64,000 nucleotides of DNA, taken from the NCBI RefSeq assembly GCF_963675165.1, contig NC_087377.1, forward strand, positions 1,823,501 to 1,887,500, read 5' to 3'. This stretch comes from Halichondria panicea. Taxonomy: Eukaryota; Porifera; Demospongiae; Suberitida; Halichondriidae. How positions within the stretch are numbered: the stretch's first letter is position 1; each line of letters starts with the position of its first letter. Of the stretch, positions 1 through 64,000 are shown piece after piece. The translations under genes were made by a program, and so were the position numbers. Under the pieces are notes generated by a model. It was not told where the DNA came from. It saw nothing but the letters and a program-made list of their open reading frames with translations, and did not search any database.

Positions 1-261
1 GCGAATTTTAGGGGTCCATATTCTTTTCATATAAGAACGAAGAGAATCTCCATCAAACTTGCTTTTTCCAACCATAGATGGTCTGGTTGGTGCTGCAATC
101 CTTTGAAGTGTATCAAGAAACCGGCTTGGTCGACCAATGTATATAGAAGGGTATTGTTCCTTAAAAAGGGTCACAAGCAACTCAGACAGCTCCACATCCT
201 CTTCATCACATCTCAACTCCGCTACATGAAGTAGCTCAATTAATTCACCATAAGTAGCCAT
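1..261 (-). CDS. 5' part of an unrecognised protein (87 codons, runs off the window)
   Basis: Reading the minus strand from the ATG at 259-261 gives 87 open codons that leave the window at base 1, so only the N-terminus is present. The peptide starts MATYGELIELLHVAEL and has an acidic helical first third (RCDEEDVELSELL), then a conserved-looking stretch around YIGRPSRFLDTLQRI. There is no signal peptide or membrane segment. The start is chosen because it is the first ATG of an open frame and the bases upstream carry stops. I do not recognise the family. A repeat-encoded protein is possible, because the rest of the window is repeat-rich. Confidence 0.5.
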   Translation of the reverse strand, partial: MATYGELIELLHVAELRCDEEDVELSELLVTLFKEQYPSIYIGRPSRFLDTLQRIAAPTRPSMVGKSKFDGDSLRSYMKRIWTPKIR

Positions 262-1315
262 TTATCTGAAAATAATATACAATAAATCATTACAGCTAAC
301 TTATAGAGTGCTCAAAAGTTACTCACATAGTAACAAGTAATTCTCTAACATAGTATACCCTATAGACATATTCTGTGGCTAGCCAGTATAGGTATAAGGG
401 ATTCGTACACTGTATGTGGTGTATAAATGATAAAAAATCAGACTAAGCACTAAAGAAGACGGAAACTTAAGTTTTAAAGTAATCCATAGAGATCACTGAG
501 TTGTACAGCAGCTTTAAAGCTTCTAAAATCAATAGATTAGGGCTTATACTGTGACTTACAGAAGACTATATTGCATACGATCATAGTACATTTTTCACAG
601 ATGGGTAGAAGTGTTCGAAACAAACTATATTAACTAAGCACAGTGCTGAGGGACATATCAATACATTGGGACCCTAAGGGCCACCTGGGAACCTGCACAT
701 TTCCAGTGTATCACCAAAATGCTTGACCTACTAAAATTGTTTATATGCTGCTAGCCCTGAAATACCTACCTGTGAGATTCTTTCCCAGTTTTCAGCTGAT
801 TAATATGTTCCTAGTTGGTACCAGTAGTAGATAAGAATCAAAACAGTGAGGTAAGCTCTGATAAGATTTCAAAAAATGACACTTTATAGAGCCCATCATG
901 ACCTTTGAACTTTCAGGTAAATTTTGTGAAATAAGCAGCACCATTGCAAGACAAATTGTAGCGGTAACTGGGATTTGAAGGTGCATCTGTATTACTATCA
1001 TATAGTAGAGTATATATCACAAGTTTGAGACTTCTTCGTTGAATTTCATTTTTCATATTGTCAGCCCTACCTAAGTGTCTAAGTGTTGGTAGTGTATGAT
1101 GGTGTTGACTAATCCATGACCTCCAGTCCTGCATGAGGAGGGAGGGAGACACAAGATTCAGCAACTAGCAAACCAATGGCACTCTCACAGTTAATATACA
1201 ATACCAGTTGACATTATGTATTGCTGTACTCAGTACAATTCACTATTGCATGGCACAACTGACGAGTAAGCTCACAAAGGTAATGGTCAAAGGGATGATT
1301 CACTAGGTAACTCAC
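262..1315. other. AT-rich stretch, no supported gene; one repeated exon-like segment
   Basis: No convincing coding exon is visible in most of this stretch. The segment near 1085-1185 recurs almost unchanged at 17410-17505 and contains, on the minus strand, an acceptor-like pyrimidine tract ending CAG followed by codons DWRSWISQHHHT. It sits just downstream of the Death-domain exon in both places. It may therefore be part of the same duplicated transcription unit rather than an independent gene. Confidence 0.35.
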
Positions 1316-1654
1316 ATGTATGCTCCACACAGGCCTTGTGAATGCTGCGAACTGCCTCTCCGTCCTCAATCTTTGCAGCAATCTCCACTAATCGATCGTA
1401 AGTAGCTGTTGAATTTGATGGATTGATTTCGAGAATATTTTTACTCTTCCACTTCTTTAGAGCGGTGTGAAATCTCCCTGGGATATTAACAATGGTCAGA
1501 TCAATAGCACCAATCTCAGCATCGCTGAGGCCCAGCCTGAGCTTGTATCTGTCATAGCCAGCAATCTCGGTAGACAACTGGAGTAGAGCTTCATCCGAGC
1601 ACTCTTGACTCAACTGAGCTGCAGTCGCTATCACTATCGTCTCATATGGTTGAA
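1316..1654 (-). CDS. Death-domain exon, copy A (phase 1-1)
   Basis: A 339-bp open exon (113 codons) bounded by an acceptor (CTATACAG) and a consensus donor (GTGAGT). The translated fold matches the Death-domain pattern: an L-x-x-L-S-T-E-I-A-G first helix, YKLRLGLSDAEIGAID, then FHTALKKWKS and TYDRLVEIAAKIEDGEAV. Death domains are six-helix homotypic interaction modules of apoptosis and innate signalling. Both splice junctions are phase 1, so the exon can be inserted or duplicated without shifting frame. Neighbouring exons of the same gene are not certain. It is about 85% alike by eye to the copies at 2.0, 17.7 and 25.9 kb. It could be an exon of a receptor-like protein or an isolated duplicate. 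Confidence 0.75.
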
Positions 1655-2003
1655 CTGTATAGAGATCAAATTATTTCCGTAGTAGCATAATTAATACTCT
1701 GAAATGTACACCATGCAAATACTCGTCACATGATACACATGTATGTACACACAATACATTGAAAGCTAGTCGAACCACTTTAGACTATAATTATATATAA
1801 TACTGAAGATGGCTTCAATTTATAATGATGTGATAATAACTATACAGTGCATGATCACATTCCCATGCAAGTGGTTCCCTTAATCCTTCACAATCATGTG
1901 AACAAATGCTAGGATTGGGCAGGGAAAGCACCAAATAGCGCGGAAACAAGCAAGTATAACTATAGGAGAGAGTCGTACCAATGAGTATTATAATTATGTA
2001 CAA

Positions 2004-2371
2004 TTAAAATAGCAAACACTTAGTACAATAAGTGATGGTATGCTCCACACAGGTCTTGTGAATGCTGCGAACTGCCTCTCCGTCCTCAATCTCTGAGGCA
2101 ATTTCCACTAATCGTCCGTAGGTAGCTGATGATTTCGATGGATTGTGGAAATCGATGCTTTTACTCTTCCACTTTTTTAGAGCAGCGTTAAATCTCCCTG
2201 GGATGTTATCAACAGTGGAAGGACTCTGATCGATAGCAGTAATCTCAGCATCACTGAGGCCCAGCCTGTGCTTGTATCTGTCATAGCCAGCAATCTCGGT
2301 AGACAACTGAAGAAGAGCTTCATCCGAGCACTCTTGACTCAACTGAGCTGCAGTCGCTGTCGTCTCATGAA
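2004..2371 (-). CDS. Death-domain exon, copy B, donor lost and ending in a stop
   Basis: Same Death-domain sequence as copy A (IAGYDRYKHRLGLSDAEI, then FNAALKKWKS, then TYGRLVEIASEIEDGEAV), opened by an acceptor ending TGTACAG. The donor used by the other copies is altered: after VEHT the frame continues through ITYCTKCLLF to a TAA at 2004-2006. This copy therefore reads as a terminal exon, or as a decayed one. A 48-bp phase 1-1 linker exon lies upstream at 2480-2527, as it does before the copy at 17.7 kb. Whether this is a functional alternative 3' end or a pseudo-exon cannot be told from sequence alone. Confidence 0.65.
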
Positions 2372-2479
2372 CTGTACAGATCAAACATACATTGCATGTT
2401 AAGTGATGACATCATTTCCTATTAGAACTGTATACAGATGTAATGTTGACCTAATTCACAAATGCACAGTATCTGCTAC

Positions 2480-2527
2480 CTGACTGAGTGGTTGTGTGTG
2501 GAGTGGCTAGTGGAGTCACTGCATTAC
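2480..2527 (-). CDS. 48-bp Thr/Pro linker exon upstream of a Death domain
   Basis: An acceptor (CTCCTCACAG) and donor (GTAGCAG) bound 48 bases coding for NAVTPLATPHTTTQS, a Thr/Pro-rich linker. Both junctions are phase 1, like the Death-domain exon downstream. The exon and its flanking introns recur almost identically at 18122-18169. Confidence 0.55.
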
Positions 2528-2668
2528 CTGTGAGGAGGATATGACAATATAACAGTCATGCACAAGAGTACCACTTCATTACACAATGTTTTCTCTAATT
2601 TTAGACCTCAATGTATGGTAATTGGATTGGGCACTTGTAAGAGTTCGGTTGTGATTGTGGGGCAGAGG

Positions 2669-3377
2669 TAGCCTCGATCCCAGGCCGAGTTTTCGCTTTT
2701 ATAACGGTTAGGCGAACAACTAGGCCTGGTACTAGTTGTCTGCGCATGCGTCAGTCGTTCGTCAGATTCTGACGAATGGATATTCTCGTTCACTTTTGTG
2801 ACATTTATATTCGTGTACTATCGTGTACTAGAAGTCAGTTCCCGTTTTATCATTATTGGAATCGATTGGAATGGCTCTTAGCTGAAGCTTCTCTCTTCTC
2901 TGAAGCTTATTTCTGAAGACTGAACAACAAGGGAAGAGGTATAAAGCTTTGTCAAGCTTGTTAAGGTCAGATATTTTTGTGTGGGCCCTATGGCTATGCT
3001 ATCAAGTCTTGTTCATGTTTGGCAAGATCTACCGGTAGGTAGACTATACTTATAGACGTTCATCAAAGATAGTATTAGATGGGCGTGGCCTGTCCATTAG
3101 GCTAGTGTCAGCTCTCACTCCGTTCAGACGATCGTCACCCACACTGTTGAGTCTTTTGTTAGCATAGAGGCTACGGGTAGCTATTAGAATGCTATCACAC
3201 GGGCTAGAAACCTTCACAATCGCACTTCTATCCACTTTCTTCAATCCACTTCCGTTTGTTATGACGTAATTGTTTTACTGAGCATATACGATGTTATCCA
3301 AGTCCCCAGTTTTGGGGGATTATGTGGCGCATGCGCATACCAGGCCCATCTTCAGTGCGGCCTGGGATCGAGGCTAT
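2669..3377. mobile_element. 0.7 kb non-autonomous element with inverted ends (TAGCCTCGATCCCAGGCC)
   Basis: The left end reads TAGCCTCGATCCCAGGCCG and the right end is its reverse complement. Inside each end there is also a shared GCGCATGCGC-like stretch. No transposase is encoded. The same TIR motif bounds much shorter copies (about 50 bp) at 5883-5934 and 25306-25357, which look like internally deleted derivatives. The target-site duplication is unclear. Confidence 0.55.
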
Positions 3378-4080
3378 GAATAAACCAGCAATAGTCCCGT
3401 GCACAAAAATGATGGCAGGAGTGTATTAGTTGTGACACCACACATGCACGAGTGCCACATGGGATATATTGGCTCAGTATAGGAGAGCCGCAGAGGAATG
3501 TAATTAATAGGTGTATACTGTACAGCGGGTAATTTTTGTATAAACTGCGCAACTAATTCTAAGCTGAGATTGAACCTATTATTATACGGTTGCAATTTTC
3601 AGATGATGCAATAACGCTTATAATTAGAAAGATCCTTCAACAGATTTCCCATGAAATAACTGACTGTCCTAACGAGTGGTGCAAGCTGCGCTGTGCTAAT
3701 GCCTCTAGATCGTCGTTGTTTTGCTTTCACTCAAAAACTATTAAAAGAGGTGAAGAGGTAGAGGTATAATTATAATTATAATTATTACGTTATTATTGTT
3801 GATGTTGACAGAATTGAATTCTAGACAGTCATTATAGGAGAAAGCTGAATGGAAACAGAAGCCTATCTGATGGCTTGATGAATAATCTTCAACGCTGAAG
3901 CAACTGCATGTTATTTAAATGGCCTGTAGCCAAACAGTGGGAGCAAACCTTTGTCAAAGGCACGAAGTAAGAGAGAATTTAAGCACAGACAGTATAGTAT
4001 CGCTTAGATCATGTTTGCCATCAATACTGCAATCTGATTGGCTAAAGGAAGTGTTCTATCCAACTTAGAAAATCATACTG
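3378..4080. other. Intergenic, repeat-derived, no gene seen
   Basis: There is no exon with convincing splice sites. The segment at 3680-3760 resembles 6870-6950 (the phrase GCTGTGCTAATGCCTCT and a following purine-rich tract), so part of this interval is another dispersed repeat. Confidence 0.3.
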
Positions 4081-4082
4081 AA

Positions 4083-4175
4083 TTATACCGTATATCTTCT
4101 AATTTATCGGACAGCAAAAAATAAAAAATTGTCCAGAACAGATTTTTATAGAGCATGCGAAGTGTCCGAACAAGC
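4083..4175. repeat. Fragment of a MITE with end ACCGTATATCTTC
   Basis: One end of the element seen in fuller form at 41393-41762 (TTTATCGGACAGCAAAAAAT and GAACAGATTTTTATAGAGC). Only the first 90 bases or so are kept here. Confidence 0.5.
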
Positions 4176-4244
4176 AAGCAGCTGCATGGGCTTCTAAGTG
4201 AGTTGGGTCGTCGCCTGGTTTCAAAAACTAATCTACCAAAAAGG

Positions 4245-4448
4245 GTAACCTTCGTTTCACAGAAACCGGGCAATACCCCAAATTGATTATGTATACTTGA
4301 GAAGGAGTATGACGACTTCAAAATTTAGGGAAATCACTAACTGATTTGTAAAGAAGTATAAAGAAAAGTCCCCCAAGAGGGAATCGAACCCACGCCTTAT
4401 CTATCATCTAACCACTAAGCCACCTATTCTGTCCCTAGTTATTACACC
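4245..4448 (-). repeat. tRNA-derived SINE (minus strand)
   Basis: The minus strand carries an RNA polymerase III A-box-like TGGCTTAGTGGTTAGA and a B box GGTTCGATTCC at tRNA-like spacing. A SINE body follows that is shared with copies near 14280-14470 and 62520-62730 (ending near a GGGxATxGCCCG phrase). The sequence does not close into a full tRNA cloverleaf with a 3' acceptor stem, so a SINE is more likely than a tRNA gene. Confidence 0.65.
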
Positions 4449-4955
4449 TCTTAGTCATCACATACTACACATTTGCACAGTGACCCGCCCACACAACAAA
4501 TGAGCTATAATTGGCTGACCACTCATGCTGCTACAATAGCCAATACACGTGTACACACTCACCAGAGAATATATGGCCACATAGTCAAGATGCTCTCCTG
4601 TGTACGAGACCATTCTCTGACACTGTATGTTGTGCTCTTCAACACAGGAAATGGGTGTAGTCTAAAACCATCTCCAGCCCAGAGAGAGAGGTTATGTGAC
4701 TTGAGAATACTCCTTGCCCAGCGATGCTTCTTTATTGGAACTCTTGCCCCCACCAACACCGGATAACAGGGGTCAAAGTGCACCACACACCACACCTGCA
4801 CAACAGAAACAAACAATTAAATCAGTCGGCTCTGAAACTATAGAGTTCAGATCGCGATGAAATATTAATAGTATTTATATTATAAGCTTAAAGTTAACAT
4901 ATTATTATGCTTAAACCTGGCTATAATTATTTCACTATGGTGTGGGTGGTCTCAC

Positions 4956-5272
4956 CTCTCAAGTTGTGCAGGTCTTGTGTGTAGGGAGAGTCTTCAGGAA
5001 TGCTGTACTGAGCACTGACTATGGCTAGAGGGTTGTCACCAAATGGAGTATCCATGAAGCACAGCTTGAACAGTAGTACGCCCAGTGCCTGTGTATGGGT
5101 GTATAGTTGCCCTCAGGGGTAGGCAGTAGAGTGGCCCCAGCTGGCAGTCCATCTACCAATATCACGTTGATACTGCCCTTATTGTCATGAGTCACATTGA
5201 ACACCAGTACAGCCTCTTCCCCCAGCGTAACATAGAGGCTGTCAGGACCATAGATGAGAGGAGGGAAGTTAG
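4956..5272 (-). pseudogene. Mucin-4-like extracellular exons, fused and frameshifted (copy 1)
   Basis: Two exons of an extracellular protein. The upstream part (start 5272) reads NFPPLIYGPDSLYVTLGEE, then LVFNVTHDN, then VDGLPAGATLLPT, a beta-sandwich resembling the segment next to VWD/EGF modules of mucin-4-like proteins. It runs straight into a downstream part (5088-4956) whose paralogue at 23429-23565 is preceded by its own acceptor. The intron and the end of the first exon therefore seem to be deleted. The downstream part is also two bases short relative to that paralogue (CATGGA against CATATGGA). Best read as a broken duplicate of the locus at 22-24.6 kb. Confidence 0.5.
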
Positions 5273-5484
5273 CTGTATAGGTAAAGTTGACAGTTAGCAA
5301 TAAGCATACGCAAGTGGACTATTAGTAGAGAGCAAGTGGTGGTCTTAATTACATTAGAGGGGGTGATACCTTGACCTTATATAAGCCCAGGCTATAGTTA
5401 TTATACACGTACTTGTATTATAGCCGACAATAACATAATTATACGTATCTTCACAGCCCAACACTGCGTATACACTCTACGTAT

Positions 5485-5682
5485 ATGGAACAGATAACAA
5501 ACATGCAAGCCTCTTATCAAACTTTATATTTCTCACAAGTTGCTGCCCACCCCCTCACTCAGGGGTACCTGTGTAGGGCTGAGGAATTGATGGACACAAT
5601 AGAGACAATAGACTACCATCATGCACGCAGGTACACTACCACCCACTCCACTCATCACACACCACCCACTCCATTAGTATGA
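5485..5682 (+). other. Conserved open segment shared with 24893-25080 (uncertain coding)
   Basis: A stretch open on the plus strand whose core (LCRAEELMDTIETIDYHHAR) lies between an acceptor-like CCCCTCACTCAG and a donor-like CAG/GTACAC. Its paralogue at 24.9 kb keeps the core but not the acceptor. The neighbouring duplicated exons are on the minus strand, so this may be non-coding duplicated sequence. No family is recognised. Confidence 0.25.
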
Positions 5683-5781
5683 GTAGGCAATGGAGGACCA
5701 TACATTACAACAAAGGGAGCTAGAGAGCTAGTCCATAGATAGAGTATCTTGGTCCACTCAATAAGACCTGACACTACTCAC

Positions 5782-5835
5782 CCTAGCATTGTCCAGCTCC
5801 CTCTGCAGACTAGCCACCATATCCACCACCATTAA
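5782..5835 (-). CDS. 3' end of a coiled-coil exon (DMVASLQRELDNAR), copy 1
   Basis: The minus strand reads VDMVASLQRELDNAR and then a consensus donor GTGAGT. The heptad-like pattern suggests a coiled coil. Identical peptides with the same donor occur at 16967-17030 and 25201-25250, in each case downstream of a Death-domain copy. The 5' limit of the exon is not resolved. Confidence 0.4.
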
Positions 5836-5882
5836 TCAGTAATACTGGACTGCAATGCATGATCCTCCATCGCTCGCGCTCT

Positions 5883-5934
5883 AGCCTCGATACCAGCCGT
5901 TTGTTATAAGGAAAGGTTGGTCTCGAGGCTACTC
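5883..5934. mobile_element. Miniature (about 50 bp) TIR derivative
   Basis: Ends TAGCCTCGATACCAGCCG and its inverted partner GGTCTCGAGGCTA enclose about 20 bases. Related to the 2669-3377 element; a second copy is at 25306-25357. Confidence 0.4.
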
Positions 5935-6435
5935 GCGCTCATGCTGTCTTCTCTTATCATGAGGCTATGTGGTTAACAAGAAGCTGCAACTGAAGTGATC
6001 CCGTACCCAACAACAATGGTAAAGGGTCACATAATCTAGAAAGCTGGAAATGAAATTTTGCCAAAAAAGTATAAAAATAGAAGGTGATGGTATAATTATA
6101 TACATGTATGCACACACACACAGAACACAGAGCATTATAATAGTCAGTACTTATAGTCAACACAGAGTTAGTTCTTTACTTGACATTCTTGCATGCTTCT
6201 TTACTCGATTGTCCCTTTTCAAGTAACTCCAGTATCTGTATGAAAGCATGAGCGCGCAGCACAATCAACCAAGAGTCTTATAAGCTATAAGCAACATGAC
6301 ATAAGATTAGACTACAATCAGATTACAAACACACGTACCTTGTCAGGTTCTCCTAATCAATTGGTGGCACTATGAGCAACTGCAGTTGCTGTCCTCACAT
6401 ACTTGTCTTCAATTTCCTCGGCTACATCGTTACGC

Positions 6436-6741
6436 TCAACAGTATATAGGCCTCCTTAGACATTCACATATGTAAGGCCATGTCATCGGATGTTCTGGAT
6501 CAGTGACTTCAAGACGCTTGGCTACCATCTTCATTAGGCGGCGTTCGTTATCTTGGTATATCGATCTTGAATATTCTCCAACTCGTAATAGCTCACCCCG
6601 AGAGCCATTCCCAAGTTGAACCAATTTTTTCTGGCACTTCTCAGCTTCTCAAATATTGTTGGAATATCATCTCCAGTCAGAACAATAGACGACCGTTTTA
6701 CTGTTTGGTTTCTGCTAGTATAGGCTCCTCTTGTGACGATC
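6436..6741 (-). pseudogene. Divergent Death domain split by a frameshift
   Basis: After an acceptor (TGTGTGTGTAG) the minus strand encodes the first half of a Death domain in one frame (IFEKLRSARKNWFNLGMALG, then SYYELENIQDRY). The second half is in another frame (NERRLMKMVAKRLEV, then PMTWPYICECLRRP). The overlap near 6560 shows a single frame change inside the predicted loop between helices. This type (W-x-x-LGxALG, then TWxxICECLR) differs from copies A, B, C and D, so it is a separate subfamily. A sequencing error or a true inactivating indel would look the same. Confidence 0.6.
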
Positions 6742-6809
6742 CTACACACACACAAGATTAGTACATTATTACATTGAAAATGGCCAGTTTTATGACAAAC
6801 TGTGTACAA

Positions 6810-7500
6810 TAAGCATCAGAAAATGCACAAATAATTATAAGCAACACAACATGTGCTTGTATAACTAGTGTTCAAGCTGGTGCTGTGCTAATGCCTCTCG
6901 CCATGATTTGCTTTCGCTTAAAAGTATAGAAGAGGAAGTATAGAAGAGGAAAAAGTGTATAAAATAATCTGTCTAAAACTGACTTGCATCTATTCAATTG
7001 TATAATTATGGTATCATTGTTGTGTTTTGTGGCTGCTTATACCAGGACCTCAAGAATCTAGGAAGCAACAAAGAAGAAGATTTTGTTTTCAATTAATTAC
7101 AAGCGAAAGTGCATAATTATTTTTACTAATTATTTCATAAAGTTAGCTTATCTATATAAAGTCACTGAGAATAAAAGACTTATTACATGCATCTATTGTT
7201 GTATTATGTGGCTTTAATACCAGGACCTTAAGAAAGAAGAAAATTGATTCTTCCAGGATCTGTAGTTCAGTGTATATAATATCTAAGAAGAAAAGACTTG
7301 TGTACAGTCATGCATATTGTTATCTAATATTAAAATTAATGAAGGACATTCATTTATTTGTTTTGTGCAGATAATAGACAATGGATACTACAACACACAT
7401 TCTGATTGGTCCCTGGGAAAATGTATATAGTGCCATTCATCATAATTATTCTGGTCAACCAATTGACTATTTATCTCAACTGCAAGGTTTCAACTAATCC
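6810..7500. other. AT-rich, locally duplicated intergenic sequence
   Basis: The segments at 7010-7080 and 7195-7255 are diverged direct repeats (phrase TACCAGGACCT(C/T)AAGAA). The block resembles 3680-3760. No gene is supported. Confidence 0.3.
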
Positions 7501-8770
7501 AAGTTCTAACTGAGGGCTGGACGAGGTATTCTGCCACCTCCATTATGTCTTTCCAGGAAGCAGCTGACGTACGACCCGTTTGATTTGTTTATTAAAACTA
7601 CCAAATAGTAATGCATACATGTATAATGTTGCCATGCAAGTTCAACTATTCAACTGATCGCAGCCGTCTAGGAGTTTTTCGACTCAATAGTTGAGCATGC
7701 CCAGCTTGGAGGGGCGGCAGTTGTGGATAAAGACAAACTAGATGCGGTAACATATCTCTTACCGCATGCCGTCATGACCAACTCCACACAGTTCAGTCGC
7801 GAACCTAACAATAGAGGAATTTAACAACACAAGGTTGGAAAAGTCAAAAGGAGGAGATATGTGGGTGCTCCGGGCCCATAGACACAAGACGCAGGCACAT
7901 GGCTCTGCATGCACATCTCAACTATGCATAAGTACGTTAGGCCGCAACAACTCGGCATACAGCCATCAAACCTCTTTTTTCTGAGGCATGGAGGTAAAGA
8001 ACTGAGCAACATGGCAGCGAGGGTGGTGGTTCAAGCCAAAAGGTTTAACTGTACATTTATCAACTCCACCGAGCTCAGGAAAACGGTGTCAACAGAAGCA
8101 ACTAAGGACCTGGAACCGACGCGGAGGTGACTGATATCGAAATAGATAAACCACAGCCGCCACGTGGAGGTCAGATTTTACAATAAAGATTTACATACCA
8201 CGAAATCGGCTATGACTTGATACAGGCCGCGGGGACTAAGAGGGTGGAGACATACTTCGGGAAAACGATTAATTGAGAAGGGGCAAACTATATATACTTA
8301 GGGCAGACACCATAAAAATTGTAAAGGACAATCCTGATATTCAGAGAGACGCTAAAAAAATACAAGACAAGGTTAGAAACCTGAGCAAATAGTTATTACA
8401 AGGATTGCTGAAGGAACTCATTCTCAATCATTCTATTGCTTCCTCTCACATCGTTACTGATAGCTGTTTGAGGTATTCTGCCACCGCCGTTGTGTCCTCC
8501 CAGGAAACACCTGGAATACGACCGGCTCAACAACCCCATAAGTAATAATAAATCATGTACAATGTCGGCAATGCATAATTATAATGCTGATGGCATGCAG
8601 GCATTCGTATATCCATTTTGTGCAGATCCTATAAAAAAGAGAGATGACTGAATCTCATTGATGGCAGTTCGAGTCGTTCTACCTCCGCCGCTGTGCCTAT
8701 ACCTCGACAACAGCTCGAGTATGATCAGCTAAACAATCCAGTTATTAAAACTACTTGGCATGCAGACATT
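7500..8770 (+). other. Three diverged copies of an exon-like segment (Y-S-A-T motif)
   Basis: Segments at about 7505-7590, 8455-8540 and 8660-8760 repeat the phrase CGAGGTATTCTGCCAC(C/G) and nearby bases; a fourth copy is at 47050-47110. In one frame they give TEGWTRYSATSIM, TDSCLRYSATAVV and TDGSSSRSTSAAV. The first two end in stops soon after. They sit upstream of the Cys-rich exon at 8801-8972, so they may be earlier exons of the same multi-copy gene. Function unknown. Confidence 0.3.
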
Positions 8771-8800
8771 CATTTACTTGGTATATTTATTTTGTGACAT

Positions 8801-8972
8801 ATGGAACAGAAGATAGCTGAACTCGAGTCCAAGATGAAGACGCATACGTGCAGATATACTGACGAAGAATATAATTATGGTTGTTTCGGTGCTGCAGTCC
8901 ATGAAGCGCCGCCAACCTAACGGCAAACTCTACTGTCTCCCCTGCTACATGCAGGCGGTGGGAAGTTTTACC
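8801..8972 (+). pseudogene. Cys-rich zinc-ribbon-like exon, copy 1 (frame broken)
   Basis: An ATG at 8801 opens MEQKIAELESKMKTHTCRYT, then YNYGC. The frame then changes near 8900, and the second half (KRRQPNGKLYCLPCYMQAVG) continues to a donor GTAAGT. Copies at 34714-34811 and 52965-53077 carry the same KRRQPN-x-KLYC-x2-CYMQ core, so the C-x2-C pair and the upstream cysteines probably form a zinc site. A four-base CATG lies exactly at the frame change. The family is not recognised. Confidence 0.4.
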
Positions 8973-9470
8973 GTAAGTATAATCAGATACACCATAGTAG
9001 AATTTAGTTATTACAAGTATTGTGCCATAATAATTATGCCCTATAAGATGAAGCACTTTATATAGCAGCGTGTCTAAGCAACAGGTATACTAATCTACCT
9101 CCGTGGTTTAGTTACCATATGAGACAAGCAAGACGGAAGTTACGGACGGACATGTAGACATGATACACGTGAAAGCCAAGGATAGTAATAATAGTGGAGA
9201 TCTATTATTACCTGTCGCTAAATTGTGGATGTAGAAGCCTCAGTTGAACTGTCTTGCCAACTGTGTTTATTTGTTTAAAATCATAAAACAATTTATCAAA
9301 ATTATAAAGAAAATATGTATGTAAATAAATAATAAAAAAATATATACGACTGAACTGTTAGAGATCAAGGAAGCCGACCCAAACTGGCAGGACCAATGAT
9401 ACTTTTTATACTTGTATAGTTATTGCCAATAATAATTACATGTTTTGTATGGAACAAATTATATAAGATA

Positions 9471-9564
9471 TCGAGATGCTACAGATGCAGAACTGGCACC
9501 TGCCAATCGTGTATGTGCCAGAAGGGGGGGAGGCAGGATCTGAACAAACTGTGTCACTAACAAG
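9471..9564 (+). pseudogene. CXC motif copy, degraded second half
   Basis: SRCYRCRTGTCQSCMCQKGG is the first half of the CXC motif repeated throughout this window (CxxC-x4-C-x2-C-x-C). The second half is shifted: LCH and a stop follow where the intact copies have C-x-N-C and C-T-N-K. A paralogous second half in the right frame is at 57130-57191. Confidence 0.5.
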
Positions 9565-9605
9565 AAATTTGCACCAGCCTAGCTTGTGGTTGTTTAGCTG
9601 CAAAG

Positions 9606-9689
9606 ATGTCGAGATGCTACAAGTGCAGAACTAGCACCTGCCAATATTGCATGTGTACTAAAAGGGAGGCAGGATATGCAGATGGTTAA
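9606..9689 (+). CDS. Short CXC-motif ORF (27 codons)
   Basis: The ATG at 9606 opens MSRCYKCRTSTCQYCMCTKR, then EAGYADG and a stop. It keeps the first-half cysteines of the CXC module but ends before the second half. The near-identical copy at 57232 reads MSRCYRCRTSTCQYCMC before its frame changes. Either a first exon whose donor I misplace or a decayed copy. Confidence 0.4.
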   Translation: MSRCYKCRTSTCQYCMCTKREAGYADG

Positions 9690-10600
9690 ATTGAATGAAG
9701 TGTCTACCATAGCTGATGAAGACATGCCAACCATCGGCCTCACATGTCGCTGCATGGAAAACGTTAATTTTAAAGTACTGTTAAAACGATTTTCCGTTTC
9801 CTCGTTGTAAAATTCATTCTTGAGCCCAAGTTCTCCTTACCACTGAGTTCTATGACACATGGTATGCACAGTTCTCTGAAGTTCACCCTGAAGGCTTCGG
9901 CCGTGTATGTATTCGTGTTCACCCCCTGAAGAAAGTTTCAGCTTCGCAGCTGAGTCCACTGTCCATTCACTGAGTTATGGCAGGGCAGACTCTGTCGAAA
10001 TCAATAAAGTAGCTGTTTGTATTGAACGTAGGTCTTAATTAACCCGAGGCAGTGCTATTATTAATAGTTCGTGTATATGAATATTCTGTATGAATGGATT
10101 TGCCAATTACACATTGACTGAAAGTAACGTGACTTCGAGGCAAGTGGCGGCTCCATCCAGGCGCTCTGATTGGACGCGGCTGAAACTGAGACGCCATATG
10201 GGAGGCTCACACAAAGAAGGGCCTTGGAAGCCGCACATAATTATACATTATAACTTCACTTAAATAATTATGTGTCATTGACGTCATCTCCTTTACAGAC
10301 AGCGGCCACCAATCACGGGGGAAAATCCTCGGACATATCAGCGAGTATATATAAACGTGCATGGTGTTGCATAATGGTAAAATAGTTTTAATGAGCATTT
10401 TTCCAATTATAATTATACACATTTTGCATTTTACTCTAATTCACAGAAATAGCAGAACACGCAAAAATAAGATTTCACAGTTTATATACACAACAGCATG
10501 TGGCTGGACACCTACGGTGTTAAGTGGAGTTGCCTAATGTGAAATTCTTGGTAGATACTGTCTAGTAAGGGTTGTGAGCTAAAGATTAACTATAGTTGTA
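9690..10600. other. Non-coding, duplicated at 57300-57510
   Basis: Bases 9740-9895 match 57360-57510 closely, with indels. Nothing in 10040-10600 is supported as a gene. Confidence 0.3.
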
Positions 10601-10635
10601 TGTTGACAATTATTATTATTATTTTTTTTATTGTG

Positions 10636-10705
10636 CAGACATACGACCGCCATCGGCGGCACCGGTACCACCACAGCTACACCAACAACAATATTAATCG
10701 ATTGA
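10636..10705 (+). CDS. His/Asn/Thr-rich terminal exon, copy 1
   Basis: After an acceptor (TTATTGTGCAG) the sequence reads TYDRHRRHRYHHSYTNNNIN and reaches a stop. The same exon with the same upstream pyrimidine tract occurs at 11293-11348, 56983-57039 and 59315-59370. All four are near CXC or RRM copies, so it may be the tail exon of the RRM family (inference). Confidence 0.4.
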
Positions 10706-10785
10706 ACTTACTTGTATAATTATATATTATTTGTGTAAATTATTAATTCTTTTACTAAATCACTTACTTGTATTAATAATTAATA

Positions 10786-11010
10786 CCGTATAGCGCGAAA
10801 TTTTCGAGGCACTTATATTTCGTGGATTGGCCTCTAAAAGCCATTTCGTTGCACAATGTTCGCGGAATGACTGCTTACCGGAAGCCACGCCTTTAAATCT
10901 TGCACGTTATAGCAGGTAAAGAACGATTTTCGTGGACTTAATTTTCGTGTAGGATTGCTACCCACGAAATCCACGAAAATTAAGCCCCTCGAAAATTTCG
11001 CACTATACGG
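10786..11010. mobile_element. 225-bp MITE, ends CCGTATAGCGCGAAATTTTC, TA target duplication
   Basis: Inverted ends of about 25 bp (CCGTATAGCGCGAAATTTTC and complement) flanked by TA on both sides, the pattern of Tc1/mariner-derived MITEs. A reverse-orientation copy lies at 30294-30527. No coding capacity. Confidence 0.8.
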
Positions 11011-11292
11011 TAATTCATTTGTGTAAATTATTAATTCTTATGCTCAAAAGCAGTACCTTATGCTACCCTAAAAAGTAGTAGCTAGGCAGACTGGCCAGAC
11101 CGCTCTTTTTTTACATGTGTTGTTAGATACAGCGGTGTCGGAGGGGAGGGTGAAGCAGGCCCTTGTACAGGATCTAGTGTGACAGTCAAAAGTGACACCA
11201 TAATTACAATTACAGTGAAAAACAGTTCACAAAAAATAATCGTTTCAATAGTTGTATGTTGACAATTATCGTTGATTTTTTTATTGTACAGA

Positions 11293-11348
11293 CATACGAC
11301 CACCACCACAGCAACCCAACGACAACGATCAGCAACACAGAGAAGAAC
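11293..11348 (+). CDS. His/Asn/Thr-rich terminal exon, copy 2
   Basis: The acceptor TTTATTGTACAG is followed by TYDHHHSNPTTTISNTEKN and a stop. Copy of the exon at 10636. It precedes the RRM gene at 11.5 kb by about 180 bases, so it more likely belongs to an upstream (9.5-11.3 kb) unit. Confidence 0.4.
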
Positions 11349-11522
11349 ATTAATTAATTAAACCTGGACCCAACACTCCAAATCACTTGTATACATTGTA
11401 TTCTTGACAGTTATTTTATATGCCTCGATGCGCATGTGCAAGACCATGTATTTTACATTTTACAGTAAAAGTTACGTGACTTGTTTGTGTGGTTGATTGC
11501 CAGTTTGAACAACTGTGATAGA

Positions 11523-12024
11523 ATGGCAACTCCTAACCCCCAGTGTGCCCCCTCTTCTCTGGCGGCCGTAACTCGTGCTCTTCCTCCTTTTAATTGTTTG
11601 ATTGTAGAGATACAATGTACCTTCTATTAAACTTAGCTAGCTTGCATGCAAATGTTTCAGGTCATTTAAGTCCCTCACAGACAGCATCAAACAAATGGTG
11701 TCAAGTCTATTTAGGAAGCCTCTCTGCTAATGTGACCAAAGGAGATATCAGGGAGGCCCTCCATTGCTTTGGAGCCACCAGCGTGAGTCATTATTAAGGA
11801 TGGTGGTTTGACCAATTAACTTGACAATTATGCTATACTTCTCTGTTGTACAGTGTGTGGAAATACCAGGACAGAGAGTAACGAGAGGTTAGTACCATGT
11901 GACATGCATCCACTCATATAAAATAAGTAGCAATGTATTGCTTGCAGGATTCGGATTTGTCGAAAATCACGTTTCAGCCGAAAGGGCAATTAATTATGGC
12001 ACTTTGGCTACATTATTGGCAAGT
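11523..12024 (+). CDS. Small RRM protein (best-preserved copy), four exons
   Basis: A single RNA-recognition motif is assembled across exons 11523-11567 (MATPNPQCAPSSLAA, tentative), 11681-11782, 11854-11887 and 11948-12024. All junctions are GT-AG except that the first donor is weak, and phases 0, 0 and 1 join correctly. RNP2 is VYLGSL in the second exon (TASNKWCQVYLGSLS), followed by KGDIREALHCFGATS. The third exon gives CVEIPGQRVTRG. RNP1 is GFGFVEN at the start of the fourth, then SAERAINYGTLATL. This is the standard beta1-alpha1-beta2-beta3 order. RRMs bind single-stranded RNA. The 3' end after 12024 is not resolved, because the next exon belongs to a second RRM copy. Confidence 0.65.
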
Positions 12025-12183
12025 GTAAGTACTGGTTACATCACTATGAGTATCAGATCTGTGTACATATCAATCCCATCCATATTACACACTAGTAGTT
12101 TGAATATAAAAATAATATACATGTCATAATTATACTCAACTTGTCATGAGTTCATGTCACTGGTTCTTCTGTCCCTCATGCAG

Positions 12184-12498
12184 ACACCATCCAAACAATG
12201 TCAGGTACATATGGGCGGCTTCCCTGCTACGGTGAGCAAAGGAGACTTTAGGGAAGGCCCTCCATTGTTTTGTAGCAACTAGCGTGAGTCATTATTAAGG
12301 ATGGTGGTTCGACCAATTAACTTGACTGTGCTATACTTCTCTGTTGTACAGTGTGTGGAAATGCCAGGACGACAGGGAGTGGTGAGGGGTTAGTACCATG
12401 CACTCATATAAAATTGCAATGCATTGCTTGCTGTCTCCAGGATACGCCTTCGTCACATTTGTTTACAAATATCAGCAATAAAAGCCATGGACAAAACG
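12184..12498 (+). pseudogene. Second RRM copy, frameshifted
   Basis: The exon pattern of the 11.5 kb gene repeats: CQVHMGGFPATVSKGDFRE, then an extra G in the GGGAAGGCCC tract that shifts the frame, a middle exon CVEMPGRQGVVRG, and an RNP1 exon GYAFVTFVYKYQQ that meets a stop. Introns and splice sites are kept, so it arose by DNA duplication rather than retroposition. Confidence 0.6.
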
Positions 12499-12499
12499 T

Positions 12500-13200
12500 A
12501 AGTTAAGACTAGAGAGTGTGTCACGGCATGACCACATTGACATTAATTGGCTTGTATGGCGCTATATATACATCAGAGATTCTTTGCTATAATTATAATC
12601 ATAGAGTGTACCTTCTCAATGTTAAACACTTAAATAGACACCGCGCCTACATGCAGCTGAAAAACTGGCTGCTCAATTTTCGAGCCTCCCACCCCACCCA
12701 GTCGGTTACCACCTATCACCTATTTCCATATAACAATGTGATTACCGAGAGGGGCTGAATGACGGCCCCCCACACACTTACATGCTTAATTTTACCCGCG
12801 GGGGCCCTCTCTCAGGACTCCCCCCAAAACCTAACCATAGTCACGTGACCCTTGACCTCTACGGCGACAGAGTCCATGGGAGACCAGCTTAGACCCGGTA
12901 CCGCCAAAATGTTAATAATATCCGCTGCTTAAGTATTGCAACACTCTTGCGACCGTAGTTAATTTTAATTAATGGACAAAATGTAAGTTTTAAAGCACCA
13001 GAAAACACGTGGAGAGGAGGATATAAAACCAGTTATGGTAGGTAGGATTTGAAGGATACCCTTCCTGGCATACATAGAAGGGATAATGATGAGACAACAG
13101 GCAGGCTTTTAATCAACCTCAGTAGATAGCAAACACATTAAAGTTGAAACAGCAATCAAAATCCATGGCGTATAAGTATGACCAATTGCCGCGCCAATTT
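12500..13200. other. No gene seen
   Basis: Mixed AT-rich sequence with a C/G-rich patch near 12760-12860. No exon or element end is recognised. Confidence 0.25.
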
Positions 13201-13204
13201 TTGT

Positions 13205-13329
13205 AACTTACCTGTGTGCTCACCGTAACGCATAATTATACTAACGGAATGTATACTCGCTAAAATCACCATTTCCCATCCAGTGAAACGAATCTCACAA
13301 AAATTTACCCACTATAATTATACGGTAGT
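13205..13329. mobile_element. 3' part of a MITE (type with ACCCxCTATAATTATACGG end)
   Basis: Matches the right half of the element at 60150-60350 (phrases CTCGCTAAAATCACCATTTCC and CAGTGAAACGAATCTCAC). The left half is missing. Confidence 0.5.
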
Positions 13330-14279
13330 AAGACTTTTGCTCAGAAGCAGAGATACACACACCTGTTCACATTTCTTAAGCTCAGAGACACCAATGCAAA
13401 ACTGTGAAAATACTTTCAATATAAGTACAACCAGAAGTCTCGAGGTCAGCTGCGCGTTTACCTCGAGAGAGAAGGCCACACACGGATGACTTACACTTGT
13501 ACCTCTGCTTCAGAGCAAAATGAGCAAAAATAAAATTGCTTCTCCTCCAAATAACACTTCAAGCTTTTTAAACTAGTCCGCCAATTCTTAATTTCATAAG
13601 CTAAATGAAAACATTCTCCCTTAGGTATTACAATAATAGAGATATAATAATACAGTCCTACACTTTGCCCACTTTATGTGTTACCTCATTGAAATCAATT
13701 TAGCATTATTATAAATTAGGTATGGGCAAAGTGTAGTATCTGCTTTAATTTGTTTCACCTTATAATTATCGCGGAGCTCAGACAATGGAAGATACCAGAC
13801 TTGAGTTTCATTCTGATTTCTGTCACAGATCTTGATCCTTTGATATCGTAGAAACAGGACTTGCACGCATGCAGCAGTAATTCAGTCTGCAGGTGTGTTA
13901 TGCATGTGTCAGTCAGTGGGAATCAAAGTGATAAGAACACATGCATGTTCAATGCTGTTAACAAGGCCATTGTGCAACAGAGAATTTCCTAACAGCAAAA
14001 CCACAATATATAATGATTTTTTAAACCTAAACTTGCACCAAGCAAGAGTACTCTTGTGCATGTATAATAAAACAGCCCCTATAAAGGCCACCTCTGTATA
14101 ATAGCTAAAACATTGCTCCACAAATATGTTCGTTGCAAGCATTCTTCATGCAGACATAGGTACATACTACAACACTGCTATCACAGGTTTGGTTTGGCCC
14201 TAACGATATACTACATGGTACTCTTCTTTTGCAAGTGAAAGTCTGCAATCCACTGTGGTGTATGCATGTGATGACTGAG

Positions 14280-14470
14280 AGGTGTAATGACTAGGACAGA
14301 ATAGGTGTGGCTTAGTAGATTAAATGATAGATTATAGGCATGGGTTCGATTCCCTCGAGCTCTTGGGGGACTTTTCTTATATTTCTTTACAGTAATTTCT
14401 CTAATACTACATACTTCCTCTCAAGTCAGTTGGGGCATCGCCCGATTTCACGGAAACCAGGCAACAACAT
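14280..14470 (+). repeat. tRNA-derived SINE
   Basis: GTGGCTTAGTAGATTAAATG (A-box-like) and GGTTCGATTCCC (B box) are followed by a shared SINE body, in the opposite orientation to the 4.25 kb copy. Part of block R1; the R2 counterpart is at 62519-62730. Confidence 0.65.
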
Positions 14471-14689
14471 TAATTTTTTTGTAGAAGTGGCCAAAATAGT
14501 ATTTTGCTAATTGTGGTTTTGCTGTGGCATGCACTCTGTTGCAAGTCATTTCCCACTCTGCACAAAACCCACAAGTGTGTGACTGAGGCAAAACAGTTGG
14601 TAAACCACAGACATAAGACACTACCTACTTCTCACAACTCCAAGGCATGGGGTCAGGACTGGGTAACAACTGTAGCTATAGAATAGAGG

Positions 14690-14772
14690 ACTGCAAGCCT
14701 CTCTGTACCAGCTATCCTCTCTGTACCAGCTATCCTCTCTGTACCAGCTATCCTCTCTGTACCAGCTATCCT
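14690..14772. repeat. Four tandem 18-bp units (CCTCTCTGTACCAGCTAT)
   Basis: Four near-perfect copies of CCTCTCTGTACCAGCTAT. The R2 counterpart (62970-63052) has the same number of units but with substitutions. Confidence 0.75.
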
Positions 14773-15436
14773 TGAGATTGTAAGCAATTCCTACACTAGG
14801 TTTGTGAGCTACTACTAGCCACACAGACTGAATGTCTGGAGCTAAGAGTCTCCTCAGCATTGGGGCAAAGTACTTTAGATAGTTCTATATACATGTATAG
14901 TACTGGAAGATACACTCCAGACCTACTTTGAGTGTAACCATGCAGTAATATATTCCCCATTCACTCAGCAATACTGTGCTCACCTGATGGGATGTTGTGG
15001 GGGGGGGGGGAGGCTGCATGGGGTAACTGGATTAGGACTCTCATGCAGGGGGGGGTCATGTACACCCTTGCAACTGGAAGGCCTGGGAGAGAAAAAAAGG
15101 ATAGTCACTTATACTCAATAATTATTATGTTCCTCACTTGTCTAATTGTGTGTTTGCTTCCAACATGCTGCACTGTTCAGCCCATCACTCGATCATTGTG
15201 CTCGATCTCGCTGCAAGCCATGTTCAGAAAACCACTCTGAAAAGCACTCGACGTGTGCATGCTAGAAGGTCACAAGGAAGTTTTAAAACCGAGTTGTCAC
15301 TTAGAGTTGAAATGTGAAGACATCTGCAGAACAACAATAACATTGTTAGCACGCAAGATGTTGTTAGCATGCAAGATTGCTGAATACACTGTATATAGTC
15401 TATACAATTACTTATACTGAATATAAATGTTTCCTC

Positions 15437-15721
15437 ACTAGTGTAGTGCCTCCATGATTATGCAGCCAGTCAGTGACATCAATCTTGCTCGCTGGTTTGT
15501 GTTGTCACTAAGAGCTGAGATATCTGCAAAACAGCAAAACAGGCAATAATTGTTAGCTGGTTGCAGAATACAGACTGCACTGAGAATTATTATTGCACCG
15601 AATATTATTGTGACAACATGACCTAACAGCAAAACTCATACTTGCGCTTACTAGTTACATATACACAACTATATACACAGCAATCCACTTACAGTTGCTT
15701 GGGTGGTTGGAAAGACACCAT
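15437..15721 (-). CDS. Exons of an unrecognised repeated small gene (copy in R1)
   Basis: A possible first exon (15693-15721, MVSFQPPKQ, then donor GTAAGTGG) and an exon after acceptor TGTTTTGCAG at 15523 (ISALSDNTNQRARLMSLTGC, then IIMEALH and a stop). Similar exon pairs occur at 38.16-38.59 kb, and a further ISTL-type exon occurs in each block. The phases of the two exons here do not join directly, so an exon is missing or a frame is broken. Function unknown. Confidence 0.3.
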
Positions 15722-15729
15722 TTTCCTCT

Positions 15730-16900
15730 GGTGAGTTTCTTTCCCACAAGGCGGTTGCGCAATCAGATCTACGCATGTGCAGAACAGTGAGCCCCACCCC
15801 CCTCCTTGTTTTTGCACACACAGACTGTTTCCCATGTTTAATATAGCATTATAGGCAGCTAGCTGTGGGCCTCAAGCATCCCACTTCTGTACAAGCCAAT
15901 TCAACTCCTGGAAGGAGGAGTAGGTATAATGTTTGCATTCCCAAGTTTATGTTCATTTTATATTCTGGTTCTCAATAACATTGCTGCTGAATTGTTTAAA
16001 GCAAGAGAAAGTGCATGTGATACACAACTGTTACTAGACCAATAGTTGATGGTTTCAAATGTTCAAGACTATGGACTTCAGAGAACTGATCTCTCGTTCC
16101 CTCGTGACATCCCAGCAGCTGGCTATCTTGTTAACTGCGACTTCTCTTTAGTTCACCTGAGAGAGAGAGAGAGTACCATGCAAACAATGTAGGAGGAGGG
16201 TCTAATGTGTATAATAATCAATTTTCAGTTAATAAAGGTATTGACTAAAAATTAATATTGACCAGGTGCATGTTTCCTTTACTATTCAATCAATGGGTAT
16301 CCCAACTCTTTGAAATTGGATGTTCGTAGTACAACCTAAAATTTAGCTATAAAGTACATGCACCCATTTATACTTAATAATTATAATTATACTGAATAAT
16401 TATATAGCTCAAGCTATGGACAATTTGGGCCTGAAATAAATCACCGATCTAAAAACACCGACGTTCCAAACAAATATACTGTGTTTGGTCCTGCTTGGTC
16501 TAAATACAGTTACCATAGACCTCAATTAATTTTAATTACTTTTAAGACCTCTGCCAGAGGTTGCTTTTTTTGGAGGTGAAAAATTATTCGCATCTAATTG
16601 GAGGTAGGTACACCTAGTACCAAGAATAGAGAGAGTATCAAACGTAGGCATACTGTGTATCGAAAGTAGATGTCATCACCCACACTTGGATTGTCGAATT
16701 TCCCCGTATGTCCCGAGGGGGGGGGGGTAGTGGGGCAACACCAGAGGAGGTCTGACATGCGTGCACGAATCACTATATAGTTCAGTGCATTGTGGTCACG
16801 TGATATGTCCAGGCCAAATGCACTAGCACTTGTAGTGATTTGTGCACGCATGTCGGACCTCCCCGACCAACACATTGATGATAGGTGCACTACAACAAAG
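15730..16900. other. Intergenic; G-tract and short inverted repeat, no gene
   Basis: No supported exons. A run of G near 16718 lies between two inverted copies of a short phrase around 16735-16765 and 16835-16870 (GGTCTGACATGCGTGCACGA and its complement). Confidence 0.3.
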
Positions 16901-16966
16901 GGAGCTAGAGAGCTAGTCTATAGATAGAGTATCTGGGTCCACTCAATAAGACCTGACACTACTCAC

Positions 16967-17030
16967 CCTAGCATTGTCCAGCTCCCTCTGCAGACTAGCC
17001 ACCATATCCACCAGCAGCAGCTTAGTCAGG
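16967..17030 (-). CDS. 3' end of coiled-coil exon (DMVASLQRELDNAR), copy 2
   Basis: Minus strand LTKLLLVDMVASLQRELDNA, then R, and a donor GTGAGT. This is the longest version of the three copies. It sits 0.65 kb downstream of Death-domain copy C. Confidence 0.45.
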
Positions 17031-17674
17031 ATGCCTTGAGACAGTCACTCTCTGGCTAGCTCTCTCTCTTCACTGCTTGTAGCCTTGTGTGCATGGAGCC
17101 ATCTCTGTTAGAAACTGGGATCTATGTACTGAGCTATATACTGTTTTTCAATGCTGCCTAGCTGTGAAGCTCTTAGTCTAGTCTATAGCAGAGTCGAGTC
17201 TACGGTAGCTAGCTCAGTAGGCCATGTGCAAATTTATAAATTCATTACTGCAGTGATCTTTACCGGATTACTGGCTAATATTTGTTCCCAAGTTGAACGA
17301 TCCATACCAAGAACATTGTCAGTAAAAAAAAACTCATGCCACTTCATTCATTACCACAATAAGCGTCAAACAAAACAAAATAATGTGCAAATGTGCTTAT
17401 GGTTCTATAGTGTTGGTAGTGTTTGATGGTGTTGACTGATCCATGACCTCCAGTCCTGCATGAGGAGGGAGGGAGACACAAGAGTCAGCAACTAGCAAAC
17501 CTACACTTGCAGTATATATCCAATACCATTTTGACAGTGTGTATTGCAAACACTTGGAATGCTGTTCTTACTATAATCATACAATTCACTATTGCATGGC
17601 ACTACTGTACTGACAAGCAAGCTCACAAAGGTAATGGTCGAAGTGATCATAAACTAGGTACATTTGTAACTCAC

Positions 17675-18007
17675 ATGTATGCTCCACACAGGCCTTGTGA
17701 ATGCTGCGAACTGCCTCTCCGTCCTCAATCTTTGTAGCAATTTCCACTAATCGAATGTAAGTAGCTGACGATTTCGATGGATTATCGAAAATGATGCTTT
17801 TACTCTTCCACTTCTTTAGAGCAGCGTGAAACCTCCCTGGGATGTTATCAACAGTCCGATCGATAGCACTAATCTCAGCATCACTGAGGCCCAGCCTGTG
17901 CTTGTATCTGTCATAGCCAGCAATCTCGGTAGACAACTGGAGAAGAGCATCATCGGAGCACTCACGACTCAACTGAGCTGCAGTCGCTGTCACTATCGTC
18001 TTATGAG
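17675..18007 (-). CDS. Death-domain exon, copy C (phase 1-1)
   Basis: A 333-bp open exon between the acceptor CATCTGTACAG and donor GTGAGT, both phase 1. It encodes ATAAQLSRECSDDALLQLST, then YDRYKHRLGLSDAEISAID, RFHAALKKWKS and TYIRLVEIATKIEDGEAV, a full Death-domain length. A 48-bp linker exon lies upstream (18122-18169) and a coiled-coil exon downstream (16967). The arrangement suggests one gene with linker, Death domain and coiled coil, but the start and end are not found. It is the best preserved of the set. Confidence 0.75.
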
Positions 18008-18121
18008 CTGTACAGATGAAACACACATTGTTAAGTGATGACATAATTTCCTATATTAGACTGTATACAGATGTAATGTTGACCTAATTCACAATACAAA
18101 CCAATGCACAGTATCTGCTAC

Positions 18122-18169
18122 CTGACTGAGTGGTTGTGTGTGGAGTGGCTAGTGGAGTCACTGCATTAC
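18122..18169 (-). CDS. 48-bp Thr/Pro linker exon, second copy
   Basis: Identical in exon and splice sites to 2480-2527, including the flanking intron sequence, so the linker and Death-domain exons were copied together. Confidence 0.55.
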
Positions 18170-18239
18170 CTGTGAGGAGGATATGACAATATAACAGTCA
18201 TGCACAAGAGTACCACTTCATTACACAATGTTACGATCA

Positions 18240-19400
18240 AGCTTCTCTTAGACCTAGGAGCTAAAGAATCCAAAGTGGCATAAATAAAAAACTTCACACT
18301 ATATATTATACATTAAATTTTTTATGGTTAATTTTTGGGGGCAGAGAACAAGCTGAAAATGACTTTCCAAATAAAAGCTCACACTGGTAAATGGAATTGG
18401 GCAGTTGTAAGAGTTCTGCTGTCATTGTGGGGCAGAGGAAGTAAACACTGTGTACACTGGTTATGTAAGACAAAGACCTTGGTGAGATCCGGGGCCTCCA
18501 GTCTTATTCCAACTAAAGTACCGTATGTTATTATACCAGTATGAGATATCTACAGAACCACTAGAACTAACAGGAATAAGTACAGTTCGTGTTCTGGGTC
18601 AACCTTCGAAAACCTCGAAAATAACCAGCCAGTATGAAAAGCAAAAAAACAGCTGTAGGTAGCGAGCGTAATATTGAAATTTCCCTTAATTACAATGCAA
18701 GTAAAAGGTTGCCTATAAACAATACCTGCCTGAATAGTTGTCTTGCTTCCACTATGTAATTATAGAGTGAAAAGCAAAGGCCTACTACCACAAGCATCAA
18801 GTCTATGTAAGTGACACACTGCCACTTCCAATCCTTTTCGCAATGTAGATGCATGTTTTGCGTGTGGGCCCCTTTTGAAAGCTTTCGCACTCTTTGCTTT
18901 ATTTCCTAAAAACGCCCCCGACGTAGGTCGTGCTCAACTATTAATTTTGTTGCAGTGCATCACAATAAATAAACAGCCACTTCATATTCCGTTGACAAAC
19001 CTGAGTGGAAAATTGGGCGTTTTCCTCCGATTGTAGCAAGATCATAATCCTATGAAACAATAATGTGGCATATAGTCACGTCACACTAATTTTGTTATAG
19101 CCACCTGTCTGTAAGCATCTCCATACAGCAGATGTTTCTCCAATTGTCCACCTATAAATAAAAATGGTTTGTTAAGCTTACAAAGAATCTACAAATCAGG
19201 TGTTTTACATCACTATGAGTGGGCAATAATAATTATTAGCTAATACCGTATAGCGCGAAATGTTTGTGTATTGCTGCTTGAGTGTCTCTATAGTTAGAGA
19301 CAACTCAGCCTGGGGACGAGGCTATTTGAGTGTGTGCTAAAAATCATAACTACTACACTTAAAATGTGGTTTTTTTTAGTACGAGTCACTTAGTATAACG
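18240..19400. other. Intergenic; duplicated segment and a solo MITE end
   Basis: Bases 18395-18450 match 2620-2665. A solo MITE end (TACCGTATAGCGCGAAAT) is at 19245-19262. No coding exon is supported. Confidence 0.3.
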
Positions 19401-19402
19401 CA

Positions 19403-20275
19403 CTAGTACACCGAACTGCGGTTTGTACTACAATTGCCATAGTTGGATAATACATAATTTCCGTTTTGAACACACCACTTACAGACAACAGCGGCTGATG
19501 GTCTTTTTTCTTGCAAGCAGGCCATAATGTGTAGTTTAAGGAGGTGTGTGCCGGCTTTAATTTCTGCAAGATATGACAATCTTTCCCTTACAGATTTAAC
19601 GTTTTCTAATCTGCAAGCAATCTGCATCATAATCACCCCCAACGAGAACACGTCTAGAGTTTCATCATAATCTTCATCATCCTCGTGAAGTGCCTCGGGA
19701 GGTAGGTAACCCAAGCGATGACTAATAGTGGTGTTGAATTTCGAGGGATCGAGTAGCTTGGACATTCCAAAGTCAGAGATCTTAGCTACAGGAAAGGGTT
19801 GACTTCGCTTTAACAAAACATTAACGCCACAAAGATCGCGGTGAATGATCTCCCTGCTGTGGATGTAAGCAAGACCAGAAGCTAAATCCTTTGAGAGGCT
19901 AATCTCACACTGACTTGTGAGAGAGCTCGAGTGATCAGGTGTAGAGAGATAGGTACTCAAGTTGCAATCCATCAGCTCTGTTACTAACATGGTATTTCCT
20001 GATGGATGCTTAGTTGTTGCCAAGTGTTGAAGAACATTTGGATGTTGAAAAGATTCCAGAACCATGCTTTCATAACCAAACGCACGAATTGCATTTTCTT
20101 GTCCTTGACCAACAGGAAAATTGATTTTCAATGGTGTGGCAACATGGTGAAGCATCTTTATAGCACACACTTCATTTTTGTACATTCCTTTGAAAACCAT
20201 TCCAAAAGCTCCAGAACCAACTTCTTCGTTGACATAAACGAAAACTTCATCATTTATTTTCTGGACAATCGACAT
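19403..20275 (-). CDS. Intact single-exon protein kinase (290 aa, TK/TKL-like)
   Basis: A complete kinase domain in one exon with almost no flanking sequence. The glycine loop is GSGAFGMVFKG (residues 20-30), the ATP-anchoring lysine is K40 in CAIKML, and the likely alphaC glutamate is E69. The catalytic loop is HRDLCGVN (145-152) and DFG is at 168-170. LPPEALHE replaces the APE motif, DVFSLGV is helix F, and EKRPSA closes the domain. It should phosphorylate Ser/Thr or Tyr in the cytoplasm, with no transmembrane or extra domain visible. Groups rich in such kinases include sponges. The catalytic loop lacks the usual Lys after HRDL (Cys-Gly instead) and also the Ala-Ala-Arg of receptor tyrosine kinases, so group assignment is uncertain. 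The lack of introns fits a retrocopy. Confidence 0.85.
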   Translation of the reverse strand: MSIVQKINDEVFVYVNEEVGSGAFGMVFKGMYKNEVCAIKMLHHVATPLKINFPVGQGQENAIRAFGYESMVLESFQHPNVLQHLATTKHPSGNTMLVTELMDCNLSTYLSTPDHSSSLTSQCEISLSKDLASGLAYIHSREIIHRDLCGVNVLLKRSQPFPVAKISDFGMSKLLDPSKFNTTISHRLGYLPPEALHEDDEDYDETLDVFSLGVIMMQIACRLENVKSVRERLSYLAEIKAGTHLLKLHIMACLQEKRPSAAVVCKWCVQNGNYVLSNYGNCSTNRSSVY

Positions 20276-20339
20276 TCTGTAATGGCATCACTGGTGAAAG
20301 TAGATTATAATTATATTGAAGCTTATATACAGACTTGAG

Positions 20340-22020
20340 TTTTCTCTGTCTCAGTTCTGCCGTTCAGTAAACAAACTAAAGCAAAGTGCCACACCCTCTT
20401 TTGTATTTCAAGGGCCTTTTCTGCCACCGTAGATAAAAGAATAGGAAAAGATCACGTGATCCCATAAGCTGCATATAAAATACATACACTGAGCTAAGAT
20501 ACAGCTGTGTTTCGCTCCCAAACCCCCAGGAAAACTACTTCTATGGCTGTTTTGAAAAATTCAGACCTTTCCAAGTCTCCCTACCACTTCAATTGAATGT
20601 CCCTTTATACTAGGTATCATTTAGAAATAACAGAAACTTTTTTGGGATTGCTAAGAAGTAGCTAGAGGTACAGAAACATTGCTTTCACTACTTAGGATGT
20701 TTCTTGTACCAATATTATTGGCTATAATACAGCTAGAACAACCTATATAAGTAGTGTACTGTGTGTCATAATTATAGCCTCAAGTATTAAACAGAAGTAA
20801 AACTTCAGCAGCAGGGTTCTCACACTGACAGTAAGACAATCATTTGTCTCTTTTTTGTGTTTTTGGCGATTAATTTTTTTTCTATGTACAGTAGGCGGCC
20901 TCGAATGAATCCCGGGGGGGAAACGCGGAAGGTTTTCGAGGCGCTAAGTGTTTCCTATCCTTTATCTATGCTGCCACAAAACTGTTACCTGAACATAAAA
21001 ATCCTAATTATATGCAAACAGTCAATAGTCCAGTCATGTGATCCTACTCTACACACAAAACAACACTTATAATAATACTAAACACACGGAAAAATAAATA
21101 TTAAAATTCACCAAATTGATCTACAGATGTCATTGTGTTGTCGTAACCTTTGAACCCTCTCCAAAGGGGGGTGCTCCAAACAAATCTCGTCTTGCATTGT
21201 CAGCAGTATTATGAGTGGGCGGGGTAGAGGAACATCCGTCAACTACCAAAGTTATCCGTAGGAAAATGGACTGCCAGTCGATCTGTGAGGTGTGTGTGTT
21301 GAGGTGTGTGTGTGTGTGGGGGTTGTGTGGGTGTGGAGTGTGTGTGAGCAAGGTGTCATACGAGATTTTGAAGTAGAGGGGGGGAAAAATAAAACTTCGG
21401 TAACGAGAACATTTTGGCTAAAAAAAGGTCAAATATTTCAATACCTAATACCCTGTTAGTACGTAAAATTCCAGCTATGGACACTCTGTCATACAACTAT
21501 AGTAGCACATTTTAGGGGAGGGATATCCCCTTCCCACCCCCCCCCCCGGGCCCTGTATAACACCCTGGTGAGTGTGTGTGTGAGAGAGTGAACACATGTG
21601 AGGGGTGGGAGGTTCAATAAGCAGTATAGAGTTGTCTATTGTGGTCACCCTCTATAATACAGCCAGGTAAGGGACCCAGAGTCAGCCTCTGCCCAGCCTA
21701 GGGGCCACCACAATAAACATTCTGTATAATTATAAGGCCATGCAAAGTCAATTTGAAGTCTCTCGGGCTCTCGCACTTGGAAATTGGCAAGTCAAATATC
21801 ACGTGACCTCAGCACTAGAAAAAAATATTTGTATTGTTTTTTTTTATAATAATTATTGACTAAAATTAAAACATCTGCTTATTGAGGAAGTTATGTGTTT
21901 CAATTTACGTATAATAATCATCTCCTCAATCTGCTGGCTAATTGCAATTTGTGTGGCCTAAGGTAAGAACTTAATTAATTTAACGCCCACTCACACACCC
22001 ACACATACACACACCCACTC
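20340..22020. other. Intergenic, simple-sequence patches, no gene
   Basis: GT-rich patches near 21290-21350, a C-tract near 21535-21550, and a half copy of the 74-bp repeat at 21645-21690. No exon is supported. Confidence 0.35.
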
Positions 22021-22429
22021 ACCACTGTGGTCAGGTTGGTCTCTGATCCTATTCTTTGTGGAGTGAACGGGACATAACCAAAAGCATCCAGTCCACTGTC
22101 TACGCTCTAATGGAATCCTGCATTCTGATTGGACGGCTTCAGGTTCGATACTCGTTGTTGCCATGGCGAATTTGACCCGCGACCCTTTCCGATCTTGAGA
22201 TGAAATGGCTGTCGTGGTAACTGCTGTAGCAATAGTGTTAATGGGGGGGTGACAGTTACGGAGGGTTTTGATTGGTTGGTTAGTTTCTTAGCAACAGAAC
22301 GAGTTTTTTTTGGAGAAGGGAGAGTATTTGGCGGACAAGGGGAACGCTGTGTGGAGATAATTATAAATTATGGTGAATAATAACTAACCCTTGCACAATT
22401 TTTACACTGAATGTCACTATAATTATTAG

Positions 22430-22975
22430 CAGGCCACCCTCTATAATACAGCCAGGTTAATGGTCCCCAAAGTCTCCATAGCATGTGTTTGGACCTGTGT
22501 TAGCAGACCACCCTCTATAATACAGCCAGGTTAATGGGTCCCAAAGTCTCCATAGCATGTGTTTGGACCTGTGTTAGCAGGCCACCCTCTATAATACAGC
22601 CAGGTTAATGGCCCCCAAAGTCTCCATAGCATGTGCTTGGACCTGTGTTAGCAGGCCACCCTCTATAATACAGCCAGGTTAATGGGCCCAAGTCTCCATA
22701 GCATGTGTTTGGACCTGTGTTAGCAGACCACCCTCTATAATACAGCCAGGTTAATGGGCCCCAAAGTCTCCATAGCATGTGTTTGGACCTGTGTTAGCAG
22801 GCCACCGTCTATAATACAGCCAGGTTAATAGGCCCCAAAGTCTCCATAGCATGTGTTTGGACCTGTGTTAGCAGGCCACCCTCTATAATACAGCCAGGTT
22901 AATGGGCCTCAAAGTCTCCATAGCATGTGTTTGCATGGACCTGTGTTAGCAGGCCACCCTCTATAATACAGCCAC
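22430..22975. repeat. Tandem repeat, about seven 74-bp units
   Basis: Unit starts AGGCCACCCTCTATAATACA and ends GGACCTGTGTTAGC. Units differ by single bases; the last carries an extra CATG at about 22934. It lies within an intron of the fragment above, and a half unit is at 21645. Confidence 0.8.
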
Positions 22976-23336
22976 TGTTGGTCTACCGACCACTATACAT
23001 ACACAGGGTATACTAATAGTAAGGTACTCACACAGACATTAGTGACATGGTTGGTGGTTCCTGTGATCCTGGACACCACCTCACACACTTGCCAGATACT
23101 GGGACACAGCTCAGGGTCAGAGGTCAACAGGTAGCCTACAAGGGAGGGGGAGAATACACGTATCATTAGAGCAATACACTTAAGGATGGCAGAGTATCAT
23201 AGCACCTGTAGCTAGTGTGTGTTCTTAAATACAATTAACTCTGAAAAAACAGGTCCGGTTCACAAAGAAAAAAACCACTTTATGATAACTCGGTTTTATA
23301 CGTATACCAGTGGTACTGGTGACATTTACTATAAGA

Positions 23337-23337
<1 letters not shown>

Positions 23338-23393
<56 letters not shown>

Positions 23394-23422
23394 GGGTGGA
23401 GGGTGTGTGTGTGTGTGTGTGC
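23338..23422. repeat. (TG)n microsatellite
   Basis: About 26 uninterrupted TG units, a short GGGGTGGAGG break, then ten more. It directly abuts the donor of the exon at 23429. Confidence 0.9.
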
Positions 23423-23775
23423 ATGTACCTATGAAGTTGTGCAGGTCTTGTGTGTAGGGAGAGTCTTCACAGGAATGCTGTACTGAGCACTGACTATGGC
23501 TAGAGGGTTGTCACCAAATGGAGTATCCATATGAAGCACAGCTTGAACAGTAGTACGCCCAGTGCCTATGTGTGGGCGGGTGTGTGTTGTGTGAGGGTGT
23601 GATGATATGGGTATTCAGTGTTAGATTCGTCTCATTGAGAGCTTTCAAATGACTACCACTTAACATGGTTCAGTAAACGTGATTCAAGGAAATTCTCCAC
23701 TCATCCCCACATTCCACAGTCTTACACAGACAGACCACATTCACAAAATGCAAACCTTATTACAAAAAACATAAG

Positions 23776-24082
23776 TCAACCACTAGCTACAGTGTACACA
23801 GTGGGACCACCCATAAAGAGGAATTTCGCCCCTTTCAGCCTTGTTTCTCAGTAAACATAATCATTGCTCAGATCCTCCCCCTTTTCAGAGAGGTGTCACA
23901 TTCCACCCCTTTCACAGTAAACAAAGCAATTTCACTAGCTACAGCTACACAGTGGGACCACACATAAAGAGGAAATTTCGCCCCTTTTAGCCTTGTTTCT
24001 CAGTAAACATAATCATTGCTCAGATCCTCCCCCTTTTCAGAGAGGTGTCACATTCCACCCCTTTCACAGTAAACAAAGCAAT
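23776..24082. repeat. Two tandem 155-bp units that begin like the 45-bp satellite
   Basis: Each unit starts with CTAGCTACAG(TG)TACACAGTGGGACCA, the first 27 or so bases of the satellite unit at 26.8-28.6 kb, and continues with a shared 120-bp stretch. It may show how the satellite unit arose. Confidence 0.65.
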
Positions 24083-25200
24083 TTGGTAGAATGTCAAATG
24101 TTGAAAGGTCATAATTAGTGAAAGGTCAGACCTCCAATAGTACTGCCACATGTCCATCCATACATGCATGGATAAACAATTACACCATACTGTAGTTTAA
24201 AATACAATGACAAATGAAACCTCTCAGCCCATGCCAACTCAGCTAGCATATGGTTGCTCAATATTGACCTCCCTCCACCAAAGGTCTAATACATTGCTAC
24301 AAGTCATCAACCATCTTTACCTGCACTTCCAGAGTTGAGCCAGCCTCCAGCTCATCAGTGTATGCATGGACTAACACACTAGAGCAATATCAGCAATCCC
24401 ATCAAACTGCAGTCTGAAGGTGTACTCCATGCAGTGTATAGTTGCCCTCATGCAGGGGTAGGCTGTAGAGTGGTCCCAGCTGGCAGTCCATCCACCAATA
24501 TCACATTGATACTGCCCTTGTCATGAGTACACCAGTACAGCCTCTGGACCATAGATGAGAGGAGGGAAGTTAGCTGTATAGGTAAAGTTGACATGCAGTT
24601 AGCAATTGCAATAAGTATATACCCAAGTGGACTAAGTGGTGGTATTAGAGGGCAGTACCTTGACCTTGTATAAGCCCTTATACCTGCACATACTCTTTCC
24701 TCAGATCAGGACATGAATTCTTGTGTACCATTGGGTACATTGCTAAACCTCACATGAACAATCTCCTACAACTGAGATAAGCTAATTGCAAACCACATTA
24801 GTTATTATACACGTACTTGTATTATAGCCGACAATAACACACATAATTATACGTATCTTCACAGCCCAACACTGCGTATACACTCTACGTATATGGAACA
24901 GATAACGAACATGCAAGCCTCTTATCAAACTTTATATTTCTCACAAGTTATGATGCAGGATGATGCTGCCCACCCGGGGTACCTGTGTAGGGCTGAGGAA
25001 TTGATGGACACAATAAAGACAATAGACTACCATCATGCACGCAGGTACACTACCACCCACTCCACTCATCACACACCACCCACTACATTAGTAATGTATG
25101 AGTACGCAATGGGGGACCATACATTACAACAAAGGAAGCTAGAGAGCTAGTCCATAGATAAAGTATCTGGGTCCACTCAATAAGACCTGACACTACTCAC

Positions 25201-25250
25201 CCTAGCATTGTCCAGGCAGCTCCCTCTGCAGACTAGCCACCATATCCACC
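25201..25250 (-). CDS. 3' end of coiled-coil exon, copy 3 (with a small insertion)
   Basis: Matches 5782-5835 and 16967-17030 up to the donor, but carries a few extra bases inside the ELDNAR codons that shift the frame. It sits between the Death domain at 25.9 kb and the extracellular exons at 24.3 kb. Confidence 0.35.
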
Positions 25251-25903
25251 AACATTAATCAGGACTGCAATGCATGATCCTCCATCGTTCGCGCTCTAGC
25301 CTCGAGACCAGCCGTTTGTTATAAGGAAAGGTTGATCTCGAGGCTACTTGCGCTCATGCCTGCCTTCTCTGATCGAGGCTATGTGGTTAACAAGAAGCTG
25401 CAACTGAAGTGATCCCGTACCCAACAACAATGGTAAAGGGTCACTAAACTAGAAAGCTGAAATGAAATTTTGCCAAAAAGTATAAAAATAGAAGGTGATG
25501 GTATATATACATGTATACACACACACACAGGACACAGAGCATTATAATAGTCAGTACTTATAGTCAACACAGAGTCAGTTCTTTACTTGACATTCTTGCA
25601 TGCTTCTTTACTTGACATCTTTATTCGTCCCTTTCAAGTAGCTCCAGTATCTGTATGAAAGCATGAGCACAGCACAATAAACTAGAGCCTTATAAGCAAA
25701 ACATTGCAATAAAACACTGTGTGCAATGAAAATAGGGATCAGATTTATGAATATTCCAGTAATAATCTGTTTAAAAACATGAGTGCATGATTTAGGAGCC
25801 CTCAGGGCTAGTAGAACCCTCAAGTACTTAGAATGCTGTATACTATTATGGCATGGCACAACTGCATGACGAGCAAGGTCACAAAGTTAATAAGGTAACT
25901 CAC

Positions 25904-26242
25904 GTGTATCCTTGACACAGGCCTTGTGAATGCTGCGAACTGCCTCTCCGTCCTCAATCTCTGAGGCAATTTCCACTAATCGACCGTAAGTAGCTGTTGA
26001 ATTCAATGGATTGAATTGGAGAATATTTTTACTCTTCCACTTCTTTAGAGCAGCGAGGAATTTCCCTGGAATACCAACAAATGTGTGATCGATAGCACCA
26101 ATCTCAGCATCACTGAGGCCCAGCCTGTGCTTGTATCTGTCATAGCCAGCAATCTCGGTAGACAACTGGAGAAGAGCATCATCCCAGCACTCACTACTCA
26201 ACCGAGGGGCAGTCGCTGTCACTATCGTCTTATGTGGTTGAA
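25904..26242 (-). CDS. Death-domain exon, copy D (phase 1-1)
   Basis: A 339-bp open exon with acceptor CTGTACAG and donor GTGAGT, phase 1 on both sides. It encodes IAGYDRYKHRLGLSDAEIGA, then GKFLAALKKWKS and TYGRLVEIASEIEDGEAV. The 5' half is most like copy A (same TTCAACCA start), and the LQFNPLNS loop is its own. Coiled-coil and extracellular exons follow on the same strand at 25.2 and 24.3 kb, the same order as at 6.7, 5.8 and 5.2 kb. Confidence 0.75.
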
Positions 26243-26818
26243 CTGTACAGATCAAAATACATTACATTATTTCCAATGACATGCAACGGCACGTAGTGGC
26301 AATACTCTGAAATGTACACCAAATACTTTATCACTGTCACATGAGACCCCATACACAATACAACTGTCAAGGCTATAATTGAACATTGCTTCAATTTAGA
26401 TTGCTATACTTGTACAATAATGATGTCGTGAATAATTATAGTGATCACATTAATTCCCAAGTTGTTCCCTTAATTAGCTTATTACCAATGCATATGATTT
26501 AATTAGATCTCACTTTTCATTGGCTAACTAGAGCTATGTGTACAGAGGACTTCTGCCAACCAACCTGAAATCCTCTGTACATGTATATGTAGAGAAGTAC
26601 ATTTGTATCCTCAAGCAAACTATAGTTTGGGCAGAATATTGGCAGTACATGGAATGCTGTGGTGAACCCATACAAATGTTATTATTGCTTTCACTTCATT
26701 TGAAATGCAAACCTTAATTATTAAAGTCACCACTAGCTATTTGGATTGTCCTAATACAAATCTATTTTGTAGCTCTTTATCAAAATATGTGTTTAAATTA
26801 GCGATAAGTCAACCACTA

Positions 26819-28592
26819 GCTACAGTGCACACAGTGGGACCACACTATAGGCTCTGTACACTAGCTACAGTGCACACAGTGGGACCACACTATAGGCTCT
26901 GTACACTTTAGCTACAGTGTACACAGTGGGACCACACTATAGGCTCTGTACACTAGCTACAGTGCACACAGTGAGACCACACTATAGGCTCTGTACACTA
27001 GTCTACAGTGCACACAGTGGGACCACACTATAGGCTCTGTACACCAGCTACAGTGCAACCACACTATAGGCTCTGTACACTAGCTACAGTGTACACAGTG
27101 GGACCACACTATAGGCTCTGTACACTAGCTACAGTGCACACAGTGGGACCACACTATAGGCTCTGCATGTACACTAGCTACAGTGCACACAGTGGGACCA
27201 CACTATAGGCTCTATACACTAGCTACAGTGCACTAGCTACAGTGCACACAGTGGGACCACACTATAGGCTCTGTACACTAGCTACAGTGCACACAGTGGG
27301 ACCACACTATAGGCTCTGTACACCAGCTACAGTGCACACAGTGGGACCACACTATAGGCTCTGTACACCAGCTACAGTGCACACAGTGGGACCACACTAT
27401 AGGCTCTGTACACTAGCTACAGTGCACACAGTGGGACCACACTATAGGCTCTGTACACTAGCTACAGTGCACACAGTGGGACCACACTATAGGCTCTGTA
27501 CACTAGCTACAGTGCATACAGTGGGACCACACTATAGGCTCTGTACACTAGCTACAGTGCACACAGTGGGACCACACTACTATAGGCTCTGTACACCAGC
27601 TACAGTGCACACAGTGAGACCACACTATAGGCTCTGTACACCAGCTACAGTGCACACAGTGGGACCACACTATAGGCTCCGTACACCAGCTACAGTGCAC
27701 ACAGTGGGACCACACTATAGGCTCTGTACACCAGCTACAGTGCACACAGTGGGACCACACTATAGGCTCTGTACACTAGCTACAGTGCACACAGTGGGAC
27801 CACACTATAGGCTCTATACACCAGCTACAGTGCACACAGTGGGACCACACTATAGGCTCTGTACACTAGCTACAGTGCACACAGTGGGACCACACTATAG
27901 GCTCTGTACACTAGCTACAGTACACAGTGGGACCACACTATAGGCTCTGTACACCAGCTACAGTGCACACAGTGGGTCCACACTATAGGCTCTGTACACT
28001 AGCTACAGTGCACACAGTGGGACCACACTATAGGCTCTGTACACTAGCTACAGTGCACACAGTGGGACCACACTATAGGCTATGTACACTAGCTACAGTG
28101 CACACAGTGCATGGGACCACACTATAGGCTCTGTACACCAGCTACAGTGCACACAGTGGGACCACACTATAGGCTCTGTACACTAGCTACAGTGCACACA
28201 GTGGGACCACACTATAGGCTCTATACACCAGCTACAGTGCACACAGTGGGACCACACTATAGGCTCTGTACACTAGCTACAGTGCACACAGTGGGACCAC
28301 ACTATAGGCTCTGTACACTAGCTACAGTGCACACAGTGGGACCACACTATAGGCTCTGTACACCAGCTACAGTGCACACAGTGGGACCACACTATAGGCT
28401 CTGTACACCAGCTACAGTGCACACAGTGGGACCACACTATAGGCTCTGTACACCAGCTACAGTGCACACAGTGGGACCACACTATAGGCTCTGTACACCA
28501 GCTACAGTGCACACAGTGGGACCACACTATAGGCTCTGTACACCAGCTACAGTGCACACAGTGGGACCACACTATAGGCTCTGTACACTAGT
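26819..28592. repeat. 45-bp satellite array, about 39 units
   Basis: Unit CTAGCTACAGTGCACACAGT plus GGGACCACACTATAGGCTCTGTACA (45 bp in two pieces). Units differ mainly at one C/T position (ACACTAGC or ACACCAGC), which occurs in blocks, as expected from unequal exchange. Because 45 is a multiple of three and the unit has no stops in some frames, long open frames appear on both strands. I treat them as non-coding. Confidence 0.95.
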
Positions 28593-28888
28593 CTACACAC
28601 TGCATGTCAATTAGAGTAGCATTTCTGCAAACAAGGAGAAAATGGTTTTTAGTGGAACAGCTGTCTACCCCTGGGCCCATACACGCAGACATTCTACTTT
28701 CAAAGGACTATAGAATATTTGCATATACACAAATTGGAATTCCATGTAGTGGGACAAGACAACAGTCTGGCTACCGATCAAAATTATCTCCGTAAAAATA
28801 CAATTATTGGGGTCACAGATGTCACAGCTGAGTGGAGAGTGGAGTGGGAGGGCTAGCTGAATGAATATGAGGGATGATGGGATCATTG

Positions 28889-29268
28889 TGACAGGGCAAT
28901 GGACCGCTACTAAACCCTAGTTATCAGTCAACAGCTGGAGCTTTATTTCCTACAATGCATAGCGGGAAATTTTTGCGGGTGCAATTTGGCTCCAGAACCC
29001 TCAGTAGAATTTTCGTGGGTTCTAATATTCGCGGTTCAATGCCAGGAAACCACACCCACCAATAGCTTTGCATGTGAAATACCGGTGCATGGGAGTTTAT
29101 CCCAGTTTTAAATGCTCTGCCCTCGAAAAACGACGAAAATTTCCCGCTATACGGTACTTGTTATCAATACCCCATTTTTAATAATACATGTGCAATGTAT
29201 GCTAGCTGTGACAGGGCAATGGACCGCTACTAAACCCCAGTGATCAGTCAACAGCTGGAGCTTAATTA
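28889..29268. repeat. MITE (28955-29153) between two copies of its flank
   Basis: The right end CCCGCTATACGG and a decayed left end (ATAGCGGGAAAT) enclose a TTTTCGTGGG-type MITE interior. The 55 bases before it (GACAGGGCAATGGACCGCTA onwards) recur just after it at 29210-29265. Either a local duplication included the insertion site, or the second copy is a nearby empty site. Confidence 0.5.
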
Positions 29269-29279
29269 ATAATAATTAT

Positions 29280-29950
29280 TATAATGAAGTTGATTGTTTC
29301 CCAGATGCTTGTTATCAATAATTATCCTGTCTTTGCTATATACAAAAGTACAGCTAGCATACATGTACATGTACATGTAGGTCCTAGGTGTGTTTTTTTA
29401 CGTCAAAATCAGTACAGCTTAATTGCTTTTTTAGTATTTATTTGTATGCTAGCTGTACGTTTGGATCGACGTCAAATGATATTTCGGTCTCCCTTATTCC
29501 ATTAAATAACGTGTGAAAAATTGATTAACTATTATAGTGTGGGAAGTAGGGAGGAGGCACAGTGTACTATAATAATGCTTTTCTAACTCCCTAAAAATGC
29601 TATTCACAAATTTTGAGACAGTTTGCTCAATATAATCTCAAAAGCCCAATGCTATGTCAACAGTTTATAACAAGAGAGCACAGTTAGCATACAAACAGCG
29701 TCAAATACAACAAATACAAGTTTTGCTGTTTTGGATGCTTCCATTAGAGGGAGTGTTAGCAAACGTGCTGTACAAAGTTCATTCTAATCTTCACTGTCAG
29801 CTTTGAATCTGAGGCCTCAATTCACTTATTAGTTCTACTGCACGCTATAGCTGTACCTTAATTTGTAATTATTTCCCCCCACACACACACAGCACACCCA
29901 CACACACACCCACACACACATACACACACCCCACACACACACACCCCACA
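29280..29950. other. No gene seen; ends in a (CA)n tract
   Basis: AT-rich sequence. The last CFAP299 exon would be expected here on the minus strand, but I do not find a match. A CA-rich microsatellite spans about 29877-29950. Confidence 0.35.
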
Positions 29951-29960
29951 CAGCCTGTAC

Positions 29961-31979
29961 CTTTGGGTCAACGTTAATAATCTTTCTGTCTCGTTTATTC
30001 TTAAACAGCAGACCTGAGGCATTGTCTGTAATCACCTGTGTGTGCGTGCGTGGGGGGTGTGTGTGTGTGCGTGTTATATCAAACAAATACAAACAAAGTG
30101 TCCGTGTACAATAATCATGTCAACTAATTATGTACGACGAGACCAAAGGGAGCAACTGTATAATTGAGTAGTGCTATGGCGCCCTACAGACTAGGAGGGC
30201 ACTCACTAGTGTAGTGTTCCAAACACACGTTATAGGCTATCAAACTTTGCTGTGAAAATAAATTATGTTCTGAAAAAACACACACTTTAATTACCGTATA
30301 GCACGAAATTTTCGAGGGGCTTAATTTTCGCGGATTTCGTGGGTTAGAATTCTACACGAAAATTAAGTCCTCAAAAAGTGTTCTTTAATTAGAATTACCT
30401 GCTATCATGCAAAGATTTAAAGGCGTGGCTTCCGGTAAGCAGCTATTCCGCGAACATTGTGCAACGAAATGGTTTTTAGAGGCTAATCCACGAAATATAA
30501 GTGCCTCGAAAATTTCGCGCTATACGGTATTATAGCCCCACGCTTTCTTTTATAATTTGTGCTCGTTGATCTAAGTTATAGTTAGAACATGGGCATGAGG
30601 TATCTATGTGTTATAGTGTCCCAAAGCTCGAGGGCTTCTATTTAAACCTATTGGCTACTAGAAATGCACTAGCTTAGCAACAGTCAACCTATATAAACAG
30701 CCAACCTAGCAACTGCATCATTATTCTTTTGAAAACTAATATCTAAAGTTGACATCTCTGTGTCTCTACTAAATCTGTGGTCTCTATTCAAGTCAACCCT
30801 GTTCCTCCACCTCAGTTTGATGGACAAAATTATAGTCCTAGCTCCACCCACAAAACGAAAACATCCAGCTCCTCCCCCAGTTTTGCAGCAAACAAGCCCA
30901 GCACACTTCCCAAGAAACGAGCGACTCGTACTACTCTCACAAAGCGAAAGGAAGACACCTATAAGCTATAATTTGCAGCAAACAAGCCCAGCAAACGAGC
31001 GGCTCCTACTCTTGAACAAAGCGAAAGGAACTTTAGGAGAAGAAGCCAAACCTAGAATCTCAGCACTTCCATACATCCAGCTCCTCCCCCATGCAGCCTT
31101 GCAGCAAAAAAGCACAGCACACTGCCCAAAAAACGAGCGTCTCCTACTGCTTTCGAACAAAGCCAAAAAAAGAAACTAGAGCTTCTCTCTTTCATTCTAG
31201 TTCTGTTATTATAATTACTAGACAAAGCATCTACATGTAGCTACAATAATTTTTACATGTGTATCTTCTTGTAAATCACAATACAATACAATGTTGTAGT
31301 TTGTAGCCCAGAGCAATCTATAGTACTGGTACTATAGCTCATAGTTCCCTGCTAAATACACTCAAATGGAATCTAAGGACACCATAATATTATTGTAGCA
31401 CTACCAAACAGCTACTAATAAAATAATTAGCTTTTTGAAATTGGACGTTCCCAACACAAGTTATAGCCCTTCAAAGAAAAACTACGAAAACATGACGACA
31501 TGTAATTAATACATATTTTGGCAACCACCTCTTATATATTATACCCACGTATTTCATATTTCTCACACGTACCTGATAATTAGGAGTGGAGTTGGACGAG
31601 GAGAAGTTAGTGTCCCAGTTATAGAAGCTCAAGTCACTGTGTCTAGGGAGCAGCTTCTTCCGTGACGAGAATATGGGATCAAAATCATCCACCTACAATT
31701 ATCATGTACATGTATAATACCACATAGAAAGTTTTCGTATCAAACGAAAATTAAAACGACGGAATTATTCTACTGCAAGAGATTCAATGCGTCACTATCC
31801 TAAGCTGTTGAGCTGTACTTAAAATACTAAATTGGTAGTTACGAAAATTACCCGCTATACGGCAGTTAGATCATTGGGGTGAGGTATACTTTTATGTTAT
31901 AAATACATGTTAGGATCAACCACCTTTATTACTGGTAGTACCTTGAGTCGATGTGCGTAGTCAATGTATCCTGATATCT
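29961..31979 (-). CDS. CFAP299: CFAP299 (C4orf22) middle and C-terminal exons
   Basis: Three exons match the conserved animal cilia and flagella protein CFAP299. The first, at about 31941-31979 (EISGYIDYAHRLK), follows acceptor AAGTATAG. The second is 31573-31692 (VDDFDPIFSSRKKLLPRHSD, then LSFYNWDTNFSSSNSTPNYQ; 40 codons, phase 0-0). The third is 29961-30035 (VITDNASGLLFKNKRDRKII, then NVDPK). Donors are consensus and phases join. The human protein of about 230 residues has the same block order. The N-terminal half and the last exon are not found in the window. A plus-strand first exon begins only 94 bases from the 5'-most exon, so the 5' part is probably lost or displaced. Its molecular role is unknown; it is sperm and cilia associated. 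Confidence 0.85.
30294..30527. mobile_element. 234-bp MITE, reverse copy of 10786-11010, in a CFAP299 intron
   Basis: Ends CCGTATAGCACGAAATTTTC and CTATACGG with flanking TA. The interior matches the 10.8 kb copy read from the other strand. Confidence 0.8.
30777..31179 (+). other. Three diverged repeats coding a Lys/Arg-rich peptide (uncertain)
   Basis: Units of about 110 bp each contain a phrase such as FAANKPSTLPKKRATRTTLT in one frame. Frames shift between units and stops intervene. The segment lies in a CFAP299 intron on the opposite strand. It could be a decayed basic-repeat gene. No family is recognised. Confidence 0.25.
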
Positions 31980-32072
31980 CCTATACTTATTGATTGAATG
32001 GCAGGGAATACTCAGACCATCGAAAGAATTGCAAGTTGATATAAATAATTATGCTATTATTATATACTTGCG

Positions 32073-32171
32073 ATGAGCTCCTCAATCAGAAAGTTTCAGT
32101 TCCGCTTCTTTGTAGGACACATAGATGACGATACAGCGCTAATTGAAGCGAAGCTATCAAAGGACCGATTG
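32073..32171 (+). CDS. First exon of an unrecognised plus-strand gene
   Basis: ATG at 32073, 33 codons MSSSIRKFQFRFFVGHIDDD, then TALIEAKLSKDRL, and a consensus donor GTGAGT at phase 0. Later candidate exons on the same strand are 32692-32766 (ALTKLNNSYVLGPHDGNAVL), 32860-32926 (NHNEALKTMGEEEFKRGS), 33054-33188 (MPFLEEKHVQLLRSSGLVGK) and 33570-33629 (ETACYAGHQEIVTYLRRFDV, ankyrin-repeat-like). Their phases do not all join, so they may belong to more than one gene or have missing exons. An ankyrin-repeat protein is possible. Confidence 0.45.
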
Positions 32172-32248
32172 GTGAGTAACTTAGCATCCGATGACTTGAT
32201 AAAGTATAAATGTAATAATTAGATTTGTTGAATGTACACAAATTAAAG

Positions 32249-32378
32249 ATGTCAACCGCGAGATGCTGTAGATGTAGAACTGGCACCTGTCAGTCGTGTG
32301 TGTGCCAGAAGAAAGGCAGCCCCTGCTCATACTGCCCCCTGCACATACTGCCCCCCAGGGTCTTCGTGCAGAAACAAG
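32249..32378 (+). CDS. CXC-motif first exon with a small internal duplication
   Basis: ATG at 32249, MSTARCCRCRTGTCQSCVCQ, then KKGSPCSYC, followed by a duplicated CACATACTGCCCCC phrase that shifts the frame, and GSSCRNK before donor GTTAGTC in the original frame. It keeps all CXC cysteines but is probably inactive. It lies alone, between exons of another gene, far from other CXC copies. Confidence 0.5.
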
Positions 32379-32691
32379 GTTAGTCCCTATATAGTAGATC
32401 TATTCTAGTGGGTGGGGGGAAGCAGTTAATTGTCTCCACCCTCGACCTCACTTCCGCGATCACTTTAAATCAACTAACGTAAATGTTGATTATCTTTTTA
32501 ACATTAGTATAATTATGTATTAGAAAATGGAAATAGCGAAAAAATAATTGAAATAATTATCAAAAACGGTACCTTTATAATTATTATCACCGTGTTATCT
32601 TATTCTATTGTTTTGGAACTTCTCCAACTTGTACTTATTGTGTTTCATTTTGGCTAGTTGAGTTTACCATTGTTTATTCCATTCCTAAAAG

Positions 32692-33629
32692 GCATTAACA
32701 AAATTGAACAATAGTTATGTACTGGGACCCCATGATGGAAATGCTGTGCTTGCAAGAGATATGAAGGTACGTTGGGGTAGAATGGCAACTGCTTATATAG
32801 AAAACGGGATTGCCGTTTCTCGTTTCATGCCTTTTTTACGTACTTAACCACCTTTGCAGCAAACCACAATGAAGCCCTGAAAACAATGGGAGAAGAGGAA
32901 TTCAAGAGGGGCTCGGCACTGACTAGGTAGCCCTATAGTAAAATACTAGTATAACCTGTTTGGTTGTCTGGTTTGATGTCTGACAACTGCTCTACTGTTT
33001 GGTGGCTTCGCGTTGTGCTGAAGTTGTTTGACTAGTGAGTAGTTTGTTCATAGTGGAAAGTATGCCATTCCTTGAAGAGAAACATGTGCAACTTTTGAGA
33101 TCTAGCGGCCTTGTTGGAAAAGTGCGGCTTTCCACTGATATGTCTCAAGATGACTATAATTATGGCCGCAGTGTCATCACATCCAAGGGTAGGTGGGTAT
33201 GCAGAAGCAAAGGAAACACAACATTTTTTGTAAGACAGAGTCTTGATACCTAAATCAGACGCGGGAGCAGAGATATAGAGCAATCGCCTAAGGTACATAA
33301 ATACTTCCTAAGATGAAGACTTATACTGACTGAACTACTTCTATATGCAGACGAGTGCACGAGTTGCACAGATATACAAGGAGTTGCTGTAATTTTCTTA
33401 CACTTTGTGGTGTAGTTCAAAAAAGTTCGAAATAATTATGGAAAAAGACGAAGTTACAGTAGAAATCTAAAAGTTGAACATTATAAATTATAAATGTCAG
33501 GCCATATTAGGATGCCAAGTTGTATTACCATCACTAGGCACTTGTGAAAAGAAAATTAAAGAAACTGCATGCTATGCAGGTCATCAAGAGATTGTGACTT
33601 ACTTGAGGAGGTTTGATGTAGCACTGGTA
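32692..33629 (+). CDS. Candidate downstream exons of the 32.07 kb gene (partial, unjoined)
   Basis: Four segments with acceptor and donor: 32692-32766 (phase 0-0), 32860-32926, 33054-33188 (phase 1-1), and an ankyrin-like segment up to donor GTAAGT at 33629. The peptide around GHQEIVTYLRR matches the second helix of an ankyrin repeat. The phases between 32766, 32860 and 33054 disagree, which means lost exons or small indels. Confidence 0.35.
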
Positions 33630-34713
33630 AGTGAGGTCGTTATAATTATTTGTATATTAATAATTGGTATTGGTAGACATATAGCGAAAAAATGTTTAGA
33701 GATAAATTGCAAATTTGCTATACCATAAATGTTATAATTATTATTATAATAATAAGATCAGGGAGAGCAAGGGTGATGCTGCCAAACTCAGATATTAATT
33801 TTGAAAAGAGTAAATTATACTGTCAGAAATGTGCTTGCTTGCATATAGCACAGCGGGCAGTGAAGAAATATTTCTTTTTACAAGAATAAAGATCTATTAA
33901 TTATAAATTATCACTCTACTCAAGAGGTGAAGTATTTACCCTAGTTCATTATGATGCCAAATTTAAAAGCTCTTTACTGTGTACACTTTATACTATAGAC
34001 AGTTTAAAAGAGACGCGTTCACAGGGTGGAAGAATTTATGCAGGCAAGTAACTCAGAGGCTGCAACTTACAGAGCTCTTGTGAAACTAATCCAGATTATA
34101 AAAAACAATTATTGTACTATAATTATAATTATACATTCAATCGTATGCTCGAATTTCGATTGATATACGAACGAGTAAATATGACATTGCTAGTAAAGTG
34201 TTCAAACAGTGCCAAGAGAATGGTAACATAAATTAAGACGATCCTTTCCTTAAATTCCACTTGAGTGATGGCAATCTTCACTGATTCTCTCAACAACCAA
34301 TCTTCTGATTCAAGTTAATAACAACTCCAAAAACTAGTAAATGCAGTTAAAATGAGAACAGCTTTATTATACAACGATAAACACAAAAATGTTCCAGTTT
34401 AAAATGGTTGGCTCCAGCCATGGGTTGTAGTCAGGCACGATTTGAGATATAAAATGAGGACTGTAAAAGAAATCGTGGCAGTGGGAAGTGGCCTTCAAGA
34501 AGGGCTGAAAGCAGTGGGCAGCGGAACTCAAGAAGGCGGTTCTTGTGTCAGCCTATAGGCATGGTGATTGGTTTAGTAGTACACGTCTATTATCGTTACG
34601 TGCAGACATTGAATATGAGTAAACGAGCTGGAGAGTGCGACTATTAGCGACATTCGATTATACGTGTCTAAATAATGCAAACATTCATTTACGTGGTATA
34701 TTCGTTTTGTGAG

Positions 34714-34811
34714 ATCTTCACCAAAAAGATGGTTGTTGCGGTGCTCCAGTGCTCAGAGCGCCGCCAACCCAACAGCAAACTATATTTATGCAGGCAACAG
34801 GAAGTGTCAGC
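34714..34811 (+). pseudogene. Cys-rich zinc-ribbon-like exon, copy 2
   Basis: Same exon as 52965-53077. The acceptor reads GTGAG rather than GCAG. The coding sequence has lost about 15 bases, including the KLYC-x2-C pair (the sequence runs KLYLCRQQ), so it is probably dead. Confidence 0.4.
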
Positions 34812-34970
34812 GTAAGTATATAAGATATAAACATAAACTGTCACGTCTATAGCCAGGATTGTACTACATGTATGTACAAAATAATATACAAATGTACGGC
34901 TATAATTTTAGTCTATATAATTATAATTATTATGGTCAAACCTGCTAAACCCACATCATTGACACCTCAG

Positions 34971-35314
34971 ATCTACTTGTGGATAGCACTGATTCTGGTA
35001 GACTAGAAGAATCACGAGTACAGTTGGATGAGCTTCTGGTGGAGGATAAACTCACTGGAGTACCCCTACTAGTGTTTGCAAATAAACAAGACCTAGGGAT
35101 GGCTTTAAAAGCTGATGATGTAAGTGTACTATTCCGTTTATTCTAGCTGAGAGTAGACCTTAGTTACATGACTGATGTACCTACAAGAATTGTGTGATCA
35201 TCATTGCATGTAATTCATTCCCCACAGATCAGCAACGATATGAAGCTAACTGAGCTGACTGACAGACAATGGCAGATACAACCATGCTCGGCCAAAACTG
35301 AAGAAGGGATTGCG
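34971..35314 (+). pseudogene. ARL3-like small GTPase fragment, two exons
   Basis: Exons 34971-35119 and 35228-35314 (acceptors CACCTCAG and CCCACAG, phase 0 between them). They encode VDSTDSGRLEESRVQLDELL, then GVPLLVFANKQDLGMALKAD, and ISNDMKLTELTDRQWQIQPC, then SAKTEEG. NKQD is the G4 and CSAK the G5 guanine-binding motif of ARF/ARL GTPases, and the sequence is closest in memory to ARL3, which releases lipidated cargo in cilia. The exons for the P loop and switches (G1-G3) and the last helix are not in the window. The block is inserted inside a repeat, so it is a displaced gene piece. Confidence 0.7.
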
Positions 35315-36109
35315 GTGAGTAGGACACTTAGCCCTAGCTATCAGCGAGAATATTAGAATATTGTACCATTGAGTCTGGTTTTGGGTACCATAGAGCTGTG
35401 CCTATTGGAATTATTATACGTACTAGGTAATTGTACATGCTTTGATGTTTACTCACTGTAAAGGGTAGATGGTAAAAAGTGAGTAGTTGCTAATTTAAGT
35501 ATAATACCAGACTTAGACCAACTGCAGTACTTACAGCATGCATTTGAGAGCAGTATACATACATATACAATGTGCCATGAATAACTTTGATCTCAACATG
35601 CATGATGGGATAGACTGGGTACTCAAGAGTGTAAAGGCATCGTCTAAAAACTAATCTGCTTCCAATCATAGGCATACCCACTGAACACTTGACTTACATG
35701 TACATCATAAGTTATGTAACCTCGATAAAAATCCATGAGTTTGAGTTCTCAACTGCGCTTCAGTGTTTGCCAATCTCTACACTAACACGTTACAATGTAC
35801 AGATCCTGCCTTCTACTAGCCGTACATAATTAAGATGCATGTCTGAATCTAGTCTCATGACACACAGCAGAAAGGTTGCAAAGAATAGCAAGAATCAAAA
35901 TCACTTTGTAACTTATGTTTACTGAAGTAATACATTGTATTGTGTCATTTCTGTAAGTATACTTTAATTCAGAATAACGGCCGCGATTTGTGGGCTGGGG
36001 GCTTTAAGAATTTATAATAATAACTCCAAAAACTAGTAAATGCAGTAAAAATGAGAACACAGCTTTATTATACGACAAGCACAAAAGTGTTCCAGTTTCA
36101 AATGTATAT

Positions 36110-37000
36110 AATCAAAACCAGAAATTTTTGCATTTGGCGACAAATGAATTTCAGCTGCAATCAGTCAGAGATGAGCAGAAGTCAAGATTAAACGTCAGGG
36201 TGAGAATTTATAGTAACCATGGCAATATGCCAATTCAAAAGGTGAGGGGCGCCAAAATTAAAATTAGCACCAATGTTTTTTTTTGCTTGATTTTTAGCCA
36301 GGTTGAGCCACAGTATCGCATGAGGTCAATAATACCACACAGCACGATTATCAAATTAAAAATCACCAATAATAATTATAGATAAGAATTGCCTCTTTGT
36401 GAAATATTAGGCTCCCAAAATATAATTATGGTAGGCACTGTTTAGGAAGTTTCTACGTGATTTTGAAGTCTAAAGGGATATAGTTGTAGTATCACGAATG
36501 TCTGAATTATTTATTTATTTGCCTTTATACCATGTACTTTTAGAACAACCACCCCCGTTCAGAAAACTTCCAAGCAGCTACTACGAACTCCCCCGGTAAG
36601 TTTTAGTTTGTTGGATTGTTTAAAGGGGTCATGAGGGAAGTCGACCACAGCACTTGTCCTCCTACTGTTGCCATAAGAATGAACTGGACAATTGCTAATT
36701 AACCACACAATAGCATTGGCTTTATTGGATCTAGCATTTCCTCCATTGTTGTCCTTACAACATGGGGTTACGTTAACACACCAATGTCACTCAGTATCCT
36801 ATCTGATTTAAGACATGCAATAGTGCAAGGCGTAGCAATTTTAGACAAGTATAGGAGGGCTCAGAGGTTGGCAAGGTGCAACTCTTATTAATGTAGGCTA
36901 CCACCACGTGTGGAAATCTTTCAAAAACCGATCATCTTCAACTATAGCTCTGGTCTTCAACGTTTTCCATTTTGATGGAAAGATTATATACTAACATGCA
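36110..37000. other. No supported gene; one short exon-like segment
   Basis: 36545-36595 lies between a TACTTTTAG acceptor and a GTAAGT donor and reads NNHPRSENFQAATTNSP, but nothing joins it. The remainder is AT-rich. Confidence 0.25.
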
Positions 37001-38620
37001 GGAGGGGATTCCAGCTCTCGAACCCCCTATAGGCATTATACAGAGGATACTTTACTATCTGCAAATTCTTAATTTCAAAAGCTATATAAATGGCATCAGG
37101 CTTTCATTCTGAGAATCCATATGAAAAATGTTCCCTATAGGGGGACCCTCTCCAAACTTCCTTTATATTCAATTTACCTTCTCCCAAACAATAAAATAGA
37201 TAGAACCCTGACAGTCATACACTTTGCCCATAACACTTGTTCTGAGTGTGTACCCCATCAAAATCAATTATATAATTATGTATAAGCATTGAAACATCGA
37301 GAGCGTTTCTTCTCTATGGAATATTCTAACAATGATGAACAAACTTAGATACCTTGCAGTGGGACATTACTTTGCATGCACTAATGGACAGTGAATGGGC
37401 AAAGTGTAATATCTGTATTTATTTCACCTGATACGTACAGAGCTTAGTCGAAGGAAGAGAGACAGTCACACTACTTTCATTTCTGTCACGATCTTGATAG
37501 CATAGAAACGGGAAACGAACTTGCAAGCAACAGGCCATTATTATTTCATCAGTCTGCAGATGTGCATGAATATTCAAAGTGATAAGTGTTCAATGCTGTT
37601 ACAAAGCACTACATGCAGACACTAATTATGCACACTGTACTATCTCCACAAAACCACAAGTGACTGTGCTAAACCACAAACATAAGACAATTCCTACTTC
37701 TCACAACTGAGGGTTGTCTCAGAGTCCAGGGGAGTGCCCAGGTGGTGACCAACAGACAATAACAACAAGACATGCAGGTGTTATCCAAAACTTCATTGAA
37801 CTCCCATCATACTGTAGAGACTCTTGTTTACAAATTTCAATGGCATTGGAGTGACTACCCCTTGGGAAACAACCTAGCTCCAGTACACTCTTGCAGAGTT
37901 AAGACCTGCATGGGAGAAAAAAGAATATAATTAATTATATATTGTCACTTGAGTTAATTTAAAAGTATTACAATAATTATGCTTCATGCATGAAATTATG
38001 CTAAATAACTATATAGCTACAATCATAAGACTATAATTTTATACGGAATAATATTCCTCACTTGTCTAACATGTGCTTGCTTCCAACACTGCACTGTTCA
38101 GTCCATATATAATGATATAGAGCTTGTATTGCACCTCCACATACGCATGCAGTAGTCAGTCTCGCTGTGTTGTCACTAAGAGTTGAAATGTGAAAGACAT
38201 CTGCAAAACAACAGTGATCGTTAGCATGCAGTTTTATAGAACATACTGAATAATGTTCCTTCACTTGTATTTGACTCACTTGTTTATTTGAGTGCTTCTG
38301 TTAGTAATCTAGTGCTGTGTATCTGCTGGCACATTCAGCAGTCGGTCACATCAATCTCGCTGGTTTGTGTTGTCAATTAAGAGTTGAGACATCTGCAGAA
38401 CAGCAATAATTGTTAATAGGTTGCAGACTGAAATGTTGCAGAATGCAGAATGCCGAACAGCAACAACTCACGCTTGCTAGTTACATACATAAAATAATTA
38501 TTAGCACAAAAGTTACTATGATTATACCCACTATAGGTACACAACAATCCACTTACCAGTCGCTTAGGCTGGAAGGACAAGCCACCATGTTGGAGTTTCT
38601 CCACAGAGTTGAATTTCAAC
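37000..38620. repeat. Repeat block R3 (diverged copy of R1/R2)
   Basis: Sections match R1 in order: the phrase TTTGCCCA and the CAAAGTGTA(A/G)TATCTG stretch, the HISTLSDNT-type exons at 38155-38210 and 38345-38400, and a first-exon-like ATG at about 38590. It ends immediately before the primase exons, so it may have replaced their 5' end. Confidence 0.5.
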
Positions 38621-38704
38621 CACGAGGTTTAGTCGCAATCAATCGCACGTGCAGAAATAGTGAGCCCCACCCCCCTTCTTCTGTTTTGAGACATCAGGTT
38701 TCAG

Positions 38705-40285
38705 GCTGGAAACAGAGTTGCTGAGAATGAGATTTAGAGAATTGTTAGGGTTTTCCGAGCGAGCAGAGTTCTTTAACAGCTACAAAGATGACTTCAACTT
38801 TGATGTTGTCAGCAGGGAAGACAGTGAGGTGAGTCTATAACTATTAATTTTTAGGCAAATATAAATAAATGCTCAAATTCTTTGGCCAGCTGAAGGATGA
38901 AGAACTGAATTTCTATCGAGATAGTCCTGACAGCTTCTACATTGTACCATTTGCTGACGCCCTGGACTTGGTTCAGAGCAGACAAGTGGTCATCAAGAGT
39001 GTATAAGTTTCCATTCTGCAAGCACTGTGTGTCTGTGTGTAACCTACCGTCCCCTCAGGGCGCTGTGTACATACCCGTCAACAATGAGGAAATGATTGCT
39101 CGTTTGGTGTGCAACAAGTTAAGACAGAAGCTTTCTGAGGAACTAGTGGTAAGTAAAACACACCCCTCTCTGTACCCATCATCTACTTCATTTCTTCTTC
39201 CCCTGCAGAAGACCCGCAACCACCTACCAGTGGTGGATGATGATAAGAGGATTGCCCCCATGCTCAAGACCATCAAACATCGCTACCTTGGTGAGGACTT
39301 CTCCAGTGTGGGAGAGAATCTGCAGGGAAGCATCTCACTGGCCCAGATTGACTTCGTGAGTCTTTGTGCATGTGCTTCAGATTAGTTAAATAATTAACCA
39401 TGGCTTGCATTTTTGTGTGTACGTGTGGTTATATATAGATTCCCTATATAATTTGTGTAGGTCTTGAAGCAGTCCTTTCCTCCCTGTATGAGACCCTGCG
39501 CAAAGAACACCATCTGAGGCACTTCGGTCGTCTACAGTACGGACTGTTCCTCAAGAGCATTGGACTCACACTGGACCAAGCTATGGCCTTCTGGAGAGCA
39601 GAGTTTGTCAAGAAAATGGAACCAGAGAAGGTGTACACTATTATATAGGCACATGTTGTACATTTGATTTGGTGTTGATTTGTTTTTGTTCCCACAGTTT
39701 GAGAAGCAGTATATGCATACAATGTAAGACACAGCTATGGTAAAGAGGGCAAGAGGGCCAACTACACTCCCTACAGTTGCCTCAAAATCATTCTCTCCAA
39801 CAATCCAGGCCAAGGAGACCATCACGGTGAGCTCACCTACAATACTCTTGTACTCTCTCATATACTTGTCTATAGGGTGTCCTTTTCGTCACTGGGATGA
39901 TAGTCACATTCGACAGATGCTCACCACTCATGGAGTTTCACATAAAGGAGTCACTAACATCACCGCCTATCTGAAGGATGACCACTACCAACTAGCCTGT
40001 CAGAAATACTATGAGATCACTCATGCTGTGAGTTAATAAATCCTTCTGCTGTTTTTATTTGTTTATAATACTGGTTTGTCATTTCAGATTGAAGCTGCCC
40101 CTTTCAGTTTGGAGCACCCCTCTCAGTATTTCCGGGAGAGCCGAATGCAGCGTGGGCACACTGGTGGTAAACAAGAGACAAGACTGCCAACTGTAAAGAC
40201 TGAAGTGAAAGCAGAGGATGATTTTTGTGGAGATATATCAATTCAAGACATGCAGAACTTTGAAGAAGAAATGGACCAATTCTAG
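38705..40285 (+). CDS. PRIM2: DNA primase large subunit (PRIM2), exons 1-8 of the visible part; frame-damaged
   Basis: Eight exons (38705-38828, 38890-39000, 39059-39148, 39209-39355, 39461-39630, 39698-39826, 39876-40027, 40088-40285) give the PRIM2 order: [97 protein letters not shown]2 holds the 4Fe-4S cluster and partners PRIM1 and DNA polymerase alpha in primer synthesis. All four cluster cysteines are present. Two lesions break the frame: a 13-base loss between repeated TATGAGA right after the first cluster cysteine (near 39500), and two extra bases at about 39713. The first 130 or so residues of the usual protein are absent, and block R3 lies where they should be. Either a pseudogene or assembly errors. 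Confidence 0.85.
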
Positions 40286-40289
40286 CTAT

Positions 40290-41125
40290 ATTCTACCATC
40301 AGTTATATCCTACCACCTGTATGTATACCACATGCTCTCTAGTAGTAAACACTCTTTGATCCGCTGTGTATACGTTTTTGTGTTGCGTGTGCCACTTGCA
40401 CTTGTCATTAGCGAAAGATCAGTTCTCTGAGTCACTATACTATAATGACAAGCAGAGCAGATCCTATAATTATATAATCTACTGAGCCAATTCAGTCAGT
40501 GCTAACGTTTAAAAAAAAAAAAAGCAGTCTGGCCAGAAACTGCTTAGGGGGTAAAGTACTACTTTTTAGGGTAGCATAAGTACTACTTTTTAAGGTAGCA
40601 TAAGTACTGCTTTTTGAGGGCAGCAGCAGCATAAGTACTACTTTTAAGGTAGCATAAGTACTGCTTTCGAGGGCAGCATAAAGTACACCACACCGAGCAG
40701 TGCATACTGAGAGTTACAGAACTCCGGATAAAGTAGCGCTCTGATGGCAGATGCCAGTTTCCCGACACCCACCACCAGCTCCGGAGCCCCGTGAATAACC
40801 CAAGCGCTACTTTGGGTCACGGGAAGTAGTTTGTATAAAGTGGGCAGTGAATCTGATGGTCTGTGTCTCATAAATTAGCCGCCCTTTCTAAGTCTCCTAG
40901 CTGATTATTCACCAGAAGATGGATAATTAATTATACTTGACCTAGCCTAATTATATTATCCCTTCACGACTCACGAGTGGACATCTTGCAACACCATGGC
41001 AACCATATAGAAAATAGAGGGAGAAAGATGAAAAACGTAGTCATCACCAGAACATATAAGTAAAAGTGCTCACATTAACTGTTATTTGTTTGCATTCTAT
41101 GTTAGATAGTCGTATAATGGCTAAA
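40290..41125. other. Intergenic; short repeats of TACTACTTTT(T)AGG
   Basis: Four or five spaced repeats of a 25-base phrase (AGTACTACTTTTTAGGGTAGCA) at 40554-40680. Related phrases flank the CXC and RRM clusters at 11.05 and 59.44 kb. No gene is seen. Confidence 0.35.
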
Positions 41126-41130
41126 TGCAG

Positions 41131-41979
41131 CTAGTGATAGCCAATCAATTCAGGGTTCGTCATTCTCTTGTGGGTGTGGTCTGTCAATCCAATCACCAAT
41201 GGGCAACGGTCGCTCCCAAACACCTCCTTACGAATCACCACATCAGTTACATGAGGGAGGAGCCGCTCAGACACCACGAAATAATCCAGTCTCCTGAAGA
41301 AAAAGAAATGTGATCATATTAAACAGTAATGTACTTAATGGCCACTCTTAACCATCTATACGATATAAAAAGCCCACCTCCTACATACCTTATTTATCGG
41401 ACAGCAAAAAATAATTATTTTGGAAATTGTCCGGGTATAATTGGAACAGATTTTTATAGAGCATGTGAAGTGTTCGGAATAATTAGAACAAGCAAGCAGC
41501 TGCATGCGAGATAGCTAAGTTTAATAGAACACTGTGCGATTGAATAGTTGCACTAGCTATCTAAAACTAGCTATCTAACTGCAGCACTCTAAGTCTTACT
41601 TGCCGTCTGTGAATGTAACTCAACTTTTCAAAGTATTGTCCGGATATTTAGAACAAATGTAATATTAAAGCACTGGAGTGTCCGTTGTATTAGAACAACG
41701 AAAATTGCCCAAAAGAGAGTCCGGGGTAATTAGAAGTGTCCTATAAATTAGAAGATATACGGTAATTATAATGGACAACTCCATAATGTTTTGTGTTATA
41801 AAAATTAATGGTTCCGCTGTAGCTATACAGCTTTGCTCACACACACAATGAAATTACACTCTTTCTAGAGTAATGCAGAAGCACTCACCAGCCAGTGTTC
41901 TTGGCTCTGGCGTTGAACTGGTAAGTGTACGCTCCAGCGAGGTCGGGATACAGGTGACGGAAGGTGTCCACGAAACTCT
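41131..41979 (-). pseudogene. APE1-like AP endonuclease, last two exons only
   Basis: Exons 41889-41979 (SFVDTFRHLYPDLAGAYTYQ, then FNARAKNTG) and 41131-41293 (WRLDYFVVSERLLPHVTDVV, then EVFGSDRCPLVI, ending in TAG) join in phase 2. They match the C-terminal quarter of the ExoIII/APE1 family, which cuts DNA at abasic sites. The family's catalytic His in the GSDHCP motif is Arg here. The upstream exons with the metal-binding Glu and the Asp/Asn pair are missing. The sequence beyond 41980 is the repeat also seen at 44.93 and 46.3 kb. A truncated, probably inactive copy. The intron contains a MITE. Confidence 0.75.
41393..41762. mobile_element. MITE with GTCCGG repeats, end GAAGATATACGGTAAT
   Basis: The right end (TTAGAAGATATACGG) mirrors the solo end at 4085. 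The interior contains repeated G(T/C)CCGG phrases. It lies within the APE1-like intron. Confidence 0.45.
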
Positions 41980-42783
41980 CTAACATAATATGGAACACTA
42001 CATGCATTCACATTAATATATACATGGCCCTCACGGTTTCTGCTGATGGACCAGATGAACCTGCAGGGATGTTTGTGGCTGCTCAGGAGGTGGGGTAGAA
42101 AACAAAGGCGTCTGTAAAGGAGTGGATGACAGTGCGTGACACAAGTGTATTACAAGAAGTGTGCTTGTGCATGCAATCGTGGATATAATAATGGATGTGT
42201 ATATAATATTATATAGATTTAGCAATTGGTTAGAATCACTCTTTTTGCGTTATTAGGATCGTTGTTGGCTATTGGGTCAAAGGTAGCTACTGGCAAATGT
42301 GGTCTAATGTCAGTGAGTGGGTGTTCACAATTGAACCAGCTGGTTGGAGGGGATCTACTTGCCATCATGGTGATCATGCACCTTCTTGTGAGAGGTTCTA
42401 TATATTGTGCTCAGTACAGTGCATGCAACACAATGTAGACAGCATTTGAGTGATTTGGCTAAAATCAATTCACACACATACGTACACACAAAGACTCTAA
42501 TTAGAAATACAATTAACCAACACAAGTACATACAGTCACTACTCTTTTTTTTTTGATTTCAACCTGCAGACAAAGTGCATGCATGGTGCCAGCACATCAC
42601 ACAAAATTCTAAAAACAGGAACAAATTAAAAACTTACACTTTGTCCTTTGATCAATAATTATATATTTTTTTCCTAAGGCCATTTTGCTGAGAGTTCATT
42701 AAAAAATGTAATGAAGGCAAACCCGATACAGAAAGTATAATGGTTTACTTATACAATAATTATTGTGAGTGGATGGTACTAAC

Positions 42784-42977
42784 CCCTCCCTTCCCTTCGC
42801 CCATGGGATGTCCACCGACTGCACAACAGAGAAGTAAAGCACATGTTAATTTGTCGAACCACCATGCACTTAAAAATGACTCACGCTGGTTCCTCCAAAA
42901 CAATGGAGGGCAATTCTTATGTCCCCCTTCATGGTGCGGGGAGGGAGGCCTCCTAAGTAAATTTCTCTGGATGCTGT
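42784..42977 (-). pseudogene. RRM copy on the minus strand, acceptor destroyed
   Basis: Exon 42885-42977 is open and typical: TASREIYLGGLPPRTMKGDI, then RIALHCFGGTS and donor GTGAGT. The base before it reads CCTCACGG, so the AG acceptor of the other copies has become GG. A middle exon 42784-42818 (SVDIPWAKGREG) follows. No RNP1 exon is found downstream. Confidence 0.55.
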
Positions 42978-42989
42978 CCGTGAGGGGGT

Positions 42990-44340
42990 GGAGGAACCGG
43001 TTATATACATGTATATTCAGCTCATTATTAAATATCATCCTCCAAAATAGTAACATGCATATATATATATATACGATTCCTCGAGCATGGATATCATTGT
43101 GAATGCGTACATATATATAGTGGTTAGCTCTCTATAGATTTCTGTGTTAGAGTAGTATAGTGTCGTTGTTGGCTTTGTTCATGCGAGACAGTGACTCAAG
43201 AGTTATACACAACTCCAATGCATCTTGTCGACCTATTGATAGGCGTACTTTTTCCATTTAAAAAACTCGAGCCCCCCCCCCCCCCTATTGTGAAATTGCT
43301 TCATACACCACTGATACAGATATAGATATAGAACACGCACACATGCATGTCGATACAACATAAAACAAATCGTTTGTGCGGCTTGAATTTATACAAATAG
43401 GCAATCTTGTACTATATATAATTCGGGAATTCGAACATAACTACATATAATACATGTATGCACACACATGGTCACTCACTGAACGTTTCCTCTTAGGTGG
43501 AGGGGGAACTAGCTGACTAGCGGGAACCTGTGGAGGGAGTGCAGGGGTCAATGACATGAACTCAAGTTAAATGCTACATCCTGTGTAACGAATGGCACGC
43601 TAAATAATCGTTTTATACGGTTGGATGTGGGGCTGCAGCACCTGATAGAGAGCTCGTGGTTTGCAGTGCTGGAGACCTTCATTCTACTAGCTGCCTTTCT
43701 GGTGAGTTAGGGAGTGGGGTATAATGGATGGACCAGCACTGACACTCATAGTGTCGTTGTTGGCTACATGTTGTCATTAAGGCATAATTGTTCGGGACAC
43801 TCACGCAACGCTTCAACCGTAGGGTCAGGCCCCTAGCTAGGGCTGGTGGGTTCGGGAGTAGTGCTGCACACTTGGTGGAAGAACTAGCCTGTGAGGGAAT
43901 TGGAGGAATCACATAAACTAAATCAAGTACATGCTTCCGTACTATTGTACTTACAAACACCTAGTTATAACTGGTTCAGATGCGAGTGCATAAAAACAGC
44001 TGCTATAATTATATACTAAACAGGGCTTCACCTATATAGCCTTACGCAGCTCAGTATAATCATACAGAATGATATAGGTCTGCATACATGAAGTAGTATA
44101 GTGGTAGCTTAATCCTGTACACTTGTTATTATTTAATCTGAGCAGTATTCTCAGGAGGCAAACATTTACGAAACGAAGCCAATGCACACGAGAAAAAATA
44201 ATAGACCATGAGTAATTTTATAGACCACTATAGACCATGCACCAGAGAACAAGTGTATAATTTTGAGTTATGACAACCCTAGTGGGACCAGCACTGCATG
44301 CACACACACAACACTGAGTATTAACTATAATAACATGGAG
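42990..44340. other. CXC/RRM cluster spacer with a possible linker exon (43480-43527, minus)
   Basis: The 48-bp segment 43480-43527 has an acceptor (CCTGTGGAGG on plus) and donor GTGAGTG, and reads VPASQLVPPPPKRKRS, which resembles a nuclear localisation signal. A related segment is at 43.8 kb (LLPNPPALARGLTLRLKRC, then a donor). No other exon is supported here. Confidence 0.3.
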
Positions 44341-44350
44341 GGAGACTAAC

Positions 44351-44452
44351 CTGGTTTGAGCATCTTGTGCTGCAACAATTTGTACAGGGTGTGCCCCCCT
44401 AGGCACACACACACCCGCTACATAGTCCTTTTTTACATCTGCAGCATACCAT
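44351..44452 (-). pseudogene. CXC-motif exon with an in-frame stop
   Basis: MVCCRCKKGLCSGCVCA is followed by a TAG stop, then GGTPCTNCCSTRCSNQ up to the donor GTTAGTC. The module keeps all cysteines in one frame apart from the stop. It is preceded on the same strand by a conserved 5' stretch (TEWTRLSSTASP-type codons) that also precedes the copy at 47924. Confidence 0.6.
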
Positions 44453-44599
44453 GCTGATGTGAGGTGTATATATCAGTTTTCTGATGTGAGGTGAGGCAGT
44501 TGAAGATAGTCGAGTCCACTCTGTTTTAGTTGCTGATTGTTTAGCACCAGCACTGCCCGCTCTTTTATAGCGATTATGAGCGGAAGTGTGCCCCCTTCC

Positions 44600-44782
44600 T
44601 TTTCTCCCTCCTGGTAAGACCAGACTCTGTACAAGAGAGAAGTATAGCATAAGTTAAGTTGTCGAACCACCACCCTTAATAATGACTCACGCTGGTGCCG
44701 CCAAAACAACGGAGGGCTCCCTGATATCCCCTTTGGTGGTACGCGCAGGGAGGCCTCCCAAATAAATTTCTCTGGACGCCGT
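44600..44782 (-). pseudogene. RRM copy, one base deleted
   Basis: Exon 44691-44782 follows a proper acceptor (CCTCACAG): REIYLGGLPARTTKGDIRE, then a one-base loss (GGGAGCCCTCC for GGGAGGCCCTCC) breaks the helix. The next exon near 44600-44640 reads SLVLPGGRKGRG. Confidence 0.5.
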
Positions 44783-45460
44783 CTGTGAGGGGGTGAAGGA
44801 ACCAGTTATACAGTAGTAATATGCATATATACACACAATTCACCAAATTAACGGAGCCTCGGCTGTCAATTCCTTCGGCCCTATTGATCTGATATGCACA
44901 ATGCACATTGGCTATCAAGTATTTGACATAATACGGAACACTACATGCATTCTATACATGGCCTCACGGTTTCTGGGGTGGCTGACGAAGAGGCTGCACC
45001 TGGTGGGGTTGGAATCAAAGGTGTCAACTCTATCTGAAATCCATCAATCTGAAGACAGTTAGCTCTGCAGGCCTCCTAAATAAATGGATGTCGTCTGTAA
45101 GGGAGGAATCAGTGACACAGACTTAAGTGTATTTACAAGAAGTGTGCTTGTGCATGAATTACAATCGGCATGGATACAATTGTGAATGCGCATATAGATC
45201 TAAATTGATTAGTTCTCTCTATAGATTTCTATGTTAGAGTAGTAGTGTCGTTGTTGGCAGTTATACACAACTTCAATGCATCTTAATTGTCGACCTATAT
45301 ATTTTCACAAATACTAACTAACGGAGCCCCCATATTTCTAGGCTATAGAGATGACTTATCAACCTGCACTATGTAGGTTGATAGACGTACTAAAAAACTC
45401 GAGCACTCGACAAGCACTGCACACACACACACACACACACAATACTGAGTGAATTAACTA

Positions 45461-45647
45461 CCGTATAGCGGGTAAGTTTCGTGGGGTAAAAAATTCGTTC
45501 AACTCCAAAACGGTGAGTAAATATTTCGTTTAGTCTCGTTGCCTGCACTGCATTCCAGTAAGCCACGCCTACGTTAAAATTTCATGGAGGTCAGCCTGCC
45601 CACGAAAATAATGAATATTTACCCCACGAAAATTACCCGCTATACGG
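45461..45647. mobile_element. 187-bp MITE, ends CCGTATAGCGGGTAA, TA flanks
   Basis: Ends CCGTATAGCGGGTAAGTTTC and AAAATTACCCGCTATACGG with TA on each side. Lies between the two minus-strand CXC copies. Confidence 0.8.
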
Positions 45648-45672
45648 TATAACAACATGGATAGAGACTAAC

Positions 45673-45787
45673 CTTATTTGTGCACCTGTAGCTCTGATGC
45701 AGTTGCTGCCGGTTCTACCTTCCTGGGCACACACACACAGCTGTTGCACGACCCAGTCGTGTACTTGCAGCTGCATTTAGATGCCAT
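45673..45787 (-). pseudogene. CXC-motif exon, second half degraded
   Basis: The ATG at 45787 opens MASKCSCKYTTGSCNSCVCV, then the frame is lost. A shifted frame gives NCIRAT and CTNK before donor GTTAGTC. Confidence 0.5.
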
Positions 45788-46262
45788 GGGCCTGGTGTGT
45801 TGCGGCAGAGCTAGACGACGTTGAGGAGGTGAGATTTGGGGGGAAATCGATGTGGCAGATGCTGAGAGCTGGGATGGATATATATGGAGATGGCAGACTT
45901 AATTATTTTTGCAAATGCACCAGAAAACAATAAAATCCAGTATATATAAAAATCCAGTATATATAATTATGACAACTCATGAGCTAGTGGGCCCAGCACT
46001 GCATGCATGTTATATAGTATAATTATCAGGACAAGTTGATGGGAATATAGAACTAACTGCATTATAGTATAAGCTTATATGCCACAATAAACTATAGATC
46101 CTTACTTGGTATCCGAGGTCCACCAGACGAGTCTGCCAGGGGGTTGTGGGGAGGGGTCAGCTATAGAGAGATAGAGTGTCAAAACAATTAATAGTTTAAT
46201 GCCGAGTAAGGGCACCAAACAAGATAACTTGTCTATGAACTTCAGTACAATGCACTCACCCA

Positions 46263-46740
46263 ACACAGGTGTCCCCCCCAGAAACAGTGAGGGCCATGTA
46301 TAGAATGCATGCATGTAGTGTTCCGTATTATGTTAGTTGCATTCAAATGTTTGTTAGCCATGCAATGTGTGTTGCAAGCGTTTTGTGGTCAGGTCAATAT
46401 ATATATATAGGGCTGAAGGAATTGACAGCCGAGGCTCCATTAATTTTGGGAATCGTGTGTATACTATAATTATAGGCTAATAATTATGAGCTGAATATTA
46501 TATCATTGACTCAACTATATAGAGTTCATGTCACTAGTTCCTCTATACTCCCTCACAGATTCAATCAAAGAAGGTGCACCTATAGCTGGCCTACATGTAG
46601 GTTCAACCGAAGGGGATATCAGCCAGGCCCTCCGCAGGTTTCGCCTTCGCTACTTTTAAAGCTCAAAAATCGGCCCAAGAGGCAATAAAAAGAAGTTTTG
46701 TTGCCATTAATGGAAAAATGTTGCAATTCAGAAAATAAAA
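46263..46740 (+). pseudogene. First plus-strand RRM copy, internally deleted
   Basis: After a CCCTCACAG acceptor at about 46560, KKVHL and GDISQALRR-type codons are joined directly to the RNP1 half (FAFATFKAQKSAQEAIKRSF, then VAINGKMLQFRK and a stop). The middle exon and two introns are missing. The join falls in a shared CAGGTTT phrase, which suggests microhomology-mediated deletion. The upstream 46270-46480 sequence is an inverted copy of 44840-44950. Confidence 0.5.
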
Positions 46741-46749
46741 AAAGTAACT

Positions 46750-47330
46750 GATATTAATGTTCGTCTGTGCATGTTGTCTATAATACTATATAATTATTAT
46801 GATGCCAAGCTAAATCACTCAAAATGCATGCATGTTGTATGCAATATAATTATAATATATATTACAGAACCTTTTACAAGAAGACAATCACCCGCTAGCT
46901 TATATGTGGCAGATAGTGGTTGATACTTGAGGGTGCTGACATTCACACTATAATTGGTATACTATAATAATTATACTGATCCAAGTTTCCATTCTCAACT
47001 GCTGATCCAATTTATCTTTCTTTGTTCTTCACCGAATCTATTGCTCATTGTTACTGATGGCTGGTCGAGGTATTCTGCCACGCCACTATGTCTGCCTAGG
47101 AAGCAGTTTAAAATAGCTTAATTATGAATGTACAATATCGGCAATGCTAACGCTGATGGCATGTAATAATTATTTCAATGTACTTGATGTGTTATTTCTG
47201 GATATCAAGATCAGAATTCCAACATGGCAAAGACATCTTTGTTCCATGTAAGTATTTATTAAATTAAATAGATGTTAAAACGACTGGTGATCGATATCCA
47301 CTGACAAAGCTGTACAAAAAAAAATTATTA
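46750..47330. other. Intergenic; fourth copy of the Y-S-A-T segment
   Basis: 47050-47110 repeats the segment described at 7.5-8.8 kb. The remainder is AT-rich without exons. Confidence 0.3.
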
Positions 47331-47342
47331 TTAAAGGCAAAA

Positions 47343-47606
47343 ATGTCAAGAGGAGAAGAGGAACGGAGGACTACAACTATCACTAATTCCCCGTTGCCAC
47401 TTTATGCAATGAAAGGGCATTCCTCATATTGCAAGAGAAACCAAACCTGTCGCTTTAATTTCCCACACCCTCCTAGTGATGAAACTTTGAGGCCCGAGAT
47501 GGCTATTAAGAAAAACACACCGCAAAGGGCAATGCTCGGGAGGACACTGTACCACTTAACCCCCGAGCATATGCGAACGCCTCTGCAGAAGGCAACAAGG
47601 AGATGA
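47343..47606 (+). other. Open segment of unknown nature
   Basis: Open for 87 codons from an ATG (MSRGEEERRTTTITNSPLPL). Basic and Pro-rich towards the end (RPEMAIKKNTPQRAMLGRTL). No motif, repeat partner or splice context is seen, so coding is uncertain. Confidence 0.25.
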
Positions 47607-47923
47607 CTGGACCACTCTCAGTCGCTTCCTCGACCAACCCAGCCACAGTCTCCACCCCAGCCACAGCTAATCCAGCAGCGAACCTATAGCCACAGTCTCC
47701 CCCCCCGGAAACCGTGAGGGCCATGATGTAGGGTTGAATTGACAGCCGAGGCTCCATTAATTTTGGGAATCGTGTGCATGTATACTATAATTATAGGCTA
47801 ATAATTATGAGCTGCATATATATCATTGACTCAACTATATAGAGCAACTAAAACCGAGTGGACTCGACTAGACTATCTTCAACTGCCTCACATCAAAACT
47901 GCAACTATACACCTCGCATCAGC

Positions 47924-48046
47924 ATGTCGTGCTGCAGATGCAAAATAGGAATATGTAGCGGGTGTATGTGTGCCCAGGGGGGCACACCCACTCAAGAGGC
48001 AATAAAAAAAATTTTCGTTGCAATTAACGGAAAAAAAGGAAGTTAA
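47924..48046 (+). CDS. CXC motif fused to an RRM tail (40 aa ORF)
   Basis: The ATG at 47924 opens MSCCRCKIGICSGCMCAQGG, then TPTQEAIKKIFVAINGKKGS and a stop. The first half is a CXC half-motif and the second half is the C-terminal helix and strand of the family RRM (compare QEAIKRSFVAINGKM at 46.7 kb). It looks like a deletion fusion of a CXC exon to the last RRM exon. The upstream 5' stretch (STRLSSTAS) matches that at 44.5 kb on the other strand. Confidence 0.5.
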   Translation: MSCCRCKIGICSGCMCAQGGTPTQEAIKKIFVAINGKKGS

Positions 48047-48329
48047 TGTGCATGCATGCATGTTCCTGTTATGTGATGTGCTGGCACCACATGCATACAT
48101 TTCATCCACATGTTGAAACTCAAGAAGTAACAGTACTTTTATTATGATGCAAAGCCAAATCACTCAAAATGCTTGTGCTGTCTCCAGGGTTCGCCTTTGC
48201 CACTAAGAATCGGCCAATGAGGCAGTGAAGAAAAAATTTGTTTCAGTTAAAGGAAAAAATGTAAGTTAATGTGCATGTCACTGCATCATCTCAGCTCGCA
48301 TGGTATCTATAAATAGCTATTAAATGCTG

Positions 48330-48545
48330 TAGACGTAGCACAGGAGCATGCCATAGATGTGTGTGTCCATGCATGGCAGACCTTGCAGCAATTGTATCCC
48401 TGGAACAAGCTCGAGGTGCACCAACAAGGTTAGTCTTTATATATATATATATTCATGTTGTTATAGTTATGGCAGCATCCAAACAATCTATTTACGAGGC
48501 CTCCCTACCGACAACAAAGAATTGAGACTCTCAGCTCCACTGGTC
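48330..48545 (+). pseudogene. CXC exon followed by RRM first-exon fragment
   Basis: CCRRSTGACHRCVC is followed by a frame change and then GRPCSNCIPGTSSRCTNK before donor GTTAGTC at 48429. About 50 bases on, after an acceptor-like TATGGCAG, SKQSIYLRGLPTDNKELR is an RRM beta1 strand. The order CXC then RRM is the same as at 51.87 kb. Confidence 0.5.
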
Positions 48546-48563
48546 TGGTCCGACTAGCCTGAC

Positions 48564-48738
48564 CATGTCGGCATGCTGCTGCAGATGCACAAAAGGATCT
48601 TGCCAAAGTTGTGTGTGTGCCCAGTTCCGTGACCATGTCGGCATCATGCTGCAGATGCACGAAAGGATTCTGTCAGAGTTGTGTGTGTGCCCAGGCCGTG
48701 TACAAATTGCTTCAGCACCAGCTGTACTAACCATGCAG
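48564..48738 (+). pseudogene. Two tandem CXC first exons
   Basis: Two ATGs 74 bases apart open MSACCCRCTKGSCQSCVCAQ and MSASCCRCTKGFCQSCVCAQ. The second continues in a shifted frame to TNCFSTSCTN, then CATGCAG and donor GTTAGTC. The CATG sits exactly where the 44.35 kb copy has none. Confidence 0.55.
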
Positions 48739-49059
48739 GTTAGTCTCTATGATATCAAACAAAATTTGGTTTTAATCAAATGAAAAAATGTAAGTTATTG
48801 TGCATGTTCCTGTTATGTGATGTGCTGGCACCATGCATGCACTTTGTCCACACGTGGAAATAAAAAAAAAAAGAGTAGTGACTGTATGTACTTGTGTTGG
48901 TTAATTGTATTTCTGTGCAAGGACAAAACAATGGTACCTGCAGTTGTGAAGCCACAATGAGGATCCAGAGGTTTTGTACAGTATAATTATGCCTCGGTGA
49001 TCTCCAAATTAATGATAAATAATTAAGGTAGTGTTTTAAATTTTAGGACAACAATGCTA

Positions 49060-49600
49060 AAAAGCAGTACAAGTACGGTGGCCAAAATAGCATCAAACGG
49101 AGGCCCTACATGAAGATGTCTATTATAAGAAAACCTCTCTGGTCTCCTGCGGCTATTCACAAAGTTATGCCAGTGGGTATACTATGTATACTATGTGCTC
49201 ATCATTCTCAGGCATGCACCGAGAAGAAGTATTTTGGGAGGTCTACCTCATGGGTGCACAGAAAAAGTGTTTGAAGAGTGTTTGTCTCTGGTCTCCCCCC
49301 ACATACGTCGAGGGACTCTGTGGCGGAGGCCCTGAAGATGTCTAATAATAACAAAGTTATGCCAGTGGGTATAATTATGTGCTCATCATTCACAGGCATG
49401 AATGCACTAACTGGTGTTCTCTGTTCTCTGACCCCCCACTCCCTCACAGACAACTGGCACAGCTCCAGGAACACCTCCGACAGCACCTGCAGTCGTCACT
49501 GTTAATGTTGTCCTCTCTGGTAGAAAGGAAGGAAGAGGGTTCCGGTTTGCCTTTGCAACTTTTTTTTTAGTAAAAAAGCGGCCAAAATGGCAATAAAGAC
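49060..49600 (+). pseudogene. RRM fragments (RNP2 strand, later RNP1 strand)
   Basis: VFVSGLPPHTSRDSVAEALK (49280-49345) is an RRM first exon, and a shortened copy is at 49080-49130. After an acceptor CCCTCACAG at 49449, a Thr/Pro stretch leads to VVTVNVVLSGRKEGRGFRFA, then FATFF, an RNP1-like strand. It ends at a stop soon after. Confidence 0.45.
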
Positions 49601-49859
49601 CGCATGTTTTCATGAGGCTTGCCACAGATTTGATGCGTATTATGAATCGATTTTCCAAGCCAAAATGCTCTAGCGTTATAATTATAAATTAAAAAGGTTG
49701 TAAAAATGATGTTATAATTGCAGTCCAACAAATATCGGCTTGTAGAAATCATATGCTCTAGACGGACTAAAGCGGACGTCATGAGAATGGTATATGCTTT
49801 GTGCTCTGCCTTGGTACATGTTCACTGCATGTGTATATAGAATTTCTCGTTAGGTCACA

Positions 49860-50164
49860 GGTGCATGTGTGTGCCATGGGAGGTGGAACCTGTAGCAATT
49901 GCCTCCCTAGAACGGGATCCATGTGCACCAACAAGGCTAGTCTCTATCCAAGCTCATCCCTCAGCACCGGCCATATCCATGCATGGCATCTAGATCTGCT
50001 AGTTGCTGCAGATGCAAAACTGGGTCCTGCAGCAGCGGGTGTGTGTGAAGTGATCATCCAGCCCAGGGGTTTGCCTTTGTTGCGTTTGTGAATAAAGCAG
50101 CAGCAGAGAAGGCTATTGAAGCGAAAAATATTATAATTAAAGGTAAAAGAGTAATAGTTGTGTG
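49860..50164 (+). pseudogene. CXC, CXC, then RRM terminal exon
   Basis: 49860-49939 gives CVCAMGGGTCSNCLPRTGSM, then CTNK, and a donor with GC in place of GT. 49990-50048 gives SASCCRCKTGSCSSGCV and a stop. 50062-50164 is an open terminal exon, GFAFVAFVNKAAAEKAIEAK, then NIIIKGKRVIVV and a stop. Confidence 0.5.
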
Positions 50165-50564
50165 AATGTTTATAATGGCACCACATGCACACTTTGTCCA
50201 CAGGTGGTAATCCAGAAGTAACAGTATACTATGATATACCAAGCCAAATCACTCTAAGTTATTGAATTATGTATAATATACATTACTGAAGTATCAACCA
50301 CTATCTGCATGAACACGAACACGAACACAAGCATTTTATGTGGTCCCTCCATTTGGTAGGGAAAGCCATGAACATTTTCAAAAGACGATGGTGTAGAAAT
50401 ATACTATTATAATTACTCTCGCAACCGAGAAGAAGTGTTTTTGGGCGGCTTGCCCCTTGGATGCACCATTAACATTGTGTTGCCCCTTGGATGCACCATT
50501 AACACTGTGAAGGTGGCCCTCCAATGCTGTGAAACAATCCATGTAAGTTATAATCCCATCGCCT

Positions 50565-50664
50565 GGGTTCGGGTTTGCTACCCTAAAAACAGTCGCAGAA
50601 GCTGAGAAGGCTATAAAAGCCAAAAGTATTATAATAAAAGAAAAAAGAGAAATAGTTGTGTGAA
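50565..50664 (+). CDS. RRM terminal exon (GFGFATL type)
   Basis: GFGFATLKTVAEAEKAIKAK, then SIIIKEKREIVV and a stop. Acceptor-like sequence precedes it. The upstream 50430-50540 holds a duplicated 28-base phrase (GCCCCTTGGATGCACCATTA). The nearest first-half RRM exon is damaged, so this may be an orphan. Confidence 0.45.
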
Positions 50665-50979
50665 TGCATGTTATATGATGTGCTGGCACCACGCACATAC
50701 TTTGTCCACATGCATTGACTCGACTGAGTGTGGTTCCTTTACTCACAAAAAAGTGGGGCTGCAGGGACAATCAAAGATGACATCAGTGCTTTGGCCCCAC
50801 TAGCGTGAGTCATTATAAGCTAGGGTATAGATTTAAAAAATGATGTAAGTTTAATGTGCATGTTCCTGTTTTGTGCTGGCACACACTTTGTCACAGGTGA
50901 AACTCCAGAAAAGAGTAGTATGTTATATATAGAAACAGAGCACAATAATATTATATTTATTATCATCCCATCCCATGGG

Positions 50980-51450
50980 TTCGGGTTTGCTACCCTAAAA
51001 ACAGCTGCATGCAGAAGCTGAGAAGGCTATAGCGGCCAAAGCTGTTGTAATCAAAGAAAAAAGAGTAAGTTTTATAATAGTTGGCACCACATTCGCCACA
51101 TTCGCAAAAGTGTCAGCTGACAATGACGTATACAGGGGAAAAATGATTTAAAAATGATGTAAATTAATGTGCATGTTCCTGGCACACACTTTGTCACAGG
51201 TGAAACTCCAGAAAAGAGTAGTATGTTATATAGAAACAGAGCATAATATTATATGCATATAATTATGTATATAGATTGTGCTCATCCCAGCCCAGGGGTT
51301 CGCCTTTGCCACCCTAAAAAGCAAAGCCACGGCTGAGAAGGCTATTGAAGCCAAAACTATTTTAATTAGTTTGGATTCGTTACAAAAGCAGCAGCAGAGA
51401 AGGCTATTGAGGCTAAAAGCATTATAATTAAAGAAAAAAGAGTAAGTTTT
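50980..51450 (+). pseudogene. Three further RRM terminal exons, damaged
   Basis: 50987-51066 matches the 50565 exon but carries CATG at 51008-51011 and meets a stop. 51297-51372 (GFAFATLKSKATAEKAIEAK) runs directly into a second tail copy (KAAAEKAIEAKS-type codons, out of frame) at 51373-51447. Confidence 0.5.
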
Positions 51451-51595
51451 AATATATATTATATAGTTGTGTGATGTGCTGGCATGTATGCACTTTGTTC
51501 ACAGATTGAAATTAGAGTAAAAACTTCACGTGTAGTATTATTATTAGTTAATCATTATAAAAAGGGCCTCATCTTCTCTAGTGCTCTCTCCGGCA

Positions 51596-51661
51596 TGGCA
51601 TCAGTAAACTGCTGCAGGTGCACGACTGGGAGCTGCAGCGGATGTGTGCCTACCAAATGAG
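51596..51661 (+). CDS. CXC half-motif ORF (21 aa)
   Basis: MASVNCCRCTTGSCSGCVPT, K and a stop. It ends before the second half of the module, and a 61-bp tandem repeat follows directly. Confidence 0.4.
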
Positions 51662-51669
51662 TTGTGTAT

Positions 51670-51852
51670 AACTGCCAACAACGACACAATCTGAAGACAG
51701 CACCGGCCTCTAGATCTATCCTCTAGGAGTAACTGCTAACAATGACACAATCTGAAGACAGCACCGGCCTCTAGATCTATCCTCTAGGAGTAACTGCTAA
51801 CAATGACACAATCTGAAGACAGCACCGGCCTCTAGATCTATCCTCTATATCA
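51670..51852. repeat. Three tandem 61-bp units
   Basis: Unit starts AACTGCTAACAATGACACAA and ends with CTCTAGGAGT. Three copies are nearly identical. It lies between two CXC copies and ends 12 bases before the next ATG. Confidence 0.85.
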
Positions 51853-51864
51853 GCTAGCTCCTAG

Positions 51865-52001
51865 ATGGATTCCAATTCCAAGGGAACAACAAAGTTTTGC
51901 AGATGCATAACTGGCACATGCCTCAACTGTGTATGTGCCCGGGGAGGCAGACCATGCAACAATTGCCTTCCTGGAGCCCGTGGTAATTGCACCAATAAGG
52001 T
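51865..52001 (+). CDS. Intact CXC-motif first exon
   Basis: ATG at 51865, 45 codons: MDSNSKGTTKFCRCITGTCL, then NCVCARGGRPCNNCLPGARG, then NCTNK, ending at consensus donor GTTAGTC. It shows the full module C-x-C-x4-C-x2-C-x-C-x6-C-x2-C-x6-C and is the best template for the family. The spacing resembles half of the tesmin/TSO1 CXC motif, a zinc-coordinating DNA-binding fold, but the relation is a guess. It is followed at 52055 by a degraded RRM first exon (NVHIGGLPIGTT-like), supporting a CXC then RRM gene order. Confidence 0.6.
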
Positions 52002-52009
52002 TAGTCTAT

Positions 52010-52180
52010 CCATAATGTGATAGTTATAGCTGCATTTAAAAATAATACAAATGTACATAGGAGGCCTCCCTATTGGTACCACAACAGGGATATCAGGAAT
52101 GTTTTGCACCCACCAGTGCGAGTCAAAAATCTGGCAAAAAAGCAACAAATAAAAAAAAATATGTTTTCACTGACGGAAGT
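52010..52180 (+). pseudogene. Degraded RRM exon downstream of the intact CXC exon
   Basis: ATGTACATAGGAGGCCTCCC corresponds to the RNP2 strand (VHIGGLP); helix codons are recognisable (GGGATATCAGGAATG) but out of frame, and a poly-A run follows. Confidence 0.45.
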
Positions 52181-52814
52181 TATGATGTGCTGACCGTGCA
52201 CACTTGTCCACAGGTACGTGGAAATTAAAGTATAAGAATCAATTATATATTATCCAGACAGTCTCGATCCCAGAAGTGTCGTCGATATCCTCTAATCAAG
52301 AAACGACTAGTCGATGAAATAATCAAAGATGACGTGAGTTCGGGTTGATTCATTTATGCAATCCTCAGTAATCCTATTCAGGACTTCAAGCAGCAGCTAC
52401 GGTTGAAAATGGGTGATAACTTCCCAAGCTGTTTACAACGTGCTGTTGTCGCACCTTCCTTGTCTATTGAAACAAGAATAAGGCATTTGGATAAAGAAAA
52501 ATGTTATCTCTCAGTTCTCTGATTCGCAAGGTTTCAATTATTTGCAAGTTATTTCTCAGAGCCAGAGTGAACAGAAGAATGAATGGATGATGGAGTGCGT
52601 GTATAAGTTAGTGACAGTACAAATTGTCACTGACATTCCTTTTTTACTGTTCATCATAATTATTCAGATATTCTATGATCCAAGTTCTCAACTGAGCGAA
52701 GTTCAACTCCATGTGGCAAAAACATTCGAACCGGAAAGGGTTTTTTAAACATAATTATTGTGACACACAACGAAGAAAATGTGGAACCCATAAGTCTGCT
52801 CTTGTTAACTATGG

Positions 52815-53345
52815 TACTTATACGTACACGTCTATTATCGTTACGTGCAGACATTGAATATGAGTAAACGAGCTGGAGAGTGCGACTATTAGCGACATTC
52901 GATGATACGCGTCTAAATTATATAATGCAAACATTCATTTACGTGGTATATTCGTTTTGTGCAGATCTTCACAAAAAGATGGTTGTTGCGGTGCTCGCTC
53001 AAAGCGCCGCCAACCAAACGCGAAACTGTACTGCCTCCAGTGTTACATGCAGGCGACAGGCGACAGGAAGTGTCAGCGTAAGTATAACATATAAATAAAC
53101 ATAAACTGTCACGTCTATAGCGCAGCACATCATAAGTTATGTAATCTCGATAAAAATCCATGAGTTTGAGTTCTCAACAGCGCTTCAATGTTTGCCAATA
53201 TCTACACTAACACGTTACAATGTACAGATCCTGCCTTCTACTAGCCGTACATAATTAAGATGCATGTCTGAATCTAGTCTCATGACACACAGCAGAAGGT
53301 TGCGAAGAATAGCAAGAATCAAAATCACTGTATACGCCCTTGGTA
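52815..53345. repeat. Uninterrupted copy of the 34.6-35.9 kb duplicated segment
   Basis: Contains the Cys-rich exon at 52965-53077 and the stretch 53126-53330. It switches to the reverse strand of the 35.9 kb copy within the phrase AAAATCACT near 53325. Confidence 0.65.
52965..53077 (+). CDS. Cys-rich zinc-ribbon-like exon, copy 3 (open)
   Basis: Acceptor TTTTGTGCAG and donor GTAAGTA enclose an open frame RSSQKDGCCGARSKRRQPNA, then KLYCLQCYMQATGDRKCQ. Cysteines C-C, C-x2-C and a last C could form a zinc site. It is the only one of three copies that is open throughout. Unknown family. Confidence 0.45.
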
Positions 53346-56300
53346 TTACTTCAGTAAACATAAGTTACAAAGTGATTTTTCCAGGCCTGCTGGAGTTATC
53401 TTATCTGGGAGCTCGCAGTCGTCAAACGTGGATCCCTCCTTCAGAAGTTCGTGGCGAATCTCTGTGATGACGTCCGCCCTCTCTTTAGTGTACATAACAC
53501 CTGGAAGGTAAATACTTATAATTTATTTTATGTATGTTTTTACTCCCAGCCCCTCTTCTACTTAAATCACAAGACTTCACCTTTATGAGAAGATGAAAAG
53601 CGGAAATGATGTCCCTTCTTGATGCCGGTCATTTTCTTGAACTTATAGGGGCGAAGAAGGTGATCCAGTCCAGTGTTGGGACAATCACATTCCCATGCTC
53701 ATCACTGACCAGCTGTGCCTCATTACAAATAGCTGACTTCTGGACAACTTCAGCAATTGACCTTAGGCTACCAATCCTGGTCCTCTTGAAGAGACGCTTA
53801 AAGAGTCCGAAGCACCAGTCAGGAGCGAACTTGGTGTGACCCACTACCAGGAAGGACAGAGTGATGTTAGTGTGCCTTCCTGTGATGACCCTCCACAGCA
53901 GGTACCAGACCATATAGTTGTTTTTATTCTGGCCCGTGCAGTTGTCTGCGTGGAGGTACACATCAGTCTCACCTGTATAGTAAAATATTCTATGCAAAGT
54001 TGTTCACAGAAATTTTGTTATTGCCGTACCCAGCCCGTGGTTCTCCAAGAAGTAGTGCAGCTGGCTGATCACCGTGTTGGAGCCCTTCCCACAGTCACCT
54101 GCCTCATCACAAAGGAAATTGACTTGGCGTGGGAAGGCCTCGCAGTGAATACCAAAGACTGCACACTTTCTTGGAGTGAGAAAGAACACTGGGCCAGGCT
54201 GTAGTGGATCACACGGATAATGAACCTGAAAGAGAGATGTCATGTGAGTAATGTACATGTACCTAAAATTTGATTTTGCAGGCACGTACTGTACGTGACT
54301 GTAAAATTAGTGATGTACACACGTACTACTGTACATGTAGGAAGTCCTAAAATTTGATTTTGCAGGCACGTACTGTACGTGACTGTAAAATTAGTGATGT
54401 ACACACGTACTACTGTACATGTACGAAGTCCTAAAATTTGATTTTGCAGGCACGTACTGTACGTGACTGTAAAATTAGTGATGTACACACGTACTACTGT
54501 ACATGTAGGAAGTCCTAAAAATTGATTTTGCAGGCACGTACTGTATGTGACTGTAAAATTAGTGATGTACACACGTACTACTGTACATGTACGAACTCCT
54601 AAAAATTGATTTTGCAGGCACGTACTGTACGTGACTGTAAAACACACGTACAGTACATGGCTCTCACCTGCTGAGCATAATCAAAAGAATAGTGAGCCTT
54701 GATGGGTGCCGAGTTTGGTTCTGCTCTGGAGTGAAGAGGAGGAGGAGAGAATTCGTTATTCACTGTGTAGTGCTGCGTGATTGAATCCTTGCACTCCTTG
54801 CGAACAGCCGTGTAGTACGACCACTCTATCGTCACGGTGGTGAGATGGTCCTGATACGCCTGGAGTGCCGCATTCTTCTCCTCTAGTGATGATGAAGCAC
54901 TCTTGATGGCTTCACCACGTTGTTGGCATGTCCAACATAAGTCGGTGAGAGGCTTCATGATTACCAGTGATGGTAGTAACTCCAGCCACCTTCTGCAAAA
55001 GGTACGGTAAGATGCGGCTCTTTGATCGCACTTAATCATTGCATCTCTGTAGTCTTTCCAGATGTTCCGTTTGGTCACACTAGAAGGAAGTAGCTTGATA
55101 TCCGTGCGACAGTAGCCAGGGACTCTACCAGGCAGAAGCATCCCGTGGACCTCAGAGTAGTTGGTAAGGTATGTCTGCGTAACATTTATAATTATTTATT
55201 GTGCCTGCCTACATAAAAGTATTGTATTTGTTATTGTTCAAACTTACAACTATACTCTCATTGTCGTCCTGGGACAGAGTTGTTTGGGGGAGCCGTCGCT
55301 TGTTGCCGTGCACTCTAGCAGCAAGTCCATACTTGCGATAGGAGGACTTCAGATTTTTCAGTTTCGTCTTTCCTATGTATGAAAGGTACAGTACAGTACA
55401 CAGTTAGTATAATCATACAGTCATGGTCAAGTAGGAAATTTACTTGCTCCTGAGAAACCAGTGATAAATTAAATAGTTACTTCCTAACCTATTCCGTGTA
55501 GGAATCGAAAGACAGGGGCACACACTGGTTGTCCCTTGTGTTTGTACAACACACTGCTCCGTTTCCGCTGAGACTTCTTGTGTTTGTGGCTGGGTCCGCA
55601 GATTTTGTTGACCTTCATTGACGAATGGAGCTGCGCCAGAATGACCAAGTCGAGTTTGTCCTTCGATAGCTCTAAACATTCTCTCTTGGAATCAGTCAAT
55701 TGATTTTTACCAAGAATTGACGCGCAGGTACAGGTACACTCTTTGAAGACTTTTGCTAATAACGCGGACTCGCTCTGCTCCTCTTGTTCTACAGATTTAG
55801 CCCCAGAAAACCTTGACTGATGGGAGGACGGAGGAGGGAGCCGTTGGAGTGCTTCTCGAATCTGTTGTTCTGTGGTGGGGGGGGGCTCTGAGTCGGATTC
55901 ACTGTCACCTGATAAGTTTAATAAGTGTTTAAGAATTACAAATTATAATGCGCTTACAGTCAGTCTGTGGGTCACTATGGAAGGGTAACGGAGACATTGG
56001 GTCAAGACGGTCACTACAACACGGCGACATTGGGTCAAGACTTGGAAGTGGGTCGTAATGAGGGGATGACGGCAACGTCCAGCCATGACTGCCATCTACA
56101 AAAACAAAAACACAAATTTTAATGTTGCTGTTATTATTATTACTGTTATTATTGTTATTACTGTACTAATGTTGCTTGTTGATTTTGCCCTACCTCTTGA
56201 GATAGAGAAGCTGTCATCTTCACTAGAATCCTCTGAGTCTGATGCAGAATCCTCTGAGTCTGATGCCTGTGCTCTTGAGTGCCCAGTGAAGTAGTCCAGG

Positions 56301-56392
56301 GCAACTTCTTCAAGAGCTGACCTGTCCTCCTCACTGAACAACCCTTTAATGTCGTCATTTAGTGCTGCTGCTGCACGCTGCGCTCTAGACAT
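53346..56392 (-). CDS. DUF7869-like protein, eight exons, one frameshift (about 710 aa)
   Basis: Exons 56392-56194, 56095-55958, 55908-55489, 55372-55248, 55174-54668, 54225-54030, 53972-53581 and 53500-53346 join with matching phases. The N-terminus is acidic (SDSEDSASDSEDSSEDD). Then come LVILAQLHSSMKVN, GQPVCAPVFRFLHGIG, NYSEVHGMLLPGRVPGY, LPSSVTKRNIW, TDLCWTCQQ, YSFDYAQQ, GPVFFLTPRKCAVFG, CDEAGDCGKGSNTVISQLHY, LHADNCTGQNKNNYMVWYLL and VVGHTKFAPDWCFGLFKR. The FDYAQ and HADNC-x-GQNKN motifs are typical of DUF7869 proteins in invertebrates, and their acidic spacing suggests an RNase H-like nuclease fold (inference). A one-base loss near 53640 in exon 7 interrupts the frame. It could be a domesticated or active transposon gene. 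Confidence 0.75.
54244..54657. repeat. Tandem 84-bp repeat, five units, inside an intron
   Basis: Unit starts ATGTACACACGTACTACTGT and ends GACTGTAAAATTAGTG. Five copies, the outer ones partial, lie between exons 5 and 6 of the gene above. 84 is a multiple of three and one minus-strand frame is open through all units, probably by chance. Confidence 0.85.
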
Positions 56393-56399
56393 TGTGCAC

Positions 56400-56970
56400 T
56401 TGCAGAATATCTTTTCAACAAGAAAACTAACCGCAGCTGCATTCCTGATGCTGCGTAATTAATTTTTTTATTGTTGCGCATGGGGAATACCCTTCCCCGG
56501 AGAGGGTATTTCCCCTTACGAAATTAGTAATCTGGCTACGGAAAGATGCAAGTTAGTGGCTCTCTTTATCTCGCTCGCTTGAACTGTTTAAAGAATCCTA
56601 GACAGCTAAAACTTTGCAGGCAGCTCTAAGAAAGGTGGAACTTCGCATCTGTGAAAAAAAACAGGTTTGCCTATGTTTTCGCATTGGTCCTTTTTTGGCC
56701 TATTGCTCAATTTAATATTTACCGCGTGAAGGTCCGTTTTCATTGGCCCTGTCACATTTATCTTTAAAAATCCATAATTATCTCATGAACGATACTGGCC
56801 AGACCGCTTTTTTTTATTACATGTGTTAGATACGGCGGTGTCGGAGGGGAGGGTGAACTGCAGGATCTAGTGACACCATATAAATTACAATTACAGTGTC
56901 TAGTAAGGGTTGAGCTAAAGATTAACTATTGGTTCAATAGTTGTATGTTGACAATTATTGTTGATTTTTT
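56400..56970. other. Upstream region of the 53-56 kb gene, no exon
   Basis: AT-rich, with a CCCTTCCCCGGAGAGGGTA inverted repeat near 56489. Possible promoter region of the minus-strand gene; no clear TATA box or other site could be assigned. Confidence 0.25.
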
Positions 56971-56982
56971 TTTATTGTACAG

Positions 56983-57039
56983 ACATACAACCACCACAGT
57001 AACCACAGAACAACGACAACCAGCAAGAACATGGATTGA
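56983..57039 (+). CDS. His/Asn/Thr-rich terminal exon, copy 3
   Basis: Acceptor TTTTATTGTACAG, TYNHHSNHRTTTTSKNMD and a stop. The upstream 80 bases match those before copies 1, 2 and 4. Confidence 0.45.
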   Translation, partial: TYNHHSNHRTTTTSKNMD

Positions 57040-57129
57040 TTAATTTTAAAAGGACGAACTAAATCACTTGTATATTCATTTTTAGTAGTTTGTGTCAAAA
57101 TTCCAAATTCTTATGCTGCCCTCAAAAGC

Positions 57130-57320
57130 AGAAGGGGGGGAGGCAGGATCTGTACAAACTGCGTCCCAGGGCCTATGTGCACTAACAAGAAATTTGCACC
57201 AGCCTAAGCGTGTGGTTGTTTAGCTGCAAAGATGTCGAGATGCTACAGGTGCAGAACTAGCACCTGCCAATATTGCATGTGTGTACTAAAAGGGAGGCAG
57301 GATATGCAGATGGTTAAATT
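57130..57320 (+). pseudogene. CXC half motif and CXC ORF (copies of 9471 and 9606)
   Basis: 57130-57191 gives GGRICTNCVPGPMCTNK, the second half of the module in frame but without its first half. ATG at 57232 opens MSRCYRCRTSTCQYCMC, then changes frame. Order and spacing match the 9.47-9.69 kb copies. Confidence 0.5.
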
Positions 57321-57518
57321 GAATGAAGTGTCTACATAGCTGATGAAGACATGCCAACCATCGGCCTCACATGCGGAAGACGTTAATTTAAAGTACTGTT
57401 AAAACGATTTTCCGTTTCCTCGTTGTAAAATTCATTCTTGAGCCCAAGTTCTCCTTACCACTGAGTTCTATGACACATGGTATGCACAGTTCTCTGAAGT
57501 CCACCCTGATGGCTTCGG

Positions 57519-58768
57519 TCACTTTGCGTTGGACATATCCGGATATAAAATGCCAACAGCTGCTCCAAGATGTCTTTTACCCTCTGCTGTGATTGACACT
57601 CTTGAACCATTAAATTTCGCTTTGGCCTCTTCTAGGTAATCTTCTTTCACGATAAGCCAGGTCTTTTCGGCATTAGGGTAGTATCTGTAGTCTGGGCCCA
57701 ATTGCGCTAAGCGGTCCCATGCACCATTCTCTGAGATCTTGAAGTGACCCACCAGCCGTAGCATCATCAGCATACCAGGCTTGCTTGATTCCTGCATTTT
57801 CTAGTCGATAGATGAGTGGGGTTATGGCGATTGCGTACATGGCCATGGCTAGTGGATCCCCTTGGGTGGTGCCTTCCTGGGAATGGAGTGTGTTCCCTTC
57901 AATGAATAGTTCTGACTCATTTCTGTAGGTGTTGATGATAATTCTTGAAAGAGAAGGGCATAACTGTTGAATGTTGCGTAGAGCAGCCTCACGGTTAAGT
58001 GAATTGAAAGCGTTTGAGGCATCCACTAGGATAACTGCTTCTGTCGGTTGAGAATCAGACTTCACGCATGGCATGAACAGCTACTTCACATCCCGATATA
58101 TGACCTGCGCATACCTGAAGGGGACCTGCTGCATCTTGGATGTCTTCTTTGAGGGTTGATGCAATAGCTTTCCCGATAATTCTCCTAGCGGTCTCTCCAA
58201 TGCCTATGGGGCGGACTCCTGGGCATTTGTCTAAAGCTATGAGTCTGCAGGCAACAAAAGCTGATAGCCCCTTGGGATCCACAAAACTGGTGCTTAGTCG
58301 TCTTGCAACTGCTGCTAGGGTGTCACATAGCTCAGAGGAAACTGCTTTGAATGAGGTACAAAGCCGTTTCCAAGCAGCTACGTCAAGGCCTGATGGTCCG
58401 GCAGCTCCATCCATCTTAAGGACCGTGCTGCGTATCAATTGTCCATCAATTCTTTCGAAAATAATAGGGTGGGGATCTGTGACTGGTGGGTTAGAGTTTA
58501 CAATCGTATCCATCTTGTAAGGTTGCTTTGGTGGATATTTCTTTAGCAAGCTGTTGAGGACACTTTCAGTGGCATTGTTTGGGTCTGCTGCGCTGTCTAG
58601 ACATAGTGGTTTGGATGTTTGATTTTCAGCTATCAGTCTGAGAGCCGCCCTCACTTTGCCTTCCATCATAACTTTAGAGAATTTTCTGGAAAGCTGGTCA
58701 GTTGAAATATTGCCAGCCTTTACACAGGCACAGTTAAGACAACGCCCGGTTCTATTACAAAGTACCAT
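57519..58768 (-). pseudogene. Reverse transcriptase of a retroelement, broken in two places
   Basis: A CXC-like CNRTGRCLNCACVKAG near the 5' end leads into KMDGAAGPSGLDVAAWKRLC, RLIALDKCPGVRPIGIGETA and then RT motifs: ILVDASNAFNSLNR (motif A), GTTQGDPLAMAMYAIAITPL (motif B), and WYADD (motif C). A downstream segment reads PDYRYYPNAEKTWLIV and GKRHLGAAVG before truncation at about 57540. RTs of this type, with a CXC motif, occur in multi-copy families of sponges and cnidarians; I do not place the clade. Breaks: one base near 58060, and CATG at 57718-57721 just after motif C. The 3' end is lost where sequence shared with 9.9 kb begins. Confidence 0.8.
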
Positions 58769-59300
58769 AGTGCCTGGCCAGGATCAGTTCAATTCAATTC
58801 TGTTCAGATCTAGGGGTTCCACTCTTTTGAGTGGCCCCTAAAAAAAAATATAATAATAATAATAATAATAATAATTTGACTCAGTACACCTCTCACGGCC
58901 TCTCACAATCTCTCAGCACAACACGGTCACTTCAAAAAAAAATAAAAAAATAAAATAAAAATAATAATAATAAATATTAAATTAAGGAAATTAAGACCTC
59001 TCACAGCGCAGTCTGAGATTCCCAGTCTCTCCCAGTATCTCTCCCAGTATCTCTGTACAATCTCTCAGGTTCTCAGGTTTAGTGACGTCAACTTTAGCAT
59101 TAATTCAAAGATCCTGATTCCAGTACGTACGTATAATTATATAGCCGAGCTAAAAGTGTTAGAATATCCTCGAGAATATCAGATCAGCAGAATAGTTGAG
59201 TCAACGAAAAAGTCATCAGAGAAAAAGTCATCAGACAGCTAGATCTAGCTAGAGCTATGGGGTAAGTGTAACTTTTCTTGCCCCAATTATTGTTGATTTT
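58769..59300. other. Low-complexity interval, no gene
   Basis: AATAAT and TAAAATAA runs with repeated TCTCTC(C/A)CAGTATCTCTC phrases between 58860 and 59070. No exon is seen. Confidence 0.35.
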
Positions 59301-59314
59301 TTTTTATTGTACAG

Positions 59315-59370
59315 ACATACGACCACCACAGCAACCACAGAACAACGACAACCAGCAAGAACATTGATAT
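59315..59370 (+). CDS. His/Asn/Thr-rich terminal exon, copy 4
   Basis: Acceptor TTTATTGTACAG, TYDHHSNHRTTTTSKNIDIL and a stop. A near copy of 56983-57039. Confidence 0.45.
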
Positions 59371-59769
59371 TTTAATTTTAAAGGACGAACTGTATATTCG
59401 TTTTTAGTAGGTTGTCAAATACCTTATGCTACCCTAAAAAGTAGTACCTTCAAGACTTACCCCCTAGCTAGGCGGTACTGGCCAGACTGCTCTCTTTTTA
59501 CATGTGTTGTTAGATACGGCGGTGTTGTATTTTTTACAATTATTTTATATGCCTCGATGCGCATGTGCAAGACCATGTATTTTACAGTAAAAGTTACGTA
59601 ACTTGTTTGTGTCCAGTTTGAACAACTGGTCGAAATCAAGAAAGTAGCTTAGAATCATCTGTATCGCCTGTATAATTAGTCCATGCATACACAGGTCGAA
59701 ATTAAGAAAAGTTATTATTAATAGTGGCTTTAATATTATGTAAGCAATGCATTTTGCTACCTGTATCCA

Positions 59770-60120
59770 GGATTTGCTTTCGTTATGCACGCACTTTGTC
59801 AACAGGTGGAAATCAACAACAAAATTAAAGTAACCGTGTTACAATGTTTGTCAGAATAATCACTAGATTCGCTATAAGTATATTCAGTATAATAAGTCAT
59901 GATTATTTCTGCCTCAAGGCAAGTGGCGGCTCCAGGCGCTCTGATTGGACGCGGCTGAACGGGCCAATATTTACTAGCCTCGGTACGTAGTCTCATATTC
60001 ATGTCACTGCATGGTTCCTTTGTCCCTCACAGACACTATCAAAACAATGCAAGGTGTATTTGGGCGGCTTTCCCTGCTGCGGTGAGCCAATTTTTGTAAC
60101 TTATTTATCAATTGAAAACA
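59770..60120 (+). pseudogene. RRM remnants (RNP1 piece and first-exon piece)
   Basis: GTATCCAGGATTTGCTTTCG at about 59763 is the start of an RNP1 exon (GFAFV) that is cut short. At 60035 the acceptor CCCTCACAG leads to TLSKQCKVYLGGFPCCGE, the first RRM exon, whose helix is missing. Paralogue of 12.18 kb; it carries CATG at 60010-60013. Confidence 0.5.
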
Positions 60121-60149
60121 ATGTTGTCATACAGTATACTATGCATATG

Positions 60150-60350
60150 GTATAGCGGGTGATCATAAACGGTGAGTTAAAATATTCGTTATTTTCGTGG
60201 GGAAGCTTCATGGCCTACACGAAATTTTCCCCCACGAAAACGTAGGTATGCTTACCGTAATGCATACTAACGAATTTATACTCGCGAAAATCACCATTTC
60301 CCATTCAGTGAAACGAATCTCACGAAAATTTACCCTCTATAATTATACGG
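60150..60350. mobile_element. MITE, about 200 bp, ends TATAGCGGGT and CTATAATTATACGG
   Basis: Interior shares TTCGTGGGG and CGAAAATCACCATTTCC phrases with the 13.2 kb fragment. The right end carries six extra bases (AATTAT) within CTATACGG, as does the 13.2 kb copy, so both descend from one insertion before the segment was duplicated. Confidence 0.55.
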
Positions 60351-61178
60351 TAGTAAGACTTTTGCCTCAGAAGCAGAGATACACACACCTGTTCACATTT
60401 CTTAAGCTCAGATGGCATCAATGCAAAACTGTGAAAATACTTTCAATATAAGTACAACCAGAAGTCTCGAGGTCAGCTGAACGTTTACTTCCTCAAGAGA
60501 AGGCCACACACAGATTGAAGCTAGTACAAGAGCACTGACTTACACTTGTACCTCTGCTTCAGAGCAAAATGAAAAATTGCTTCTCCAAACACTTCGAGCT
60601 TTTTAAACTAGTCCGCCAATTCTTAATTTTATAAGCTAAATGAAAACATTCTCCCTTAGGTATTACAATAGAGATATAATAATACAGTCCTACACTTTGC
60701 CCACTTTATGTGTTACTTCATTGAAATCAATTTAGCATTATTATAAATTAGGTATGGGCAAAGTGTAGTATCTGTTTTAATTTGTTTCACCTTATAATTA
60801 TCGCGGAGCTCATACAATGGAAGATACCAGACTTGAGTTTCATTCTGATTTCTGTCACAGATCTTGATCCTTTGATATCGTAGAAACGGGACTTGCACGC
60901 ATGCAGCAGTAATTCAGTCTGCAGTTGTGATGCATGTGTAGTCAGGGGGAATCAAAGTGATAAGAACACATGCATGTTCAATGCTGTTAACAAGGTGCAA
61001 CAGAGAATTTCCTAACAGCAAAACCACAATAGATAATGATTTCTTAAGCCTAAACTTGCACCAAGCAAGAGTACTCTTGTGTATAAATAAAACAGCCCCT
61101 TCACGCCACCTCTATATAATGGCCAAAACATTGCTCCACAAATGTGTTCATTGCAAGCATTCTTCATGCAGATACAGG

Positions 61179-62402
61179 AACAGTTCATTTAGTCTAGAGA
61201 GTAGATTACCACAAATGTGTGAGTAGTTGTACTTAAATGTAAATATCTTTTGATTGGAGCATTTCTAAGAAATGGTGCGTGTGTAGATGAATGACTGAAC
61301 TACAACAAATCCAAAAATGTTTCCATGGAAACATAAGGTGGTGGGTTTGTGGTGATTAATAGAACAACAGCGAATTGTTATAGTGGGTAATCGGTTAGAG
61401 TAATAAAACAGTAATCTTGTACAGCTAAGGTCCTAGACTTCATCACATAATTGTTCAATGGTTTAGGTATCCTGACAATCCCTTTATGGGTGTTACAAAT
61501 GCTCACAGTGTTTATAATTCATGATTTACTGGTTTTCAGGTACACTTTTGGTTAGAGTAATAACTTTTGAAAAATTAATAGCTTAGCTTTCAAATTTCTG
61601 TAGTAAGTTTACAGATAAATGGGCTACATTTTGATACCAAGAACATCCTATATGCTTATTCCATTGCTGAGATAACACTAAAAAGGTACATAATTTACTA
61701 TTTTCTACTGTTTTGATGACATCGCAGCTGCAAACCACAAACCAATGATGCTTTAATCAACCACAAACGTAATTAAAAGTGGGCGTACAGTTATTATACG
61801 CCCACTTACATTACATGTTAATTTGAGTGTCATCGATTTGTGGTTAGCAGCTTGTGATGTCATCAAAACAGTAGAAAATAGTAGAATATGTAGTTTTTCA
61901 GTGATATTCAACAATGGAATAAGCATAGAGGATGTTCTTGGTATCAAAAAATGTAGCCCATTTATTTGTAAACTTACCAGAGAACTTTTAAAGCTAAGCT
62001 ATAAAATTTTCAGAAGATATTACTCTAACCAAAAGTGTATCTAAAAACCGGTAAATGATAAATTATAGACACTGTGAGCATATGTAAGACCCATATAAAG
62101 GGATATGGTCAGGATACCTAAACCATTAATCTATTGTGTGATAAAAGTCTAAGACCTTAGCTGTTTAAGGTTAGTGTTTTATTACTCTAACCGGTTACCC
62201 ACTATAACAATTTGCTGTTGTTCTATTAATCACCAAAAACCCACCGCCTTATGTTTCAATGGAAACATTTTTAGATATGTTGTAGTTCAGTCATTCATCT
62301 ACACACAGGTATCAACACCATTTCTTAGAAATGCTCCAATCAAAAGATATTTACATTTAAGTACAACTACTCACACATTTGTGGTAATCTACTCAATGAA
62401 CT
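61179..62402. mobile_element. 1.2 kb fold-back element (near-perfect long palindrome)
   Basis: The two halves are inverted copies over about 600 bases each, from AACAGTTCATT at the left to AATGAACTG at the right, and meet at a hairpin AGTGGGCGTA/TACGCCCACT around 61792. Block R1 has an uninterrupted sequence at the same place (ACATAGGTACATAC, 14155-14168), which proves an insertion. A four-base GTAC at the junction may be the target site. No transposase is encoded. Confidence 0.85.
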
Positions 62403-62518
62403 GTACATACTATAAGCTTTTCAACACTGCTATCACAGGTTTGGTTTGGCCCTAACGATATACTACATGGTACTTTTCTTTTGCAAGTGATAGTCTGCAA
62501 TCCACTGTGTGTATGCCT

Positions 62519-62730
62519 GTGATGACTGAGAGGTGTAATGACTAGGACAGAATAGGTGTGGCTTAGTAGATTAGATTATAGATTAGGCATGGGTTCGATT
62601 CCCTCTTGGGGGACTTTTCTTATATTTTTTTACAATAATTTCTCTAATACTACATACTTCCTCTCAAGTCATAAAATCAAGTTGGGGCATCGCCCGCTTT
62701 CACGGAAACCAGGCAACAACATTAATTTTT
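62519..62730 (+). repeat. tRNA-derived SINE, R2 copy
   Basis: GTGGCTTAGTAGATTAG and GGGTTCGATTCCC as in R1, with a few bases lost between the two boxes. Confidence 0.6.
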
Positions 62731-63457
62731 TTGTAGAAGTGGCCAAAATAGTTCAACTAACACTAAAAGTATTTTGATCATATCTAACAATCTAATAGTG
62801 GTTTTGCTGTGGCATGCACTCGGTTGCAAGTCACTGTATACATTTCCCACTCTGCACAAAACCCACAAGTGGGTAAACCACAGACAGAAGACACTACCTA
62901 CTTCTCACAACTCCAAGGCATGGGGTCAGGACTGGGTAACAACTGTAGCTAGAGAATAGAGGACTGCAAGCCTCTCTGTACCAGCTATCCTCTCTGCACC
63001 AGATATCCTCTCTGTACCAGCAAGCCTCTCTGCACCAGATACCCTTGATACTGTAAGCAATTCCTATACTAGGTTTGTGAGCTAATACTACTAGTCACAC
63101 AGACTGAATGTCTGGAGCTATAAGAGAGAAACTGTCTCCTCAGCGTCGGGGCAAGGTACTTTAGATAGTTCTATATAGTTTTTTACATGTATACTGGAAA
63201 ATACCCTCTAGACCTACTTTGAGTGTAACCAGTAATATATTCCCTATACATGCACTCAGCAATACTATGCTCACCTGATGGGATGTTGTGGGGGGGGGGC
63301 TGCATGGGGTAACTGGATTAGGACTCTCATGCAGGGGGGTGGGGTCTTGTACACCCTTGCAGAGAAAAAAAGGATGAAATGTGAAGACATCTGCAGAACA
63401 ACAATTAACGTTGTTAGCATGCATGATTGCTGAATACACTGTATATAGTTTATACAA

Positions 63458-64000
63458 TTAACCCTTTAACCGTCACGGGCCACGATCGTGGCCCGCAATA
63501 GTGACTTTTTTTGCGAAATTCTAATTCTGCGATACTTAGGAAGTAGCTCGAACTACACACATCCCTGTATAGAGGAAGAGCTGTAGAATCACGTGCAATT
63601 TAGTCTAGAATTTTCCAAGCCACGTTGCTATATTAAAATTTCATTAGCATCTTACCGCACGAAGTTTATAGCTATGGCTAGGTTGTTTACTTGTGCCGAT
63701 GTGCTTGAACAGCTTGAGGACAGCAATGGCGATGTCTCCTCTGGTGATGACAGTGCCTATGAAGGAGAGGGGATAGTAGGATACCTTCCAAAGGCTACCA
63801 GCTTTATGCCAGACGCTGATGAACTGTCTGGGACTGAGGACATGCATGACATGGACCTAGACGCTAGAGCTATGGACCAGGACGGAGAGGGCTCACTGTG
63901 TGACTCTGGCAAGTAGTATAATATAGCTAGAATATCAGTATAGTAAGTATAGTATAGCTAAAATAGAATTAGCAGTAATGAACAGTCTTTATGTGAGCTT
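63458..64000 (+). mobile_element. Left end of a piggyBac-like transposon
   Basis: A TTAA target site (63458-63461) is followed by CCCTTTAACCGTC, the CCC start typical of piggyBac-family ends. Then comes a 20-base perfect palindrome CGGGCCACGATCGTGGCCCG at 63476-63495. Block R1 has ACAATTACTT at the corresponding place with no element, which fixes the boundary. The transposase start lies inside. Confidence 0.75.
63674..63916 (+). CDS. N-terminal part of a probable piggyBac-like transposase
   Basis: The ATG at 63674 opens MARLFTCADVLEQLEDSNGD, then VSSGDDSAYEGEG, PDADELSGTEDMHDMDLDAR and DQDGEGSLCDSGK. The strongly acidic N-terminus is common in piggyBac-type proteins. The frame stops at TAG 63914, or is spliced at AA/GTAGTA just before it. 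The DDE catalytic domain would lie beyond the window. The assignment relies mainly on the transposon end upstream. Confidence 0.5.
   Translation: MARLFTCADVLEQLEDSNGDVSSGDDSAYEGEGIVGYLPKATSFMPDADELSGTEDMHDMDLDARAMDQDGEGSLCDSGK

Follow-up and report, generated by a model that had tools for sequence, protein, structure and literature searches.

The window studied here, 64,000 nucleotides of the sponge Halichondria panicea (contig NC_087377.1), contains paralogous segments, some of them inverted, together with arrays of 74-bp and 45-bp units (Table 1); no Rfam matches were found in it, and a COX1 search returned one fragment, which has two TGA codons. The first-pass annotation had described an extra CATG that repeatedly sets one paralogous copy apart from another, and a mechanical self-comparison of the window bore this out, since 11 of the 25 listed 4-bp indels with good flanks were of the CATG class. 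The runners-up were AGGC (3) and ACTG (2), and at least one AGGC entry (27163) is an alternative placing of the CATG entry at 27164. Fourteen cases had been named, 11 of them pairs and three of them in arrays. When the pairs were realigned one by one, a clean extra CATG was confirmed in eight (1712, 14059, 24449, 24592, 46311, 47777, 60010, and the pair with 63229, whose actual position is 14939 and not 14039); the site at 48051 has eight extra bases, whereas 51008 and 63249 have additional bases mixed with substitutions. The array cases at 22934, 27166 and 28110 were aligned to other units in 5, 12 and 14 entries respectively, certain entries repeating one unit pair, and the self-comparison added sites at 2393, 25863, 31090 and 46359.

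Table 1. Insertions and related differences between copies in the window (window coordinates).
Feature	Position	Evidence
CATGCA, CATG gained relative to the copy at 26318	1712..1717	pairwise alignment
TGCATG, 4 bp gained relative to the copy near 18032; newly added site	2393..2398	self-comparison, pairwise alignment
TAATTA within aTAt; second-class 4-bp insertion, derived	6093..6098	self-comparison, polarisation
TGCATG, 4 bp gained relative to 61079	14057..14062	pairwise alignment
CTCGAGCTC, derived 6-bp insertion, X-revcomp(X)-X with three-base X	14354..14362	self-comparison, polarisation
CATGCA, CATG gained relative to 63229; also in copy L038, missing from 11	14939..14944	self-comparison, alignment, polarisation
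TGCATG in one 74-bp array unit	22932..22937	five alignment entries
CATGCA, CATG gained relative to 5113	24449..24454	self-comparison, pairwise alignment
CATGCA, CATG gained relative to 5290	24592..24597	pairwise alignment
TGCATG present in 15 sequences, absent from 4	25863..25868	self-comparison, copy count
TGCATG in one 45-bp array unit	27164..27169	12 alignment entries
TGCATG in another 45-bp array unit	28108..28113	14 alignment entries
CATGCA, 4-bp difference between internal copies 30861 and 31073	31090..31095	self-comparison
ATGCATGCATG, exceeding inverted copy 44950 by one CATG; stepwise growth	46305..46315	self-comparison, alignment
CATGCA, 4 bp gained relative to the inverted copy near 44828-44981	46359..46364	self-comparison
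TGCATG, 4 bp gained relative to 46457	47775..47780	self-comparison, pairwise alignment
TGCATGCATGCATG, eight bases more than copy 48802	48049..48062	self-comparison, alignment
CATGCA, derived; common to L076, missing from 6 other copies	48732..48737	polarisation
TGCATGCA relative to 50593; extra bases and adjoining substitution; scored derived against 7 other copies	51006..51013	alignment, polarisation
TGCATG, 4 bp gained relative to 12152	60008..60013	pairwise alignment
CATGCA, complex difference relative to 14960; present in 9 copies, missing from 4; no clean derived insertion	63249..63254	alignment

The CATG inserts are recurrent, mostly derived, and mostly located at sites without a prior repeat. 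We polarised indels by copy majority in the window and 112 further loci (201 kb), with gap shifts normalised and at least 10 of 12 matching bases required on each side. Once tabulated by sequence, CATG was the commonest 4-bp insertion, accounting for 15 of 54 polarised events where 1.2 were expected (P about 8e-13); these totals are those after merging both orientations, which reduced them from 16 of 57, and the dropped CATG event was the other strand of a site carried by the majority. Among polarised 4-bp deletions the class made up 3 of 18, and where a single carrier faced at least four non-carriers it made up 13 of 42 insertions and 1 of 11 deletions. Seventy-eight 4-bp events that could not be polarised (9 CATG-class, 9 AATT-class) were excluded from these main counts. 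An insertion bias toward CATG is well supported; however, gene conversion within the contig-1 cluster could distort polarity. The impression that other indels were mixed in sequence did not hold, as AATT (10), ATAT (7), ACGT (3) and AGCT (3) also recur among the 54 insertions. All 15 polarised CATG-class insertions can be written as TG.CA.TG or CA.TG.CA, in agreement with the flanks first described for every case, but one unpolarised CATG insertion cannot.

In the insert-free copies, neither TGCA nor CATG was present at the target for 12 of the 15 inserts, and for 11 neither word directly adjoined it either. The two-base target in those copies read TG 66 times, CA 32 times and CG 4 times (16 events, one later dropped), and CpG decay at the target was rejected on this basis. 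Two derived CATG inserts were each common to two copies, and were thus inherited; this is the reading of the insert at 14939, which is present in L038 and lacking in 11 copies. At 25863, the majority of 15 sequences with TGCATG over four without it indicates a deletion in the latter (or an insertion of old date). Taken by themselves, the MAFFT family alignments yielded three CATG insertions, all in family D and none in A, B or the palindromic element, so that the main count depends largely on comparing all loci with one another. Every carrier of the 15 polarised inserts is located on contig 1 or contig 16. Loci holding only the palindromic repeat (L041-L075) gave two polarised 4-bp insertions, neither of them CATG, and the dispersed 390-bp repeat gave none among 18 copies; given this distribution, it is the word counts that carry the claim for the genome as a whole. 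One TG site of the palindromic element was also tested across the genome for inserted copies; a single one was returned, a CATG, which was the known L024 copy.

CATG is the commonest member of a broader set of self-complementary inserts. Among polarised insertions, such words made up 38 of 54 at 4 bp (10.4% for random sequence) and 11 of 24 at 6 bp (4.8%), compared with 7 of 18 and 1 of 14 deletions of the same lengths; for 4 bp the difference between insertions and deletions gave a Fisher P of 0.02 before orientation merging, a stage to which the 2-bp counts also belong. The form is often X-revcomp(X)-X. Of the 26 eligible 4-bp insertions before merging, 20 had as filler the reverse complement of the dinucleotide that is repeated and 6 did not; nine others, whose dinucleotide is self-complementary, were left out. 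Three 6-bp cases have a three-base X (TGT.ACA.TGT, AGA.TCT.AGA and GAG.CTC.GAG). At least 12 of the 20 X-revcomp(X)-X events have TG/CA as X, whereas CA/TG constitute 16% of dinucleotides. Of five polarised 3-bp insertions with a two-base repeat, three fit a one-sided fold-back base (TTATT, AATAA, ATAAT), none at TG; insertions giving TGCTG or TGATG were not seen, and the single CATCA event resembles a deletion.

A second insertion class, in which ATAT becomes ATAATTAT, belongs to the same odd indel spectrum as CATG, and the aTAt context was found in 14 of 14 TAATTA events. A single rule for both classes was sought, but this change could not be derived from X-revcomp(X)-X. Genome-wide, ATAATTAT occurs 100,191 times against 5,899 for the reversed word, an excess of about 90,000. 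TGCATG occurs 290,561 times, and in 75 kb from 15 contigs it exceeded the Markov expectation 2.8-fold (order 2) or 1.8-fold (order 3), which, applied to the genome count, amounts to an excess of the order of 130,000-190,000 in 131 Mb. As for (TGCA)n, TGCATGCATGCATG was found at 1,393 + 1,389 places against 109 + 107 for the reversed pattern, although the reversed controls of both TGCATG and TGCATGCATGCATG hold CpG (2.2% of dinucleotides), such that these ratios overstate the excess and the Markov figures are preferred. Other X-revcomp(X)-X hexamers were only mildly raised in the 75 kb at order 2 (AGCTAG 1.8, GATCGA 1.55, AATTAA 1.4, ACGTAC 1.3). The nine-letter test was non-discriminating, since X-revcomp(X)-X words stood at 3.9 times expectation and the X-complement(X)-X control at 4.1 times; eight-letter palindromes overall reached 1.4 times and mirror words 1.3 times, the excess sitting in few words.

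We tentatively propose, as a reading that falls just short of an even call, that a germline mutation process biased toward insertion, and not a mobile element, generates the CATG inserts. A short motif X would become X-revcomp(X)-X in one step (TG to TG.CA.TG, TT to TT.AA.TT, and likewise for a three-base X), with TG/CA as the favoured two-base X. Perhaps the mechanism consists of staggered two-base breaks with fold-back joining: we infer that a break at TG/CA may leave a two-base 5' overhang, that fill-in would duplicate the dinucleotide, and that one palindromic (fold-back) nucleotide would be added to each end before joining to give TG + C + A + TG. A very short template switch during replication, of two or three bases, would give an identical product. 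Each new TGCATG may later grow by slippage into (TGCA)n. Among the origins first suggested, the mobile-element footprint found no support in the small sample of long insertions examined. Hairpin-type end processing or a biased repair seems compatible with the sequences, and is favoured because most fillers equal the duplicated dinucleotide in reverse complement and because other X-revcomp(X)-X insertions occur.

Taken as a rival explanation, short-range template switching, in which the polymerase, after copying X, reads two or three bases from the complementary strand and then goes back, appears possible but unlikely. X-revcomp(X)-X is its simplest product, three-base X do occur, and the insert is the reverse complement of adjacent sequence in the 20 four-base and three six-base cases given above. 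Short templated inversions are known in great apes; however, their switched length has a median of 12 (PMC7954356), against an X of two or three bases here. Moreover, so marked a preference for TG/CA would not be expected of a generic switch, and such a switch leaves the ATAATTAT class unexplained.

We consider it distinctly unlikely that the inserts were left by the excision of a DNA transposon with 5'-CA ends and a TG/CA target duplication, by which TG-[CA...TG]-TG would become TG.CA.TG; with a TA target and AT ends, the corresponding footprints would be TA.AT.TA and TA.ATAT.TA. A Tc1/mariner-like footprint is a 2-bp duplication plus two bases, and the aTAt context resembles the mariner target preference; a TA target would fit the separate TAATTA class. 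An element of the Tc1/mariner type is indeed abundant in the genome, but in the one examined, which targets TA, the ends are CAGTTC and are unable to leave AT, and the TA duplication expected of a footprint of this type was found in none of the 15 polarised CATG inserts. A 709-bp insertion has a CA duplication and a terminal TG, but lacks terminal inverted repeats. Long insertions between paralogues, listed from same-strand pairs only, came to 34 rows, of which several represent one insertion at different lengths; in these few and partly redundant rows, none combined a TG/CA duplication with CA...TG inverted ends, and no element able to leave TG.CA.TG footprints was found. The other expected product, TG.TG.TG (ACAC class), was seen in 0 of 54 polarised 4-bp insertions, and an excess of TGCATG of the size estimated above would demand very many excisions.

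A weakness of mismatch repair for loops of two to four bases (MutS-beta type), in which self-pairing loops persist, is very doubtful as the source. Polarised insertions of 2 and 4 bp (60 and 54) are as common as those of 1 bp (50), and self-complementary inserts are able to form small hairpins, but such a defect would be expected first in repeats and most CATG inserts lie outside them. Ordinary microsatellite slippage at (TGCA)n or (CATG)n, to which we attach scarcely any weight, is largely refuted as the origin of the inserts and likely for their later growth. Among the 15 polarised inserts, one lengthens an ATGCATG that was already there, two lie at or near TGCA and one has TGCATG adjoining its target, growth by further units is visible at 46305 and 48049, and (TGCA)n runs are common in the genome; however, a pre-existing repeat unit was present at the site in 3 of the 15 and lacking in 12. 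The initial view that no microsatellite is involved thus stands for the origin of most inserts, and has to be qualified in view of the common (TGCA)n runs. An artefact of assembly or alignment, or chance, is hardly credible: the evidence is from the assembly and gap placement is ambiguous within two bases or more, but the counts are gap-normalised with strict flanks, the CATG share has a P of about 8e-13, two derived inserts are each found in two separate copies, and the TGCATG excess is also found in random DNA (the 75 kb from 15 contigs).

Slippage and joining with random filler are commonly regarded as the main sources of small insertions. A commonest 4-bp insertion that is one fixed self-complementary word at repeat-free sites points to an unusual step of break repair or replication, and a biased mutation process could by itself supply a genome with motifs resembling splicing or transcription signals. 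It is conceivable, if rather improbable, that in this lineage a dedicated or strongly biased germline activity inserts CATG at TG and AATT at ATAT, that it left the excesses of TGCATG and ATAATTAT estimated above, and that mutation would thus seed two well-known regulatory words, UGCAUG (Rbfox type) and TAATTA (homeodomain type). As the signature is countable in any assembly, its spread across related animals could be mapped and matched to losses of repair genes.

We found no report of this signature in the literature searched, most subscription journals being outside its scope. The opening of hairpin ends gives rise to palindromic (P) nucleotides, known from V(D)J joining and from the footprints of hAT elements. 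The sponge inserts are similar to them in that the filler is the reverse complement of the duplicated end, and TG.C.A.TG would fit one complementary filler base per end, one-sided 3-bp fillers fitting in 3 of 5 cases and none at TG; they differ in having a two-base duplication with one filler base per side, and no excised element or recombinase was found. Tetranucleotide slippage also proceeds in 4-bp steps, and (TGCA)n is common here, but most inserts lie at repeat-free sites. The footprints of Tc1/mariner and Stowaway elements share the 2-bp duplication plus a few bases, the putative Stowaway footprints having 2-4 end bases adjoining the TA duplication (PMC1925063); in the sponge TG/CA is the target, the filler corresponds to it and to no known element end, and the small sample contained no source element. 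Short template-switch mutations of great apes (PMC7954356) and yeast (PMC8604942) are likewise reported to insert a short inverted copy of a neighbouring sequence in one step, but the ape events are longer, whereas the sponge X is very short and CATG dominates.

The window (contig 1, 1823501-1887500, of a genome of 131.5 Mb in 39 contigs) lies inside a long cluster of repeated segments that occupies about 1.25-2.5 Mb of contig 1. The first-pass annotation had noticed there that one paralogous copy repeatedly carries an extra CATG, giving TGCATG or CATGCA. When 11 of its 14 cases, those given as pairs, were realigned, the extra CATG was clean in eight; the case at 48051 has eight extra bases, and those at 51008 and 63249 contain extra bases intermixed with substitutions. 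The three array cases were recovered in a mechanical self-comparison of the window, and a coordinate given as 14039 should read 14939. Of the 25 well-flanked 4-bp indels in this self-comparison, 11 belonged to the CATG class (rotations and complement of CATG); the runner-up class had three entries, at least one being an alternative placing of a CATG event.

We then compared all-against-all the window and 112 fetched loci (201 kb in total). These loci comprised paralogues of two window regions (33000-42000 and 46200-51500) together with copies of duplicated segments and of two repeats, one palindromic and 1.2 kb long, the other of 390 bp and spread over many contigs. Indels were accepted with 10 of 12 bases matching on each side, shifted to a standard position and clustered; they were polarised as insertions if non-carriers were at least three times as numerous as carriers and as deletions in the reverse case, which left 78 4-bp events without polarity. 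This tabulation across paralogous copies placed CATG first among the polarised 4-bp insertions (15 of 54), followed by AATT (10), ATAT (7), ACGT (3) and AGCT (3), with the remaining 16 spread over 13 other classes. The class makes up 2.27% of the 4-mers in random DNA of the genome, so that 1.2 of 54 were expected; among polarised deletions it accounted for 3 of 18. In a stricter set (one carrier, at least four non-carriers) it had 13 of 42 insertions versus 1 of 11 deletions. Carriers of the 15 inserts were found solely on contigs 1 and 16, and a CATG insertion bias in the contig-1 cluster is well supported.

The original observation is correct and was understated, as CATG tops a self-complementary insertion spectrum. 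Words self-complementary under rotation made up 38 of 54 polarised 4-bp insertions versus 7 of 18 deletions, and 11 of 24 versus 1 of 14 at 6 bp, their shares in random DNA being 10.4% and 4.8%. Many insertions take the form of a short motif, its reverse complement and the motif again, with two bases (TG.CA.TG, TT.AA.TT, GT.AC.GT, CT.AG.CT) or three (TGT.ACA.TGT, AGA.TCT.AGA, GAG.CTC.GAG). A separate class converts ATAT to ATAATTAT; the aTAt context was present in all 14 TAATTA events (six insertions, one deletion, seven unpolarised) and in all four TAATATTA events. Among 20 polarised 2-bp insertions duplicating a dinucleotide, TA, only 7.5% of dinucleotides, accounted for 13 and CA/TG for three. 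Polarised deletions peaked at 8-10 bp (21, 32 and 20, versus 6 at 7 bp and 10 at 11 bp), in the palindromic repeat and in other families; 49 of these 73 had microhomology of at most one base, and 44 insertions of 8-10 bp were called.

Word counts suggest that the CATG bias is likely genome-wide. In a 75-kb sample drawn from 15 contigs, the ratio of observed to Markov-expected counts was 2.8 at order 2 and 1.8 at order 3 for TGCATG, and 3.8 and 2.2 for TAATTA; ATAATTAT was seen 120 times versus 13 expected at order 3, with both strands included. Over the whole genome, TGCATG occurred 145,529 + 145,032 times versus 37,558 + 37,585 for its reversed control, a ratio that is too high because the control holds CpG; TGCATGCATGCATG occurred 1,393 + 1,389 versus 109 + 107 times, again with CpG in the control, and ATAATTAT 100,191 versus 5,899 times, with a control free of CpG. 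TGCATG occurs 2.7 times per kb in the window; the corresponding density is 2.2 for random DNA and 0.42 for palindromic-repeat loci, this last figure being compatible with gain over age, with a contribution from the repeat's composition. Other hexamers in which a motif flanks its reverse complement on both sides showed only a mild excess (1.3-1.8 times at order 2), those containing CpG with few counts, and nine-letter words of this form had no excess over controls with the plain complement (3.9 versus 4.1 times expectation). Eight-letter palindromes overall reached 1.4 times expectation versus 1.3 for mirror words, the excess being concentrated in ATAATTAT, TACATGTA, TGCATGCA and CATGCATG. The palindrome ATAATTAT occurs about 0.8 times per kb in random DNA, and no common flanks were seen by eye among 60 places listed; TACATGTA, also palindromic, was counted 31 times versus 2.9 expected and was present in 9 of 15 sampled loci.

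Features of the window
Feature	Window position	Strand	Remarks
Four related open frames (TAAQLSQECSDEALLQLSTEIAGYDRYK...)	1287-1670, 2004-2411, 17589-18050, 25887-26261	-	death-domain-like by eye; no Pfam match for 2004-2411, the one scanned of the four
Duplicated segments	5395-6285, 13214-14164		copies recurrent in contig-1 cluster, mostly on one strand, 79-92% identity
ATAATTAT, example	6093
Open frame, protein kinase domain	19403-20287	-	294 aa
Tandem array	22426-22974		74-bp units
Tandem array	26814-28597		45-bp units
DUF7869 domain	53629-54003	-
Reverse-transcriptase fragment	57673-58080	-
Palindromic repeat	61199-62394		1.2 kb; arms about 87% alike; TA target, CAGTTC ends

Copies of the palindromic repeat occur on many contigs, most of those listed being 92-96% alike. 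Loci containing only this repeat had two polarised 4-bp insertions, neither of them CATG, and the 390-bp repeat had none among its 18 copies, which together show 57 substitution alleles; the lone CATG insertion in a palindromic-repeat copy lies within the contig-1 cluster. Indels of up to 12 bp numbered 153 versus 545 substitution alleles in the cluster families A, B and D, 41 versus 382 in the palindromic repeat and 6 versus 57 in the 390-bp repeat; per substitution allele, they were commoner in the cluster families than in both dispersed repeats.

The filler between the two TG copies adds no information beyond TG, and a fold-back is its simplest source. A two-base staggered break at TG/CA would be filled in on both sides, and one palindromic base per end, once joined, would give TG + C + A + TG. 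The identical product would come from a template switch over two bases; the preference for TG/CA, with TA in the simple 2-bp duplications, suggests pyrimidine-purine steps and hence cutting, and we therefore lean towards the break. Single-sided products fit three of five polarised 3-bp insertions having a two-base repeat, none of these at TG, and the ATAATTAT class stands apart, outside the fold-back account. A mobile-element footprint had also been suggested; none of 34 long-insertion rows between paralogues, a small sample in which several rows are length variants of one insertion, combined inverted CA...TG ends and a TG/CA duplication, and one 709-bp insertion has a CA duplication and lacks terminal inverted repeats. 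Given the size of the sample, an element of this kind may still exist elsewhere. Base states of insert-free copies were read for 16 events, 15 of which were later retained. Slippage is largely ruled out as the origin of the inserts, since the target held neither TGCA nor CATG in 12 of the 15 (TGCATG directly adjoins it in one of these 12); one event lengthens ATGCATG and two began at or close to TGCA. CpG decay at the target is rejected, the two-base states over the 16 events being TG 66, CA 32 and CG only 4.

No published account of this CATG signature was seen among the papers listed by literature searches on the topic. The target and ends of the palindromic repeat have a Tc1/mariner-type layout, and the short template switches of great apes, with a median switched length of 12 (PMC7954356), are longer than the two-base switch considered here.
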